Positions 1-64,000 of a stretch of 64,000 bases of DNA are shown here, piece by piece (within the stretch, counting starts at the first letter, position 1; every line of letters starts with the position of its first letter). Under the pieces are notes generated by a model, which was given only the letters and a program-made list of their open reading frames with translations, did not search any database and was not told the origin of the DNA. Position numbers and translations under genes: made by a program. This stretch comes from an uncultured Bacteroidales bacterium (GTDB lineage: Bacteria > Bacteroidota > Bacteroidia > Bacteroidales > Paludibacteraceae). The stretch covers positions 1 through 64,000 of the forward strand of contig CAIWCC010000125.1 of the NCBI GenBank assembly GCA_903911085.1, written 5' to 3'.

Positions 1-3000
1 AGCATAATTTATTCCGCCTAAGCTTGTGTATATCTGTGGCTTTGAAGTTCCAGTTCCTATCCATTTTTCGAAATCCTGACCAATTTGATAATCGGTGGTT
101 TGATCATTATCCATAATGAGATAAGTATCATCAACACCAGTGGCAGTGCTAACATTCAATTGTACATTTTCCGAGACATTGGTTGATACCAAGGTTCTTG
201 CACTCTGACGACTTGTAAGTTCAAAAGATATACTACCATCTGAACCTGCTTGCACAAAGTAAGCTGCAAAAGGATTTACGACTGGTAGTGTGTTAAGTAA
301 TTTTGAAGTCGTTATAAAGGTTGTACCATCAATGCTAGGCATTAACATATAATTAGGACGAGACGCATTTGTGTTGGCATCATACTTACTTAAGAATGGT
401 TGACCAACCAAATTCCAACCTTTGTGTGAAGTGCCACTTGTAGAGCCAGTACTGTACGATAAAACTGGAACTGTACTAATTTCTTCGGCTGCCAGAATAG
501 AAGTCTTTAACGGGATAAGTAATTCTGTTTCAGGCTTACCAGTTTTTAACCCAAAAATATAACCTCTTTTTGCAGTAAGTGTAGCACCATTAGTAACTGA
601 TACCCAATTTGAAATGCCAGCACCAGTTCCATCATTCGACCGTTTATTGCCATCGTAATACTTAATAAACCAATCATCACCTAACGTTCCTAAAGCAGGA
701 GTTCCAGTAATATCGTCAACGTTTACAGCACATGGGAAAGCCATAAAATACCATTTCGTATCGTCGATTGTTTTAATCAATCGAACAGTGGTAGCGGTAA
801 TAGCGGCATCCAATTTGGCACTAAATGTAGTGGCATCTTTTACTGCTTTCAATGTCAAAGTAGCTAGTGTTAACGGTTTGCCAGCTTCTACATTTAATTT
901 TCCACCACTTGCAATTGTAACTGTGCTAACTTCTGTTGTAGCATCAATTTTCAATGTTCCACCATTGTCAACAGTTACAATACTTGCAGCAGTTAAACCC
1001 AAATCGGTTGGAGTTTTCGTTTCATTATTTGCAACTGAAACGTTTGGTGCAATAGGCGTTACAGCACTTGAAGCATCACTTACCAAACTACTACCCACAC
1101 TATTATTGGCAGTTACTTTAAATGTATAAGCAGTTCCATTAGTTAAACCTGTAACAGTAATAGGATTCGCATTCTGAGTTACTGGAGTGCCAGCAGTTGC
1201 GCCATCATAAGGAGTTACGGTATAACCAGTTATTGTCGAACCACCATTATTTGCTGGTGCTGTGAATGCAACTGAGACTTCTGTGTTTCCAGCTGTTCCT
1301 ACTACACTTGTTGGAGTGCCTGGAACAGTAGCATTAATGCTCAAAGTACCAGCAGAAGCAGCAGTTAAACTTGCGTAATTTGTTCCATCGGTTGGTACAA
1401 AGTCAGCTGTAATAGGATAAGAACCTGCATTCGTAGGAACAGTTGCCGAACCATTATATAAAACATTACTTGCCGAACCTGTCACGGAACCATTCACCGT
1501 AGCTGCCTGAGCAGAACCATTATAGGTTACTGAAGAAACACTTAAAGACAATGTTGGTGTAGCTTTTGTAATTGTATATGTGCCAACAACCCCACTTGCA
1601 AGACTATTAAAATTTGCAGCACTTGTTGGCACAAAATCAGCTGTAACAGTGTACGAACCAGAATTAGTTGGAGCAGTTGCAGAACCATCGTATTTAATAT
1701 TGCTCACAGTACCAGCAACAGAATTATTAACCGTAGCAGCCTGTGATGAACCAGTGTAACCAATCGAAGAAGCTTCCAATGTTAGTGTAGACCTAGAATT
1801 CAAATCAGTGCCAGTAATTGCTGGGAATTTAGGATTCGCAGTAACATAAGCACCTAATTTTGATATTGCATCAGTTGCTGGAGTAGAATTTAAATTTCCA
1901 CCATTACCATCAGTTGTACTATTAGCAGGTGCGATGTTTACAGCAGTACCATCTGTGCCATTTGTTGATTGATAATTAGCAGTCAGCGTTATATCACTTT
2001 TAGCGTAATTATCAGTGAAAACAGCATTTGCAGTTTTAGGTGATATGCGGTTTAGAGTTGGGGCAGTGGTAAAATAAGTAATTGACTTTAAACTTGGGTT
2101 AAGTGCTATATTATTTTTCACAATTGCTGAGGCATTATTTTGCGTCATATTCCCAATTAAACCTCCAACAAAACAACCAGTTGTAGCAGAAGTTGAAGTA
2201 TTGTAACCCTCCACTGTATTGGCTGCGAGACAGTTAATGATTTGAAAGTCTGCCGAAGCTGATCCTCTGGTCCCAACTATTCCACCAACTGTAGGAGCAT
2301 TATTATTGGATAAGGCATATACCGAACCTGAAACACTACTGTTTATAATATATATTTTTGCTCCTGAAGTATATTCTCCCAAAATACCACCACAAGTAGA
2401 AGTTCCAAAGTCGTTTGTTGATGTAGAAATTGCTTTAAGATCAAGATTAGTGTTGCAATTAATAATTGTCAACACGCCAGTGGCATTACAATTCCCGACA
2501 ATGCCACCAACTCGTGCTACATTGGTTTTAGTAGTGGCATTTGCGCCTGTGTTTGTGATATTAACTATACCATTAACTTTACAGTTCTGTATGTTACAAG
2601 TCCCATCTGCACTGCCGACTAAACCTGAACCTGTGCAATATTTTGCTGGGTCTCCAGCATAAAATGCTACTGTAACTTCTAAATTTTTTATTGTAGCACC
2701 ATTAATAAAATTAAAAATTGAAGCAGCATTAGTTAATGTAGGTGTGCCCACTGTGCCAATATTTGCATTGGAAATTTTAAACCCTTTTCCATCGAAAACA
2801 CCTTTAAATGCACTAGCCCCCAACGCAAAATTGTTATTGCTAAGTGATAAAAGAGAAATATCATTGGATAATTCAACACAAGGCCAGCCAGCAACGTTTG
2901 CAGCCGTAATTGCAGCCCTTAATGCACTCCATTGTGTAACATTACTAATTTTGTATGGACTACCTACAGTACCATCGCCCCAAAGAGGTGTTGAAGCTAT

Positions 3001-3351
3001 AGCTGTTGTTGCAGTTCCAGCAGTTCCATTATTTGCCCTAATCCGAACACTATAACTTGTTCCATTAACTAAAGTAGTATTTGCAGCACCTGAAATCGTA
3101 GTAATTGATATTGGGCTTGTAGTTGTCCCTGCATCTGTTCGAGTTCTCCAACTCGTGCCACCATCAGTTGAATACTCGTAAGTCGATATCACTGGAGTCG
3201 GAACGGCTGGTGCCGTAAATACAACTGATAATGAATTATTCCCTGGTGTTATTACGATAGCTGTTGGTACAGCTGGTGCAGCTGCCCAACTCAAAGAAGT
3301 TAACGCACTAATCACTAGCGCACAAAGTAAAAGTTTTGTCTTCATATTCAT
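1..3351 (-). CDS. Large multidomain surface protein (FN3, GLUG, MBG, FN3), 3' end outside window
   Basis: The reading frame is open from an ATG at 3351 to the left edge (1117 codons seen, no stop). It starts with a signal peptide (about residues 1-23, MKTKLLL then a hydrophobic stretch ending SWAA). In order follow a fibronectin type III-like domain (about 18-115), a region with repeated GG-I/L-V/I-G glycine motifs typical of GLUG repeats (about 245-400), two MBG-like repeats sharing a YNGSAQAATVN-type motif (about 520-670), a second FN3 domain (about 672-768) and a C-terminal region of about 350 residues. The visible end resembles the region before a T9SS sorting domain, but that tail is not in the window. 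No catalytic motif is visible. A role in adhesion or glycan capture at the surface is inference. An alternative start is the ATG at 3345. The gene has its own copy of the shared operator upstream, which links it to the sugar-degradation regulon. Confidence 0.85.
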   Translation of the reverse strand, partial: MNMKTKLLLCALVISALTSLSWAAAPAVPTAIVITPGNNSLSVVFTAPAVPTPVISTYEYSTDGGTSWRTRTDAGTTTSPISITTISGAANTTLVNGTSYSVRIRANNGTAGTATTAIASTPLWGDGTVGSPYKISNVTQWSALRAAITAANVAGWPCVELSNDISLLSLSNNNFALGASAFKGVFDGKGFKISNANIGTVGTPTLTNAASIFNFINGATIKNLEVTVAFYAGDPAKYCTGSGLVGSADGTCNIQNCKVNGIVNITNTGANATTKTNVARVGGIVGNCNATGVLTIINCNTNLDLKAISTSTNDFGTSTCGGILGEYTSGAKIYIINSSVSGSVYALSNNNAPTVGGIVGTRGSASADFQIINCLAANTVEGYNTSTSATTGCFVGGLIGNMTQNNASAIVKNNIALNPSLKSITYFTTAPTLNRISPKTANAVFTDNYAKSDITLTANYQSTNGTDGTAVNIAPANSTTDGNGGNLNSTPATDAISKLGAYVTANPKFPAITGTDLNSRSTLTLEASSIGYTGSSQAATVNNSVAGTVSNIKYDGSATAPTNSGSYTVTADFVPTSAANFNSLASGVVGTYTITKATPTLSLSVSSVTYNGSAQAATVNGSVTGSASNVLYNGSATVPTNAGSYPITADFVPTDGTNYASLTAASAGTLSINATVPGTPTSVVGTAGNTEVSVAFTAPANNGGSTITGYTVTPYDGATAGTPVTQNANPITVTGLTNGTAYTFKVTANNSVGSSLVSDASSAVTPIAPNVSVANNETKTPTDLGLTAASIVTVDNGGTLKIDATTEVSTVTIASGGKLNVEAGKPLTLATLTLKAVKDATTFSAKLDAAITATTVRLIKTIDDTKWYFMAFPCAVNVDDITGTPALGTLGDDWFIKYYDGNKRSNDGTGAGISNWVSVTNGATLTAKRGYIFGLKTGKPETELLIPLKTSILAAEEISTVPVLSYSTGSTSGTSHKGWNLVGQPFLSKYDANTNASRPNYMLMPSIDGTTFITTSKLLNTLPVVNPFAAYFVQAGSDGSISFELTSRQSARTLVSTNVSENVQLNVSTATGVDDTYLIMDNDQTTDYQIGQDFEKWIGTGTSKPQIYTSLGGINYA

Positions 3352-3387
3352 TATATTAAATTGGTTAGAAAATGATTATATTGAACG

Positions 3388-3450
3388 CAAAGAAAAACAA
3401 AATAAACTTTTATGGCATGCGAAAAACTGATTTTTAAATGCGATGAACTG
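3388..3450 (-). promoter_or_regulatory. Shared 21-bp direct-repeat operator and -7 box (copy D)
   Basis: On the + strand GAAAAACTG (3421-3429) and GATGAACTG (3442-3450) are 21 bp apart. Read on the - strand they precede a TTTCTTTG element (3395-3388), a -7-like box, with 25 nt between. The pair matches four other sites in the window and sits about 70 nt upstream of the surface-protein start at 3351. The rest of 3352-3598 shows nothing else that I can support. Confidence 0.6.
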
Positions 3451-3598
3451 ATTTATTTTTTCTCAATCATTTTTGAGTGGTCTTTATCCAACCACTAGTT
3501 TTACTGAACTTTTGGCTTTGATAAATATCGTGCTTTTAGTATGTGCTTGCAAACCAATTGTAACTATGATCAATAATGTCCATAATGTTTTTTTGTTT

Positions 3599-5390
3599 TT
3601 ACAATTTAAAAAACGGATTCATTACAATAACCTTGCGTCGTGATTCGGGTGTTACTTTTAAGGATAGCACTTTACCATTTTTTACACTTAGCTCAATAAT
3701 AGTGTGTTGCGGAGCATGAAGTTTGAAATCAACATCCCATTTCACTGGCCAGGTTGGTAATAAATATATTTTTCCATCTTTTTCGCCTTTTGGCAATTCA
3801 GGCAAAATATTCAATAAATTTGCAAAATAGGCTTTTTCATCTAACGAAACAAGCTTAACAGGAAGTTTAGTCAACGCATCGCACAAGCGACGCAAACCAG
3901 CAACCACTTCGATGGGATTTTTTGCTCCAATCAATAATTCAATAGAATTAGCAGGATAAATACATAATTTACCAACTGAATCAAGTTCACTTCCCGTGAG
4001 GCGTTTGGTTTCGTTGCGGTAATACGAATCGTAAAAACGAACCGTGCTCTTTATCCATTCTATATCGGGTTCAATGTTTTTACCCAAGGTAGCGTAACCA
4101 TGCAGCGCCATCCAAGCGTTTTCGAGCATCATAGCAAAAGCATAAGTTTACATTGTCCTGTAGGTGTGGGATTCCATGTAAGCCCCCAAGCCTGAATTGC
4201 TTCGGGATAAACTACGCCCTGCGCACCAAGACCTTTAGCTCTTGAAGCTGCCGAAGTGGCATGCATGCGGTAAAAAGCATTAGAAGGTTCTAATAAATCG
4301 GTATCGCCGGCTAAAATTATTGGCCAACCCAACCAGCGTTGATTTTGTGCCATAAAACCACAAACCAACCAGTGGCGAAGGTCGGGCGAAGATGGATCGA
4401 TGCGTTTTCGGTTAGTGTCACCATTATTCCCAGTGACTTTATTAAAATTATCAACCGTAAAAATTCCGCCATTAAAAAGCAGTGGCAACTGACCATTCTG
4501 ATTGCAAGCCAACATATAACGGAAAAGTTGATAGTTGCGCCCAACAATCCATGCCGAATCGGTATTGCTTCTAGCTGTATTAATATGAATATATGAACGG
4601 CTCCAGAATTCGTTCCAGGGTTTAGCTTCTTTGACTGCAACCGATTGAAGTGTGGAAGGTTTTAGTAATTCCTTAGCAGCTGAAAGCCATTTTTCGGGTT
4701 GCTGCTTTTTACCAGCATGCAACGCAACAACAATGGTATGCGATTTTTCAGCAGCGGTTGTCATACTCCATGCAGCACCTTTCCAACATTGCCAATTCAC
4801 AGGTGTTTTTGCTAGTGGAGTGAGAGCTCGATTACAGACAATGACACCACCAAACACATTATTTTTGGTAGGATTATTAATGCTTTCGGGGCTAATCGAC
4901 TGTTTTTTCAACTCACTTACGAGCGACGATGGATAGTTGGCGTTGCGGTGATTCCAGACAATGCCTTTATTGCTCATATTCACACTATCAGCACGTACAA
5001 TTTGCCTCTGATTTCCCATGTCAATAAGCATGCTATCGCGAGTAACATCCCGCCAGTTGCCAAAACTTATTTCGAAAGCTGTTTTTTGTTTGGATACCGA
5101 TTCGATAATCAGATTTTCGTCGGCAAACCAAAGTTTCATTTTCAGGTTTGCACCATTTTTCGAAACGGCATAAATCGAAATTTTCCCAGAATAAATATCT
5201 AACTTTTGAATAAACGAAGTCAAATTGGATAAAGCACCGTTAGACGGTGTAATACTCGTCCCGAAAGTGGCATCGACTCCCAGGTATCATCCGAAGGAGA
5301 GTTCCAAGTTACATTCATCAATATTTTTCCGGCAAAAATATTGATGAATGTAAAAAATAGAAAAATTATAATGGCGATTTTCTTTTTCAT
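3599..5390 (-). pseudogene. DUF5703-type glycan enzyme, broken by internal deletion and frameshifts
   Basis: Three - strand frames are pieces of one gene. The first starts at ATG 5390 with a signal peptide (MKKKIAIIIF...) and the family motif WNSPSDDTWESMPLSG, then runs out of frame to a stop near 5220. The second frame resumes around PSNGALSNLTSFIQKLDIYSG and covers the central part (GRNYQLFRYMLACN, a FNGG motif, AQNQRWLGWP, VVYPEAIQAWG) until a stop at 4129. The third begins at TYAFAMMLENAWM and runs to 3599. DUF5703 proteins normally have some tens of residues between MPLxG and the LTSFxQKLDI segment, including a DENGRLLKLG-type motif. That stretch is absent, so a real deletion with frame change is likely near 5240-5260. 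The second break at about 4140 is a one-base loss, perhaps in a short A run (AAA for AAAA). It follows the GH3 gene by 7 nt and is last in its operon. Confidence 0.7.
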
Positions 5391-5397
5391 CAACTTT

Positions 5398-7644
5398 CTA
5401 TTGAGTGACCTTAAAATTTGATTTAATACCACTTTCGCTACTACCGCCTATCATTAGTTGAAAATCACCTGCTTCGACATTTCTTTTCATATCCATTCCA
5501 TAAAATGCTAATTCACAAATTGGTAAACTCATTTTTACTTTTTTGGTTTCACCAGCTTTCAAGTCAATTCGATCAAAACGTTTCAATTCCTTAACTGGAC
5601 GAGCAATGGAACCAACTAAATCGCTTACATAGAGTTGCGCCACTTCAGTGGCATCTAATTTCCCGATATTGCTTAATTCAAATGAAATATAGAGTGTATC
5701 CGTTGAAACAAGAGTAGGTTTTTCGATAGTCAGTTTATCGTATTTAAAGTTCGTATAACTTAAACCGAAACCAAAGGGAAACAATGGATCGAATCCGGCA
5801 TCCAAATAATAGGAGGTACAGCCCACAGTTAGTGTTCTGGTTTCAAGTGGAATGGCATCAATCATCGTTTCTTTTCCACTTGCTGGTCGGCCAGTCATGT
5901 TATGATTATAATGAACAGGGATTTGACCAAGCATTTTAGGGAAAGTCACTGGCAATTTTCCACTTGGTGATATTTTTCCAAACAAAATATTTGCCAAAGC
6001 TGGTCCACCCATTGTGCCCGGATTCCATGCATAAAGCAGTGCATCTGACTGTTTGGTTTCATTTTCAATGATAAGTGGACGACCCGCCATCACAATAAAT
6101 ACTATCGGTTTATTGGTTTTCTTCAACGCAGTAATTAATTCAGATTGAGCTCCTTGTAAATTCAAATTTGCCAAACTGTGTGCTTCACCAGTTAAGATTG
6201 ATTCTTCGCCACCAAAATAAAGAATTAAATCCGCTTTTTTGGCAGCTGCATTAGCCGCTTTGAATCCTTCGAGTGACTTATCGCGACTAAATTTCAACCC
6301 TGGTTCGTAGATAATTTCGAAATCTTTTCCAAATTGCTCTTGAATGGCCATTAATGGAGTTATTGTGCGGCTTTTATCACAATCCATAACCCAAGTTCCC
6401 AATTGATCGTGTTTGGCATTTGCTAACGGACCAATAATAGCGATTTTTTTTATCTTTCTAGTATCAATTGGCAAAGTATTATTTGAATTCTTAAGCAATA
6501 CAACAGATTGTTCAGCAGCGTTTTGCGCATCAGCCAAAAACTCAGGTTTGTACGACGGACGTGGTTTTGTCAAATCAATGTATGGATTTTCGAAAAGTCC
6601 CAATCGAAATTTTATACGCAGTATATTACGTACAGCTTCATCAATTACCGCCATATCAATCTTCTTTTCTTGAACAAGTTCTGGAATGTATTTTTTATAG
6701 CTTAATGTCACCATTTCCATGTCGAGCGCAGCATTTACCGAAATTTCAGCTGCATCTTTTTCGTCTTTGCAAAAGCGATGATTCACCATTTGTGTAATAG
6801 CTCCCCAATCAGAGACCACAAAACCATCGAAACCCCATTCACCACGTAACACATTGCTCAACATAAATTTATTTCCGGATGCTGGAATGCCATCATTATC
6901 GTTAAATGAAGTCATAAAAGTAGCAGCTCCTGCTTTTGTAACCGCTTCAAATGGTGGAAGATATACATTGCGAAGTAAACGTTCAGGAATATTAGTAGAA
7001 TTATAATCCTTACCACCTTCGGAAGCTCCATATCCAAAGAAGTGTTTGGCACAAGCTGCAATTGAGGTAGGATCACTCATTTTTTTACCTTGAAAACCTT
7101 TCACCATAGCTACTCCCAAAACGGAAGATAAATAAGGATCTTCGCCCAAACTTTCGGCAATTCGCCCCCAGCGTGGATCACGAGAAATATCAATCATGGG
7201 CGCAAAAGTCCAACGAATTCCATTGTAAGACGATTCAATAGCAGCTACACGTGCTCCTCGTTCTACAATACTGGGATTGAATGAAGCCGCTTGTCCAAGC
7301 GGAATAGGAAAAATGGTGTTGTAACCATGAATCACATCGCGACCAATAATTAGTGGAATGCCCAAGCGTGATTTTTCCAGAGCAGTGCGTTGAATCTGAT
7401 TTACCAATTGGTTATCTTCCACATTTATAAACGAACCAACCTCCCCTTTTTCAACCATTGGAAGCAGCTGTTCAATTTTTTTATTGCCAACTGCCTGATA
7501 CATTTGCCCAATTTTTTCATCCAAAGTCATTTTGGAAATTAATGCTTCAATCTTTGATTCAATAATTGGATCTTTAGATTGTTGAGAAAAAATTGGATTG
7601 AAGAATCCAATAAATAAAGCTGCTAAAAAATATTTGATAGTCAT
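5398..7644 (-). CDS. bglX: GH3 beta-glucosidase/beta-xylosidase, BglX type
   Basis: A full-length GH3 exo-acting glycosidase (748 aa) of the periplasmic BglX type, removing terminal beta-linked sugars from oligosaccharides. A signal peptide occupies about residues 1-20 (cleavage near FSQQ). The N-terminal TIM barrel contains GRDVIHGY, RDPRWGR, GEDPYL, the KHF motif and the nucleophile Asp279 in VVSDW. The second domain carries GEAHSLANLNLQG, which contains the likely acid/base Glu, and the C-terminal FN3-like domain begins around FGFGLSYT. It lies at the end of the leftward operon, 148 nt after the other GH3 gene and just before the broken DUF5703 gene. The sugar specificity (glucose, xylose or another) cannot be read from the sequence. 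The beta-1,3- or beta-1,4-linked products of the GH16 enzymes are plausible substrates. Confidence 0.93.
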   Translation of the reverse strand: MTIKYFLAALFIGFFNPIFSQQSKDPIIESKIEALISKMTLDEKIGQMYQAVGNKKIEQLLPMVEKGEVGSFINVEDNQLVNQIQRTALEKSRLGIPLIIGRDVIHGYNTIFPIPLGQAASFNPSIVERGARVAAIESSYNGIRWTFAPMIDISRDPRWGRIAESLGEDPYLSSVLGVAMVKGFQGKKMSDPTSIAACAKHFFGYGASEGGKDYNSTNIPERLLRNVYLPPFEAVTKAGAATFMTSFNDNDGIPASGNKFMLSNVLRGEWGFDGFVVSDWGAITQMVNHRFCKDEKDAAEISVNAALDMEMVTLSYKKYIPELVQEKKIDMAVIDEAVRNILRIKFRLGLFENPYIDLTKPRPSYKPEFLADAQNAAEQSVVLLKNSNNTLPIDTRKIKKIAIIGPLANAKHDQLGTWVMDCDKSRTITPLMAIQEQFGKDFEIIYEPGLKFSRDKSLEGFKAANAAAKKADLILYFGGEESILTGEAHSLANLNLQGAQSELITALKKTNKPIVFIVMAGRPLIIENETKQSDALLYAWNPGTMGGPALANILFGKISPSGKLPVTFPKMLGQIPVHYNHNMTGRPASGKETMIDAIPLETRTLTVGCTSYYLDAGFDPLFPFGFGLSYTNFKYDKLTIEKPTLVSTDTLYISFELSNIGKLDATEVAQLYVSDLVGSIARPVKELKRFDRIDLKAGETKKVKMSLPICELAFYGMDMKRNVEAGDFQLMIGGSSESGIKSNFKVTQ

Positions 7645-7698
7645 TTTTTTAATAATTATAAATTTAATTCATATCCTAATTACTAGTGGTTTATTGTG

Positions 7699-7779
7699 TT
7701 TTTAGTGTATTCTTTGCGACTTTTGTGGAATAGTTATACTACAAAGTTACACAAAAACACATTCACAAAGTAACACTTA
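7699..7779. repeat. Degenerate intergenic repeat, related to 50290-50371
   Basis: Within the 148-nt gap between two GH3 genes lies an about 80-nt segment rich in CTTTGTG/CACAAAG words. It aligns by eye with 50290-50371 over its whole length, sharing blocks such as TATTC, TTTTGTG, ATAG-TATAC and ACAAAG. The core forms an imperfect inverted repeat around a TAGTTATA centre. Such CACAAAG-rich repeats are common between genes in Bacteroidota. I see no clear promoter box in the gap. Confidence 0.45.
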
Positions 7780-7792
7780 GAAAAGAAATAAC

Positions 7793-10081
7793 CTAAAAAT
7801 TAATGGTGTCTTTTAGTTTTACATCTTTTGAAGAAGCGCCAACCGATATTTCAAAATCACCTGTTTCTACTTTCCAGTTGTGCGTAATAATATCCCAAAA
7901 AGCCAAATCTTTTTTAGTTAATTCCAAAGTAACATGTTTCGTTTCGCCTACATTAAGTTGTACTTTTTGGAAAGCTTTCAGTTCTTTTACAGGACGTTCA
8001 ACACTACATTCTTTATCTGAAACATAAATTTGAGCCACTTCGCTACCAGCCATTTTACCAATGTTTTTTACATCAAACGAGACAGCAATAACTCCATTAG
8101 TAGCTAATTGATTATCAATAGTTAAACCACTGTATTCGTAAGTTGTGTAGCTCAATCCAAAACCGAATGGAAAATTAACTGGTATTTGTTTTTTCTCGTA
8201 CCAACGGTATCCCATAAAAACACCTTCGGTAAATGGAATTTGAACGTATTCGCGAGGTTTATTATACAAATGAAAAATATTGTCGGTTTTATCCTTTGTC
8301 CCCATCCAATAATCACGATATTGTGGGTGATGTCCAAACCAATAAGGGGTAGTTCCAAAATAATTGAAATCGGGTTTTTGTGAATCGGCAAAATCTTTTT
8401 CGATGGTGAATGGCAATTTTCCAGATGGGTTAACTTCACCGCTGATAATTCCTGCAATGGCATCACCTCTTTCTTGTCCCAACATGGATGCCCACATAAG
8501 TCCTTTTACGTTTTTGAGCCAAGGCATTGTCATGGGATTGGCCGACGTGATGATGACAATTATATTTTTGTTCAGTTTTGTAATTCGCATTAAATCGGCG
8601 ATAGGTGCTTTGGGTTCATCGAAAGGAGAATCGTAGCCTTCACCAGCTGCTTTATTGAGCAAAAACACTACCACATCAGATTGACGAATGATTTTATCGG
8701 CTGGTTTTTCGGTGTAAGTGAATTTATCGCCATACATTTTTTTCATGCCATCAGCATAGCTTACATGGTCGAAACCTGCTACAAATCCACTTCCGGTGCC
8801 GCTGTGAACTTCAGCGCTTCCCATCATCAGTATGTTTTTCGTTTTGCTTACCGGCAAAATCCCTTTTTCGTTTTTGAGCAAACAGACTGATTCCGAAGCC
8901 ACTTGACGGGCTAAGGATTTGTGTTCATCGTATTTATTGGCAAACGCTTTATCAACAGGATGACGGTCGTAAATTCCCATTTCGAAGAAAGGAAATAGAT
9001 TGGCATAAACCATTTTTTCGAGCATAATCTCAATCTCCGCTTTTCTTTCGGGCGATTTGGCTATTTCGGATTTTATATATTTTGATACACTTTGGTTGGA
9101 CGACATATACAATGAATGACCCGATGTAAGTGCCAGTGCCGTTTTATCGTCGTAATACATGGTGTTTGACCAATCGGACATGATTATTCCTGTGAAACCA
9201 TATTCTCTGCGCACCAAATCGGCTTCGAGCGGTCTGTTCATACAACACGGAGCACCATTTGTCATGTTGTTACCTGTCATTAAAGCTTTGATATTTCCTT
9301 CTTTCACCACTGCTTCCCATGGAGGAAGGTAAATTTCGCGCAAAGTGCGTTCGTCAATTGTACAATTGGCAATGTGACGACAAAACTCCTGATCATTTCC
9401 AATAAAATGTTTAGCTGTAGCAATAACCTTATTTTTTTGAATACCTTTCACATATCCCACCGAAATTTTTGAAGTTACCAGCGGGTCTTCACCCATATAT
9501 TCAAAATTCCGACCACTTACCGAAAATCGTTGCATATTAATGCCAGGTCCCAGCATCACATCAGCACCTAACAAACGGCATTCTTCGCCAATGGCATTTC
9601 CGAATTTTTCAGCCAAATCCGTATTCCATGTTGATGCCAACGATAGCATACCAGGGAATGAAGTGCTTTTACCTTTAATACTATTTTCCCGTAAATGAAT
9701 GCCTTGTGAAGCATCAGCCATGGAAACTGGTCTTAATCCCAACTGCTCAAGTCCGGGAAAATACATAGTGCTGAAACCACCTGTTAACTTTAATTTTTCG
9801 TTGAAAGTCAACCGCTGAATCAGATCCATTGCTCTTTCGGATGCACTTTTGGTAATATCGGCATAAATGGCATTTTTGGGGACATTTTTAGCTGCTGATA
9901 ATGGAAAAAAGTTATCGAAATTTTCAATATTTTGATTTTTCTCAACCTTACTTATAATTTCCTCTATTGCATTCGTTTCTGTAACTTTCTTTTCGGTTTT
10001 ATTTTGAGCTTGAGTTGGCAAAAAACAAATTATTATTGCTGCAAATAAGCAGTTCAAAATTTTATATAACTTCATTTTCAA
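7793..10081 (-). CDS. GH3 family beta-glycosidase
   Basis: A 762-residue secreted GH3 enzyme distinct from the BglX type next to it. The signal peptide ends near LPTQAQ (about residue 26). The barrel holds TMADASQG-like and GRNFEYMGEDP motifs, KHFIGN, and the nucleophile Asp303 in IIMSDW. The second domain has the AAGEGYDSPFDE motif that supplies the acid/base Glu in this subgroup. The C-terminal FN3-like domain starts around FGFGLSYT. It follows the GH2 gene by 30 nt, so it is probably cotranscribed with it. The specificity may be beta-glucosidase, beta-xylosidase or beta-galactosidase; this cannot be settled here. An internal Met at residue 3 is an equally good start. Confidence 0.92.
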   Translation of the reverse strand: MKMKLYKILNCLFAAIIICFLPTQAQNKTEKKVTETNAIEEIISKVEKNQNIENFDNFFPLSAAKNVPKNAIYADITKSASERAMDLIQRLTFNEKLKLTGGFSTMYFPGLEQLGLRPVSMADASQGIHLRENSIKGKSTSFPGMLSLASTWNTDLAEKFGNAIGEECRLLGADVMLGPGINMQRFSVSGRNFEYMGEDPLVTSKISVGYVKGIQKNKVIATAKHFIGNDQEFCRHIANCTIDERTLREIYLPPWEAVVKEGNIKALMTGNNMTNGAPCCMNRPLEADLVRREYGFTGIIMSDWSNTMYYDDKTALALTSGHSLYMSSNQSVSKYIKSEIAKSPERKAEIEIMLEKMVYANLFPFFEMGIYDRHPVDKAFANKYDEHKSLARQVASESVCLLKNEKGILPVSKTKNILMMGSAEVHSGTGSGFVAGFDHVSYADGMKKMYGDKFTYTEKPADKIIRQSDVVVFLLNKAAGEGYDSPFDEPKAPIADLMRITKLNKNIIVIITSANPMTMPWLKNVKGLMWASMLGQERGDAIAGIISGEVNPSGKLPFTIEKDFADSQKPDFNYFGTTPYWFGHHPQYRDYWMGTKDKTDNIFHLYNKPREYVQIPFTEGVFMGYRWYEKKQIPVNFPFGFGLSYTTYEYSGLTIDNQLATNGVIAVSFDVKNIGKMAGSEVAQIYVSDKECSVERPVKELKAFQKVQLNVGETKHVTLELTKKDLAFWDIITHNWKVETGDFEISVGASSKDVKLKDTINF

Positions 10082-10111
10082 TTGTATTCTATATATTTAT
10101 TCATTATGTAC

Positions 10112-12928
10112 TTATTCTTCCAAACAAGCTAATCCGCCAATACCTAACTTTTGACCCGATCCTTTCAAAAGAACACTTATCACTAATTCACCTTCTTTTG
10201 GTGGAATAATGAAAAATGAGTCGGATTTTAAATTAGTATCCTTAGCAAGCAATTGCTTTCCATTCACCCATATTTCCTCAATACCTTTTGTTTTTTTCAA
10301 AACTAATTTTCCACCATTATGTTGAATAGTTTCACGTGGAGTTACTTTTGTTCTCCATATTACATATTGATCCTTTTCAACTTTCTGTAAAGTGCCAGTA
10401 TGAATTGGATCCCAACTATTCATATCATTATCAGTCAATTGTTTGTTAGGATCTGGCTTTACATTTGATATTGGAGAAATAAACCATTTATCCAAAACAA
10501 TTGGTGCATCAATCACAGATACATAGGGAATTGTTTTGGCTAAAGTAACTGGAATAGAAATCGTTGCAGGTTTCATGCATGGAGATGTGGCTGTTAATTC
10601 TATAAACCCACTTTGCTCGGACGATTGAATGATTACTTGTGCAAAACCATTAAACAACGAGCGTTTATTTCCCTTTTCTGCTTCGTGTGAAGTTGGGTTG
10701 CCATTGCCTAAACCAATAATAGAGCCTGATCCACTTATGCTAAATTCAACTGGGATATTAGCTATAGGCACATGTCGGCCTTTTACATCTACAACTTCTA
10801 CGGTTATCGGCATTGCATCCGTACCATTACCCAAAAGTGCAGGTTTGAAAGGAGTTAACTTTAATTGAACAGCTTCGGTTGTCGTTTCTATTTTGTAATT
10901 TGAAACCACTTTGCCATATTTATACCCAACTGCTTCTAATTTTCCTGGTTTGTATGGTACCAGCCACGTGTTCATTTCATATTTATCAACCTTTTGTCCA
11001 GAAAGTGTTTTTCCATTTAATTTCAACACCACGCTATCAGCATTACTGAGTGCCATTACTTTAATCGGTTTTCCAATGCTATCGGCAGGCCAGTTCCAAT
11101 GGGGCACTAAATTCAGAATAGGTTTATTTTCAACCCATTGAGCCTGATGCAAGTAGAATGCCATTTTAGGGAAACCGCATAGATCCATTATTCCAAAAAC
11201 TGAACTTACAGATGGCCATATAAATGGAGTTGGCTCACCACGGTAATCAAAACCAGTCCAAACAAAACAGCCAGCTAAAAATGGGCGTTCAGCTACTAAT
11301 TTCCAGCCAACACGATGCGTGGAGCCCCATGGAGCACCTTCGGAATCATAAGCATCAATTATATTTTTGGATTTATCGGTTTTATATTCACCACGCACCT
11401 GAAATGCAGATACATCCTCCGAGCTGGAAAGTTTTAACTCAGGATGATCCTTGTGAAAACTATCGTAACTATCAGTATGATAATTAATACCAACTACATC
11501 AACAGCAGACGAAACATTAATTGCAGATTCAAATCCACCGTTCATAGCTGCAGTAACTGGGCGTGAAGTGTCCAATTGTTTCACTTTGTCTGCCATGCGT
11601 CGAACCATTTGGTATCCATTTTCGGTTCCCTGCATAGGTTCTTCGTTAAATACAGACCACAGAATGATAGACGGGCGATTTCTGTCGCGACGAACCATCC
11701 ATTCCAATTGATTTACATATTCAGGGGAAGAATTGAAATTGCGATTTTCGTCCATAACTAAAATACCAATACTATCACAAGCATCTAAAAATTCCTTCGA
11801 TGGTGGGTTGTGTGAACAGCGATAAGCATTCACACCCATTTCTTTCAATTTAAGTAAACGGAATTCCCACAATGCATCAGGAACGGCTACTCCTACTCCA
11901 GCATGATCCTGATGGTTACAAACTCCTTTGAGTTTCATGTGTTGGTCATTTAAATAAAATCCGGTATTGGCATCAAAACGGGTTGTTCTGAATCCGCATT
12001 TTGTTTGTACATTATCTACAATAATACCATTTTCTTTTACAACTGTTTTTACGGTATAAAGTACCGGGGTATCCACCGACCAAAGCGTTGGGTTATTGAC
12101 TGAAAGTGGAATGCTAACAATTGCATCGCGTAATGAAACCACTGATGTTGATTTTTTCCCTTGCACCACTAATTTTCCCGAAGCATCAAATACACTTACT
12201 TCTACATCGGGATTTGCAAGTGTTTTAGAAGTATTATTCAACGTAACTTCAACAGGTATCTCCCATGAATTATTTTGTTTTTTAACAGGATGAGCATACA
12301 CACCATCGGTGATAATATGAACAGGTGAACGCTTCACAAGCCATGTGTGGCGATATAATCCTGCACCTTCGTACCACCAGCCTTCTTGCGCATTAGCATC
12401 TACACGCACAGCAATGGTATTCAAATTGTCGCCATAAAATGCATACGGTGTAATGTCAATATACATAGATGTATAACCACACCAGTTGCGATGAAGCAAA
12501 GTGCCATTTACCCAAATAGCGGCATTGGTAGCAATGCCATCAAACTGAAGTTCGATATGTTTCCCATTATCATTGGGCGATAATTTAAAATTGCGGCGAT
12601 ACCAACCAAAACCACGATTACGATATCCCTGAGATATATTGGTAGTAGAATCGAATACACCCTCCACTGCCCAATCATGCGGTAAGTTTAAAACACGCCA
12701 CGATGAATCATCGTATTCTGGGGCAGCAGCACCCCATGCTTTACCGGCTTTTGCACTTTGATAAGTTACACTATGACCAGTAATAACTGGAAAAGCAATA
12801 TCGCCCAAATGGAAACGCCAACCTTTATCGAGCGTTAAAACTTCTCTGCTCAAAGATTTATTCAACTGGGCAAATAGTACAGTTTGCAACAGTGAAAGGG
12901 CTACTAAAACAACAACTTTTGTTTTCAT
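10112..12928 (-). CDS. GH2 beta-galactosidase-like enzyme with DUF4982 and C-terminal beta-sandwich domains
   Basis: A 938-residue secreted GH2 enzyme (signal peptide about 1-20, ending LFAQ). The sugar-binding domain (WRFHLGD, NLPHDW, GFGWYRRNF), the immunoglobulin-like domain and the TIM barrel follow in the usual order. The acid/base is Glu429 in LWSVFNEEP. The nucleophile is probably Glu504 in SSSEDVSAFQVRG, by analogy with the SE-x-S-x-RG motif of this group. The GFDYRGEPTP motif closes the barrel, followed by a DUF4982 domain, a Big-like domain (about 710-800) and an extra C-terminal sandwich of about 120 residues. This architecture is typical of beta-galactosidases of polysaccharide loci. 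It lies 61 nt after a sulfatase gene. Confidence 0.92.
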   Translation of the reverse strand: MKTKVVVLVALSLLQTVLFAQLNKSLSREVLTLDKGWRFHLGDIAFPVITGHSVTYQSAKAGKAWGAAAPEYDDSSWRVLNLPHDWAVEGVFDSTTNISQGYRNRGFGWYRRNFKLSPNDNGKHIELQFDGIATNAAIWVNGTLLHRNWCGYTSMYIDITPYAFYGDNLNTIAVRVDANAQEGWWYEGAGLYRHTWLVKRSPVHIITDGVYAHPVKKQNNSWEIPVEVTLNNTSKTLANPDVEVSVFDASGKLVVQGKKSTSVVSLRDAIVSIPLSVNNPTLWSVDTPVLYTVKTVVKENGIIVDNVQTKCGFRTTRFDANTGFYLNDQHMKLKGVCNHQDHAGVGVAVPDALWEFRLLKLKEMGVNAYRCSHNPPSKEFLDACDSIGILVMDENRNFNSSPEYVNQLEWMVRRDRNRPSIILWSVFNEEPMQGTENGYQMVRRMADKVKQLDTSRPVTAAMNGGFESAINVSSAVDVVGINYHTDSYDSFHKDHPELKLSSSEDVSAFQVRGEYKTDKSKNIIDAYDSEGAPWGSTHRVGWKLVAERPFLAGCFVWTGFDYRGEPTPFIWPSVSSVFGIMDLCGFPKMAFYLHQAQWVENKPILNLVPHWNWPADSIGKPIKVMALSNADSVVLKLNGKTLSGQKVDKYEMNTWLVPYKPGKLEAVGYKYGKVVSNYKIETTTEAVQLKLTPFKPALLGNGTDAMPITVEVVDVKGRHVPIANIPVEFSISGSGSIIGLGNGNPTSHEAEKGNKRSLFNGFAQVIIQSSEQSGFIELTATSPCMKPATISIPVTLAKTIPYVSVIDAPIVLDKWFISPISNVKPDPNKQLTDNDMNSWDPIHTGTLQKVEKDQYVIWRTKVTPRETIQHNGGKLVLKKTKGIEEIWVNGKQLLAKDTNLKSDSFFIIPPKEGELVISVLLKGSGQKLGIGGLACLEE

Positions 12929-12989
12929 CTTTTCTTAAAATGAATATTATTTATATATTAACTAAACACACAACTTTTTAAAAAACTAA

Positions 12990-14573
12990 TTAATGTTCAT
13001 ATTTTACACTAAACTTATCTGTCAACTTTTTACGCGCACTCAATGTCAAATCATCTTTGGAATGTTTCTGCAGTTTTTTAAGTTCTATTTTCAGATTAGC
13101 AGTAATTTTCTGATATGCAGGATTTTCGTATAGGTTTTTCAACTCATTCGGATCATTTTTTAAATCGTAAAGTTCCCATGAATCGATATTATAATAAAAA
13201 TGAATTAATTTAAATCGTTCTGTTCTAACCCCATAATGCGGTTGAACCCGATGCCACTTTGGATACTCAAAATACTGATAATAAGCAGATTTACGCCAGT
13301 TAATCTCAGCCTCTTTGTTCAGTTCCAAAAGTGGTTTTAAACTTTTACCCTGCATTGCTGTTGGCACTTTCACTCCAGCATAATCCAATAAAGTTGGAGC
13401 AATATCTATGTTCAATCCTATTTTATCAATTTTTTCACTAGCTTTTACACCTTTAGGAAAACGAACCAAACAAGGCATTTGAAGCGATTCTTCATACATC
13501 CAGCGCTTGTCGTACCAACCATGCTCGCCTAAATAGAATCCCTGATCGCCCATATAAACAACAATCGTATTTTCTTCCAACCCATTTGCTTTGAGGTAAT
13601 CGAGCACCCGACCTACATTATCATCTACTGAGCGAACACAGCGTAAATAATCTTTGATATACTGCTGAAATTTCCAGTTTTTCAACTCCTGACCTTTCAA
13701 ATCTGAACTTGGCGACCACCACTGATTGTCTCCACTTCCACCATAATTCAACCATTCAGTTTTTGCTTTACCAGTCAGACCAGCAGGAAGTTCTTGCTTT
13801 AAATCCAGTCGTGAAAGGTGTTTTTCAATCATGGCCATGGATTGTCCAGCTGTTTTTTCTCTGCCATTATAATCGTCATTAAATGTGGCAGGATATGGAA
13901 ATTCCACATTATCAAATAAATGCTGATAAATTGAATCGGGTTCCCATGGGCGATGTGGTGCTTTGAAATGTAACATAAGCATAAACGGCTTACTTTTATC
14001 ACGACCAACATTCAACCATTGGAGGGCAGCATTTGCCTCCAAGTTCGATGAATATCCAGTTTCTTTTGATTTTAACCCATTTGTATTGAAAATTGGGTTC
14101 CAATAAGTACCTTGTTGATTGGGATTATCATGTATTTTATAATAATCAAAACCAATAGGAGTAGAAAATAAATGCCATTTACCAATAATAGCAGTATTGT
14201 AACCATTTGCTTGTAGCAAAGTAGCACTCGTTACTTGCGAACTATCGAAACGTACACCGCCTTCGTTTTGATAAAATCCATTTATACTGCTATAAGTACC
14301 CGTGAGCAAACAAGCACGACTTGGACCAGAAATAGAATTTGTACAGAGCATATTGTTGAAAATAGCACCATCTTTTGCAATCCTATCAATATTAGGAGTT
14401 GGAGCCAGTTTTGCATTGATGCCACCATAAGCACTAATGGCTGATTTGGCATGATCGTCCGATAAAATAAAAATTATATTGGGGCGCGCAGCTTGTTTTT
14501 TCTCAACTGCAACAGCATGTAAAATAGTTAATATTCCACATCCAATTAATGGAAGTATTTTTGAGTTTGTCAT
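12990..14573 (-). CDS. Secreted serine-type sulfatase, GlcNAc-6-sulfatase-like
   Basis: An S1-family sulfatase (527 aa) that would hydrolyse sulfate esters on the glycan. The signal peptide covers about residues 1-23. Metal-ligand residues are seen in ILSDDH, and the catalytic motif is Ser82 in SGPSRACLLTG. This serine must be converted to formylglycine by an anaerobic maturase (anSME), which is not in the window. The MGDQGFYLGEHGWYDKRWMYEES segment resembles N-acetylglucosamine-6-sulfatases and related S1 subfamilies; assignment to a numbered subfamily would be a guess. It ends with no sorting tail, so a periplasmic location is likely. It lies 26 nt after the acetylesterase gene. Confidence 0.92.
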   Translation of the reverse strand: MTNSKILPLIGCGILTILHAVAVEKKQAARPNIIFILSDDHAKSAISAYGGINAKLAPTPNIDRIAKDGAIFNNMLCTNSISGPSRACLLTGTYSSINGFYQNEGGVRFDSSQVTSATLLQANGYNTAIIGKWHLFSTPIGFDYYKIHDNPNQQGTYWNPIFNTNGLKSKETGYSSNLEANAALQWLNVGRDKSKPFMLMLHFKAPHRPWEPDSIYQHLFDNVEFPYPATFNDDYNGREKTAGQSMAMIEKHLSRLDLKQELPAGLTGKAKTEWLNYGGSGDNQWWSPSSDLKGQELKNWKFQQYIKDYLRCVRSVDDNVGRVLDYLKANGLEENTIVVYMGDQGFYLGEHGWYDKRWMYEESLQMPCLVRFPKGVKASEKIDKIGLNIDIAPTLLDYAGVKVPTAMQGKSLKPLLELNKEAEINWRKSAYYQYFEYPKWHRVQPHYGVRTERFKLIHFYYNIDSWELYDLKNDPNELKNLYENPAYQKITANLKIELKKLQKHSKDDLTLSARKKLTDKFSVKYEH

Positions 14574-14599
14574 ATTGTCTTGGCTCTTGTTTCTTCAAT

Positions 14600-16120
14600 C
14601 TATTCCACATCAGTTCTAAATGGCGATGCTGGCAATCCGTCTTTATTAAATAAGTTTATGTTAGGTACATTTGCCCAACCCATTCTAACTGCTACCGGAT
14701 TATCAATTCCTTCGGCAGTAACTATGACTTTATTGCCACTAATAATCGCTTTGGCAGGTACAAATTTCTTATCTGCACCCGCTATCACAAAATCGGTTAA
14801 TGCATTTCCTTTTGCCATTAAACCTGAATTTACATGGTCAAAACTCAATTCAATGGCATTTCCTTTTACAACCATCGAAGCATAAAGTGGTCCAGAATAC
14901 GCCACATTTATTTTATAAGCCAAAGCTTCAGCCGCTAATGCCAGACGGTCACCTACAGGTTTTTTATTACCCGGATGAATTTTGGCAGCATCTCCACAAT
15001 CTACTGTAACTGCCATAGCCGTGTTTGTCGTTTTTTTCAAACACAGTAGTTGAGCTTCTCTAATTTCGGGCTTCATACCATTATAAGGTGCAACTTGCAC
15101 GTACAAAAATGGAAAATCACCGACATTCCATTGTTTCCTCCAATCAGCAATCAATACAGGAAAAAGCGTTTGGTATTGTTTTGCTTTAAATTGATTTGAT
15201 TCGCCCTGATACCAGATTACACCTTTGATGGAATATGGAATGAATGGAGCAATCATGGCGTTATAAAGTCCACCGCAAATACCTCTTAAAGAAGGATGTA
15301 AAAGTTCTTTTGGTTTCTGAGGTATAGTATTGCCTTCCAATCTTGCTTTTGCAGCATCTACTTTCCACTTATTCAATATAGAGTCTTTTGTCAAATTATA
15401 TTTTTCCAAATCTTGAGGATAAGTAAATACAGCTTTATCATAATACTCCACAATTTCTTTCAACTCAGCATTTTCTTCGAGAGCAGCTCTACTTGTCCAT
15501 TTCTGAGCTTCAGTTCCTCCCCACGATGAGTGAATAATTCCAATTGGCACGTTTTTCAATTTACGAGTTAATGCATTTGCAAAAAAGTAACCAACAGCCG
15601 TAAATTCTTTTACTGAATTAGAATCACACACTACCCAAATGCTGTTTGCATCTTCATATTTAATATCCGACGATTGTAACGGAACAAAATATTGTCGAAT
15701 TTGAGAAAAATTATTCGCCTCATCCACTGTCTTTTGGCGTTCCCAAATATCAGGTTGCCCGGCTTGAACCCCAATTCGTCTAGCCATGTTGCTTTGCCCG
15801 CCACAAACCCAAACTTCACCAACTAAAATATTGATAATTGTTAGCAAATTATTACCTTTAATTTTCATTTCAAAAGGGCCGCCTGCTCTCAACGATTTTA
15901 AAGTCACAAACCATTTACCATCTTTGGCAACAGTCGATACTTTTTGTCCGCAAAACTCAACTGTCACGGTTTCATTGTTATCTGCTTTTCCCCAAATTGG
16001 CACATTAACGCCTTGTTGAAGTACCATATTATTGGAAAATAGCGTATTGGGAGTTACATCCGCAAATGATTTTACACTGAAAATGCTTAGGATTGAAAAT
16101 ATTATTATTAATTTATTCAT
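14600..16120 (-). CDS. Sialate O-acetylesterase-like carbohydrate esterase (SASA family)
   Basis: A 506-residue secreted SGNH esterase of the SASA family (PF03629), which removes acetyl groups from sugars. The signal peptide ends near SFA at residue 20. An N-terminal beta domain (about 21-95) precedes the catalytic motif GGQSNM with Ser110. IWYQGESN and the CGDAAKIHPGNKKPVGDRLA segment, containing the Asp/His pair, complete the active site. It sits between two sulfatases with 6 and 26 nt spacing, so deacetylation and desulfation are probably coordinated. The family name reflects the first characterised member; sialic acid need not be the substrate here. Confidence 0.9.
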   Translation of the reverse strand: MNKLIIIFSILSIFSVKSFADVTPNTLFSNNMVLQQGVNVPIWGKADNNETVTVEFCGQKVSTVAKDGKWFVTLKSLRAGGPFEMKIKGNNLLTIINILVGEVWVCGGQSNMARRIGVQAGQPDIWERQKTVDEANNFSQIRQYFVPLQSSDIKYEDANSIWVVCDSNSVKEFTAVGYFFANALTRKLKNVPIGIIHSSWGGTEAQKWTSRAALEENAELKEIVEYYDKAVFTYPQDLEKYNLTKDSILNKWKVDAAKARLEGNTIPQKPKELLHPSLRGICGGLYNAMIAPFIPYSIKGVIWYQGESNQFKAKQYQTLFPVLIADWRKQWNVGDFPFLYVQVAPYNGMKPEIREAQLLCLKKTTNTAMAVTVDCGDAAKIHPGNKKPVGDRLALAAEALAYKINVAYSGPLYASMVVKGNAIELSFDHVNSGLMAKGNALTDFVIAGADKKFVPAKAIISGNKVIVTAEGIDNPVAVRMGWANVPNINLFNKDGLPASPFRTDVE

Positions 16121-16126
16121 TAATTT

Positions 16127-17749
16127 TTATTGTTGAGTATAAGTAATTTTTTCACTGTTTTTGAAACCAACACGTACTGCAATTGCACTTAAAATATCGC
16201 CTTTTTTAAGCAAAATTGGTTTTGAATATATAAACCAATGACTATTTGTTAATCCTTTACCGTTTATCTGATAAGCATAAGAAGCTCCTTTTGTTGGTGA
16301 TAGAAGTGTGACACCTTTGTCTTTCTTGGTGAGTTTTACCATCGGTTTTTGAGCAACTTGCTGTTTACCTTCAGGGAAAAAGATTTCGCTGCACTCTTTT
16401 TCCGACTTTTTCCAAAGTGCATTGTATTTGCCATCCCAGGTATTGTATGCTTTTCGTAAACGGTCAATATCAGTTTTATAAACCGGATTGTTGATTACGT
16501 TATTAATTTCGTGTGGGTCTTTGTCCACATCATAAAACTCTTCGATAGGACGTGGAGCTTTGAACCACAATTTTTGTACATCGTTTAAGCTATCCTTATT
16601 CAATAATTCAACCATTCGTCGCATCATTGGCATTTGCAGGCGATAAGTATTGGGTAAATAATTGGATTTTTCGGGCATATAATTTCGGATATACCTGAAT
16701 TTCGCATCGCGTACATAGCCCATTTTATCAATTACAGTGTCGAAACGATCGCGAGCACCAAACACATAATCACGCGACTTCGTACTGAATTTTCCCAGAA
16801 AAGCCTGTCCTTGCATGTATTTAGGTGGTTTAATACCAGTCAATGACAAAATACTTGCTGGAATATCTACAAACGAACAGAGGCGATTTTCTACTTCACC
16901 TTTGCGATAACCATCTGGAAAGCGAACCATAAAAGGCACGCGCGTTCCACTTTCGTATAATGCACGTTTGCCACGTGGCATTGGTCCACCATTATCAGAA
17001 TAGAAAATGATAATCGTATTTTCTAATAATCCGGCTACTTTTACTTCGTCAATAAGTTTTTGCACCTGCTTATCCATTTCGTTAATATTGCTATACAAAA
17101 CAGCCATATCTTGCCGAACAATTGGGTCTTCGGGATAATAAGGTGGTAGAATTATCTTTCTCGGGTCAACTACCAATGGTTTATTGGCACGCAGCCAGAT
17201 TTGAGATTCATGCGTAACTTCTAGATTGAAAACGGCGAAAAAAGGTTTGTCGTTAGGTTTATTTTTCCAATGTGCATTTTTGCTACATTCGTCCCAAGCG
17301 GTGAGTGGTGGTGCAAATTGATAGTCGGTTTTGGAGTTATTGGTACAATAATAGCCCGAAGTGCGTAAAAATTCGGTAAAACATTTTACACCAACCGGCA
17401 ACACAACTTCATAAGGTTTTACACCTTCTGGGAAACCAGCATCATTTGGATATGGACTATAATTTCGCATTTGGTCTGCCCCAATTGATGACGGATACAT
17501 ACCTGTAATCAGTGCTGCCCGGCTGGGAGCACTCACACCAACAGTAGTATACATACGATTAAAACGCACACCTTCAGTTGCAAACTTATCCAAATTAGGA
17601 GTTATAGCAACTTTATCGCCATAGCAACCTAAAAAAGGTGAAATGTCTTCGCAAACCACACAAAGTATGTTCGGTTTTTCGTGAGCAATAGCGTTTTGCG
17701 CTAATGCTGCTGAAAATAATAATGTCGAGTTTATTATTGATTTTTTCAT
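16127..17749 (-). CDS. Secreted serine-type sulfatase without sorting tail; paralogue of the 38551-40431 sulfatase
   Basis: An S1 sulfatase of 540 aa with signal peptide (cleavage about residue 22). The first metal motif is CEDISPFLGCYGD, where Glu-Asp stands in place of Asp-Asp, typical of the heparan N-sulfatase-like subgroup (tentatively S1_8). The catalytic Ser73 lies in VSAPSRAALITG, so formylglycine formation needs an anSME. FYSDNGG and KRALYESGTRVPF lie in the C-terminal half. The protein is strikingly similar to the enzyme at 38551-40431 along its length but stops where that paralogue continues into a T9SS tail. It lies 6 nt from each neighbour, so it is certainly in an operon. Confidence 0.93.
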   Translation of the reverse strand: MKKSIINSTLLFSAALAQNAIAHEKPNILCVVCEDISPFLGCYGDKVAITPNLDKFATEGVRFNRMYTTVGVSAPSRAALITGMYPSSIGADQMRNYSPYPNDAGFPEGVKPYEVVLPVGVKCFTEFLRTSGYYCTNNSKTDYQFAPPLTAWDECSKNAHWKNKPNDKPFFAVFNLEVTHESQIWLRANKPLVVDPRKIILPPYYPEDPIVRQDMAVLYSNINEMDKQVQKLIDEVKVAGLLENTIIIFYSDNGGPMPRGKRALYESGTRVPFMVRFPDGYRKGEVENRLCSFVDIPASILSLTGIKPPKYMQGQAFLGKFSTKSRDYVFGARDRFDTVIDKMGYVRDAKFRYIRNYMPEKSNYLPNTYRLQMPMMRRMVELLNKDSLNDVQKLWFKAPRPIEEFYDVDKDPHEINNVINNPVYKTDIDRLRKAYNTWDGKYNALWKKSEKECSEIFFPEGKQQVAQKPMVKLTKKDKGVTLLSPTKGASYAYQINGKGLTNSHWFIYSKPILLKKGDILSAIAVRVGFKNSEKITYTQQ

Positions 17750-17755
17750 CGATTT

Positions 17756-19654
17756 TTAGTTGTCAGCCACATTTGTTATAAGACCCAGATTACCTAAAAA
17801 ATCTAAACAAGAAACTTTCACTTCATATTTTAAATTTGGAGTTGTTCTGAGCGTTTGCAAAGTTTCTATAAATGGCTGATTATTAGACATATATTGTAAA
17901 TAATTTATTGTAATTAATGCAAAGTAGCTATTCTTGTCGAAACAGAATTTCTTCAAATTTTCTTTTGCCTCTTCATTTTTAAACTGCTGGTAGGCAATGG
18001 CAGAAGCAGTTATGGCAACTGGTGGATAAGTATCATTCATTGCCTTAGTAATTACTTTGGCATAAGGTTTTATATCCTTCAAATTTTGCGACCGAAGTCC
18101 AATCATTGCCCAGTAACGGATTACATTATTGGTGCTTGCCAATAACTTAATTTGCTTTGCTACGATATCATTTCCTCTAAATCCCGATAAAGAAACTGCT
18201 TTGTAAATTTCTTCTAAAGGATATTTTTTTTCATCCAATCGGAATTCGTAGGGAGTTGTTGTTGTAGAAATTTCAACAATCTCGTTTTCAGGCAATAACA
18301 TTATGTCTCGTGAATTGAAAATCTCTGTTTTCAATTGTCCACGCATGGTGTCCAACACAGTTTTATACTTTGGATCATTTGCCAAATTTTTGGTTTCCCA
18401 ACCATCATTTTCAATATCGAACAAAAACTCAGCAGGACGATCATCGAAAAGTTGTTTCTGCAATTTATTCAATTTATTGTCAGCCAAATCCTTACGCATT
18501 TGCTTTTTTATATCCGAGATTTCCATGTAATGGATATTCTTGACTTCGGGCATAAACGGCATAAAATTGCGCGAGTACATGTATTTTCCATTGGTTACGC
18601 TGCGCACTACATCAATGCCATTGTCCGAACGGTCGGCCGACATAATTAAGCAATCGCTTGGTTTTGAACGGTTTTCGCCTAAGAATTTACGACCAGTCAT
18701 GTGAGCGGGAACATTTCCCCCAGCCAAATTTATCATGGCTGGTGCAAGGTCTTCAAAATCAACTAATTCATCAGTCACAACACCTTTTGTTCCCCAAGGT
18801 GATAGGTTTTTGTACATTTCGGGAAACCAAATCACAAACGGTACTCGATAGCCAAGATTAATTCCATTGGTTTTACCACGTGGAATTCCTTCGCCATGAT
18901 CGGCATAAAAAACAATAATGGTACTGTCCTTCAACCCATCACTTTTCAAACGGTTTAATAACTTACCAATTTTATTGTCGGTCAATTTTATCGAATTATA
19001 GACTCTTGCAAATTGCTTCCGCATTTCAGGACTATCATTATAGAATGGAGGCATTTGAAATTTATCTTCGCTAATCTTTTCGTTTTCAGGAAGTTGATTA
19101 AGTACATTTTTCAAATACCAGTCATAAGCAAAAGTCATTGTGCGACTTTGGTGGGAGTCGTCAAAATTGAAAACGGCAAAAAATGGCTGACCCGGCTTTC
19201 GATTCCACCAGCCAGCTTTATTTGAACTTTCGTTCCATGTTTCTTTTGTAAAAGCTTTTGCGTTGGCCACATTATAATCGGTCTTGCTGCTGTTAGTTGT
19301 ACAATAACCTGCTTGCTGCAAATAGAATGGAAATCCTTTTATGTTTTCTGGTATTGGGTATTCACTTCGGTGATTTCCAGTGCCCATTTTGTAGGTTTTC
19401 ACACCTGTAATAAGGCATGATCGACTTGCAGAAGAAACAGTGCCATTTGAAAATGCATTGGTGAATCGCACACCTTCATTTGCTAAACTATCGATAACAG
19501 GCGTCCGTGCATCTTTATTGCCATAACAACCAATAAATTGAGGTGATGTATCTTCAATAACCACCCAAAGAATATTTGGTTTTGTTTGCTTAGTTTGCGC
19601 ATTTGTGAGCAAAGCAAGGGCTGAAGTTGAAAGTAAGAATAGTTTTTGTTTCAT
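17756..19654 (-). CDS. Serine-type sulfatase with C-terminal helical repeat extension
   Basis: An S1 sulfatase of 632 aa, first gene after operator copy C. The signal peptide ends near TNAQ (about residue 20). The metal motif is IEDTSPQFIGCYG (Glu-Asp variant) and the catalytic Ser74 lies in SSASRSCLITG. Ala replaces the usual Pro two residues after the serine, which is still within the C/S-x-P/A-x-R pattern recognised by anSME. FYADHGEG and GKTNGINLGYRVPF follow. After about residue 480 an alpha-helical extension rich in Leu/Ile-Ala repeats (for example IRYWAMIGLRSQ, VAITASAIAYQQF) resembles HEAT repeats, as in some sulfatase fusions. It may bind a partner or glycan; this is inference. Confidence 0.9.
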   Translation of the reverse strand: MKQKLFLLSTSALALLTNAQTKQTKPNILWVVIEDTSPQFIGCYGNKDARTPVIDSLANEGVRFTNAFSNGTVSSASRSCLITGVKTYKMGTGNHRSEYPIPENIKGFPFYLQQAGYCTTNSSKTDYNVANAKAFTKETWNESSNKAGWWNRKPGQPFFAVFNFDDSHQSRTMTFAYDWYLKNVLNQLPENEKISEDKFQMPPFYNDSPEMRKQFARVYNSIKLTDNKIGKLLNRLKSDGLKDSTIIVFYADHGEGIPRGKTNGINLGYRVPFVIWFPEMYKNLSPWGTKGVVTDELVDFEDLAPAMINLAGGNVPAHMTGRKFLGENRSKPSDCLIMSADRSDNGIDVVRSVTNGKYMYSRNFMPFMPEVKNIHYMEISDIKKQMRKDLADNKLNKLQKQLFDDRPAEFLFDIENDGWETKNLANDPKYKTVLDTMRGQLKTEIFNSRDIMLLPENEIVEISTTTTPYEFRLDEKKYPLEEIYKAVSLSGFRGNDIVAKQIKLLASTNNVIRYWAMIGLRSQNLKDIKPYAKVITKAMNDTYPPVAITASAIAYQQFKNEEAKENLKKFCFDKNSYFALITINYLQYMSNNQPFIETLQTLRTTPNLKYEVKVSCLDFLGNLGLITNVADN

Positions 19655-19749
19655 GGAATGTCAGTATAATTGCTTTGTAAAAAATCATATCATGACTTTA
19701 CAAATTGTGTTTTTTTTGTTGTTTAATTGAGCGGTTCAATAATACATAA

Positions 19750-19811
19750 CAAAGAAACTGCAAAAAACTGAATAATTCGACGATAAACTGATTAAAAAAT
19801 GAGACAAACTG
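19750..19811 (-). promoter_or_regulatory. Shared direct-repeat operator and -7 box (copy C)
   Basis: On + there are GATAAACTG (19782-19790) and GACAAACTG (19803-19811), 21 bp apart. A weaker third copy, AAAAAACTG, lies at 19762-19770. On - a TTTCTTTG -7-like box lies at 19757-19750, 24 nt beyond the proximal good repeat. The site lies 96-157 nt upstream of the sulfatase at 19654 and just downstream of a dead beta-helix gene, so it starts a new operon. Confidence 0.65.
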
Positions 19812-19860
19812 GTTAATTGAGGAGGTTTTGGAGCTCAAAAGTGATGAATTAATTACATTT

Positions 19861-20218
19861 TCACCTGAAGTTTACAAAACCTTTGTTTATTGGCCAAACT
19901 TTAATTTCTTGAATTCCCATTTTATAGTTCGCAAAAGTACCTGGAAAAGGATTTTGCAAATTGCGTGATTTTCCAAAATAATCAGCATTTAGCAGCATGA
20001 ACTAAAATTTTATCACCAGGCATTTCCTTATAGGCTGCTGCTGAAATGGTTATTAACGGTGTCACGGAAGTACCCGCAGCTAAAACATTTCCTATGGTTG
20101 AAACATAATATACTTTACAATTATCAATAACTGTTTTTTTTTCGGCATCGACCGAAGTAACTGCTAGAAAGCTTATTGTTAGGTAAAAAATAAGGTTTAA
20201 TCTTATACTCAAAGTCAT
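19861..20218 (-). pseudogene. Remnant of a right-handed beta-helix protein, middle deleted
   Basis: An ATG at 20218 begins a signal peptide (MTLSIRLNLIFYLTISFLAV) and then YYVST-x-GN, AAGTSVTPLITISAA and MPGDKILVHA. This is the start of the first helix turn of DUF1565-type parallel beta-helix proteins, many of them lyases or glycosidases. A stop at 19982 ends it after 78 codons. Immediately after, in another frame, comes NADYFGKSRNLQNPFPGTFANYKMG and a stop at 19861-19863. That matches the last segment of such proteins. The 250-400 residues of helix that normally lie between are gone, so this is a deletion scar and not a short gene. It is last in its operon, after GH29. Confidence 0.7.
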
Positions 20219-20246
20219 AATTTTAAGTGTTCAAAAATATATCAGT

Positions 20247-21740
20247 TTATTTATCAATCACGTTAATTTCGTAAATTGACGGTGGAGCTGTTGCCTTTGT
20301 TACTCTCAGTTTTAATTTTGAAGTTTGATAGTAAACAGGGAAACGAATCACTTTGCAATCACCCATCGATCTATCGTCAGAAAAAACGGTTATCCATTTG
20401 TCATTTTTAAAAATATCAATTTTATATGCTTGAATGCGATTGAATCTGTAATTTGAGAAGAAATCTTTTGGATCGGGTGATTTCTTTACATCTTGATATT
20501 CGAAAATAGATATTTTATTAAAGCGGTCGTTGGGATTCAAATTAATGATTAACTCTGGTAGGGTGTCGTTTGCCGCCCATCGAGTTTCCAAGCCACCATC
20601 AACAGCCAGATGTGAGCCAAATTGACTTGGATTATTACTATATACCGAGCTTGCTGAAGTGCTTGATTTATAAGAAATAAATGTTCCATTTTTTGGTAGA
20701 GGTTTATTCTTTTTCAAGTTCAATCTTTTGCCCAACGCAATAACTGCATTCGCATCAGTTTCATATATTTTACCGGTATGAGCGGGTGGAACATCGATTA
20801 CCAACATATTATCATTATCAGTACACCAGTAAAACAGTTCCTCTAATTCGTCTAAATCCCTAACTTCACCAGGTTTTTGTTTTGCAAACCAAGCCCATTC
20901 TTTGCTTAAACAAATTGTATGTTCGTAAGGCAAGTAATAGGATTTACCCTTATGCAAATACTGTTTTTTATCTGCTTTATTGGCAATTTTAGGATCCCAA
21001 AGACGGAAGTCACTTGGAAAGTAATGAAAGAAATACTTATTGTCCACGGTCATCGAATCAGGATGTGCGAATTTTCGATCTCCTTCTTTATTGACAATTG
21101 TATGATTTACAGCAATGGCACAATTTGGCTGAAGTTTTTTTACCAATTTATAAACTTGATCAATTCCCCACTCATCAGGCTTACGTTTCCATCCACCATC
21201 AAACCACAATTCGCAAATAGGACCATAGTTGGTGAAAAGTTCGGTCAACTGATTTTTCATAAAGTCGATATACATTTGATTATCTTTTTCATTAAAACTC
21301 GGTTCGTGTCTGTCCCACAACGAATAATATACTGCAAATCCCAATCCGTATTTTTTACAAGCCTTTGCCACTTCAGCTACAATATCTGTTTTTACCTTAG
21401 CAGCACCAACATCGTAATTGGTATATTTACTATCCCACAAACAGAAACCGTCGTGGTGCTTTGTGGTAAGTAAAACATATCTGAATCCGGCATCGCGAGC
21501 TACTTTTACCCATTGATCGCAATCTAATTCAGTAGGTGCGTATTTTTCAACTGGGATGGTTCCGTCCGACCACTCTTCGTCCATAAAAGTATTAACGCCA
21601 TAATGCATGAACATACCATAAGCCCGTTTCATTTGTAGCTTTTGCGTTTTATTCGGCTTAGTGAATGGCACAATTTCCTGAGCAAAACTCATATTTGCGA
21701 CCAATAAAATTGAGAGTAATACAAAAATAGATTGCTTCAT
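20247..21740 (-). CDS. GH29 alpha-L-fucosidase/alpha-L-galactosidase-family enzyme
   Basis: A 497-residue secreted GH29 enzyme (signal peptide ending SFAQ, residue 21). Barrel motifs are YGMFMHYGVNTF, TTKHHDGFCLWDS and the nucleophile Asp181 in ELWFDGGW. The C-terminal part (about 350-497) contains SQFGSHLAVDGGLETRWAA and a YKIDIFKNDKW segment, resembling an F5/8 discoidin-like carbohydrate-binding domain. GH29 removes alpha-L-fucose, and some members act on alpha-L-galactose. It differs clearly from the second GH29 gene at 42286-43974 and looks like the GH29-B type. It ends the enzyme part of its operon, 46 nt after an SGNH esterase. Confidence 0.9.
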   Translation of the reverse strand: MKQSIFVLLSILLVANMSFAQEIVPFTKPNKTQKLQMKRAYGMFMHYGVNTFMDEEWSDGTIPVEKYAPTELDCDQWVKVARDAGFRYVLLTTKHHDGFCLWDSKYTNYDVGAAKVKTDIVAEVAKACKKYGLGFAVYYSLWDRHEPSFNEKDNQMYIDFMKNQLTELFTNYGPICELWFDGGWKRKPDEWGIDQVYKLVKKLQPNCAIAVNHTIVNKEGDRKFAHPDSMTVDNKYFFHYFPSDFRLWDPKIANKADKKQYLHKGKSYYLPYEHTICLSKEWAWFAKQKPGEVRDLDELEELFYWCTDNDNMLVIDVPPAHTGKIYETDANAVIALGKRLNLKKNKPLPKNGTFISYKSSTSASSVYSNNPSQFGSHLAVDGGLETRWAANDTLPELIINLNPNDRFNKISIFEYQDVKKSPDPKDFFSNYRFNRIQAYKIDIFKNDKWITVFSDDRSMGDCKVIRFPVYYQTSKLKLRVTKATAPPSIYEINVIDK

Positions 21741-21786
21741 AAATGACTGTATATTAATTATTTAATTAATTAGATTTATTTAAAAT

Positions 21787-23181
21787 TTAGTTAGATGCTT
21801 GATTTTCAATAAAAGTCAATAATTGAGAATGCTTGAAAGAATTGGCCGAAATTTTAGCAATATAAATTCCTTTTAGATTCAACGATTTTAGATTGATTGT
21901 TTGATTTTCGGTAATTAGTAGTTTTTGTGTAAAAACAATTTTCCCAGTCAAATCAACTATTGAAAAAATTGATGGCTCATTAACTTTTAATAAGTTGATA
22001 TGCAAAGTTTTTCCTGTCACTGGATTTGGATAAATTTTTATGTTGCTATTGCTGTTTAGCTCTTTTAGTCCGGATGAAACTTCAATTTGTTGAATAATCG
22101 TAGTCAAATTTTGAGCAAATGACACAGCTCCTTTTGTATTCAAATGAACAACATCGTACAAATCAGTTGCATTTGTCAAATTACTTCCTTCAATTACAAA
22201 CATTTTTTTATCACCTGCGGCAATCAATTTATTCACTACCCGTCGTTGCGTATTACGCAAGGTATCAATGGCTCCATAAAGTGGTGTACCTCCGTACGTA
22301 GGTTTTAAAGTAGTAGTAAAGATAGGCATAATACAATATATTTGTGCATTTGGATGATACCCACGCAACTTGGTCAGCAAAGTTTGATACGTACTACTAA
22401 GCGTTACCATGCTTTTATTCCCATTCCAATCGTTATAACCCCATAGAATTGTTATCACGTCGGCTGACACATTCGTAATCGCTGGATTTGTTTGGTCGGC
22501 AATAAGTGGCGTGATTGATGAACCGGCAACAGCCATGTTATACAATCGCCAACTCATGTTTTTGGCCAAAATAAATGCATACGAGCTGTCGGAAGCTGTA
22601 GCATATCCATTCGAAGGAGTAACCATTTGTCCATTTCCATGCGTAATTGAATTTCCAATGGCAATATAATGTTTTTTGATTTCGGGTTCTAAAGGCAAGG
22701 TGGTATATCCGGATTGCAAGTCCAATCCTGTAAAATGGACGCCATATAAATAAGGTAAAACAATATCCCAGGTAGTAGGAGCTGTTGTTCCAGATGTTAA
22801 ATTTAGAGGAAAAGAAGTTTTATAACCCTGCGATACACCATTCTTATAAATGCCCCATGATGATGGATTCGCATTTGTATTAATTCTTTTCTTAAAATTT
22901 ACCACCACTAATGGACTGGATGTTTTAAAACTAATCACTATTCCCGGTTGGGTTTTCCCTTTTACTGAATCGTAGTTTGCTGTTGCGATTTTCCAAAAAG
23001 TCGGATGAAAGCGATTTAATACCACACTATCAGCAGATTTGTCTGCATACATCAAACCTCTGAAAGCGATATTTGGATCGTTTGCTGGTACACGAATCGT
23101 TTGAGCATTTAACGATGAGACACTAAAGATGAGGAGAATAATCATCTTCCAAACAGTACTTTTTGAATATTGATATTTCAT
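21787..23181 (-). CDS. SGNH/GDSL carbohydrate esterase with T9SS sorting tail
   Basis: A 464-residue secreted esterase. A signal peptide ends near LNAQ (about residue 27). An N-terminal jelly-roll-like domain (NDPNIAFRGLMYADKSADSV) precedes the SGNH domain with catalytic Ser178 in IGNSITHG, WGYNDWNGN (block III Asn) and DVVHLNTKG (Asp-x-x-His). The last about 80 residues (NIKIYPNPVTGK... GIYIAKI...) form a T9SS type A sorting domain, predicting export to the surface. The paralogue at 25808-26923 shares both catalytic domains but has no tail. The substrate acyl group is unknown, but deacetylation is most common in this fold. It follows the beta-helix gene by 9 nt. Confidence 0.9.
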   Translation of the reverse strand: MKYQYSKSTVWKMIILLIFSVSSLNAQTIRVPANDPNIAFRGLMYADKSADSVVLNRFHPTFWKIATANYDSVKGKTQPGIVISFKTSSPLVVVNFKKRINTNANPSSWGIYKNGVSQGYKTSFPLNLTSGTTAPTTWDIVLPYLYGVHFTGLDLQSGYTTLPLEPEIKKHYIAIGNSITHGNGQMVTPSNGYATASDSSYAFILAKNMSWRLYNMAVAGSSITPLIADQTNPAITNVSADVITILWGYNDWNGNKSMVTLSSTYQTLLTKLRGYHPNAQIYCIMPIFTTTLKPTYGGTPLYGAIDTLRNTQRRVVNKLIAAGDKKMFVIEGSNLTNATDLYDVVHLNTKGAVSFAQNLTTIIQQIEVSSGLKELNSNSNIKIYPNPVTGKTLHINLLKVNEPSIFSIVDLTGKIVFTQKLLITENQTINLKSLNLKGIYIAKISANSFKHSQLLTFIENQASN

Positions 23182-23190
23182 TTTGAATAT

Positions 23191-25803
23191 TTATATCTTA
23201 ATTATCTTTTTAGCTTCAATCAACTCCCCATTTTTAGTTGAAACAGAAACAAAATAAATTCCACTAGCTCCCCAACTCTTCGAATTAACACGATATTTAT
23301 TGCTATTTATATCACTTTGAAACACTTGTTGTCCCATACAATTTTGAATTTTTAGCTGAGAGCCAGCAAAATCGGAATAATCATTAAATGCGACGTCAAT
23401 AAAATCTTTAGTCGGATTAGGCGTGATTACAACATTGTTTTTATTAAAAGTTGTATTACGAATTGCAGTTTCAGCACTGTAATTGTCATAATGTAAAATG
23501 CCATAACTGCCTGTTATTAAATTGCTATCATGCAAAATCCAATTGCTTGTAATTGAAGGAGTTTGTGTGAAAAATTCTGTACGGTCAATATTTTCAAGGA
23601 AAATATTGGTCGAATTCAAAATAATAAGAAGTGCCCTATCGGTTGTAATCATAAGTTGATAATTCCCCGAACCACCATAAATCTTAACGTTATCCGAATT
23701 CCTTATTTCTAACAGTTCATAATTAAATTCATACTTAAAACCATGTACGGTAATATTCTTCGCTTTTAAAAATTTAATTTGTGGCGAATTCCTTAACCGT
23801 TCCACATTCAGATGATAAAATGATAATGGATTTGCATTGTCTTCTATCATGAGCATGTGGTAATCATTATTCAGTGGGACTTCAAAATCTGTTGCAACGA
23901 GATAATCTGAGACTGGCCCTGCAGCGTCAACATCGGCATGTGAACCTCCTAATACTAAATTATAAATTTTGCCGCCCGCATTATTATTAAAGAGGATATA
24001 TGAAACGGTAGGAGCATTTTTGACGGTTTGATTCCAATAATAAGTGATACCTTTTGAAACGTGTTCTGAAAGCAAATCAACAATAACAGTATTTGGTGTT
24101 TGAATATGAAGCGCTTGAGTGTGTGCGTAGTTATTAATCCCAAAATCCAGTAAAAAAAGACTCCCAGAAACAACATTCTGGCTTTCTAGTAAAATTGCCC
24201 GTGTTGTAGGAGTGTCTATCCAATCATTAAAGGGCTCGATACGAGAAATGCTTTTACCAGAACCAATCAGAACCAATCCGCTATTTAATGTTAGAGTTTT
24301 CTTAATTTGAAAATAGCCACGTGGCAGATATACAATCATTCCAGCGTAAGGGCTGGCAGGATTTGTTACTTCATCAATAATTTTTTGGATGGCAATCCCA
24401 TCATCATCTGTACCATTTTGGTCATCTGCAGTGGCACGATACAGTGTTCCTCCAACATTTATTCCCTCAGTAATATCCACTACGTTGCTCGTTATGCCAT
24501 CCGCTTTTTTATCTTCCCAACTTGGCAACTTAGTCCAAGAATGCATTCTTGTAAAATCAGCGCTTGGTGTTTCAAGGATTAAAGGATCGTATTTTTGATA
24601 ATTCTGTGTTTGATCATTTAGTTTTACTAATTTGCAGACTACTGTACTCTTATCTAACTTAGAAGTAAACATATAATTGGTAATTTTATTCCAGTTGTAA
24701 GAATTACCAGCCACAGACTTTAAAACCGATCCGGTACCACCTCCTGCACCACTATTAATAATTGTCGATGCTTTTACATAAACATTATTCATCGTTACAT
24801 CTTGAGCATAATTTTCAATAGCCAACCCTGTGGAGCCAAACACTTCTATACTACCGTCAGTTAAACATAAATTAGCATTTCCATGATCTAAAACTCCATT
24901 TGTGCCACCACTAGAAGTGGAATTTATACTTACAGCGCGATATGAGGCAGAAGGGGTAGCAGGGCTTTTGATTTGAAAACCGGAAATAACCAGCGGACCT
25001 CTTGTAACGGTCATCCGAATACCATATTGTATTTGATTTTCTAACTTTAATCCAATTACGGTTGGGGTAGGTCTATATGCATCTTGTAAAATTCCAATTT
25101 GCCCACCAATTACTTCTAAATTAACTACGTAACCCCCTGATCCAGGGAGTTTGACAACGCCTGCGTAAAAATCCCCTGTTATTTTCACGTCCTCGATGGC
25201 ACAATATTGAGCGCCATCCATCGATATTGCGCTTATTGTGGAATTACCAACACCCATATTTATATCTATACCCCGAAAAAAAGCAGAATAGTTACTCGCA
25301 GGATCGCTTTTCCCACTGGTAAGTAGTTGAAATAAAAATAACACCTTATTCGTAGCAATAAATGAAGATGCGGCATAATTAGCTAGACGTATGACTGGTT
25401 TTGCGCCAACCGTAGAACCAATTATCTGATAGCCATATTTTCTGTTAGGGGTAGTGGTTACACCTTTCAATTGTTGACTTACCAAATATGTTTTATCACC
25501 TGGTAAATACACTATAAAATTGTAGGTGTAGGCATCAATTAATGCAGCCTGAATGGCTTGTGTATCATCCGTTGAATTATCGCCTTTGGCATTATATGGT
25601 GCTTTGGTTACATCAATAAAACCTTTTTTTAGTAAAGGTTTATCAGCATTCGATACATCATTATATTTCAAATGAATAGGTAAACTTGAGTATGGCTTAT
25701 TTTCTGCCAAAACTACAAAACCTGAACATATCTCAAATATAACAATTATGCAAATTGTTGTATTCAGAGTTGCATTTTTAAAAAATCGAAAAATTTGGTT
25801 CAT
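23191..25803 (-). CDS. Double right-handed beta-helix glycan enzyme with T9SS tail (GH55-like architecture)
   Basis: A protein of 870 aa. Two tandem Pectate_lyase_3-type units start with the same kind of motif. The first is GFIDVTKAPYNAKGDNSTDDTQAIQ (about 62-86), the second DDDGIAIQKIIDEV with VYLPRGYFQIKKTLTL (about 465-510). Two such beta-helices in tandem are the layout of GH55 exo-beta-1,3-glucanases, but similar helices occur in lyases, so activity is inferred. The last about 80 residues (ITPNPTKDFIDV..., SGIYFVSV, KKIIKI) are a T9SS sorting domain. Its paralogue at 48003-50198 shares the layout but lacks the tail. It lies 4 nt after one SGNH esterase gene and 9 nt before another. Confidence 0.85.
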   Translation of the reverse strand: MNQIFRFFKNATLNTTICIIVIFEICSGFVVLAENKPYSSLPIHLKYNDVSNADKPLLKKGFIDVTKAPYNAKGDNSTDDTQAIQAALIDAYTYNFIVYLPGDKTYLVSQQLKGVTTTPNRKYGYQIIGSTVGAKPVIRLANYAASSFIATNKVLFLFQLLTSGKSDPASNYSAFFRGIDINMGVGNSTISAISMDGAQYCAIEDVKITGDFYAGVVKLPGSGGYVVNLEVIGGQIGILQDAYRPTPTVIGLKLENQIQYGIRMTVTRGPLVISGFQIKSPATPSASYRAVSINSTSSGGTNGVLDHGNANLCLTDGSIEVFGSTGLAIENYAQDVTMNNVYVKASTIINSGAGGGTGSVLKSVAGNSYNWNKITNYMFTSKLDKSTVVCKLVKLNDQTQNYQKYDPLILETPSADFTRMHSWTKLPSWEDKKADGITSNVVDITEGINVGGTLYRATADDQNGTDDDGIAIQKIIDEVTNPASPYAGMIVYLPRGYFQIKKTLTLNSGLVLIGSGKSISRIEPFNDWIDTPTTRAILLESQNVVSGSLFLLDFGINNYAHTQALHIQTPNTVIVDLLSEHVSKGITYYWNQTVKNAPTVSYILFNNNAGGKIYNLVLGGSHADVDAAGPVSDYLVATDFEVPLNNDYHMLMIEDNANPLSFYHLNVERLRNSPQIKFLKAKNITVHGFKYEFNYELLEIRNSDNVKIYGGSGNYQLMITTDRALLIILNSTNIFLENIDRTEFFTQTPSITSNWILHDSNLITGSYGILHYDNYSAETAIRNTTFNKNNVVITPNPTKDFIDVAFNDYSDFAGSQLKIQNCMGQQVFQSDINSNKYRVNSKSWGASGIYFVSVSTKNGELIEAKKIIKI

Positions 25804-25807
25804 ATAC

Positions 25808-26923
25808 TTATTTGTTGTTTTTTGAATTACGATTATCCGTTTTTTCTATCGGATTAATGATTTCAAAAAGTTTATTTGCAAACGATGCTGCACCTTTGAT
25901 ATTGAGATGCACCACATCATTCAAATCAGATGCATCTGTCAATTCACTTCCTTCTATTAAATACATTTTTTTATCACCTGAGGCAATCAATTGTTTCACT
26001 ACTCTTCTTTCTGTATTTCGTAAAGTATCAATTGAAGTATAAAGTGCCGGCAGATGATATTGTGGGGTTGTATTAGTTGTAAATATAGGAATAATACAAT
26101 AAATTCGTGCTTTTGGATGATAAGCACGGAGTTTAGTCAATAAGGTTTGATAATCAGCACTCAATGTTGTCATGTTTTTATTTCCATTCCAATCATTGTA
26201 TCCCCAAAGAACTGTTATCGCATCAGCTTTTACTGGTGTAGTTTGGTCGGCAATAAGTGGGGTAATGGCTGAAGCACCAACCGCCAAATTATACATTCGC
26301 CATCCCATCTTTTCGGCCAAAATATAAGGATATGTGGCATTAGAGGCGACATCCTTTTGGCCAGTTCCGTGCGTTATTGAATTGCCGATAGCAATGTATT
26401 GTTTCTTTTTTTCGTGTTCAAGTGGCAATAAAGAATAACCAGTTTCAATGTCAAGTCCCGAGAAATGGATTCCACTAAGCGCAGGTAATACGATATCCCA
26501 AGTACATGGTTCTTTTGACGTTGAAGTCAAGTTCAATTTTAGTTTATTAAAGTATCTAACAAATGTTTTATTGCAATAAACACCAAAATACATTTGGCCT
26601 TGCATTCCATCTATTCGCTTTATAAAATTCACATTCACCGTAGGACTGGCAGTTTTAAAACTAACTACAATACCTGATTGAGTTCTCCCTTTTTGTTCAC
26701 TAAAGTAGCTTTTGGCTTTTTCAAAAAAGTCTATAGAATGTCGATTAAGCACAACACTGTCGACTGTTTTTATTGGATATAATACGCCTCTGAAAACGAT
26801 ATTAGGATCATTTGCAGGAATATGTATTGTTTGTGCATTTAGACTAAAAAGTGTACCAGCGCAAAAAACAAATATTAAAGTTAGTGATTTGCGAGTTTCG
26901 AAAAAAGATATTTGAATTTTCAT
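25808..26923 (-). CDS. SGNH/GDSL carbohydrate esterase without sorting tail
   Basis: A 371-residue secreted esterase, paralogue of the enzyme at 21787-23181. A signal peptide ends near LNAQ (about residue 31). The N-terminal domain has NDPNIVFRGVLYPIKTVDSV. The SGNH domain has catalytic Ser182 in IGNSITHG, WGYNDWNGN and NDVVHLNIKG. The protein ends in NRNSKNNK with no T9SS domain, so it probably stays in the periplasm. It lies between the DNRLRE esterase (29 nt) and the double beta-helix enzyme (4 nt). Confidence 0.9.
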   Translation of the reverse strand: MKIQISFFETRKSLTLIFVFCAGTLFSLNAQTIHIPANDPNIVFRGVLYPIKTVDSVVLNRHSIDFFEKAKSYFSEQKGRTQSGIVVSFKTASPTVNVNFIKRIDGMQGQMYFGVYCNKTFVRYFNKLKLNLTSTSKEPCTWDIVLPALSGIHFSGLDIETGYSLLPLEHEKKKQYIAIGNSITHGTGQKDVASNATYPYILAEKMGWRMYNLAVGASAITPLIADQTTPVKADAITVLWGYNDWNGNKNMTTLSADYQTLLTKLRAYHPKARIYCIIPIFTTNTTPQYHLPALYTSIDTLRNTERRVVKQLIASGDKKMYLIEGSELTDASDLNDVVHLNIKGAASFANKLFEIINPIEKTDNRNSKNNK

Positions 26924-26952
26924 TAAGAATAGAATTTAAGGAATGTTTATTG

Positions 26953-29043
26953 TTATAATATCACTTTCATGGTTTGGATATTACCAGAAGCCGAAAGTTG
27001 AACAATATAAACACCTGAAGGCAATGCAACTGAATAATTATCAGATGCATGCAGATTTTTTTTTACAAGGCATTTACCTGTTAAATCAATAATATTTACA
27101 TTCAAATTTTGAGTTATTCCTTCAATCCTAATGGTTTTATTGGCAGCAATAATTTTTGCCATTTTCATTATATTTTCTTTAATAGCAGGCACCGCTGTAA
27201 TACCATACACATTTTTCAACATGATAGTGGCATAACGTTCACCCAATATTATCTGACTCGCACGGTCAAAATGTGGATCCGTTAGAACACCACCTGTCGG
27301 AACTAATCCCAAAGAAGAAGCACACTCGGTATTTGTAATAACTGTTGAAACTGTTGGAATAACAGTATTAAAAGTCTGATAACTAGTTACCCACTGCCCA
27401 ACCTGCCCTACCACAAAAAATAAATTTGGTAGTGACAAATCAGTTCTATAATCGGTTATCATCTGTTTCAGACTTGCCAGGTATGTTGTAGTAGCCCAAG
27501 AATCACCTTCACCTTGATGCCATATAACTCCTTTAATATCACCAAACTTCCTCATTTCTTTTAATCGTCTTAAGGCTTCTTCGTAAAACTTATCCGTACT
27601 ACCTTTCATCCACTGACTTATTTTAGTAGCTCCTAATGAATTATGAACTATACCAATGCTATTGCCCGTTTTATCGCGCATCATTTTTACGAATGAATTT
27701 GCTGGCCCAATCAAATTAGTATTTGCCATGTATTCGAGCGATGAATATTTATTTAAAGGATTGGCAGCAATTTCTACATTTGCTCCTTTGGTTAGTAAAT
27801 ATACATTGGCAATATTTGCACTATCACCAGGAATTAAAATACCTCTACCCGACATATTGGACTGTCCAATGGCAAGAAAAATATCTAATTTAGGTAGTAT
27901 TTCAAATTCGATAGTATAGGTTTTCGAACTTGAATTATCTTGCGATTTGACCAAGATGGAAGCCATACGTTCTTGCAGTGTACCTTTCAAATTTGTGGGG
28001 TTTGTAATTGTAATTGACGCACTGCGATTAAACCCAAGTGCTTGAATTGTTGGTGATACTGTGGTTGTATAGGGCAAATAATTTTTATAGGCAAGTTTAT
28101 TCATATTGAAATTTTCAACATCTACACCATTTAATCTTAAGGTGTCAAGACGTGCATCAGTAGGCGCAGCAGCATAGTTGAAAACTACTTTGAAAACTAC
28201 TGAATCTGTGGCCAAATCATTGGTGTTGACAACTTTAGTAGTCCGTTGACTTTCTGTACCAAAAAGATTGGTAGCAGGTGTATGCTTCAAGGTATAATTT
28301 GAGGAAAATTGTGTTGCTGAAACAGAAGGAGCTGTATTTCCATAAGGCAAAGTAACATCGTACCTCACTTTGGTGGCATTAAACCCGGCAATTGTCACTC
28401 CATTTAACTTCAAATCCGAAAGTTTAAAAGCTGAAATATCCTTAGGTGTAATCACTAATTGTGGTTTGTATCCACTTGAATTTTCTTTTGAATGAAACAC
28501 CACCTGAATCATTGCATTGGTCGTTGTTCTCACTGCATATCTATCTTGTAGTTTTAAAGTGATAAAACTCTCCCCTTTAGCAATAGCAGCCGTAACAGCT
28601 GTACTAACATCCCATTCAAAGTATTTTGCAGTTGTACTTCCTACAACATCAAGCGAAGCAACAGGATTGGTTGAAGCAAGACCTGTTAAAGAAGCTGCAT
28701 TATTATACGTTAATTGATCTTCCACCCAATTTGAAAGTGAAGTGCTGTAAACATCAAATCCATGTGCTTCCTTAGCTGTGCCATAAAGCCGTAACTTAGC
28801 ATTACCTACTGCGCTCGAAATACTTTGTAAATCGAACTTTAAATAGATTACAGTGCTCCAAACCAGATTTGTAGGTTCTCTGAAACTATATAAGTTTGTC
28901 TCCATACCTTGAGTGAATACATTTCCAGTTGTATTGCCTTTGGTTATATAGGTATCTCCGGTTGGGAAAATGATAGTGGTTTGGGAAAATAAGAAGAAGG
29001 GAAGTGCTACTAAAAATAAAAGTGTAATTCGTGTAGTTTTCAT
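26953..29043 (-). CDS. DNRLRE domain plus SASA-type esterase with T9SS tail
   Basis: A 696-residue secreted modular enzyme. After a signal peptide (ending LFSQ, residue 21) comes a DNRLRE (CBM96-like) domain (about 22-200) with SFREPTNLVWSTVIYLKFDL and NWVEDQLTYNNA. Two cadherin-like beta-sandwich repeats with LDTLRLNGVDVENFN and LSDLKLNGVTIAGFN motifs follow (about 205-385). The esterase domain has AIGQSNMSG (Ser about residue 397), IWHQGEGDSW and DPHFDRASQ (Asp-x-His). The final about 65 residues (IRIEGITQNLNVNIIDLTGK ... SGVYIVQLS) form a T9SS tail. It would be a surface acetylesterase that binds glycan. It differs from the SASA enzyme at 14600-16120 by its accessory domains. Confidence 0.88.
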   Translation of the reverse strand: MKTTRITLLFLVALPFFLFSQTTIIFPTGDTYITKGNTTGNVFTQGMETNLYSFREPTNLVWSTVIYLKFDLQSISSAVGNAKLRLYGTAKEAHGFDVYSTSLSNWVEDQLTYNNAASLTGLASTNPVASLDVVGSTTAKYFEWDVSTAVTAAIAKGESFITLKLQDRYAVRTTTNAMIQVVFHSKENSSGYKPQLVITPKDISAFKLSDLKLNGVTIAGFNATKVRYDVTLPYGNTAPSVSATQFSSNYTLKHTPATNLFGTESQRTTKVVNTNDLATDSVVFKVVFNYAAAPTDARLDTLRLNGVDVENFNMNKLAYKNYLPYTTTVSPTIQALGFNRSASITITNPTNLKGTLQERMASILVKSQDNSSSKTYTIEFEILPKLDIFLAIGQSNMSGRGILIPGDSANIANVYLLTKGANVEIAANPLNKYSSLEYMANTNLIGPANSFVKMMRDKTGNSIGIVHNSLGATKISQWMKGSTDKFYEEALRRLKEMRKFGDIKGVIWHQGEGDSWATTTYLASLKQMITDYRTDLSLPNLFFVVGQVGQWVTSYQTFNTVIPTVSTVITNTECASSLGLVPTGGVLTDPHFDRASQIILGERYATIMLKNVYGITAVPAIKENIMKMAKIIAANKTIRIEGITQNLNVNIIDLTGKCLVKKNLHASDNYSVALPSGVYIVQLSASGNIQTMKVIL

Positions 29044-29080
29044 ATCATGAATTCGTTAGTTTGTTAATTTTATTTTCGAA

Positions 29081-30502
29081 TTATTTCTTGTTTACTTTTT
29101 CCACATGTGCCCTTAATTGTTTGCTTAACTCAGCAACAATAGGTGCATATTCTTGTTTTTCCGCTACATTCACATTTTCATGTGAATCTTTTTTATGGTC
29201 GTAAAGCATTCTGGACAAATACTTTCTGGATTTGAGATTATAATATTCGGTATAACCGTATTTATCTGTTACAATGGATTCACCATCCACAAATCGACAT
29301 AAAGCAACACCACCTTTTGTTTTCGGATTCTTCAAAATATCAATTTCACTTTTCCCTTGTAAATGAGCTGGTTTTGCAATATTTGCCATATCACAAATGG
29401 TAGGATAAATGTCGACATACGACACCACAGCTTCTGTTTTGGCAGGTTTTAGTCCAGGAGCTTTAATTATGAGTGGTGTGTGGAATGAGTTGTAAAAACA
29501 AGTGTGTTTTACCCAATGTGTATGCTCACCTAAACTGTATCCATTATCACCTAATAGTACCACAATCGTATTTTTATCCAATCCTGTTTTTTTCAACTCA
29601 TCAAGCACTTTACCAACCATAGCATCCGAATAGCTGACACAAGCCAAATAACCATGTTTTAACATACGCGCTGTTTCATCATTTACCAAAGTATCTTTTT
29701 TAGGAATATTGCAATATGACCTCAACTCTGGTGAAGTGAATCTGGCTTCTTTTGGGGCATTCTGGGGCATAAAAGGATTTGGTGCCAATTGAATTTCTTT
29801 TTCATCATACATATCCCAATATTTCGATGGAGCATTAAATGGCAGATGTGGTTTAATAAGTCCTACAGCCATAAAAAAAGGTTTCTTCTCATTGGCCAAT
29901 TGATGCAGTCTGGAAATTGCCCGTTGTGCAATTCGACCAGTATGGTAAGCAGAATCGCTCACATCAGCTTTTTCCCATGCCGGACCGGTGATATTGTCTT
30001 TATTTAAGTTTTCGGGCGACTGATAATCAGCCCAAGGTCCATTGTACGAAAAATCGTCTTTGTATTGTGGATGCCAAGGCGTTTCTGTCCAACTTTGAAT
30101 AGCATCATCTGGAATATGAAACACCTTTCCATAACTGATAGTGGTATATCCATTTTCTTTAAAAAGCTGTGGCAAAGTAGTAATTCCAGGTGCATCCTTA
30201 TCCACATGAGTAGCAGCAACTACAAAATGATCACGATTGGGATACAAGCCAGTAAACAAGCAAGCGCGAGAAGCGCCGCTCACCGAAACATTGCAATAAT
30301 TATTTTGAAACAAAACACCCTGTGCTGCAAACGCATCCATATTTGGTGATTTAATGTGCGATTTTCCATAGCAACCCAACTCAGGTCGCAAATCATCTAC
30401 AATGATAAAAAGTACATTGGGTTGTTTCTTTACTGGCTCTTTGGCTGATAGTAGATTTACAGAAACAAAAGGTAATAATATTGCTGAAAATGGTTTATTC
30501 AT
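29081..30502 (-). CDS. Serine-type sulfatase, iduronate-2-sulfatase-like, no sorting tail
   Basis: A 473-residue S1 sulfatase with signal peptide (about 1-20). Metal motif VDDLRPELGCYG and catalytic Ser75 in SVSGASRACLFTG are visible. Ala replaces Pro in the signature. The layout (YGKVFHIPDD, ADYQSPEN, PHLPFNAPSKYWD, GDNGYSLGEHTHWVKH) resembles iduronate-2-sulfatases (S1_7-like subgroup). The 31984-33780 protein on the other strand has the same layout plus a T9SS tail. It lies between GH16 (23 nt) and the DNRLRE esterase. Confidence 0.9.
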   Translation of the reverse strand: MNKPFSAILLPFVSVNLLSAKEPVKKQPNVLFIIVDDLRPELGCYGKSHIKSPNMDAFAAQGVLFQNNYCNVSVSGASRACLFTGLYPNRDHFVVAATHVDKDAPGITTLPQLFKENGYTTISYGKVFHIPDDAIQSWTETPWHPQYKDDFSYNGPWADYQSPENLNKDNITGPAWEKADVSDSAYHTGRIAQRAISRLHQLANEKKPFFMAVGLIKPHLPFNAPSKYWDMYDEKEIQLAPNPFMPQNAPKEARFTSPELRSYCNIPKKDTLVNDETARMLKHGYLACVSYSDAMVGKVLDELKKTGLDKNTIVVLLGDNGYSLGEHTHWVKHTCFYNSFHTPLIIKAPGLKPAKTEAVVSYVDIYPTICDMANIAKPAHLQGKSEIDILKNPKTKGGVALCRFVDGESIVTDKYGYTEYYNLKSRKYLSRMLYDHKKDSHENVNVAEKQEYAPIVAELSKQLRAHVEKVNKK

Positions 30503-30525
30503 TATTTATTTTTCTATTGTCATTA

Positions 30526-31644
30526 TTATATTACAACGAACTTTCTCCTACAAGAACCACCTTGAATATGTTTTGTCTCAACGACATAAATTCCTTGTGA
30601 CAAATCAATTATGTGCGTGCTTTCATTAGGAGTACATTTTGTAACTGCTTTTCCTGTTATATCATAAACATTTAACGTGGTAATGATTGATGCAGCATTA
30701 AAGTGGATTTTGTTTCCTTGTACCGCAACCTGTAAATTATTCTGATTTGCAACGCTAACTGGCTCAATTGCTGTCGATTTATCTTTCCAAACACGTACAT
30801 AATCCACATAAAAGTAATCAGGATAATAGATTGGGTCTGGAACGTTTGCCCAACCAGTACCAGTCATCGATGCAACTGTTGATATCTCCCCTGTAACTAA
30901 AAGATGTCCCGGTTGATTGCAAACTCCACCACCTGTTGTAGTCCACTTTTTTACGCCATCAATGTAAAAAATATACTCCGTTGGATTCCATTCCAAGGTA
31001 TAGGTATGATAGCCTTCATAATATTTTGAATCATAAAGTTGATTTGTTACATTTTTGTGTGCAGTACCATATCCATCCCAATGGATAGCCAAATTAATTT
31101 TACTGCCCCAGCCGAAACCTTCAAATATATCCACTTCAGATCCATCTACACCTGCATTAAGAGTGCTATTTACTGCTCCCTGCATCATCCAAAATGCGAC
31201 CCACCAACCTTGCTTTTTGGGCAATTGACAGCGTATTTCATATTTACCATACAATTGCTCAAATTTCCCTTTTGTCAAGATTGCGCCACAAGAGTAATCA
31301 TAGGCATCGGCATCTGTATTTTTATTTGGAATTGTTTTTACCTGAATAATCAAATTTCCATCATATTTAAAAGAATCGTCACTACTCCACCAACCATCGG
31401 GTCCTGTAGGATTATCTCTCCTATTGGAATTTTGAGGAACCCATTTTGCAGTATTTAACGCATCTGTTCCTTCAAATTCATCACTAAAACTCAGCACCAA
31501 GTTACTGCCTGTAGGACCTACAGGCAAAGAATTAGCAGGTGTAAGCGGATCAACTAAACTTTGTGCATTGCAATACAAAGTAACCGAAAATAAAATGCTG
31601 ATTGTCAGCAAATAAGTGAGAGTAATGTAATTTTTAAGTTGCAT
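30526..31644 (-). CDS. GH16 endo-glycanase with T9SS sorting tail
   Basis: A secreted GH16 enzyme of 372 aa from the ATG at 31644. A longer frame to 31680 would put extra residues in front of the signal peptide and overlap the promoter, so it is not preferred. The catalytic motif is GSEVDIFEGFGWG with nucleophile Glu170, Asp172 and acid/base Glu175. NSNRRDNPTGPDGWWSSDDSF, LPKKQGWWVAFWMMQG and HLLVTGEIST support the jelly-roll fold. GH16 cuts internal beta-1,3/1,4 bonds of glucans, agars, carrageenans and similar. From about residue 295 the tail (VQGNKIHFNA... NVYDITGKAV... KFVVI) is a T9SS sorting domain. The twin at 45675-46520 lacks it. It is first in its operon, directly behind operator copy A. 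Confidence 0.92.
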   Translation of the reverse strand: MQLKNYITLTYLLTISILFSVTLYCNAQSLVDPLTPANSLPVGPTGSNLVLSFSDEFEGTDALNTAKWVPQNSNRRDNPTGPDGWWSSDDSFKYDGNLIIQVKTIPNKNTDADAYDYSCGAILTKGKFEQLYGKYEIRCQLPKKQGWWVAFWMMQGAVNSTLNAGVDGSEVDIFEGFGWGSKINLAIHWDGYGTAHKNVTNQLYDSKYYEGYHTYTLEWNPTEYIFYIDGVKKWTTTGGGVCNQPGHLLVTGEISTVASMTGTGWANVPDPIYYPDYFYVDYVRVWKDKSTAIEPVSVANQNNLQVAVQGNKIHFNAASIITTLNVYDITGKAVTKCTPNESTHIIDLSQGIYVVETKHIQGGSCRRKFVVI

Positions 31645-31669
31645 GTTTCTGTGTATTAAATATAATAAA

Positions 31670-31731
31670 CAAAGAAACAAAAATATTCTTTCATTGAATG
31701 TGATAAACTGATTGAATGATGAGATAAACTA
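31670..31731 (-). promoter_or_regulatory. Shared direct-repeat operator and -7 box (copy A)
   Basis: On + GATAAACTG (31702-31710) and GATAAACTA (31723-31731), 21 bp apart. On - a TTTCTTTG -7-like box lies at 31677-31670, with 24 nt between. A second candidate box, TATTTTTG (31685-31678), fits TAnnTTTG exactly. The repeats begin 58 nt upstream of the GH16 start at 31644, the same distance as in copy B before the other GH16 gene. Confidence 0.7.
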
Positions 31732-31861
31732 CTTTATTTTAGAACAAATAAAACAAGATGTACTTTTTTGATAGATTATTGTACTTTTTGGTTTAACTTT
31801 GAAAAATAGTTTTTTAAGTTACCTGCATCAACCGAGATATGCCGTAAATGATAACAATAAC

Positions 31862-31916
31862 CAATTCATTTTGAATAATAAAGCAATTTATCTCTGAAAA
31901 TATTGTAGTATCTTTG
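31862..31916 (+). promoter_or_regulatory. Candidate promoter of the + strand sulfatase
   Basis: TATCTTTG at 31909-31916 matches the Bacteroidota -7 consensus TAnnTTTG exactly, 68 nt before the ATG at 31984. Upstream, CAATTCATT (31862-31870) and CAATTTATC (31884-31892) resemble a weakened copy of the CAGTTTATC operator in the orientation of this gene. They are 22 and not 21 bp apart, and 16 nt precede the -7 box. The -7 box is the stronger evidence; operator identity is doubtful. The other part of 31732-31983 shows nothing else. Confidence 0.4.
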
Positions 31917-31983
31917 TTGTGCAGCAAATTAATCTATTTTTGTTTGACGACACAAAATTGCAAATAAATTAAATTTCACCAAA

Positions 31984-33780
31984 ATGAAATCACATCATCT
32001 ACTTTCGAGTATCATTTTAGCGAGTCCACTGTTTATAACAGGGAATGGTTTAGCACAAACAACTCAAAAAAAAAATATACTTTTTATCGCAGTTGACGAT
32101 CTGAAACCACTGCTAGGCTGTTATGGTGACACATTGGCAAAAACACCAAATATTGACCGCTTAGCTTCACGTGGTGCAATCTATACCCAAAGTTATTGTC
32201 AACAGGCAGTTTCGGCTCCTACACGTGCCAGTTTACTTACCGGAAAATGTCCGGATTATACCAAAGTTTGGGATTTGCAGACTCTCATTCGTGCTATGAA
32301 TCCAAATATTGTCACTTTTCCCCAATATATCCGTAGTAAAGGTTATAGTACTGCCGGAATAGGTAAAATATTTGACTATCGATCAGTAGATGCTAGTCAA
32401 GATGCGCTTTCATGGTCGGTACCCTATATTAAAAGTACTGATTTTATGGATAATTCTACTGGTCCAATTGTGAATAATTATTTCAGATCAGCTGAAACTC
32501 GTGCACAAGCTGATGTATTGACAACAGAAGGGAAGGCATTAGGTTTAACAGGGACGGCACTAAAAGAATACGTACTCAAACTTTTAATGCCATCATCTGA
32601 ATGTATTGATATTAATGATGAAGCTTATAGCGATGGAGCAATTGCAAAAGGTGCAGTCGATTTTCTTACAAAACAAGATGTTACAAAGCCATTTTTTCTT
32701 GCTGTTGGTTTCCAACGACCACATTTGCCATTTGTAGCTCCTAAAAAATACTGGGATTTATACAATCGTGACTTAATGCCGTTGGCACAATATCGAAAGA
32801 AAGCACTTAATAGTACTGATTTGGGATACCACAATTCCGGCGAACTTCAGAGCTATACCGATATTCCACCACTCTATACATTTTCTGATATTAATAATAC
32901 TATATTGCCTGATTCCAAAGCTAAAGAACTGATACATGGCTATTATGCCAGCATAAGTTATATGGATGCTCAATTAGGAAAAGTGCTTGATAAACTTGAT
33001 AGTAAGGGGTTGACTTCCAATACTGTAATTGTGCTTTGGGGCGATCACGGTTGGCACTTAGGCGACCATGGCTTGTGGAATAAACACTCGAACTTTGAAC
33101 AGGCAACACGTGCACCACTTATCATTGTAGATCCAGCTGTAAATAAAGCAGTAACAGTTAATTCGCCTGTTGAGTTTTTGGATATTTTTCCTACATTGTG
33201 TAATCTTGTAGATGTTGAAACACCTGCCAATTTGGACGGAAAAAGTTTGAAAACCACATTGACAGATCCAAATACTAGTGTAAAAGACTATGCTGTAAGC
33301 CAATATCCTCGGTCGGTAAACATGGGCTATTCCATTCGTACCCAAAAGTATCGCTATACTGTTTGGATACCTTGGACAAATAAAATTTCGAACTTTGATA
33401 AAATTGTTGCAGAGGAATTGTACGATTATGAAAATGACCCGCTTGAAACTGAAAATTTGGTTGCTAAATCTTCTTATGCATCCATACTAACTACCATGAA
33501 AGCACATTTTGAAGATTTTAAAGCCAAGAGAGTTCAAACAAGTACGGTTATACCAACATTCAAATCATTTAGTATATTTCCAAATCCAGCTTCAAATGAA
33601 ATTAGTATGGAAGGATTACAGCCAAATTCAATTGTCAGTGTTTTTGATATGACAGGAAAAATCCTAATACGCAAAACCACAAACGATTATGATTCCAAAA
33701 TTTCGCTGTCGGAATTAGCCAATGGAACGTACCTTGTAAAAGTGAACTCGCATGTTGAAAAACTGATTATTTGCAACTAA
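31984..33780 (+). CDS. T9SS-exported serine-type sulfatase, iduronate-2-sulfatase-like
   Basis: The only + strand gene. A 598-residue sulfatase with signal peptide (about 1-25), metal motif VDDLKPLLGCYGD and catalytic Ser77 in AVSAPTRASLLTG. The GWHLGDHGLWNKHSNFE and RPHLPFVAPKKYWD motifs are those of iduronate-2-sulfatase-like enzymes. From about residue 525 FSIFPNPASNEISM, VFDMTGK and LANGTYLVKV mark a T9SS sorting tail, so the enzyme should reach the surface. Its tail-less paralogue is at 29081-30502. It is divergent from the GH16 operon, with 339 nt between the two starts, and convergent with the frameshifted esterase tail at 33856. Confidence 0.92.
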   Translation: MKSHHLLSSIILASPLFITGNGLAQTTQKKNILFIAVDDLKPLLGCYGDTLAKTPNIDRLASRGAIYTQSYCQQAVSAPTRASLLTGKCPDYTKVWDLQTLIRAMNPNIVTFPQYIRSKGYSTAGIGKIFDYRSVDASQDALSWSVPYIKSTDFMDNSTGPIVNNYFRSAETRAQADVLTTEGKALGLTGTALKEYVLKLLMPSSECIDINDEAYSDGAIAKGAVDFLTKQDVTKPFFLAVGFQRPHLPFVAPKKYWDLYNRDLMPLAQYRKKALNSTDLGYHNSGELQSYTDIPPLYTFSDINNTILPDSKAKELIHGYYASISYMDAQLGKVLDKLDSKGLTSNTVIVLWGDHGWHLGDHGLWNKHSNFEQATRAPLIIVDPAVNKAVTVNSPVEFLDIFPTLCNLVDVETPANLDGKSLKTTLTDPNTSVKDYAVSQYPRSVNMGYSIRTQKYRYTVWIPWTNKISNFDKIVAEELYDYENDPLETENLVAKSSYASILTTMKAHFEDFKAKRVQTSTVIPTFKSFSIFPNPASNEISMEGLQPNSIVSVFDMTGKILIRKTTNDYDSKISLSELANGTYLVKVNSHVEKLIICN

Positions 33781-33855
33781 ATATAAAGATATATGTTTTC
33801 TGCAACTCGGCAGTTGATTTGTGATTCAACTTGTTTATTAGCTGTCGTTTATATT

Positions 33856-33974
33856 TTATTTTGCAGATACTGGCGTTGATGATGCTGCTTTAAGGTAGCC
33901 CAATGAAACCAAAAATTCATCCATTTTGTTGAAGGTATCAGCATAAACTGAACTCGACTTGTCATTAAAAAAAA
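33856..33974 (-). other. Out-of-frame C-terminal tail of the 33965-34774 esterase
   Basis: Behind the esterase stop, shifting one base in an A8 run (33967-33974 on +) continues HGFF into NDKSSSVYADTFNKMDEFL, then VSLGYLK and a stop at 33858-33856. This is the usual ending of such esterases (a helix with MDEFLVSLGYL), so the stop at 33965 is a single-base frameshift in a homopolymer and not the natural end. Confidence 0.75.
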
Positions 33975-34774
33975 CCATGTTTACCTCCCTGGTAGGGTAC
34001 TAATGTACATTTGTTGCCAAGCTCAATCATCTTTTTAGTATACAATTCTGCAGTTTCAAAAGGTACAGTCTCATCTGCTGTACCATGAAAAATAATTGTA
34101 GGAGGCAATTTGCCGACCATGTTATGGTAAGGTGATACTTCGTCTGGTTTTGCACCCATTCTTTCCTCTATTTTTTTGGATAACACAGAAAACATTTTAT
34201 TCGATTCCTTATCATCTGTTGGTGCTAGTACCAGAGCAGGACAGAAAAGAACTAAAGCATTGGGTTTTGAACTAACTGAATAGTTTTCATTTTCCTCGTC
34301 AAACTTTGGTAATGTAGCACATGCTGCCGCCAAATGCCCTCCGGCAGAACCTCCACCGGCAGCAATTCTATTAGCATCAACACCCAAGGTTGAAGCATTC
34401 TGTCGCACCCAACGTATTGCTGATTTGGCATCAGAAACACAGTCTTTCACAAATACACCATGCCTGGTTTTAACCCTATAATCGGCAACCATCGACACCA
34501 TACCTCGTTCCGCTAAATACTTACAATGATTTACAAATTGATACGGATTTCCATTACTCCAACCTCCTCCGAAAAAAAACACTATCGCAGGCACAGCATC
34601 CGTTAATTTGTGGTTTTTTGGTTTAAAAATCCATATACTCAATTTTATTCCATCAATGGTTTTGTATGTAATTTCCTCTGCACCATTAATTTGTGGAGGA
34701 TATGGCATCTGACCATTGGCATTAAAAATGAAACTAAAACAGCATATTACTATTAAAAATGATATTGTTCTCAT
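33965..34774 (-). CDS. Alpha/beta-hydrolase esterase (BD-FAE/acetyl-esterase type), frameshifted near its end
   Basis: A 269-residue secreted esterase. A signal peptide ends near NANGQ (about residue 21). The oxyanion motif FFFGGGWSNG, nucleophile Ser143 in GGGSAGGH, HGTADETVPFE (acid Asp) and catalytic His267 in KHGFF define the fold. It would remove acyl groups (acetyl or feruloyl-like) from the glycan. All catalytic residues lie before the stop, but about 37 residues of the normal C-terminus continue out of frame to 33856 after an eight-base A/T run. The enzyme may be made full length if the run is a sequence error or if slippage occurs. Confidence 0.85.
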   Translation of the reverse strand: MRTISFLIVICCFSFIFNANGQMPYPPQINGAEEITYKTIDGIKLSIWIFKPKNHKLTDAVPAIVFFFGGGWSNGNPYQFVNHCKYLAERGMVSMVADYRVKTRHGVFVKDCVSDAKSAIRWVRQNASTLGVDANRIAAGGGSAGGHLAAACATLPKFDEENENYSVSSKPNALVLFCPALVLAPTDDKESNKMFSVLSKKIEERMGAKPDEVSPYHNMVGKLPPTIIFHGTADETVPFETAELYTKKMIELGNKCTLVPYQGGKHGFF

Positions 34775-34824
34775 ATTAGTTTTAATTTTATTGAAAAATT
34801 GAAAAATTGAGTAATCTATAAATA

Positions 34825-34938
34825 TTAGATATTATTTTTATTTGTACCATTCACTGTAAAATAATAAATCTGACAGGCATTTCTTTTGCTTTTTGGATTT
34901 TTGTCGGCAGACATTGTAAGCGGATATGCTCCCTTTTT
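34825..34938 (-). pseudogene. Possible gene-end remnant in an intergenic gap
   Basis: In the 162-nt gap between two esterase genes a short - strand frame reads KKGAYPLTMSADKNPK, then SKRNACQIYYFTVNGTNKNNI and a stop at 34825. The composition looks like a protein tail, but there is no start and no family I recognise. It may equally be chance. Confidence 0.2.
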
Positions 34939-36151
34939 AATTTTTTATTATTTTAAAAGATTTGTGATAAGTGTTTGATCTTAAAAAATATATCCCTTTT
35001 TGTAAATCCTCAAAATTTATAGTTGTAGTTGCCAATGCTTCGATAATTCTAACTAACTTACCCTCTGAATTATACAGAAATAATTTATCAAAATTGTTTC
35101 TGTATTCAAATTTGACAGTTAAATTCTCTTTAACCGGATTTGGAGTTATATTCCAATAGTCATCATTTTGGCTAATTAATAAAATAGATGTGGGCGAAGT
35201 ATAAACTTGCTTTACCAATCTCACAATTGTTTTAGCGTCTTTCAAACTTACTTCAACTGGTAGAAATTTGCTATCCATTTCGGGTACTTCGCCATAAATA
35301 GAAGCATATAAACTCAATGCAATAAGGTAGGAACCAGTCAGACTTGGATGCTTAGCATCGTTTGGAATTCCAAAAATTTTATCGTTACCTGAGTTAGTCA
35401 AATATAGATCTACCACGTCGGCAACTATCGAAACTGCAATGGTTGTTGTATTAGCTGGAGGTGTGGAAGTTGGATTATAATTGGTTTTAAGATCCGTTTC
35501 TAATAAGTTTAGCCTGTCGGTTATCGTATTTTTTGTATTTATACGATTTTGTCCAGAAATATTTAACAATGCCCATGTCTTGTATAAATAAAATTTTGGT
35601 CTTACCGAAGTTGATTTTGCAATAATTTTATCCATCAAACTAACATAATAATTTTTAATATTTGTTTGATTATACGCTGATGGATCGGTAGCTGTAGGAC
35701 TTGTTTCCAATAAAGATTCACTATGATCCTGTAAAACAACAGCATCCCATTTATTTACAAAATTACCAGCCTTATCTTTAAAAACTGAACCCAGAGCTGT
35801 CTCAATATTCCCCAAAATTCTATAATTTTCATTCAGACTTGCAGCATCTAAAGGAATAGCCGTATTGATTTTTCCAGCCCACCCCCTAGCACCAGCCCTT
35901 GTAAGTTGATAATCCAAGGCTCTTCCTGGATTTGAAGAACAAAATACTTCATCAGTTTTGCCATTTGAAGTTATCATATTTTGCAAATAATAGGGTACCC
36001 GAGTATATTGCCCATTTGTTGGGGAATAATCAGTTAATAAATAACTGTTTCCTATCAATAAAATGTTTTTACTCTGTGAGAAAGCTTGCGAAGCGATTAA
36101 AACGCAAACGATTAAAACTATCTTTTTGTAAAAATCTGTACTTGTTTTCAT
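34937..36151 (-). CDS. SGNH-type esterase (DUF4886-like) with T9SS tail
   Basis: A 404-residue secreted protein. The signal peptide ends near FSQS (about residue 26). LLIGNSY gives the SGNH nucleophile Ser36, VVLQDHSES resembles the block III region, and DAKHPSLTGSYL has the Asp-x-x-His of block V. The last about 75 residues (ITPNPVKENLTV, LYNSEGKLVRI, QKGIYFLRS) are a T9SS sorting tail. It would be a surface carbohydrate esterase. It lies 33 nt after the GH36-like gene in the GH2-led operon. Family assignment is by motifs only. Confidence 0.85.
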   Translation of the reverse strand: MKTSTDFYKKIVLIVCVLIASQAFSQSKNILLIGNSYLLTDYSPTNGQYTRVPYYLQNMITSNGKTDEVFCSSNPGRALDYQLTRAGARGWAGKINTAIPLDAASLNENYRILGNIETALGSVFKDKAGNFVNKWDAVVLQDHSESLLETSPTATDPSAYNQTNIKNYYVSLMDKIIAKSTSVRPKFYLYKTWALLNISGQNRINTKNTITDRLNLLETDLKTNYNPTSTPPANTTTIAVSIVADVVDLYLTNSGNDKIFGIPNDAKHPSLTGSYLIALSLYASIYGEVPEMDSKFLPVEVSLKDAKTIVRLVKQVYTSPTSILLISQNDDYWNITPNPVKENLTVKFEYRNNFDKLFLYNSEGKLVRIIEALATTTINFEDLQKGIYFLRSNTYHKSFKIIKN

Positions 36152-36184
36152 TGTATTTGCGATTTAATATTAAGAAGACATTCA

Positions 36185-38500
36185 TTATTTAGTTGAGAAA
36201 CTAAATTTCCAATCAATTTTACCTGTATTGGTAGGTATAAACTGAATTCTACACAATGTTCCCTCTTGATTAATTTTTACGGATATTCTATTACAAGTTG
36301 CACCCTTAATAGTGTAACGAGTAGGAATTATCAAACGAAATTCATACATATCTCCTGACACAACATCGCTTTTCCCAGAAAGCGTATTGGATTTTGAATC
36401 CCAATTTTCGGTAATTACATCCATTAAACCTTGTGTGATATGACGTGAAGTACTTATTATTTGTGGATATTTTTTTGATTCTTTTACCGCTAAAACCTGA
36501 CATGAAGCCGAATCAAGGACCGTTTGCAACTGATTTTTTATTTTTCCAAGGTATTTATTCGCCCAAAAATCAAAAACTTCATATTCTTTACTTCCGTCTA
36601 ATCCCATACGACTTAAGCTGTACGTAATATTCGTTTGCTCGTGTTCTTTCCAGTTAAACAAACCAATTATATTTATCCTTTCGTTTTGAACCAACCAAAT
36701 TGCGGGATTTTTACTTTCTAAAATATCAACTGGCCTTGCAAGCAATGAATGTGTTGGAAGTCCACGCTTAATTAGGTCTAAACGTTCAGGCGGAAGGGTA
36801 GCATACTGGTCGCTTGTAGTACTCATTGAGCCAGAAATAGATTGCCATGAAACCATCCAGCGCGCTTTATTTAGTGGATTTGATTCCCTGATGTAGTAAG
36901 GATCAGGATCATTATACCAAACTTTATTGTTTAAAAAGTAGAGATTCCCGGCAAAATCAGCACCTGCCGTCACTTGCTTCCAGCTGCCAATTCGACCTTT
37001 ATCATTATCCGGACCTACACGCATAGCATCTACAAATCCGAATGATGAGGCAAATGAACTCATATTTTGTGTTGCAGCACAGCCAAGTAAAAAAGCATTG
37101 GGTGCTTCTTCTTTCATAATCGACATCCCTTTTCTAAAGCACTGAACATAAGTCATATCGTTATTGTATAAAGTAGCATCGGCATAATTTGGCTTTCCTT
37201 TATATGCTCTGTTGACGTAAATATTTTCAGACGGTGCACCCATATGCAAGCCATCAATTTTGAAATACAGATAACCCCAATCGTAAATTCGTTTAAAGCG
37301 TTTGCGCAAAAAATCCTCACCTGTAGGACTTGTAGCGTCGATACATGTACCAGACCAAAGCTTTACTTCATAAGGTTCGCCAGTTTTTGCATTTTTCGCA
37401 AAAATATCCTTGTTGAAAATGGGATGATGTACGTCACCGGCAAATGGCATAAACCAAATACCAGCTGTAAAACCTTCTTTTATTATATTTTTAGCTGTAA
37501 ATTCCATGCCTGATGGGAAATTGAAATTTGCATCGGTAAATGTTTTAATAGGTCCCTCGCCCAACTTTACACCATTAATTTTCTTATGTGTGTTTTTATA
37601 ATCTATACTATCTATCATGGAACTTTGCCAGTGGTCGTCAATCTGCATAACATTTAGTCCAAAAGGTGCAAGATTTTTTGATGCAAACAAGGTATTTTCT
37701 TGTAATGCTTTTTCGGTTGATGCACCTGAACCTGTTAGATCTCTGTGATACCAGGTACAATACACATTGGGTTTCTCAGGCAATTTAATTTGGTATGATT
37801 TGGCCAAATAATCCGCATATAATTCTAACCCTTTCCGACCATCAGCAAAAATTCCGATTAGCAATACATCTGTACTACGTTCCTGTCCCGGTTTTACAAC
37901 ATAATTTCCAAATTCCAATCCTGCTTCAACCTGGCAATCAGCTCCTTGCTGTTTTAGAGTCATAAAACCCATACCTTGCAACTGAGTCAACCAAGAAACC
38001 AAAACGGCATTACGACTCTCCGGGTCTGCAACTAAAGAATAGGTAAAACTTCCCAATGAACTTGACAATGGGCTCATGCCACCTGTACCTAAAGTATTTA
38101 GATTTGTCAAATTCTTTATGGAGAAATCAACACTGGCAAATGACATTTGCTTTAAAACCAAATTGACATTTCCATCATTTTTAATGGTAGTGTGTACAAA
38201 CAAAAATGGATTAGTGGGAAATAACCTGTACGTAAGGGTACGTCCGTTATCGTATTTCACATTCAGTTCCTGCGCAACGCCCCATTTCGAATCGTTAGAA
38301 CTCGTTTTTTTACAACTAACAACATTTCCTTCAGCCGATATATCTTTTATCACCACATCGGTTAATTGTTTGCTTTTTACGCTTAGATTATTTTTATTCA
38401 ACTCCAAGCTTAGTAAATCATTTTCGATTTTCTGTGTCTGTGCAAAACTGGTGGTTAGCAATAAAACAGCAAATAGTATTAGCATTAGTTTTTTTGTCAT
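36185..38500 (-). CDS. GH36-like (clan GH-D) alpha-galactosidase-type enzyme
   Basis: A 771-residue secreted enzyme (signal peptide ending SFAQ, residue 21). An N-terminal beta-sandwich (about 22-240) precedes a TIM barrel with MQIDDHWQ, the nucleophile Asp416 in YFKIDGLHMG (K-x-D) and the acid/base region DAMRVGPDND (about 491-500, Arg494 and Asp498). A C-terminal beta domain follows. This is the arrangement of clan GH-D enzymes (GH27/31/36), which remove alpha-linked galactose or related sugars. The barrel sequence is not a close match to well-known GH36 enzymes, so specificity is open. It lies 50 nt after the sulfatase at 38551-40431 and has no sorting tail. Confidence 0.8.
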   Translation of the reverse strand: MTKKLMLILFAVLLLTTSFAQTQKIENDLLSLELNKNNLSVKSKQLTDVVIKDISAEGNVVSCKKTSSNDSKWGVAQELNVKYDNGRTLTYRLFPTNPFLFVHTTIKNDGNVNLVLKQMSFASVDFSIKNLTNLNTLGTGGMSPLSSSLGSFTYSLVADPESRNAVLVSWLTQLQGMGFMTLKQQGADCQVEAGLEFGNYVVKPGQERSTDVLLIGIFADGRKGLELYADYLAKSYQIKLPEKPNVYCTWYHRDLTGSGASTEKALQENTLFASKNLAPFGLNVMQIDDHWQSSMIDSIDYKNTHKKINGVKLGEGPIKTFTDANFNFPSGMEFTAKNIIKEGFTAGIWFMPFAGDVHHPIFNKDIFAKNAKTGEPYEVKLWSGTCIDATSPTGEDFLRKRFKRIYDWGYLYFKIDGLHMGAPSENIYVNRAYKGKPNYADATLYNNDMTYVQCFRKGMSIMKEEAPNAFLLGCAATQNMSSFASSFGFVDAMRVGPDNDKGRIGSWKQVTAGADFAGNLYFLNNKVWYNDPDPYYIRESNPLNKARWMVSWQSISGSMSTTSDQYATLPPERLDLIKRGLPTHSLLARPVDILESKNPAIWLVQNERINIIGLFNWKEHEQTNITYSLSRMGLDGSKEYEVFDFWANKYLGKIKNQLQTVLDSASCQVLAVKESKKYPQIISTSRHITQGLMDVITENWDSKSNTLSGKSDVVSGDMYEFRLIIPTRYTIKGATCNRISVKINQEGTLCRIQFIPTNTGKIDWKFSFSTK

Positions 38501-38550
38501 AATTATTTAGTTATTAAGTACTCAAAAATTATCTTCAAAGTTAAACATTT

Positions 38551-40431
38551 TTATTTTATGATTACTTTTCTCACATATCTTTTAACTCCGTTTTGTATAA
38601 CAACTGTAAAAACACCATTTAAGGTAAGTGGTATCTCAATTGTACTCGAAGCAGCTTTTTTATTTACAATTAATTGACCAACAGTAGAATAAATTCTAAC
38701 AAAAATTTTGTCAGTGACATTGCTAATCATTAATTTGCGATTCAACAGTTTTACAATAGGCGCATTCGAATCCTTAACAGTTGATATTTCAGTCGGTGGA
38801 GTAGTTGACAAAGCTTTATAACTAGTAATGGCACTTTTTAAATAACCTGCACGCACGGCAGAAGAAGTAACAACATCTCCTTTGACAACAGCAATGGGTT
38901 TGGTATAAAGATACCAATGACCAGTACTAAGTCCTTTGCCATTAATTTGGTAGGCGAAAGAAACTCCAGGAGTTGTAGAACTAAGCACTACACCTTGGGT
39001 TGTTTCATTCATTACCGGTTTTACAGCTGTTAGTTGGGTTCCTCCAGGCCAAAACATTTCACGACATTCTAACTCCGTTTTTTTCCAAAGTGCATTGTAA
39101 TTGTCATCCCATGTATTGTAAGCATTCCTTAAACGTGCAATGTCAGCTGCATAGGCTGGATTATTTATTTGATTATCAACCTCGTGAGGGTCAGTTTCTA
39201 CATCGTAAAATTCTTCAATCGGACGAGGTTTTTTGAACCAAAGTTTTTGCACATCATTTAAACCGCCACTATTTAGCAACTCAATCATTCGTTGCATCGT
39301 TGGTATCTGAAGGCGGTACGAATTGTTTAGATAATTGGCAATTTCGGGCATATAATTACGAATATATCGGAATTTTGCGTCGCGTACTGATCCCATTTTA
39401 TCAATCACTTCGTCAAATCTATTACGCGCACCAAACACATAATCACGCACTGGCGTGTCATAAGTACCTAAAAATGTTTGTCCATGCATGTATGTGGGTG
39501 GCTGTATGCCTGCTAGTGAAAGAATGCTGGCCGGAATATCCACAAAAGAACAGAGGCGATTTTCAACTTCCCCTTTTCGATAACCATCCGGATATCGAAT
39601 CATAAAGGGTACATGCGTTCCACTTTCATAAAGTGCTCGTTTGCCACGTGGCATGGGGCCGCCATTGTCGGAATAGAAAATAATAATGGTATTATCCAAC
39701 AAACCAGCATTTTTCACTTCATCAATCAAAGCTTGTGCTTGCTTATCCATCTCATTGATATTGCTATATAAAACAGCCATATCGTGACGAACAATTGGAT
39801 CTTCGGGATAATAAGGTGGCAATACAATTTTAGAAGGATCCACTACCAAAGGTAAATTTGTTCGCAGCCAAATTTGTGATTCATGGGTAATACCAAGATT
39901 AACAACAGAGAAAAACGGTTTGTATGTGGGTCTGTTTTTCCAATGTGCAGTTCCACCATTCACATCCCATGCAGTTTGTGGCGGATTAAACTGATAATCT
40001 GTTTTTGAATTATTTGTACAATAATAACCTGCTGCCCGCAAGTATTCAGTAAAACATTTTACACCTTCGGGCAGAACTACCTCATACGGCAAAACACCAG
40101 CAGGAAAATTACCGGCACTAGTAAGTGGATCTCCTAAAACCCGATGTTGATTGGCGCCAATAGCACTAGGGTACATCCCGGTTATTAATGCCGCACGACT
40201 AGGTGCACTAACCCCCACGGTACAATACATTCGATTATAAAGAACAGCTTCTGTTGCAAATTTATCGAGATTTGGCGTTAGGGCAACTTTATCGCCATAA
40301 CATCCTAAAAAAGGAGAAATATCCTCGCAAACTATGCAAAGTATATTATAAGGTTTCTTTTCTGCAATTTGGGCAGCAAGTAAGTTGGTTGAAACTATGG
40401 GAAGTAACAAGGCAGTAAGTGATTTTTTCAT
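38551..40431 (-). CDS. Serine-type sulfatase with T9SS-like tail; paralogue of 16127-17749
   Basis: An S1 sulfatase of 626 aa from the ATG at 40431. The upstream frame to 40473 lacks a good signal peptide and lies inside the GH2 gene. Start and GH2 stop overlap as ATGA, showing translational coupling. The signal peptide ends about residue 21. The metal motif is CEDISPFLGCYGD (Glu-Asp), and the catalytic Ser75 lies in VSAPSRAALITG. The barrel is highly similar to the 16127-17749 enzyme. After about residue 545 it continues with a beta-rich tail (VRIYSTVGQLIV, LNGVFTVVIQNG, RKVIIK) that looks like a T9SS sorting domain. It is tentatively of the heparan N-sulfatase-like subgroup. Confidence 0.9.
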   Translation of the reverse strand: MKKSLTALLLPIVSTNLLAAQIAEKKPYNILCIVCEDISPFLGCYGDKVALTPNLDKFATEAVLYNRMYCTVGVSAPSRAALITGMYPSAIGANQHRVLGDPLTSAGNFPAGVLPYEVVLPEGVKCFTEYLRAAGYYCTNNSKTDYQFNPPQTAWDVNGGTAHWKNRPTYKPFFSVVNLGITHESQIWLRTNLPLVVDPSKIVLPPYYPEDPIVRHDMAVLYSNINEMDKQAQALIDEVKNAGLLDNTIIIFYSDNGGPMPRGKRALYESGTHVPFMIRYPDGYRKGEVENRLCSFVDIPASILSLAGIQPPTYMHGQTFLGTYDTPVRDYVFGARNRFDEVIDKMGSVRDAKFRYIRNYMPEIANYLNNSYRLQIPTMQRMIELLNSGGLNDVQKLWFKKPRPIEEFYDVETDPHEVDNQINNPAYAADIARLRNAYNTWDDNYNALWKKTELECREMFWPGGTQLTAVKPVMNETTQGVVLSSTTPGVSFAYQINGKGLSTGHWYLYTKPIAVVKGDVVTSSAVRAGYLKSAITSYKALSTTPPTEISTVKDSNAPIVKLLNRKLMISNVTDKIFVRIYSTVGQLIVNKKAASSTIEIPLTLNGVFTVVIQNGVKRYVRKVIIK

Positions 40432-42209
40432 TTCCCTAATTTCTTTGTATAATAATCGTACAACACAAACCAAGCTTTTTTGTACATCCCTTTATCTGAA
40501 ATAATGCCTTTACGATTCCACTCTTGTTGGTTAGTTTGATGCATACGATATGGAGATTTAAAATCGTACAATACCCAAGGAGTAGTTCCACAAAAGTTAG
40601 GAATATTATCGAACATTTCAATATGGTCTTTGTATAATTTATCTTGATATTCTTCGCTCCACGAATGTGCAACTTCGGCACTTCCATTTTGACCATAAAG
40701 CGCTTCGCAACCAAATTCGGAATAAAGAAATGGTTTTTCCAAACATACTTCCCATTTAATCGCTTTTGGTGCTGCAGGCCACGGATTGTACCAACCAAAA
40801 TACTTATTAATGGACACTACATCAACAAGATTCATTAATGGGTCAGAAAATTTTACTGTGTTAGTTGCAGCATCAAAATCTGTATTGTTAAATGCTGCGG
40901 TTATTAAACGAGTATCGTCGAGCGAGCGACACAACTTGAAATAATCAGTAAGCGCTGCATTTCGTGCCACTGATGGTTTTGTTTCGTTAGCAACACTCCA
41001 GAAGATTATGGCACAACGATTTTTATCACGCGCTATCATATCGCGTATCATTTGTTCACCCAATGCTTTTGTTTTTGGATTTGCAAAATCTATTTCCGGA
41101 CCCCATGTTGGTATTTCTTCCCAAAGTAGAATGCCCATTTCTTCGGCCATGTGCACCATAATTTCACTGGCAGGATAATGGGTTAGGCGAACAAAATTGC
41201 ACCCTAACTTTTTAGCTTCGTTCATAAGCGTTGCAGCATCACTGCTTGAGTAGGCACGACCTTGTCGTTGAGCAATTTCGTCGTGTACATTGATACCTGC
41301 CAAAAATATTTTTTTGCCATTCAGTAAAATTCTATTTCCTTTTGTTTCAATAGTCCTGAAGCCAATCTTCTCTTCAATTTGTTCTTGATTAGTAGAAATA
41401 AGAACGTTGTAAAGCTTTGGATTTTCAGGTGACCAACGTACTGGTTTTGCTGTAAATTCAACTGTGCCAAAGCCAGTAGTATCAGTGGTAATTTCTTGTT
41501 TTATATTCAATTCGGGAATCGAAACAGTTACTTTTTGCGCTTTATCTTTACCGGATAATTTCACTTTTGCAATCAACTTATTTTCAATCTTTTTTGATAA
41601 TTGCAAAGTATAATCGTGAATATAAACAGCAGGAGTTTCAACAAGTGAAACATCGCGCGTTATACCGCCATAATTCCACCAATCGTAAATTAATGTTGGT
41701 ATTTGTTCTTTTTTACGGGCACTATTTACTTCAAGCGCTACAAAATTATTTCCAGCTTTTACTTTGTCGGTAATTTCAAATTGAAAAGGCGTAAATCCAC
41801 CTTCATGTTCACCAATTTTCTGACCATTCAAGTACACTTTTGCCAAATAATTGACGGCACCAAAATGAATAAAATATCGCTTTCCAGCTATTTTTGCACA
41901 GTCAAAATCCCGTTTGTACCAAACACTGCTTTCGTAATACTTCAATTCCGGACTTTGCGAATTCCAGTCGCCAGGTACATCTAACCGCAATCCATTGCCA
42001 AACGAGTATTCTACAAATTGAGCATTTGTTTCGGGTTTTCTGTTTTGATAGATTTTTTTTGACTGCCCATTACTAAACATATCTACAATAGCATCCCACT
42101 TTCCATTCAATGACACTTGCTTACGACCGACGATATTGGTCATGGCAGTTTGAGCGGAAAGTGAAAGAACTACGATTAAAAGAAATGAAAGTGCAAGTGA
42201 TTTTCTCAT
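40428..42209 (-). CDS. GH2 beta-glucuronidase/beta-galactosidase-like enzyme
   Basis: A 593-residue secreted GH2 enzyme (signal peptide ending LSAQ, residue 20), shorter than the GH2 at 10112-12928 because it ends after the TIM barrel. The sugar-binding domain has LDVPGDWNSQSPELKYYESSVWYKR. The acid/base is Glu409 in FWSVANET and the nucleophile Glu498 in PFLYSEFGCEA. The SEFG context and short length are like beta-glucuronidases, but beta-galactosidase or another activity is possible. It is preceded by a strong hairpin at 42236-42272 and overlaps the sulfatase start by four bases. Confidence 0.9.
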   Translation of the reverse strand: MRKSLALSFLLIVVLSLSAQTAMTNIVGRKQVSLNGKWDAIVDMFSNGQSKKIYQNRKPETNAQFVEYSFGNGLRLDVPGDWNSQSPELKYYESSVWYKRDFDCAKIAGKRYFIHFGAVNYLAKVYLNGQKIGEHEGGFTPFQFEITDKVKAGNNFVALEVNSARKKEQIPTLIYDWWNYGGITRDVSLVETPAVYIHDYTLQLSKKIENKLIAKVKLSGKDKAQKVTVSIPELNIKQEITTDTTGFGTVEFTAKPVRWSPENPKLYNVLISTNQEQIEEKIGFRTIETKGNRILLNGKKIFLAGINVHDEIAQRQGRAYSSSDAATLMNEAKKLGCNFVRLTHYPASEIMVHMAEEMGILLWEEIPTWGPEIDFANPKTKALGEQMIRDMIARDKNRCAIIFWSVANETKPSVARNAALTDYFKLCRSLDDTRLITAAFNNTDFDAATNTVKFSDPLMNLVDVVSINKYFGWYNPWPAAPKAIKWEVCLEKPFLYSEFGCEALYGQNGSAEVAHSWSEEYQDKLYKDHIEMFDNIPNFCGTTPWVLYDFKSPYRMHQTNQQEWNRKGIISDKGMYKKAWFVLYDYYTKKLGK

Positions 42210-42235
42210 ATTGATTGAATTAACGAATCAAATAA

Positions 42236-42272
42236 AACTACAGCAATTATTCTGCTAATAATTGCTGTAGTT
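42236..42272 (-). terminator. Perfect 16-bp hairpin terminator after GH29
   Basis: AACTACAGCAATTATT (42236-42251) and AATAATTGCTGTAGTT (42257-42272) are exact inverted arms with a 5-nt loop. On the - strand the hairpin is followed by TTTTATTTG, a T-rich run, as in a Rho-independent terminator. It stands between the GH29 stop (42286) and the GH2 start (42209). The TTTATTTG right after it (42236-42229) also resembles a -7 box, so it may separate two units or attenuate read-through. Confidence 0.75.
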
Positions 42273-42285
42273 AGTTTACATAGTT

Positions 42286-43974
42286 TTATTGATAAATCGT
42301 AATTTCATTTATCGCAGGAGCTGCTTTGGCATTTTCAAGAATAACTTTAAATTTCTGAGCTACAACTGGTTTAAAGGATTTAGTAAGGCCGGTCCCATCA
42401 GTTTCACCCTTAAAAATTGTTTTCCACTCAGTTTCCTGAAGATATTGAAGTTCGTGCTTTTGTATAATTCCGTCCCAAATATTCCACGGTTCAACCAATG
42501 CTAAACATTGAATTGAAGTGGGTGTTCCGAGGTCAATCTCAAGTGTAGCAGACCTTGCTTCTTTTGCTGCTCTCCAACCTCCGTTAGGAATACCATCTGT
42601 CAATTTAACTACCTTAGTTGAATCATTCGAGGAGCTTACAATAAGCTTTTTACCTAAAGATGGTATTGAAGCAACAATCGGTTCTCCATCAAACTGAATT
42701 GCTATCACTGAAACTATTTTATCAGGTGCATAGTTTGGTAACTGAATAACTGATCTTCCTTTTTCTGCACTAACTTTAAGTGAGTTATTTTTATCGGCTA
42801 ACAAATATGCTTTTTTGATTTTATTACCAAGCGAAACAATTAATTTTCCATTTGTAGGCCAGTCATACACATGAAGGTAAATAGTTTGTCCTTTGCGAGT
42901 AGCGCGTCCACTAGGAAAATACGGAAATGGCGAAGCCTGTGTTTCATAAACTGATTCACCATTTATTTTAAGCCAACCACCAATTTCGCGTAGATTTTGT
43001 TGGCACACTTCTGGAATTATTCCGTATTGATTTGGTCCTACATTCAACAGGAAATTTCCACCCTTACTTACAATATCAATCAGTTTATGAAGTAAATCAG
43101 TTGTGCTTTTCCATTTTTCGTTGTAAGCATTATAACCCCAGTTATCATTCATTGTCATACATACTTCCCAGTTACGACCAGGAAAACCTGTAGCCGGAAT
43201 ATGTTGTTCGGGTGTTTCAAGGTCACCACCCATATTTGCTCCTAGGCGATTGTTCGTAATTAGATTCGGATATTTTTTAACGATATCGGCCAATTTCTGA
43301 CACATCTCTTTGGTCATGCCAGCTGGTGTATCCCACCAGAGCACAGCCACATCGCCATAGTTTTCTAGTATCTCTTTTACCTGTGGAATAGCAATGCTAT
43401 CGATGTATTTTGACATATCTCCTGTATGCGATTCGTCCCATTGTTTACCATAAAGAGCACCGCCCTTATGATGCCAATCTTGTGCTTGTGAATAATAAAA
43501 GCCTAATTTCATATTCTGTTTACGACAAGCTTCAGCCAATTCTTTGATTACATCGCGCTTAAAAGGTGTAGTATCTACAATATTAAATGTGCTGGCTTTA
43601 GAACCGTACATGGCAAAACCATCGTGATGTTTTGTAGTGATAACGATATATTTCTGACCTGCATCTTTGGCTAATTTAACCCATTCGTCGGCATTAAATT
43701 TTACGGGATTAAACTTAGTGGCTAATTGCGCATATTCGGCAACGGATATTTTAGCTGAATGCATTATCCATTCGCCATAAGTTGTATTTTCGCCCCATTT
43801 ACCAGCCGGAACTGCATACAAACCCCAGTGTATGAACATACCAAACTTGGCTTCTTTCCACCATTGCATTTTGGGGTCGTTTTGTTTTGCACCTTCATTG
43901 GTTTCTACATTTTGCGCCATCATGCTCATTGAATGCAAGATAATTGAAAGTAAAATAATTACGCTTTTTTTCAT
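42286..43974 (-). CDS. GH29 alpha-L-fucosidase with C-terminal beta and discoidin-like domains
   Basis: A 562-residue secreted GH29 enzyme (signal peptide ending MMAQ, residue 21). Barrel motifs are FGMFIHWGLYAVPAG, TTKHHDGFAMYGS and the nucleophile Asp215 in VLWWDTPAG. The acid/base region may be GGDLETPEQHIP, which fits the GH29-A (broad aryl-fucosidase) type. A beta-sandwich follows (about 350-445), and the last about 110 residues (GGWRAAKEARSATLEIDLGTP..., LVEPWN) resemble an F5/8-type domain. It differs from the GH29 at 20247-21740, so the two probably act on different fucose or L-galactose linkages. It is third in the GH16-led operon, 17 nt after the carboxylesterase. Confidence 0.92.
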   Translation of the reverse strand: MKKSVIILLSIILHSMSMMAQNVETNEGAKQNDPKMQWWKEAKFGMFIHWGLYAVPAGKWGENTTYGEWIMHSAKISVAEYAQLATKFNPVKFNADEWVKLAKDAGQKYIVITTKHHDGFAMYGSKASTFNIVDTTPFKRDVIKELAEACRKQNMKLGFYYSQAQDWHHKGGALYGKQWDESHTGDMSKYIDSIAIPQVKEILENYGDVAVLWWDTPAGMTKEMCQKLADIVKKYPNLITNNRLGANMGGDLETPEQHIPATGFPGRNWEVCMTMNDNWGYNAYNEKWKSTTDLLHKLIDIVSKGGNFLLNVGPNQYGIIPEVCQQNLREIGGWLKINGESVYETQASPFPYFPSGRATRKGQTIYLHVYDWPTNGKLIVSLGNKIKKAYLLADKNNSLKVSAEKGRSVIQLPNYAPDKIVSVIAIQFDGEPIVASIPSLGKKLIVSSSNDSTKVVKLTDGIPNGGWRAAKEARSATLEIDLGTPTSIQCLALVEPWNIWDGIIQKHELQYLQETEWKTIFKGETDGTGLTKSFKPVVAQKFKVILENAKAAPAINEITIYQ

Positions 43975-43991
43975 TTGATTTTATAGATATT

Positions 43992-45614
43992 TTATTTTTT
44001 GTATTGCTTATCTAACCATAAATACCGTTCTTTATTTATATCTGCTTCAGCACGTGAGTTTACATCGATATGCATAATCTTGAGTGAACTACCACTATTT
44101 GCAGCAGGCCATAAAGGCACTCCATGTCCATTTGGATTGCCGGTTTTGATAAAGTTTGCAAAAAAGGTCTGCATTATTTCAGAAACTTTAAAGTCTTCCG
44201 GCTGCCAATCGTACACCCGATTGGTTGGTAAGTTACCCAACGCATACTCAATCTCGGCTGAATGAACTGCACCTGTTGCTACCAGAGGTTTTGGAGCATT
44301 TACATCAGTCGATTTTATGACACCGCCGGCAAAACCAGCAACCACATTTCCCATTTCGGCTCTCATAATGGGGCGAGGGCGTTCAAAATAGTAACGGTAA
44401 ACAGGACTTTTGCAAGTTTTGATACATAAATCGGCCCATTTCCATGTACTAAAGGCAATAAACATATCGCCAGCCAAAGCCGTTGCCGATTTCACAACTT
44501 CCTCATTAGTAGACCCTGGATAGTATTTTATTGCTTCATCAGCTTTCTCACCATAAATATTTTTTAGAGCTTTTAGGTAGTTTTCGGGAGTAGGTTCGTT
44601 TTTACCTAAAATCCTGTTATATCCAGATTCTTGCGAATTCCAACCAACTAACAAAGGTACTTGCGCTTGTTCGCCAGCAACATAAATATCCGCAGCTAAC
44701 TTTGGAAAAAAATAACCATCAACAGTAATTGGAAAACGAGGTACATCTTTTTGAGAAGATAATTCCAACAATTCTTCGGCAGTCATTGCACGAAGTGATG
44801 CTAATGTTGTTTTACCAATTTTTGATACGAAATTAGTTCCAATTTCTTCGGCTATTTTTAAACTAACTGGAGGATATGTTGGTTGAATTATTGCGCCACT
44901 TTCGCCAATTGCACCAGCAATCAGATTTTTTGATATGGGAGAAGCCATTTGTGCACTTACTGAAATTGAACCTGCTGATTCACCGGCAATGGTCACTCTT
45001 TTAGGGTCGCCACCAAAGGCTGCAATATTTTGATTGACCCATTTTAGTGCAGCATTTTGATCGAGCAAAGCATAATTACCCGAACCGTGATAAGGCGATT
45101 CTTTCGTCAATTCCTGAAGAGACAACAAACCAAAAACCCCAAGTCGATAATTGACTGTTACTGCAACTATACCTTTCCGCGACATACTTTCGCCATCGTA
45201 ACGAAGTTCTGAGCCATCACCTGCTTGAAAACCGCCACCATAGAAATACACCAGAACCGATAATTTTTCGGTTGATGATTTGGCAGGTGTCCACACATTG
45301 AGGTAAAGACAATCCTCGCTAACAACATTTGAACGAAAAGACATATCGCCATAAATGGGTTTTTGCATGGCGCGCGCACCAAACTGATTGGCTTTTCGCA
45401 CACCTTCCCAATTTTTCACTGTAGCCGGAGCTTTCCAACGTAACTCACCCACAGGTGGTTGTGCAAATGGTACACCTTTGAAAATTGAGATTCCAGAACT
45501 GGAGATTCCTTCCAAAATGCCATTCACTGTTTTTACGGTTGGTAAATCGGAATTTAGCTGTGCCAATAATAAACTTGGGAAAAAAGCAAATACTAAAATA
45601 ATATTTTTTTTCAT
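43992..45614 (-). CDS. Type B carboxylesterase (COesterase family)
   Basis: A 540-residue secreted esterase of the carboxylesterase type B family (PF00135). The signal peptide ends near LLAQ (about residue 19). GVPFAQPPVGELRW, the oxyanion FYGGGFQAGDG, the nucleophile Ser213 in AGESAGS, and VHSAEIEYALGN with the catalytic His are visible. A Glu of the triad is expected around the GWNSQESGYNR segment. It would hydrolyse acyl esters of the glycan. It follows the GH16 gene by 60 nt and is 17 nt before GH29. Confidence 0.92.
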   Translation of the reverse strand: MKKNIILVFAFFPSLLLAQLNSDLPTVKTVNGILEGISSSGISIFKGVPFAQPPVGELRWKAPATVKNWEGVRKANQFGARAMQKPIYGDMSFRSNVVSEDCLYLNVWTPAKSSTEKLSVLVYFYGGGFQAGDGSELRYDGESMSRKGIVAVTVNYRLGVFGLLSLQELTKESPYHGSGNYALLDQNAALKWVNQNIAAFGGDPKRVTIAGESAGSISVSAQMASPISKNLIAGAIGESGAIIQPTYPPVSLKIAEEIGTNFVSKIGKTTLASLRAMTAEELLELSSQKDVPRFPITVDGYFFPKLAADIYVAGEQAQVPLLVGWNSQESGYNRILGKNEPTPENYLKALKNIYGEKADEAIKYYPGSTNEEVVKSATALAGDMFIAFSTWKWADLCIKTCKSPVYRYYFERPRPIMRAEMGNVVAGFAGGVIKSTDVNAPKPLVATGAVHSAEIEYALGNLPTNRVYDWQPEDFKVSEIMQTFFANFIKTGNPNGHGVPLWPAANSGSSLKIMHIDVNSRAEADINKERYLWLDKQYKK

Positions 45615-45674
45615 GGAATGAATGTGATTTAATAAGTATAAATAATTTGAAATAAAATTGCTGTGATTTATGTA

Positions 45675-46520
45675 TTACTTGTAAACCTTTACCCAGTCCA
45701 CCAGAAAATAATCGGGAAATAAGGCTGGCTTTGGTTCATTAGCCCACTTATTACCCGATAAAAATTTATCGGTACTTATTTCGCCAGTAATTAAAAGATG
45801 CCCAAGTTGATTGCAAACGCCTGCACCACCCGATGTAGACCATGTTTCCTCGCCATCCACATAAAATTTATAAACTTCGGGCGTCCAAATGAGTGTAAAA
45901 GTATGAAATCCTTCTGATATATTTAAATCATATATCGGATGTGGTATCTTTTTATGATCTTTTCCATATCCATCCCAATGAATAGCTTGATTGAGTTTAT
46001 TGCCCCAACCGAATCCTTCAAAGATATCCACTTCAGTACCATCAACGCCATCATTACCAACCTGATTTACCTGGCCTTGCATCATCCAAAAGGCAGACCA
46101 CCAGCCTTGCTTTTTAGGCAATTTACAGCGAATTTCGAATTTGCCATATAACTGTTCAAATTTCCCTTTCGAATCCAATGCTCCACAAGAATAATCTATA
46201 GAATCATTATCATCGTTTTTATTTGGAATGGCTCTTACCCTTATTACCAAATTACCATTTTCCATGTACGAATCTTCTTTGCTCCACCAGCCATCAGGGC
46301 CGTTGATATTATTTCTCCGGTTATATTCACGAGTGTTCCATTTTGATGGATCGGGAACACCAACGCCATTGAATTCATCGGAGAAAGTTAATTCCCATTT
46401 TTTTTCAATAGCAGCGGTAGATTTCTGCTCAATTTTCTGTTGGGCATTGCTGGAATTACTTATACAAACAAGATTTAATATAACTAAAAAGAGTGCTGAT
46501 GTGCGATGTTTTGAATACAT
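45675..46520 (-). CDS. GH16 endo-glycanase without sorting tail
   Basis: A 281-residue secreted GH16 enzyme from the ATG at 46520. The longer frame to 46547 gives an unlikely signal peptide. The signal peptide ends near SNAQ (about residue 27). Catalytic residues are Glu163, Asp165 and Glu168 in GTEVDIFEGFGWG. FSDEFNG, GPDGWWSKEDSY and LPKKQGWWSAFWMMQG match the twin at 30526-31644 almost domain for domain. It ends right after the catalytic domain (LVDWVKVYK), so no T9SS export is predicted. It is first in its operon behind operator copy B. The target bond (beta-1,3/1,4 glucan or galactan) is not decidable. Confidence 0.92.
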   Translation of the reverse strand: MYSKHRTSALFLVILNLVCISNSSNAQQKIEQKSTAAIEKKWELTFSDEFNGVGVPDPSKWNTREYNRRNNINGPDGWWSKEDSYMENGNLVIRVRAIPNKNDDNDSIDYSCGALDSKGKFEQLYGKFEIRCKLPKKQGWWSAFWMMQGQVNQVGNDGVDGTEVDIFEGFGWGNKLNQAIHWDGYGKDHKKIPHPIYDLNISEGFHTFTLIWTPEVYKFYVDGEETWSTSGGAGVCNQLGHLLITGEISTDKFLSGNKWANEPKPALFPDYFLVDWVKVYK

Positions 46521-46541
46521 ATTATAGCTTTTTAAAAACAA

Positions 46542-46607
46542 AAACAAAGTAACTAAAAAATTAATTACTTTGTTTGCGACAAACTGATTGTAAAATGTGA
46601 TAAACTG
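46542..46607 (-). promoter_or_regulatory. Shared direct-repeat operator, -7 box and inverted repeat (copy B)
   Basis: On + GACAAACTG (46578-46586) and GATAAACTG (46599-46607) are 21 bp apart. On - TTACTTTG (46552-46545) is the -7-like box, 25 nt away. An 11-bp perfect inverted repeat (arms 46542-46552 and 46565-46575, 12-nt spacer) overlaps the box. The operator ends 2 nt past the stop of the preceding gene (46610) and lies 58 nt upstream of the GH16 start, as in copy A. Confidence 0.7.
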
Positions 46608-46609
46608 CT

Positions 46610-47977
46610 TTATTTCTGGTTCTCGGACAGTTTGAAAACTGGATATTTACTATTACGTCCAATCTTTGAGAGTTTTAGCATTTCGTTTTGACTTAATCCC
46701 TTATTAAAGACTGCTACACCACCAAAATAGGCCGACAAAGTAGCATGTCGGTTGCTGTGAATTACTCTACCAATGGTAAAAGGTGAACCATCTGATTCAT
46801 TTTGTGGCGAATAAATATCTTTGCCAAACCAATATGGATTTGCTTTAATGGCTACAAGCTCAAAAGATGCAATATTGCTGAATTTTCCTTTGCTGTCTTT
46901 TTGCAAGGTTAATCTTACTTTCGTAAATTCGAATTCACGAATAACAATGCGCTCACTGTTAGATTCAGAAATGACTTTCTCACTCAATAGTTTACTTTCT
47001 GGTGGGCAATAATATTGATCCTTGGGAAATTGGTCATTTTCACCATCCTGCAATCCAACTATTTTCGAAAGTCGAGCTTGTTTCCAGGCATTTGCGGCAT
47101 GTTTGTAAAATGGATGATTCACAGGATTTTCAATCCAATACTCCGTTGTTTTGCCGTCTAAATAGGCGGTGACCGTTTTCTTTTTATTGTCGTAAACAAA
47201 GCCCACTACCGACCAGCAAGCATTCAGTGCATCGATAGTTACATTGGCAGGTGCTTTGGTTATTTTTTCTTTTGTGGTAGCCAATTGGCGGGCATAATGA
47301 TCGCCAAAAGAAGAAAGGCCATTTTCGGACACATGAGCACTAACACTACCGGGATTGGCGCTCAAACCTGCAAACATGCCGTATTGACGCTGTCCCCTTA
47401 CTTTCAATTCAGCAGGAATACCTCTTGGCGGCGAGTCAGTTCCTTCGTGCCAAAGTCCAGCAATGGCGTGGGCACCATCCTGATAAATCATCCAAACCAC
47501 CATCGAAACTGATTGGCCGGGACCTTTTACATCAATAGGTGTGTTGTTCAAATTGGCGCGTGGCAACATCAAAACAGGTAATTCAGTTACACTTTTAGGT
47601 GATTTAAATTGCACCGCCTGCCCAAAAGGACCGTAGCCAAACAAAGGAAAATCATCCAAATTTGCTTCAGCACCATCATTCCAGAATGCACGGGAGATAT
47701 TCCGTGGTTCCAAAATGTAACGATGGTCATCGCCTTTTGCGGTATAAGCCATAAAGTTTCCTTTGCCATTTACACCATCTTCGCGCAACACAAAATCCCA
47801 AAAAGCGGCTAACCCAGGCATGTTACGCACCAACTGTACTCGTTCATTGTAGGTCTTTGTCTGTTTTGATTGTTTTTTTAAATTATTGCCTTGACCGAAA
47901 CTTTGTAACTGAAAGCTAGTCAAGACCATAATTCCAAACATCAACACAGTTTTTAATGATAAAAATTTAAAGTGCAT
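46610..47977 (-). CDS. Secreted ConA/LamG-like protein of unknown function
   Basis: A protein of 455 aa from the ATG at 47977. The frame continues upstream to 48058, but only the internal Met gives a clean signal peptide (MHFKFLSLKTVLMF..., ending SFGQ). I do not recognise a named enzyme family. A concanavalin-like (LamG) fold is suggested by PGQSVSMVVWMIYQDG, VTAYLDGK and the closing GGVAVFNKGLSQNEMLKLSK, a LamG hallmark. A segment LAAFWDFVLREDGVNGKG opens the domain. Its place behind a beta-helix enzyme and before a GH16 operon suggests glycan binding or a lyase/hydrolase role. No sorting tail is seen. It starts 26 nt after the beta-helix gene. Confidence 0.75.
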   Translation of the reverse strand: MHFKFLSLKTVLMFGIMVLTSFQLQSFGQGNNLKKQSKQTKTYNERVQLVRNMPGLAAFWDFVLREDGVNGKGNFMAYTAKGDDHRYILEPRNISRAFWNDGAEANLDDFPLFGYGPFGQAVQFKSPKSVTELPVLMLPRANLNNTPIDVKGPGQSVSMVVWMIYQDGAHAIAGLWHEGTDSPPRGIPAELKVRGQRQYGMFAGLSANPGSVSAHVSENGLSSFGDHYARQLATTKEKITKAPANVTIDALNACWSVVGFVYDNKKKTVTAYLDGKTTEYWIENPVNHPFYKHAANAWKQARLSKIVGLQDGENDQFPKDQYYCPPESKLLSEKVISESNSERIVIREFEFTKVRLTLQKDSKGKFSNIASFELVAIKANPYWFGKDIYSPQNESDGSPFTIGRVIHSNRHATLSAYFGGVAVFNKGLSQNEMLKLSKIGRNSKYPVFKLSENQK

Positions 47978-48002
47978 TGTCAAATTTTTTACTAAATAGC
48001 AT

Positions 48003-50198
48003 TTATTTAATTTTATACAACAATACTGCAAAATCTCCTGATACTTTTTCTTCGCCATTTACAATCCAATATTTACATACGTCAATTACGGGTTTACCAA
48101 AAGCTATTTCGTTACTTTTTCGGTTAAAATTCTGAATAAGAACGTTTTTAGAATTTTCAATTACAATAATGGCTCTGTCTACTTCTTTTTCCAATTGGTA
48201 GTTCCCAGAACCTCCAATTAATTGAATGTCTTCACAATTAACTATATTCAATAATTCGCCAGAAAGTTCATACTTAAAGCCATAAACAGTTACATGTTTT
48301 GCATTTTCAAGTAACGTTTGCGTTGAATTTGGCAAATGTTCGATACTAAGTTGATAAAAAGTTAAAGGTTGGGTGGTGTTATTTACCTGTAACAAATTAA
48401 ATTTTTTGGATTTGCCACCTCCACCAACAGGAATATGATCGGTACATAAATGATATACTTTTCCACTGGCATTTTCTGAAAAGTAAATATATGGTAGCTC
48501 AGCAGGATTTAGTTGTTCAAATGTTTTCGGTTTTTTTAGTTTTACAGTTTCTGTAACTACATCACGTACCAATGTGTTGGCTGTTTGGATGTGTAGATAG
48601 GTCATACGCGGAAATCCTAAAATTGCAAAATCGCTCAACAATAAATTCCCTGTTGAACTATTTTCGCTATTCAATATTGCCCCCAATTCGTTTTTCCATT
48701 CGTTGGCTGCATGAATGACCGAAATAAATTTACCAGCTCCAATCATTTTCAACCCACTTTTTAATGTTATAGGTTGTCTGATATGGAAATGCCCACGGGG
48801 AATAAAAACCGTTTTTCCAAAATTAGGATTACCTTGCGTTGTTGCTTGGTCAATCGCTTTTTGAATAGCTGGTCCATCATCATCGTTATCAACAATATTT
48901 TCGGGAGTTGCACCAAAATCTTTTGCAATATCCAGTATATTTGTATCATCCCATTCGGGTAATTTGCTCCAAGTGTGTTTGGCAATCAAGTTCTTAGAAG
49001 GATCTTGTGCAACCAATGGTTCATAAAGCTGAAAATGAGCTGTTTGGTTGTTTAATTCTTTACCGGCTACAAATACCGAAGCTTTGTCAAGCTCCGAAGT
49101 AAAAACATAGCTCGAAATTTTTTGCCATTTGCTTGCGAGTCCATTCACAATTTTTGCAGGAGGATTTACTGCTCCACTTTCTATTACTTCGGATGCTTTT
49201 ACAAATACATTATTCATAGTCACATCTTGCGCAAAATTGTAAATAGCCTTACCCGATGCACCTTTCATTTCAATAGTTCCGTCGGTTAGGCATAAATTTG
49301 AATTTCCGTGGTCAACGCGACCATTGGCAGTTATTGTCCGTATATTTTTTAAATAAACTGCCCTGTAATCTTTACTTGGTTTTGCAGGACTTGTAATTTT
49401 AAATCCTGTCACAATTACCGGGCCTCTCGATTCTATAACTTTTAATCCACATTCGCTTTGATTTTCGAGCGTTAAGCCAATAATTGTAGGGTTTGGACGG
49501 TATAGATTCTGTAATATACCAATCTTTCCACCGCTAATGCTTAAATTTACCACTCCACCACCCGAACCTGGCAAACTGCAAATTCCTACATTGAATTGAC
49601 TTCCATAGATTTTTACATCTTCAATCACACAATGTTGTGCACCAGCCATTGAAATGGCATTTACGGTGGGATTATTTCCCATATCAACATTAATACCACG
49701 TAAAGTAGAACCATAAAGCGACGGAGAATTTGGTTTTCCATCCGTAATAAGTTCGAAATAAATAAAAATATTGCGGTCGACTACACTGCTGTCTTTCAAC
49801 TTAATAATGGGTGTTTTACCCTTAGAAGAACCGATTAGCTGATAAGCAAATTTTCGTGAGCCAGTTTTTGTAGTAACACATTTTAGCTGTTTACTTATCA
49901 AAAATGTTTTGTTTGCTGGAAAAAACGAAACCAAGTTACAATTATATGCATCATCCAAAGCCTGCTGAATAGCATTTGAATCATCCGTTTTTCCGTCTCC
50001 AATTGCATTGTAGGGTGGTTTAGTAACATCTATATACCCTTTTTCTAAGGGTTGATATTTTTGGTTTAGTTTCAAACTTTCGGGAAAGTCAGCTGGATTG
50101 ACGTTTTTTTGAATCTCCATGCCTCCCGCCAAACAAGCTGTATTATGTAAAAAAAGTAGAAGTACGATAAGACTTACTATTTTATTTTTGTTTCTCAT
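48003..50198 (-). CDS. Double right-handed beta-helix glycan enzyme without sorting tail
   Basis: A protein of about 731 aa from the ATG at 50198. The frame begins earlier (50243), but the stretch in front is hydrophilic and this Met starts the signal peptide. It has two Pectate_lyase_3-type helices, opening with GYIDVTKPPYNAIGDGKTDD and with DDDGPAIQKAIDQAT ... GKTVFIPRGHFHIRQPITL. The same tandem layout is found in GH55, and the same segments occur in the T9SS-tailed paralogue at 23191-25803 (RGINVDMG, NAISMAGAQHCVIEDVKIYG, VTMNNVFVKAS). It ends at FAVLLYKIK with no tail. Activity is inferred as an exo-glycosidase or lyase. Confidence 0.85.
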   Translation of the reverse strand: MRNKNKIVSLIVLLLFLHNTACLAGGMEIQKNVNPADFPESLKLNQKYQPLEKGYIDVTKPPYNAIGDGKTDDSNAIQQALDDAYNCNLVSFFPANKTFLISKQLKCVTTKTGSRKFAYQLIGSSKGKTPIIKLKDSSVVDRNIFIYFELITDGKPNSPSLYGSTLRGINVDMGNNPTVNAISMAGAQHCVIEDVKIYGSQFNVGICSLPGSGGGVVNLSISGGKIGILQNLYRPNPTIIGLTLENQSECGLKVIESRGPVIVTGFKITSPAKPSKDYRAVYLKNIRTITANGRVDHGNSNLCLTDGTIEMKGASGKAIYNFAQDVTMNNVFVKASEVIESGAVNPPAKIVNGLASKWQKISSYVFTSELDKASVFVAGKELNNQTAHFQLYEPLVAQDPSKNLIAKHTWSKLPEWDDTNILDIAKDFGATPENIVDNDDDGPAIQKAIDQATTQGNPNFGKTVFIPRGHFHIRQPITLKSGLKMIGAGKFISVIHAANEWKNELGAILNSENSSTGNLLLSDFAILGFPRMTYLHIQTANTLVRDVVTETVKLKKPKTFEQLNPAELPYIYFSENASGKVYHLCTDHIPVGGGGKSKKFNLLQVNNTTQPLTFYQLSIEHLPNSTQTLLENAKHVTVYGFKYELSGELLNIVNCEDIQLIGGSGNYQLEKEVDRAIIVIENSKNVLIQNFNRKSNEIAFGKPVIDVCKYWIVNGEEKVSGDFAVLLYKIK

Positions 50199-50289
50199 AT
50201 AGTGTTTTTTAACGGTTGTTTTTTCTTTTAAGGTGTAATTCATTTATTCAATTTATTAAATATTTTGTTTTTTGGTATTAAAACTCAGT

Positions 50290-50371
50290 GGTTTTTGAGT
50301 ATTCCTTAGAGCATTTTGTGTAATAGCTATACCACAAAGAAACACAAATATTTTACACAAAGTTGCACTAA
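50290..50371. repeat. Degenerate intergenic repeat, related to 7699-7779
   Basis: This segment of the 255-nt gap upstream of the beta-helix gene is rich in TTTGTG/CACAAAG words and aligns by eye with 7699-7779 in the other large - strand gap. It has an imperfect inverted repeat around TAGCTATA (TTTTGTG against CACAAAG). It is probably a common Bacteroidota intergenic repeat. No -7 box is clear in it. Confidence 0.4.
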
Positions 50372-50388
50372 AAACACAGAATAACTTC

Positions 50389-50434
50389 TCAAAAAAAGGA
50401 AGAGACTATACAATTATGAATAAGCCTCTTCCTT
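50389..50434 (-). terminator. Hairpin plus T-tract terminator of the SusCD operon
   Basis: AAGGAAGAG (50396-50404) and CTCTTCCTT (50426-50434) are exact 9-nt arms with a 21-nt loop. On the - strand the stem runs into an uninterrupted T run (complement of the A run 50391-50397). It lies 65 nt after the stop of the SusE-like lipoprotein gene, so it ends the susC-susD-susC-susD-lipoprotein unit and isolates it from the beta-helix gene. Confidence 0.7.
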
Positions 50435-50498
50435 AATAATCGAAAGAATGTTAACTAAAGAAATCTTCTTTATATTTCAAAAAGTGATTCAAAAATAA

Positions 50499-51377
50499 TT
50501 ACTGCCACTTTTCTACTTTTAATGGAGAATCAAAATGATAAAGTGTATCTAAAACATGGTGTTGTACACCTGTTTTTGTGTAGGAATAATCTAGCGTGAA
50601 AACCTTTTTAGTCTTATCATATTGCCCCGTACCTGATATGTTAGTCATATCTTTTAAAACCCCAGGTATAATAGTAACAGAACCATCGGTTTTAATCTGA
50701 AGTTTCAGCTTGTTAGCACCTGTTAAATCGGCGCCAATATAAGGCACTGAGCATGAATCTTTTGCCAGTGTAGTGATTAATTTGTTAGTATTTTTAACAA
50801 GGTCTGCATTTGAATACTTAAATGAACTTGCAATTTGTCCAGTTGTATTGAGCGTGTGGTCAACTCCCTTAACCCAATATGCACCATAATACTTATTTTG
50901 ATACTTAATAGCAATGATTGTTGAATCTTTGCCTGCAAGAATCGAATCAAGAGTGGTTCCGGTTATTTTAAGCGGAAGTGCATAATTCAATAAATGTGCT
51001 TTAGGATCATTTATAAACTTTTCGTTTAATGTAATTGTCACCTTACCTAAAATTTGATCTTTAGGAATATCCATTTGATTAGGGTTAGAAATAGTGTAAT
51101 AATCAGCAGGTAACAAGGTCAACTGCGGATAATTCGCCAACAAAGTTGGTCGAACCTCGAAATTTACTACTTCATTTGCTTTGTTTTCGTATACCCCAGC
51201 CAATACAACGCCCACTTCCATGCTTAACTCATCCTTACCATCTTGAACTATTAATGTTCTTAATGGACTTTGAAGTGCAAAGTAAGTTGCAGTATAATCG
51301 AAATCTAACTTGTAATCGTCGTAACATGATGATAATAAGAACATCAAAACGATTGGAATTAATACTATTTTTTTCAT
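50499..51377 (-). CDS. SusE-like surface glycan-binding lipoprotein (DUF1735 type)
   Basis: A 292-residue lipoprotein. The lipobox is LSSC with Cys18, followed by YDDYK, an acidic stretch like the surface lipoprotein export signal of Bacteroidota. The N-terminal domain (GVVLAGVYENKANEVVNFEV, LLPADYYTISNP) is of the DUF1735 type found in surface glycan-binding proteins. The C-terminal half (IKTDGSVTIIPGVLKDMTNISGTG, YDKTKKVFTLDYSYT) is like DUF4361. It would bind the polysaccharide outside the cell next to the SusCD porin. It is last in the operon, 21 nt after susD and before the terminator. Confidence 0.88.
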   Translation of the reverse strand: MKKIVLIPIVLMFLLSSCYDDYKLDFDYTATYFALQSPLRTLIVQDGKDELSMEVGVVLAGVYENKANEVVNFEVRPTLLANYPQLTLLPADYYTISNPNQMDIPKDQILGKVTITLNEKFINDPKAHLLNYALPLKITGTTLDSILAGKDSTIIAIKYQNKYYGAYWVKGVDHTLNTTGQIASSFKYSNADLVKNTNKLITTLAKDSCSVPYIGADLTGANKLKLQIKTDGSVTIIPGVLKDMTNISGTGQYDKTKKVFTLDYSYTKTGVQHHVLDTLYHFDSPLKVEKWQ

Positions 51378-51398
51378 TTTCGTTGATTTTTATTGTTA

Positions 51399-53162
51399 TT
51401 ACCACCCCTCGTTTTGGGTGAGATTAGTTGCTTTGTATAATTCTGTAATTGGTAATGGACAATAATACTTTGTATTGCTGAATGGCAAAGTTAATAAATT
51501 TACTTTTTCGTAGGTGTATGTTCCAACAACAGCAGTAGGAGTAATCTTAATCCTCTGAATGGTTGTGTTTAACGGATCTTTCCAACGACGTAAATCATAG
51601 AAACGATGTCCTTCGAAACAAAGTTCAATACGACGTTCGTTTTTGATTAATGTACGAAAATTAGAGGCTGAAGCTGCCTGTTCGATCAAATAATTATCGG
51701 CACTTACAGGAGCTATACCAGCTCTTTTTCTAACTTCAGCAATGGCATTTTGTGCAGTCATACCTTTTATCGCTGTGGTTGGACCAACTGCTTCGTTGGC
51801 TGCCTCAGCAAAATTTAAGTACAATTCAGCTTGACGAAATGCAACTCCATAATGAAAATCATTGGTGGTGCTACCTGGTACAAGATTAGCTTTTGAACTT
51901 ACCCATTTACGGAGATAATAACCTGTGCGCGTACTGTTTTCTATGGTTGCTCGTCCAAAACCCGCCATATCTTTTCCACCTTCAAAAGTTTCCACTTTTG
52001 TAGTTTTAAATGTTGCACCATTAAACAGTATTGACATATAAAAGCGCGGATCCCTGCTTAAGTACATATTTGTTTCCGAGTAACCAGTTTTTGCAACATC
52101 CGCTGTAATCGGATATCCATTAGCCATTGGGAACGCATCAACTAAATTTTGGGTTGGATTACAATTCCCAGAACCGTAGATAGAAGGAAGAAAATTCCTA
52201 GTAGCCATAGCTAAATCTCCAGAACTTGTGCCGACCATTCGACGCAAAATTAATTCAGCACTCTGCGGGTCATTATAAAACTTTGCCGAAATGTTAGTTA
52301 CATCATAAATTCGGGGTAAACCAAAACCAATCGAATCGATAGCTTCCTTAGCTGTTTCAGCAGCAGTTCTCCATTTCTGAGTTTTCTCAGCATCACTTAA
52401 ACCATCAGTAAATGCAGGACTTGCTTCGTATAAACGAAGACGCGATTTAAGAGCTAAACATGCTACATCAGTTGGTCGACCTAAGTTATCCTGATTTGAA
52501 TACTTAAAGGTTGTTTTATCCCATGATTTAGGAAGATAAACCATGGCACTATCAATATCAGTAACAATTTGTGCCACACATTCGCTGTAAGTATTTCTAG
52601 CTAAATTTGGAATGTCGGTTGTACTTAAAAGAGTTGTAACAATAGGGAAACCCATCATTTTTCCATTCACATCTTTACCACCAAAAGTTTTAAGAAGTTC
52701 AAACTCACAATAAGCTCGAAGAAAATAGGCTTCGCCCATTGTAATTTTTGTAAACTGGTTGTTATCTGCATCGCCTGTCTTTTTAAACCTAATATTATAT
52801 TTTTTCATTATGTCGAAAAAATTATTAAGGTCACGTATATCTTCATATCGGGCATTCCAGATATTGAGTGGATTATTCGTTGCACTCCAATAGGTAGGTA
52901 ATTCTACCATTTTGTTAATGTTTGATGCCAAAATATTGGTAAGTGCATCATCTGTTGCACACTCAAGAAAACCACCGCTCACGCCTTCGAATGATGATGG
53001 TATCACTCTATAAACATAGTTAACTAAACCCCTAACCATATCAGGCTGTGTTATCATCTGTTCATAAGTCACTTCATCGGATATTTTCGGATCAAGAAAA
53101 TTCTCACAAGAAGAGAGTACAAACATCATCATTGTTAATAATAGAAATGAATTATATTTCAT
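51399..53162 (-). CDS. susD: SusD-like nutrient-binding outer-membrane lipoprotein (pair 2)
   Basis: A 587-residue SusD/RagB protein. The lipobox is LSSC (Cys19), followed by ENFLDPKISDEV, typical of SusD starts. The TPR-like part has AYFLRAYCEFELLKTFGG (a SusD hallmark), and the C-terminal part has INFAEAANEA-like and LIKNERRIELCFEGHRFYDLRRWKDP, another hallmark. It forms the lid of the neighbouring SusC porin and captures oligosaccharides. It starts 39 nt after its susC and is 21 nt before the SusE-like gene. Confidence 0.95.
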   Translation of the reverse strand: MKYNSFLLLTMMMFVLSSCENFLDPKISDEVTYEQMITQPDMVRGLVNYVYRVIPSSFEGVSGGFLECATDDALTNILASNINKMVELPTYWSATNNPLNIWNARYEDIRDLNNFFDIMKKYNIRFKKTGDADNNQFTKITMGEAYFLRAYCEFELLKTFGGKDVNGKMMGFPIVTTLLSTTDIPNLARNTYSECVAQIVTDIDSAMVYLPKSWDKTTFKYSNQDNLGRPTDVACLALKSRLRLYEASPAFTDGLSDAEKTQKWRTAAETAKEAIDSIGFGLPRIYDVTNISAKFYNDPQSAELILRRMVGTSSGDLAMATRNFLPSIYGSGNCNPTQNLVDAFPMANGYPITADVAKTGYSETNMYLSRDPRFYMSILFNGATFKTTKVETFEGGKDMAGFGRATIENSTRTGYYLRKWVSSKANLVPGSTTNDFHYGVAFRQAELYLNFAEAANEAVGPTTAIKGMTAQNAIAEVRKRAGIAPVSADNYLIEQAASASNFRTLIKNERRIELCFEGHRFYDLRRWKDPLNTTIQRIKITPTAVVGTYTYEKVNLLTLPFSNTKYYCPLPITELYKATNLTQNEGW

Positions 53163-53201
53163 AATTTCTTATTTTTTGAATTATTGAAAATTAATTATTG
53201 T

Positions 53202-55982
53202 TTAAAAAGAAACCTTTAATCCCAATGAAACAGTCTTAAACATAGGGTATTTAGTAAGTCCGGCATTCGAATCCTCTGAATCAAGATCTTTTATAGTAGA
53301 GAAACTCAATAGATCGGTACCGCTAATATATAACTTTGTTTGACTTAAAGAAATCTTTTTCAGCAAACTCTCTGGCAACATATAGCTAATTTCAGCAGTC
53401 CGCAATTTAAAATATGAACCATCAGTCATCCAGAATGAAGAGTTTCTTAAACTGTGACTTGTTGATGAAGTTGTTAATCTTGGATAATCGGCTCTTAAAA
53501 CTTGAGTTGAATACTTTCCTTCACCCAAATTCCAGTAGTACGAGTTGTTCAACATTTTGTCAACTTCGGAAATTCCTTGTCCTACTAAATAAACTTCAAA
53601 TCCTTTGTATTTCAAGTTTAAATTTACACCATAGTTTATCGTTGGAAATGAATGTCCGATTTGTGTTTGGTCATAACCATCAATAACATTATCACCCAAA
53701 TCGTTAACGATATTTGCAAGTTTAAGATCACCTGGACGAATTAAACCATATTGAGATTTAACACCATAAGCATCAATATCAGCTTGATCGGTATATACAC
53801 CATCATAGACCCAACCAAAAATTGCATCGGTTGTTTTGCCTGTTCTGTTCAGTTGCGAATATATGTTAAATTCGTCAAGTATCTCGTTTACCGATTTGGT
53901 ATACATGAAATTTCCACCTACACTAAATGAAAAGTCCTTACCAATTGATTTGCTGAAGTCGATGCTAACATCAACTCCTTTATTGCTAATAGCATTATAA
54001 TTAGCAGTTGGCGAAATATTGCTCACATAACCAGGCACTTTGTTGCTCAATACAGTTGGGATATCATAACGATATTGCTCAAAGTAATTGGCTTCTAAAG
54101 TCAATGAATTTTTAAATAATCGTGCTTCAATCCCAAAATTTGATTCTCTCGATTTTTCAAAAGTCATGTTCGGATTGCCTAATTTCGAAAGTGTGTATCC
54201 ATAAATTGTTGAAGTAATTGCAGCATTGTTAATCCCAAAACGTTGCATATTGCCTGACGCATATTGATCATCGGATAGATAATAACCAACTGAATTGTCG
54301 TACCCCATTACCCCATAACTGCCTTTTAGTTTTAAATAATTAACAACAGAAGAGCCTTTTAGAAAGCTTTCGTTAGAAATAATCCAACCTGCACCAGCAC
54401 TACCAAAAAGTGCATATCTATTTCCTCTTGTAAACCTGTCAGATCCCATTAGTGAAGAAGTTGCCTCAATAACATATCTGTTGTCGTACGCATAATTTAC
54501 TTGTAGGCCCAAGTTGACGTTTTTATCATCCTGCACTGTTCCAGTAGCATCTTCAATGGTTTTCAATGATAGAGACCGTGTAGCCAAAACAAGATTTGTC
54601 AATATACTGTGTTTGCCAAAATCTCTAGCATAATTTAGGTTTGCATTTAATGCCACATTCCGAAAGAAATCGTCACTCAACTTAGCTTCAGTACCTTTTA
54701 CATCATCAGTACCAACTCTGACTAAAGAATCCTCACGAATAACATTGAAACTTGAATATTGTAAGGTTTTTCCCATTTCTATAGCGTTATATGCATCGAA
54801 CCCCACGTTAACAGCAGCAGTAAGTCCTTTTAAATAACTGTTGAAATCGAATTTCATACCGATGTTGGTTTGTACACGATAGGTTTCGCTATTCACATAA
54901 CCACCGCGTGCCAAATCACCATACAGGTTAGTTTGCCCAGCCCTTGCACTCCGTCCCAATGAGTCAGTGTTTCCACGCATTCCTACAAAAAAAGGATAAT
55001 CGTTTGGTCTACTTGTCGACATGGACGAGAACATATTTGCAGAAGAAACATTGGATCTAGAACGTAATCCCATTCGACCCGAAATGTCAAGATTCATACT
55101 TATTATTTTACTAACCTTGTAGTCAAGATTACTCATCAAATTCAAGAGATTGAACTGGTTTTGTTTACCAACTGCTTCGAGTCCACCTTCGTTGATGTAT
55201 TCAACATTAAAGAAATACTTTGTATTGTTGTCGCCACCCACTAACGAAGTATTTACTCGTTTAAAGTCTGATTGATCTTTAAGGAACGTTCCATAATAAT
55301 CTTCATCTGGATATTTGCGAGGTGAAGTTTGGTTTTTATAAAGTTCAATTACCTCAGGTTTATAAGTATTTGCAGCAACATCCAAGCCATCGTTTAACCG
55401 TGCTTGGTTGTAATAATTTGCATAATCGACTGCGCCTAAAAACTTAGGCAGCGCAACGGGAGTTTTCATACCGCTTTCCACCGAAATCGACATTTTTTTC
55501 TTCATTTTCATTCCACGCTTGGTGGTTACCATAAGCACGCCATTGGTGGCAGCACTTCCATACATCATTTTAGCTGTAATATCTTTCAGAACAGTTATTG
55601 ACTCGATAGATTCCATCGAAAGATCAGATAAATTCCTGTTTGGTATTCCATCTATTACCACCATAGGAGCATCGCTGGCACCACCACGTGAACGTCCGCG
55701 AACTTTAAAACTTGCTCCCGATGAACCAGGTTCTCCAGAATATTTAAATACATAGAGTCCTGATACCAACCCAGATAATGCTGCATTGGCATTATATTCA
55801 GTTGAATGACGTAACATATCACCACTAATTACATCTATAGCGCCAACAACCCGATCTTTAGCAATTGAAGTATATGGAAGTTGTGTTTTTTTAGAAGCAG
55901 CATTACTTACCGTGTCATTCTGCCCCGAAACGTAAGAGGAGAATGTAATTAATAAAAGTAATGCTATTATTGATTTATTCAT
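53202..55982 (-). CDS. susC: SusC-like TonB-dependent porin lacking the N-terminal extension (pair 2)
   Basis: A 926-residue outer-membrane TonB-dependent porin that imports oligosaccharides, from the ATG at 55982 (four residues after the longest frame start). After the signal peptide (ending VSGQ) the plug domain begins almost at once with AIDVISGDML. It has the SusC signature PMVVIDGIPNRNLSDLSMES, ITVLKD, YGSAATNGVLMVTTKRG. The CarboxypepD_reg (plug-preceding) domain that the other SusC has at residues about 10-95 is missing. The barrel ends KTVSLGLKVSF. The shorter form may couple differently to TonB or to SusD; this is inference. It is 28 nt after the first susD. Confidence 0.93.
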   Translation of the reverse strand: MNKSIIALLLLITFSSYVSGQNDTVSNAASKKTQLPYTSIAKDRVVGAIDVISGDMLRHSTEYNANAALSGLVSGLYVFKYSGEPGSSGASFKVRGRSRGGASDAPMVVIDGIPNRNLSDLSMESIESITVLKDITAKMMYGSAATNGVLMVTTKRGMKMKKKMSISVESGMKTPVALPKFLGAVDYANYYNQARLNDGLDVAANTYKPEVIELYKNQTSPRKYPDEDYYGTFLKDQSDFKRVNTSLVGGDNNTKYFFNVEYINEGGLEAVGKQNQFNLLNLMSNLDYKVSKIISMNLDISGRMGLRSRSNVSSANMFSSMSTSRPNDYPFFVGMRGNTDSLGRSARAGQTNLYGDLARGGYVNSETYRVQTNIGMKFDFNSYLKGLTAAVNVGFDAYNAIEMGKTLQYSSFNVIREDSLVRVGTDDVKGTEAKLSDDFFRNVALNANLNYARDFGKHSILTNLVLATRSLSLKTIEDATGTVQDDKNVNLGLQVNYAYDNRYVIEATSSLMGSDRFTRGNRYALFGSAGAGWIISNESFLKGSSVVNYLKLKGSYGVMGYDNSVGYYLSDDQYASGNMQRFGINNAAITSTIYGYTLSKLGNPNMTFEKSRESNFGIEARLFKNSLTLEANYFEQYRYDIPTVLSNKVPGYVSNISPTANYNAISNKGVDVSIDFSKSIGKDFSFSVGGNFMYTKSVNEILDEFNIYSQLNRTGKTTDAIFGWVYDGVYTDQADIDAYGVKSQYGLIRPGDLKLANIVNDLGDNVIDGYDQTQIGHSFPTINYGVNLNLKYKGFEVYLVGQGISEVDKMLNNSYYWNLGEGKYSTQVLRADYPRLTTSSTSHSLRNSSFWMTDGSYFKLRTAEISYMLPESLLKKISLSQTKLYISGTDLLSFSTIKDLDSEDSNAGLTKYPMFKTVSLGLKVSF

Positions 55983-56010
55983 ATTGTTTTTCATTAAATA
56001 AATTATAAAA

Positions 56011-57888
56011 TTACCAACCTGGATTTTGTTCGAACTTGCTCATCATATTTCTCGTAGATGTTGGGAAAGGGTACCAATAATGTTTATTTTCAAACACCCT
56101 AGCGGCAGTTGTAAGTTGCTGTTTTCCAAAATTAAATCCACCACTTCCGTTTGAAGTAATATATGCTCCCCAAATTCCTTTTGAAAGGACTTCTTTTGCA
56201 ACTCTCCAGCGTTTTAAATCCCACCAGCGGTGTTCTTCCGAATATAATTCACGAGCACGTTCCAACCGAATATATTCGCGGAATTTTTCTTTACTTGCAT
56301 AATATTCTGGTTTTACAATTGGCATTTCTACTCTGTTGCGTACGATATTTATAGCATCAACAGCAGTCAAATTACCAATAACATCTGAACCTGTTGGTGC
56401 TATAACAGGACCATTAAGTTCGTTCGCAAGTTCTGCATAATCGAGGTAAAGCTGTGCATATCTGATAAATGGAAATATGCGAGCGTAGCCTGTTACGTTA
56501 TCAGATAAATTATTTCCTGGCCATCTGAATTTTCCAGCGGTAAAATAACCGGTAAAAATGGCATTAGCTGTACCTTCATATTTAAAATGCTTACCATCGG
56601 GTTGATTGGCTTCCAGATTTTTTGGAAGACCGCCTACGTTCGAAGTTGTTTTGAGTGTAAGCATTGCATCACCATGGCAAAAAATGAATTTCTTAAGTCT
56701 TGGGTCGCGATTGTCATAAGGCATTGCAGGGTTCCAAGTACTTCCTTTGGCTATTGCATCCTCCAATTGCCAACCATCTTTAGTTTCGAACCATTCCACA
56801 GCATTATGCGTGGGTACACTATATGAGCCAGCCCAACCACCATCAAAACCAGGCAAATACCAAGCAGTACCGTTACCTGATTGCTGCATGTAAGCTTGTT
56901 GTGAAGCAATAGGTGGCTGAAAAATAGCTTCATCACTCACAGCGTCACGACCTAATCTGTAAAAATTAAGATTATAATCGGCTGTGCTATACATCTTGTA
57001 ACGATTACCTGTTTTTTGTGCACTTTCAAGTGCTTCAATACAAGTTTTCATAGCTTCGGCAGCAATGGTTAAGTTGTATTCTGGAGTGCCATTAAACGAA
57101 AGACTTTGGGCACGTGGGATATTTGAATTTGGACTTGCAGCATACAATAAAATCATTTCTTTCACCGCCTTAGCTGTTGTTATAGTTACCCGTCCATTGT
57201 CTTTCGATGCAGTTTTATTCCAGTTTTCTGGAAGATAACTTATGGCGCTGTCCAAATCTTGAACTGCCCACTTACTCGATTCCTGATATTCTGGTCGGTA
57301 TTGATCAAAATCTGCATCGGACAAAAATGACTTTTGCATGTTAGGTAGTCCACCAAAGTCGCGGATAAGCATAAAGTAAAACCAGCCACGTAAAAAGTAA
57401 GCTTGACCAATTAATTGATTTTTAAGTTCCACGCGAGTATATTCCGCCTCTGGAGGAAACTTAGTCAATAAATTTGCATTTTCCAACGCCAGGTTACAAG
57501 CTCTGATTCCAGCAGCCGCTTCGGCCGGAACTTCACGGTACCTATGTCTCATATCAAATTCTTCACCATCAAGTGTCCATCTAAAACCAGGCAAATTGCA
57601 ATCCAACCAGTTTCCTTTGTTCACCCGAGTACAAATGCCGTTTCCAGCACTAACATGTTGGGCTTCATCGCCGTAGCAACCAATTTCGCCACCAAAATCC
57701 ATCCTATCGTAAACGTAATTATGTAGTAATCCATTTGCACGATCCAAAAAGCCTTTAAAATTGTAATAATCGCCAAAAACTTTCTCATTTGTAATTCCCA
57801 TTTCAGGGCTTTGGTCGAGATATTCTTCGCATGAGAAAAATATCGGTGCCAAAAGTAATATCAAAATATAACTATATTTCTTTTTCAT
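56011..57888 (-). CDS. susD: SusD-like nutrient-binding outer-membrane lipoprotein (pair 1)
   Basis: A 625-residue SusD/RagB protein. The lipobox is FFSC (about Cys20), then EEYLDQSPEMGITNEKVF. Hallmarks are QAYFLRGWFYFMLIRDFGGLP and YIRLERARELYSEEHRWWDLKRWRVA. It would sit on the 57911 SusC as its lid. The sequence is clearly different from the second SusD, so the pairs probably bind different oligosaccharides. Spacing is 22 nt to its susC and 28 nt to the next one. Confidence 0.95.
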   Translation of the reverse strand: MKKKYSYILILLLAPIFFSCEEYLDQSPEMGITNEKVFGDYYNFKGFLDRANGLLHNYVYDRMDFGGEIGCYGDEAQHVSAGNGICTRVNKGNWLDCNLPGFRWTLDGEEFDMRHRYREVPAEAAAGIRACNLALENANLLTKFPPEAEYTRVELKNQLIGQAYFLRGWFYFMLIRDFGGLPNMQKSFLSDADFDQYRPEYQESSKWAVQDLDSAISYLPENWNKTASKDNGRVTITTAKAVKEMILLYAASPNSNIPRAQSLSFNGTPEYNLTIAAEAMKTCIEALESAQKTGNRYKMYSTADYNLNFYRLGRDAVSDEAIFQPPIASQQAYMQQSGNGTAWYLPGFDGGWAGSYSVPTHNAVEWFETKDGWQLEDAIAKGSTWNPAMPYDNRDPRLKKFIFCHGDAMLTLKTTSNVGGLPKNLEANQPDGKHFKYEGTANAIFTGYFTAGKFRWPGNNLSDNVTGYARIFPFIRYAQLYLDYAELANELNGPVIAPTGSDVIGNLTAVDAINIVRNRVEMPIVKPEYYASKEKFREYIRLERARELYSEEHRWWDLKRWRVAKEVLSKGIWGAYITSNGSGGFNFGKQQLTTAARVFENKHYWYPFPTSTRNMMSKFEQNPGW

Positions 57889-57910
57889 GATTTCTATTTT
57901 TACTGTTTAA

Positions 57911-60900
57911 CTATAATGAAAAGCGCATTCCTAAGTTATACCTTTTTGTAATTGGATAAACTTCAAGTTTGTTTGCTTCAGGGTCAAATTGTTTTGGAAG
58001 CGAAGACCATGTAATAAGGTTGTTTCCATTCAAATAGATTTCTAAATTTTTGACAACTTGTAGCCATTTAGCATCTTTGGAATTTACACTATACTTCAGT
58101 TCAAGATTGCGGAGACGTAAAAAATCACTTCGTCTAAATGTATACGTGCTGGCACTTGAGTTATATTTATTATCTAAAGTATGTAAAGCTGGATGTGTGG
58201 CTGTTAAATTATCTGGCGTCCAGTAATTTTTCATCTCAGTGTCTGTCATAGCAAAGTTAATACCGCCTGTGGAACTGAATTCCCATAAATAAGCCGAAGA
58301 TAGCTCTTTAGAAATATCCATCATGCCATTGAACATAGCAGATAGTGAAAACTGTTTATAAGTGACACCAAGATTAAATGCAAAAGACTTTGTAGCATAC
58401 GAAGGATTCCCGATTGGGGCGCGATCTAATTGGTCAATTTTACCATCTGCGTTATAATCCATAAATGAGAAGTCACCTGGTATTAAGTTTGTTACAATGG
58501 TTTGTGTATTGTTGTACGCATCGTCCCAACTGCCCAACAATCCATTGTCGATATAACCCGATGACCAGCCAATAGGTTTGCCTGCTTGTTTTTGATATTC
58601 GGGAGTATAAATTGGGTCGTCTCTATCAACAATTCTGTTTTCGCTAATGGAGAAATTCCCAGATAAATAATAATCCCAATCTTTGTTGATCTTTCCGTTA
58701 TATTTCAATTCAAAATCAATACCATGATTTTTTGTTTTCCCAATATTAGCATCCGGAAATACATTACCATATAAACCAGGTATAGTTCTGCGGGTCATTA
58801 GAATTCCTGTACGTTTTTCATCAAAAAAGTCAATTGTAGATCTCAATTTACCACCTAAGAATGTCATTTCAATACCTAAGTTTTGTTTCGTTGATGTTTC
58901 CCAAGTTGCATTGGCGTTAGCAGGTTTTCCTTCAAGATAAAGTATTCCGTTGTTACCCATTGCAGTTAATGTGTTTCCATAACCGCCAGGGTAGCCATTT
59001 TCACCAGCCACGTAACCAACAGGTCCTGGATTGTAGCTCGAAATATAAGTAAAGCGTGATGCACCAAGATCGCTTCCTATTTTACCCCACGAATATCTTA
59101 CTTTCATGAAATTAATGAAGTTCACATTGTTCTTAAAAATAGATTCTTCTGAAAGCACCCAACCTGTAGCAAGTGAAGGAAAAAATCCAAAACGAAGTCC
59201 GGGTGCAAATTTTTCGCTACCATTATATGCTGCGTTAATTTCAGCCAAATATTTTGACTTATATGCGTAAGTTGCTCTACCAACCCAACTTTCCTCAAAA
59301 CTTGGGAAGCTGGCTCCACTTCTGGCTGTTCGGCGACTTACCAAAGCAAGACCTGAAAATGCATGGCCTTTAATTTTTTTCTCGTACAGCAACGAACCCT
59401 CATAATATAAACTGCTGCTAAATCCTCCTAGTCCTTCACCATTAAATGTAACTAAGCTGTTTACCAAATCTTGGTCTGTCCCAAACTGTACATATTTCTG
59501 TGTAGCTGGGTCAGATAAATAATAGATAGGGTTTGCAGTAATTGAACTGCCATAAGCACGACTAAAGTTATACGACGCAGAAGCTTTGAAAAGGAAATCT
59601 TTCAAAAATCGTTGTTCAAAAACCATATCACTGAAAATTCGTGTTGAACGCTCCATGTTTTGACCTTCACGTTCCATTTCACCTACATAGTTCATTTTGA
59701 ACCAATCGGAGGCCGCATTGCCAACACCCAACTCACCATTACTTAAAACAGGAGGTGCGCCAACTTGCACTTGTTGATACAATCTGGCTAAGTACTGCTC
59801 ATCACCACCTGTGCCTATTGAACCAATACCATTGCGAGCAGAATATGTAACGCGGTTACCACTCCAGTTTTTAAAATCGCCCGAAAGGTTTACTTTCACC
59901 TTGGTGGTTTTAGTAAATTTAAAATCGAGGTTACTACGCCAGTTATAGCGGCTTTGTGAAGTTCTTGGATCAAACTCCTTTTGTTTTTTGAGATTGAAAA
60001 TATCTCCATCGTAATTGTATCCAAACGATGTGAAATACGTAACAAAATCTTTACCACCCGTTACGTTTACATTGTAGGCGCTTGATTTACCAGTGCCTAT
60101 CATTGTATTCACCCAATTGGTGTACGTATAAAAGTTAGTATCACGGTTAGGATTACGCCACATATCTATTTCACTTTGAGGTCTTAATAAACTGTATAGA
60201 CCATCGTTTTTAGCTGCCACGTTGTAATACTCCAAGGATTTGTCGTATGTATCAAAATAATCTGTTTCAACTGCTGGGCTTTTATGAGTCCAGTTACCTG
60301 TGAACGAAACTTTAGGAGCACCTTTTATACCTCTTTTTGTGGTGATTAGGACAACACCGTTAGCAGCTTTTACTCCATACACAGCTGTGGCAGAAGCATC
60401 TTTTAATACCGAAATAGACTCAACTTCATTTGGATCCAAATCATTAAAGTCTCTTTCTACTCCATCCACCACAAAAAGCGGATTACTATTTACCCAAGAT
60501 GCTTGCCCACGGATAAGAATATTAGCGGCGGTTGCACCTGGCTGTCCAGCAGCTTGCATGGTAGATACACCTGGAAGCAAGCCCGTTAATGCCTCCGAAA
60601 TCGTTGACACATTACCAGCTTTCAGAATTTCCGCACCTGTTGTTTGAGTTATTGAACCCACAACAGTTTTCTTGTTTTGGGTACCAAAACCCACTACAAC
60701 TACATCCTTTAACATCTCAGCATCAGATGCTAATGTTACATTAATACTTGTTTGTTTACCTACCTTTATTTCTTGGGTTTTTAAGCCAATATAACTGTAA
60801 ACCAGCGTAACATTTTGTAAATTCTTTAATGACAATGAGTACGCACCATTTTTGTCTGTAATAGTTCCAACTCCAGCAGAACCTTTTATAAAAACACTCG

Positions 60901-60994
60901 CACCAATTAATGTCTCTCCTTCGTTATCGAACACTTTACCTGTTATTGGTTTTGTTTGACCACTAACTGTGTTCGATGTTAAGGTAACCAACAT
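57911..60994 (-). CDS. susC: SusC-like TonB-dependent porin (pair 1), start displaced by a homopolymer frameshift
   Basis: A full-length SusC barrel: KPITGKVFDNEGETLIGASV (CarboxypepD_reg), then a plug with DVVVVGFGTQNKK, the signature NPLFVVDGVERDFNDLDPNE, VESISVLKDASATAVYG and NGVVLITTKRG, and a barrel closing at YNLGMRFSL. The only in-frame ATG left, at 60994, leaves a truncated signal peptide without charged start (MLVTLTSNTVSGQ). The expected start MKKKWNFKTG... begins at 61046, but the A10 run (61034-61043) puts it one base out of frame, where nine A would be in frame. It is the first gene behind operator copy E. Confidence 0.93.
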   Translation of the reverse strand: MLVTLTSNTVSGQTKPITGKVFDNEGETLIGASVFIKGSAGVGTITDKNGAYSLSLKNLQNVTLVYSYIGLKTQEIKVGKQTSINVTLASDAEMLKDVVVVGFGTQNKKTVVGSITQTTGAEILKAGNVSTISEALTGLLPGVSTMQAAGQPGATAANILIRGQASWVNSNPLFVVDGVERDFNDLDPNEVESISVLKDASATAVYGVKAANGVVLITTKRGIKGAPKVSFTGNWTHKSPAVETDYFDTYDKSLEYYNVAAKNDGLYSLLRPQSEIDMWRNPNRDTNFYTYTNWVNTMIGTGKSSAYNVNVTGGKDFVTYFTSFGYNYDGDIFNLKKQKEFDPRTSQSRYNWRSNLDFKFTKTTKVKVNLSGDFKNWSGNRVTYSARNGIGSIGTGGDEQYLARLYQQVQVGAPPVLSNGELGVGNAASDWFKMNYVGEMEREGQNMERSTRIFSDMVFEQRFLKDFLFKASASYNFSRAYGSSITANPIYYLSDPATQKYVQFGTDQDLVNSLVTFNGEGLGGFSSSLYYEGSLLYEKKIKGHAFSGLALVSRRTARSGASFPSFEESWVGRATYAYKSKYLAEINAAYNGSEKFAPGLRFGFFPSLATGWVLSEESIFKNNVNFINFMKVRYSWGKIGSDLGASRFTYISSYNPGPVGYVAGENGYPGGYGNTLTAMGNNGILYLEGKPANANATWETSTKQNLGIEMTFLGGKLRSTIDFFDEKRTGILMTRRTIPGLYGNVFPDANIGKTKNHGIDFELKYNGKINKDWDYYLSGNFSISENRIVDRDDPIYTPEYQKQAGKPIGWSSGYIDNGLLGSWDDAYNNTQTIVTNLIPGDFSFMDYNADGKIDQLDRAPIGNPSYATKSFAFNLGVTYKQFSLSAMFNGMMDISKELSSAYLWEFSSTGGINFAMTDTEMKNYWTPDNLTATHPALHTLDNKYNSSASTYTFRRSDFLRLRNLELKYSVNSKDAKWLQVVKNLEIYLNGNNLITWSSLPKQFDPEANKLEVYPITKRYNLGMRFSL

Positions 60995-61033
60995 TAATAA
61001 TAGGGAATAAATTAACCCTGTTTTAAAATTCCA

Positions 61034-61046
61034 TTTTTTTTTTCAT
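61034..61046 (-). other. A10 run that breaks the frame at the susC start
   Basis: On - the sequence is ATG, ten A, TGG. With nine A it reads MKKKWNFKTGLIYSLLLMLV, a textbook signal peptide joined to the susC frame. With ten it ends at a TAA eight codons in. This is a sequencing error, a true lesion, or a slippage-prone tract that could be phase-variable or corrected by transcriptional slippage. It is placed exactly at the start codon. Confidence 0.8.
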
Positions 61047-61229
61047 TGTGATTTTTTTAATAATAATCTCAATTAATTTCTCAATTTAATCCTTATTTAT
61101 TTTTTATTTGATAAAATCAATAAAGATATAGATTTAACGAACTCTCTAAACCATTATAAGCATAAATTGTCATGTTTTTTTCTACATTAGTTTATTTTTT
61201 TAGTTTATAAGTATGTGTGATTTGTTCTG

Positions 61230-61292
61230 CAAATATAGTACTCTGGATATCCAAAAATGTGTTACAAACTGTTTTTTATATGTGATAAACTG
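61230..61292 (-). promoter_or_regulatory. Shared direct-repeat operator and -7 box (copy E), SusCD operon promoter
   Basis: On + TACAAACTG (61263-61271) and GATAAACTG (61284-61292) are 21 bp apart. On - TATATTTG (61237-61230) matches TAnnTTTG, 25 nt away. The site begins 20 nt after the SGNH gene stop and implies a leader of roughly 180 nt before the susC start at 61046. The rest of the gap 61047-61229 is AT-rich leader with no other feature that I can support. Confidence 0.7.
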
Positions 61293-61311
61293 TTTTTGTT
61301 CGTTTAATTAA

Positions 61312-62106
61312 CTAATCTAATCGTTTGTATTCTTTTTCTAATCGAGGTTTTACTATTTGTACCCATTTTTCGTATCCTTTTGCATTTACATGTAATGAAT
61401 CAGCAAGGAAAAATTCTCCACTTGACAATCCTTTCTCATTTAACAAAGACGTGTTCATGTCCAAATAGCCACAATTCTTTCTTTTTGCTATAATAAATTC
61501 TAGAAAATTATTAACCTCATCTACTTTAGCCCAATGTGCTTTTCGTAAAATACTCTTTTTAATCCCACAGAATACAATTTTTGATTTTGGTAACTTGCTG
61601 TGATAAACTTGTTCCAGATAGCTAAAAAGAAGTTTTATTGTGGCTACTTTAGGCATAGTAATGTCATTTTCGACATAAACAAAAATAAGTTTGGGTTGTA
61701 ATTTATAAAGATAACTATCAGAAAAATAGACCATATCCAATACTTTTGAACCACCAAAACCTCTATTTATAACTGGAATAGGAGCCATGTCTACCGGTAA
61801 AGATTTCCATTTGGTAAATGATGAACTACCTGTAAATACCACATCGAAATGAGTACGATTATTCACACTGTCATCTTTTGCAAAACGAACCATATCTCCC
61901 TGAAAGTTTTTAGGAACAACGTAGCAATTCATTAGTGAATCAATTACTCTTATCTCATTGGGATTGAAAATTTTCGAACTTGGTTTTGGAAAGTGAAGTT
62001 CTGTTAAAGCTGGTGCGTTAATGCTTTGTGCTGAAATAGCAGAAATTCCAACGGTAAATACATGAAAATATAGAATTGCTCGTAGAAAAATAGATTTAAT
62101 TTGCAT
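61312..62106 (-). CDS. SGNH/GDSL hydrolase
   Basis: A 264-residue secreted SGNH hydrolase with signal peptide (ending ISAQ, about residue 27). Block I is FTGSSSF (nucleophile Ser94 or Ser95), block II is NRGFGGS, block III VYVENDI and block V DSLHVNAKGY (Asp-x-x-His). It is a short, single-domain member, without T9SS tail, probably an esterase for sugar acetyl or similar groups. It follows the GH3 gene by 13 nt and ends 20 nt before the susC operon operator. It is unrelated to the two SGNH enzymes at 21787 and 25808 beyond the fold. Confidence 0.85.
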   Translation of the reverse strand: MQIKSIFLRAILYFHVFTVGISAISAQSINAPALTELHFPKPSSKIFNPNEIRVIDSLMNCYVVPKNFQGDMVRFAKDDSVNNRTHFDVVFTGSSSFTKWKSLPVDMAPIPVINRGFGGSKVLDMVYFSDSYLYKLQPKLIFVYVENDITMPKVATIKLLFSYLEQVYHSKLPKSKIVFCGIKKSILRKAHWAKVDEVNNFLEFIIAKRKNCGYLDMNTSLLNEKGLSSGEFFLADSLHVNAKGYEKWVQIVKPRLEKEYKRLD

Positions 62107-62119
62107 AATATTTTAGTTT

Positions 62120-64000
62120 TTATTTAATTGTGAAGTTCTTCCTTTTCAAATCCTTATCAGCAGATGAGGTACCTAATAATAGTTCAAAATCGCCCTCTTC
62201 TACACCCAAAGTCATATCTTGTTTTGTAAATGACAATTTCTCTGGGTTAATTGTAAATTGAACAGTTTTCTTTTCACCGGGTAATAAATTTATTTTTACA
62301 AAATCCTTCAATTCTTTAACCGGACGTGTTGGCATGCTGTACAGGTCGTGAATATAGAGCTGTACAACTTCGGCACCTTCATGAGTACCTACATTGGTAA
62401 TATCGGCAGTTACAATCAACGAATCGGATTTGCTCATTTCTGTTTTTGAAATAGCTAAATTGGTGATAGTAAATTTAGTATAGCTTAATCCGTATCCAAA
62501 TGGATATAATGGCGTAATTTGTCCATCTACATAACTTTTATTCAATTGTGTTGGCTTATAGTTATATATCATCTGAATTTGACCCGTACTACGTGGAATA
62601 GTAACAGGTAATTTTCCAGAAGGATTTACCTTACCAGTAAGCACATTAGCTATGGCTTGTCCACCCAATGAACCAGGTTCCCAAGCTTGAACCAATGCCG
62701 AAACATTTTCGGAAATCCAATTTACGGCCAATGGGCGACCACCAACTAAAATTACAACGGTAGGAATACCTGTGACTTGAATGCGTTTCACCAATTCTTC
62801 CTGATCGCCTAATAAATCAATATTCATTCTATCGTAATTTTCACCTGACGAGATTAGCTTTTTGATATCATATCGCATTGTATTTTCGCCTACCACCACG
62901 ATAGCTAAATCCGATTTTTTAGCAAGTTCAGCCGCATCATCTATTAATCGCGAATCGTGAAATCGCACATTGGTACTTACATTGTGAAAAATAACGTTCT
63001 CAGTTCCTAGTACTTGACGAACTCCTTCGAGAACCGTAGTTACATTTTCGTCGGGTTGTTTCATCGCCCAATCTCCCAATACTGACTGACTATCGGCATT
63101 TGGACCAGTTATCAAAATATGCTTGTATTTATTTATATCTAGCGGCAGAAGTCCGTCATTTTTTAAAAGTACAATTGACTGTTCGGCCAACTTTAAAGCC
63201 ATCTTTTGATGTTCAGTATTGAAAACCACTTTCTTAGTGGTATTCAAATCAGTATATGGATTTTCAAAAAGTCCTAAACGGAATTTTGTTTCCAAAATAC
63301 GTGCACATGCTTTATTTATCTGGCTAACATTCAGTTTATTGTCATTCAATAATTTTATTATTCCTTCCTGAAAACCAGGTCCGTGCATATGCATGTCCAT
63401 TCCGGCATTTACTGTTTGAGAATAAGCTTGCATAAGAGACGAGGAGTATTTATGTAATGTAAACATGCGTGCTATATCGTCCCAATCGCTTACATAAAAA
63501 CCTTTGAAATTGAATTTATTTCGAATAATATCTGTCATTAAATTTTTGTCAGCATGGCATGGTACGCCATTCAGTTCGTTGTGCGCCACCATGATAGTTG
63601 CTAAATCAGTTTCCTCAAGAACTTTTCGGAAAGAATATAGATAAATATCGTTCAGTGTATATGGCGAAACTTCCATTGGTGCTGCATTTAAGCCATTAAT
63701 TGGGCTACCGCCAGCAACTAAATGTTTAGCACAAGCAGCAACATTACCGGAATTTAATTTATCACCCTGTAAACCTTTAATAGTAGCAATTCCCATGCGT
63801 GAGACCAAATATGGATCTTCGCCAAATGTTTCGCCTATTCTTCCCCAGCGAGGATCGCGACACACATCTACATTGGGCGTAAAAGTCCATGCTGAACCCA
63901 TTGCACGAATTTCCAATGCAGCTTGTTGCGATGCTTGTTTTACCAATTCAGGTTCAAAACTTGATGCCTGAGTTATAGCAGTGGGGTAAATTGTTGTTCC
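62120..64000 (-). CDS. GH3 beta-glycosidase, 5' end outside window
   Basis: The frame is open to the right edge (627 codons seen), so the start and signal peptide are missing. The barrel has RDPRWGRIGETFGEDPYL, KHLVAGG and the nucleophile Asp in FYVSDWDDIARM. The second domain has SSGENYDRMNIDL with the likely acid/base Glu, and GGQAIANVLTGKVNPSGKLPVTIPRS. The FN3-like tail starts around FGYGLSYTKF and ends VQLYIHDLYSMPTRPVKEL and KNFTIK. It is a BglX-type exo-enzyme like the one at 5398-7644. It precedes the SGNH gene by 13 nt and lies upstream of the SusCD operon. Confidence 0.93.
   Translation of the reverse strand, partial: GTTIYPTAITQASSFEPELVKQASQQAALEIRAMGSAWTFTPNVDVCRDPRWGRIGETFGEDPYLVSRMGIATIKGLQGDKLNSGNVAACAKHLVAGGSPINGLNAAPMEVSPYTLNDIYLYSFRKVLEETDLATIMVAHNELNGVPCHADKNLMTDIIRNKFNFKGFYVSDWDDIARMFTLHKYSSSLMQAYSQTVNAGMDMHMHGPGFQEGIIKLLNDNKLNVSQINKACARILETKFRLGLFENPYTDLNTTKKVVFNTEHQKMALKLAEQSIVLLKNDGLLPLDINKYKHILITGPNADSQSVLGDWAMKQPDENVTTVLEGVRQVLGTENVIFHNVSTNVRFHDSRLIDDAAELAKKSDLAIVVVGENTMRYDIKKLISSGENYDRMNIDLLGDQEELVKRIQVTGIPTVVILVGGRPLAVNWISENVSALVQAWEPGSLGGQAIANVLTGKVNPSGKLPVTIPRSTGQIQMIYNYKPTQLNKSYVDGQITPLYPFGYGLSYTKFTITNLAISKTEMSKSDSLIVTADITNVGTHEGAEVVQLYIHDLYSMPTRPVKELKDFVKINLLPGEKKTVQFTINPEKLSFTKQDMTLGVEEGDFELLLGTSSADKDLKRKNFTIK

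Follow-up and report, generated by a model that had tools for sequence, protein, structure and literature searches.

Direct-repeat operators have been described for the hybrid two-component system (HTCS) regulators of Bacteroides thetaiotaomicron. In the sections of that work considered here, motifs are predicted for 16 of 36 HTCSs, all of them direct repeats averaging 21 bp, and the repeats are read as sites for dimers bound to one face of the DNA two turns apart (Ravcheev 2013, PMC3878776). Excerpts on two HTCSs, BT4124 and BT4663, report assays of DNA binding in which susCD promoters carrying predicted sites were used (PMC11253607). The primary promoter of Bacteroidota, as given in the part of the source consulted, combines a −7 consensus TAnnTTTG with a TTTG near −33 (PMC7366714). 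The examined parts of the B. thetaiotaomicron account (PMC3878776) describe no fixed distance to a −7 box, and a limited search of parts of it and of PMC11253607, PMC12125979 and PMC7366714 found no statement of such a distance for HTCS operators.

Here, we analyze a 64,000-nucleotide stretch of DNA (the window; bases 1–64000 of contig C125, which has 92,436 bases and belongs to a genome of 6.25 Mb in 269 contigs), and we predict with high confidence that the direct repeats within it are the operators of a polysaccharide-sensing HTCS encoded at C125:64453–68427. Sequence alone would thereby link a single HTCS with one operator at nine promoters, and the exact layout, with the operator ending 24–25 nt before the −7 box, would offer a testable general rule for HTCS targets.

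The predicted regulon resembles the HTCS regulons of B. thetaiotaomicron (PMC3878776, in part) in its AraC-type HTH, its 21-bp direct repeats and its units at one locus with, as sometimes there, a distant gene; unlike them it comes from another genus and carries another motif, of the CAGTTTRTC type, the comparison being one of layout. The predicted regulator falls in the same class as BT4124 and BT4663, although those cases are experimental and concern other loci and motifs (PMC11253607, excerpts). In each respect tested, the putative operators fit the published form of HTCS operators (direct repeat, about 21 bp between tandem sites, a place ahead of units belonging to the cognate locus), a design already known from Bacteroides. 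Head-to-tail half-sites 21 bp apart also adjoin the promoter at araI, where AraC binds, but AraC is a cytoplasmic one-component regulator of E. coli acting at a sigma-70 promoter, whereas the protein predicted here is a membrane hybrid kinase.

Putative operators and promoter layout in the window

The initial annotation had listed five direct repeats of GAYAAACTG with a constant spacing, all pointing toward minus-strand units. We confirmed all five (at 3421, 19782, 31702, 46578 and 61263), with a pair spacing of exactly 21 bp in 5/5 and a minus-strand unit behind each. The half-site itself stood in part, being exact in six of the ten copies and imperfect in the other four: operators 19782 and 46578 are perfect pairs (two of five), operator 3421 carries one mismatch per half, and operators 31702 and 61263 have one mismatch each. 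The repeat is also longer than first noted, with a gene-strand consensus of approximately AAT-CAGTTTRTC-RCA-N6-AAT-CAGTTTRTC-RCA. The sites are listed with their leave-one-out scores under a weight matrix described below.

Operator 1: 3421..3450, minus strand, precedes the surface protein gene 1–3351 (gene cut by the contig end); 30.5 bits
Operator 2: 19782..19811, minus strand, precedes the run led by the sulfatase 17756–19654; 37.8 bits
Operator 3: 31702..31731, minus strand, precedes the GH16-led run 20247–31644; 32.3 bits
Operator 4: 46578..46607, minus strand, precedes the GH16-led run 33965–46520; 38.7 bits
Operator 5: 61263..61292, minus strand, precedes the SusC/SusD-led run 46610–60994; 28.0 bits

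The constant distance claimed for a TTTG-type −7 box also held. TTTG begins at nucleotide 29 or 30 past the operator in all five cases, so that the predicted 8-mer box starts after 24–25 nt.

−7 box of operator 1: 3388..3395, minus strand, TTTCTTTG
−7 box of operator 2: 19750..19757, minus strand, TTTCTTTG
−7 box of operator 3: 31670..31677, minus strand, TTTCTTTG
−7 box of operator 4: 46545..46552, minus strand, TTACTTTG
−7 box of operator 5: 61230..61237, minus strand, TATATTTG

Among these boxes the full TAnnTTTG occurs at operator 61263 only (TATATTTG), the rest being TTTCTTTG (three) and TTACTTTG (one), and further TTTG tetramers lie near all five window operators, at nt 8, 18, 20, 21 or 36. 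When the promoters behind all nine operators of this genome and behind three in a second genome of the genus (G019) are taken together, TTTG begins at nt 29 or 30 in 9/9 and 3/3 respectively, hence in 12 of 12, and the full TAnnTTTG is present in 6 of 12. Both GH16 promoters place the gene-opening ATG at nt 58 from the operator, as had been noted, while the ORF lister starts these genes at an upstream TTG (31680 for operator 3 and 46547 for operator 4).

We looked for an upstream TTTG 24–31 nt before the −7 TTTG, a zone set from the usual spacing of the two elements, and found it in none of the 12 promoters. Of 101 other TAnnTTTG boxes, however, only 7 have such a TTTG, and in four of the 12 promoters one stands at nt 8, 21–22 nt upstream of the −7 TTTG; its absence from the zone is therefore no proof of activator dependence.

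Putative operators across the genome and the units behind them

The repeat geometry had been called unlikely by chance, and shuffling bore this out. The two-copy pattern with up to three mismatches has five matches in the window, shuffled sequences average 0.24, and 0 of 100 shuffles reach five. Over the whole genome the same loose pattern gives 40 matches against 31 in a reversed control, near noise, which is what would be seen if AT-rich intergenic sequence happened to look repetitive. We give that explanation a negligible probability, as the shuffles, the constancy of the repeat spacing and of the distance to the box, and two further searches all speak against it: a longer pattern finds 8 matches in the genome and 0 in the reversed control, and a version spaced by 20 bp, run as a spacing control, finds 1 match in the genome and 0 on C125.

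All eight genome matches with at most two mismatches are operators by their geometry, seven on C125 and one on a second contig, C228; one 3-mismatch match on C125 also fits. Four more operators of the same regulator thus very probably lie outside the window, three on C125 and one on C228.

Operator 6: C125:85184, outside the window, 3-mismatch match
Operator 7: C125:86940, outside the window, at most two mismatches
Operator 8: C125:90007, outside the window, at most two mismatches
Operator 9: C228:36924, outside the window, at most two mismatches

Another 31 matches with three mismatches fall outside C125. Among the 21 of them that were checked, 14 lie inside ORFs and none has TTTG at nt 29–30. 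A weight matrix built on the nine genome sites gives leave-one-out scores of 23–39 bits. It was run on C125, on C228 and on the loci of the remaining HTCSs, the rest of the genome being covered by pattern; in the sequence surrounding those HTCS genes (594,084 bases, about 30 kb of them counted twice) its best match reaches 13.2 bits, and its best other match on C228 reaches 16.4. The whole-genome scan that the initial annotation had proposed as a check therefore finds an operator that is not randomly spread, eight of its nine sites lying on the contig that carries the carbohydrate locus and the HTCS gene.

Behind each operator lies a single gene or a codirectional run. Operator 19782 heads the sulfatase-led run, which may reach 3599 with gaps of up to 174 nt and holds three sulfatases, a SASA esterase, a GH2 and two GH3 genes. 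The GH16-led run behind operator 31702 extends down to 20247, that behind operator 46578 down to 33965 (gaps up to 162 nt), and the SusC/SusD-led run behind operator 61263 down to 46610 with one 255-nt gap at 50244–50498. Operator 85184 heads a run of about 24 kb from 85171 to 61312, with no gap above 85 nt; this run includes the HTCS gene and ends inside the window. Operators 86940 and 90007 precede one surface protein each, as does the operator on C228, with the ATG 75 nt away.

End of the codirectional run containing the HTCS gene: 61312..64000, minus strand, GDSL protein 61312–62106 and GH3 62120–64438

The window encodes six sulfatases, two GH16 proteins, two alpha-L-fucosidases, two GH2 and three GH3 proteins, as well as esterases, two pectate-lyase-fold proteins and two SusC/SusD pairs; past it lie a GH95 protein, more pectate-lyase-fold proteins and another GH3. 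The predicted HTCS regulon very probably covers genes for using a complex polysaccharide. The nearest PDB matches of the GH16 protein at 45675 are laminarinases, and our low-confidence guess at the substrate is a sulfated, fucose-bearing galactan. The sulfatase encoded on the plus strand at 31984–33780 carries a T9SS sorting tail; its gene diverges from the GH16 run, and no operator faces it.

We also searched for the 21-bp layout at the remaining HTCS loci. Across 151 upstream regions, a lag of 21 was the commonest before filtering (17 regions, next 14, low-complexity sequence and double counts included) and after filtering at thresholds of 15 (7, next 6) and 14 (8, next 7), but at a threshold of 12 it was exceeded by lags 29 and 37 (15 regions vs 18 and 16, respectively), which gives a hint only that the layout is visible there. 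Repeats of other sequence but with the 21-bp spacing occur upstream of genes in the vicinity of other HTCS genes, at L123:1874 (C246:41874), L143:1567 (C170), L127:10315 (C99:118315) and C269:5665 and 21856 (L136, L137), some with TTTG 27–33 nt past the repeat window; they are candidate operators of those HTCSs.

The HTCS gene and its co-occurrence with the putative operators

The initial annotation had inferred a single activator of HTCS or AraC type that binds one DNA face and whose gene is outside the window. An HTCS gene indeed begins 453 bases beyond the window end, so visual inspection of 64 kb yielded a motif from which a regulator gene lying just outside was rightly foreseen. The statement that the window itself holds no regulator gene also stands: with all 46 contig ORFs of at least 100 aa scanned against Pfam, the HTCS is the only regulator.

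HTCS gene: C125:64453–68427 (L031:453–4427), outside the window, 1324 aa

A single chain matches, in Pfam, Reg_prop, Y_Y_Y, HisKA, HATPase_c, Response_reg and HTH_18, and thus unites kinase, receiver and AraC-type HTH. The sensor (PF07494, E 1.8e-21; PF07495, E 2e-10; matches to 4a2l and 3v9f) is predicted to be of the periplasmic two-component propeller type. In the C-terminal 246 aa, residues 1–244 align with PDB 12aw, a hybrid two-component system protein (E 1.4e-47). The gene sits with SusC/SusD and glycan-degrading genes, and a search of a contig collection with the HTCS returned two distant relatives, 26% identical in Aquimarina and 22% in Ignavibacteriae.

From this arrangement we infer binding, activation, autoregulation and ligand as follows. 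The periplasmic propeller sensor would bind an oligosaccharide of the target glycan, the kinase would phosphorylate the receiver within the same chain, and two AraC-type DNA-binding domains would sit head to tail on the half-sites, which at 21 bp, or two helical turns, apart would place them on one DNA face. The promoter-proximal half-site ends 24–25 nt before the −7 box, at about the position of a −33 element, so bound HTCS may stand in for such an element in recruiting RNA polymerase. A single signal would then induce most of the units in this locus of about 90 kb, together with the surface protein gene on C228. The place of the HTCS gene in the run headed by operator 85184 suggests autoregulation, the gene possibly activating itself through that operator.

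The operators could instead be bound by another AraC-type regulator elsewhere in the genome, with the adjoining HTCS controlling something else. The genome has 46 HTH_18 matches, and one operator lies on C228, which has none; against such a regulator, the HTCS is the sole HTH_18 match on C125. Two comparisons, of genomes and of DNA-binding domains, also count against this alternative, which we judge improbable.

For the first, we compared 48 genomes of the genus, many incomplete (68–100%; G019 87%) and including the present one (G000). The longer pattern with up to three mismatches occurs in 10 of the 48: the present genome has 8 matches, G019 has 3 and eight further genomes have 9 between them, against 0 in the reversed control. 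The three operators of G019 are intergenic, with an ATG at nt 67, 72 or 74, whereas the nine looser matches in the eight other genomes all fall within ORFs and lack a TTTG at nt 29–30. With up to 13 HTCS candidates scored per genome, and among the matches listed, a close relative of the HTCS (77%) is found in G019 only, the others being 29–33% identical over long matches and up to 34% over partial ones. The HTCS and a promoter-type operator thus co-occur, among the matches listed for the 48 genomes, in G000 and G019 only, so that the operator tracks the orthologous HTCS in one second genome. A 200-genome sample of the family (at most two mismatches, G019 excluded) contributed seven outside matches against 1 in the reversed control; all seven lie inside ORFs, 0/7 have TTTG at nt 29–30, and one is already among the nine from the genus.

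Judged by RpoB, which was found in 47 of 48 genomes, other genomes are closer than G019: its RpoB is 93% identical, compared with 94–96% in 15 other genomes with full-length RpoB. Since they were found in G019 and in none of the RpoB-closer genomes, the HTCS and its operators appear to have been kept or moved together with the locus. The absence of the operator from closer relatives in which no close HTCS was found argues against a regulator elsewhere in the genome, although any single absence is weak evidence because many of the 48 genomes are incomplete, and co-occurrence by itself cannot pick the HTCS out from the other genes of a locus that G000 and G019 have in common.

The second comparison concerns the two putative recognition helices, which we take to lie in the HTCS where they do in MarA and AraC. 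In 30 of the 46 HTH_18 matches of the genome (HTCS included) and 29 further loci of the genus, 26 of 27 residues are identical in the HTCS of G019 and at most 17 of 27 at the other 57 loci. No other examined locus therefore matches, again pointing to the neighboring HTCS as the regulator of these operators.

Promoter kinship and the surface protein family

The initial annotation had included the surface protein at 1–3351 in the regulon, which agrees with a relative in G019 (on its contig C412) that has the same operator and box. Members of one protein family, 34–62% identical to this first one, are encoded behind five of this genome's nine operators and behind two of G019's three, and all seven long matches in a family search of the two genomes stand behind an operator; four further matches per genome cover just a short C-terminal part.

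Family member: window 1–3351, behind an operator
Family member: L032:1315–3171, behind an operator
Family member: L032:3299–4864, behind an operator
Family member: L032:5051–7942, behind an operator
Family member: L033:16231–17778, behind an operator

The five paralogs are of secreted type, with near-identical signal peptides (MKTK...) and an N-terminal part in common. Pfam has no match for the three short members and matches the two long ones only further toward the C terminus. For the NCBIfam T9SS sorting domain, three members give one score just above the cut-off, one below it and, for the member cut by the contig end, no match. By eye, no operator was seen within 140 nt upstream of family members in genomes with no close HTCS (two loci in G002, one in G008).

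This kinship raises the question of whether the repeats are operators at all or are merely what is left of promoter cassettes duplicated and dispersed along with paralogous genes. Five of the nine precede one family sharing its signal peptide and, in part, its promoter sequence, and two more precede the two GH16 genes. Similarity beyond the operator is seen in the promoters at 85184 and 86940 (69% and 82% downstream) and partly in the two own GH16 promoters (57% and 55% downstream). Given the paralogy of the surface protein genes and the similarity that some promoters show outside the operator, the nine sites do not count as independent. The sulfatase (19782), SusC (61263) and GH16 promoters, however, are 67–83% identical in the operator and 30–40% in the 30 nt upstream. 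Operator 4 is moreover conserved in G019, ahead of a GH16 gene that is 76% identical, and between the two genomes this promoter has kept the operator (87%) and not the upstream flank (33%), with two downstream stretches at 57% and 45%. On this evidence we consider the remnant explanation very unlikely and retain the reading of the repeats as operators of the HTCS.

More tentatively, the operator and promoter could form a cassette that travels with secreted repeat proteins, so that the regulon grows by scattered copies, one of them on C228, and drives its own HTCS through the run headed by operator 85184, a possibility that we rate as rather doubtful. A transposase gene cut by the contig end (L033:18220–19998, C228:39017–40795) adjoins the operator and surface protein gene on C228, and may have helped to move an operator/surface-protein cassette.
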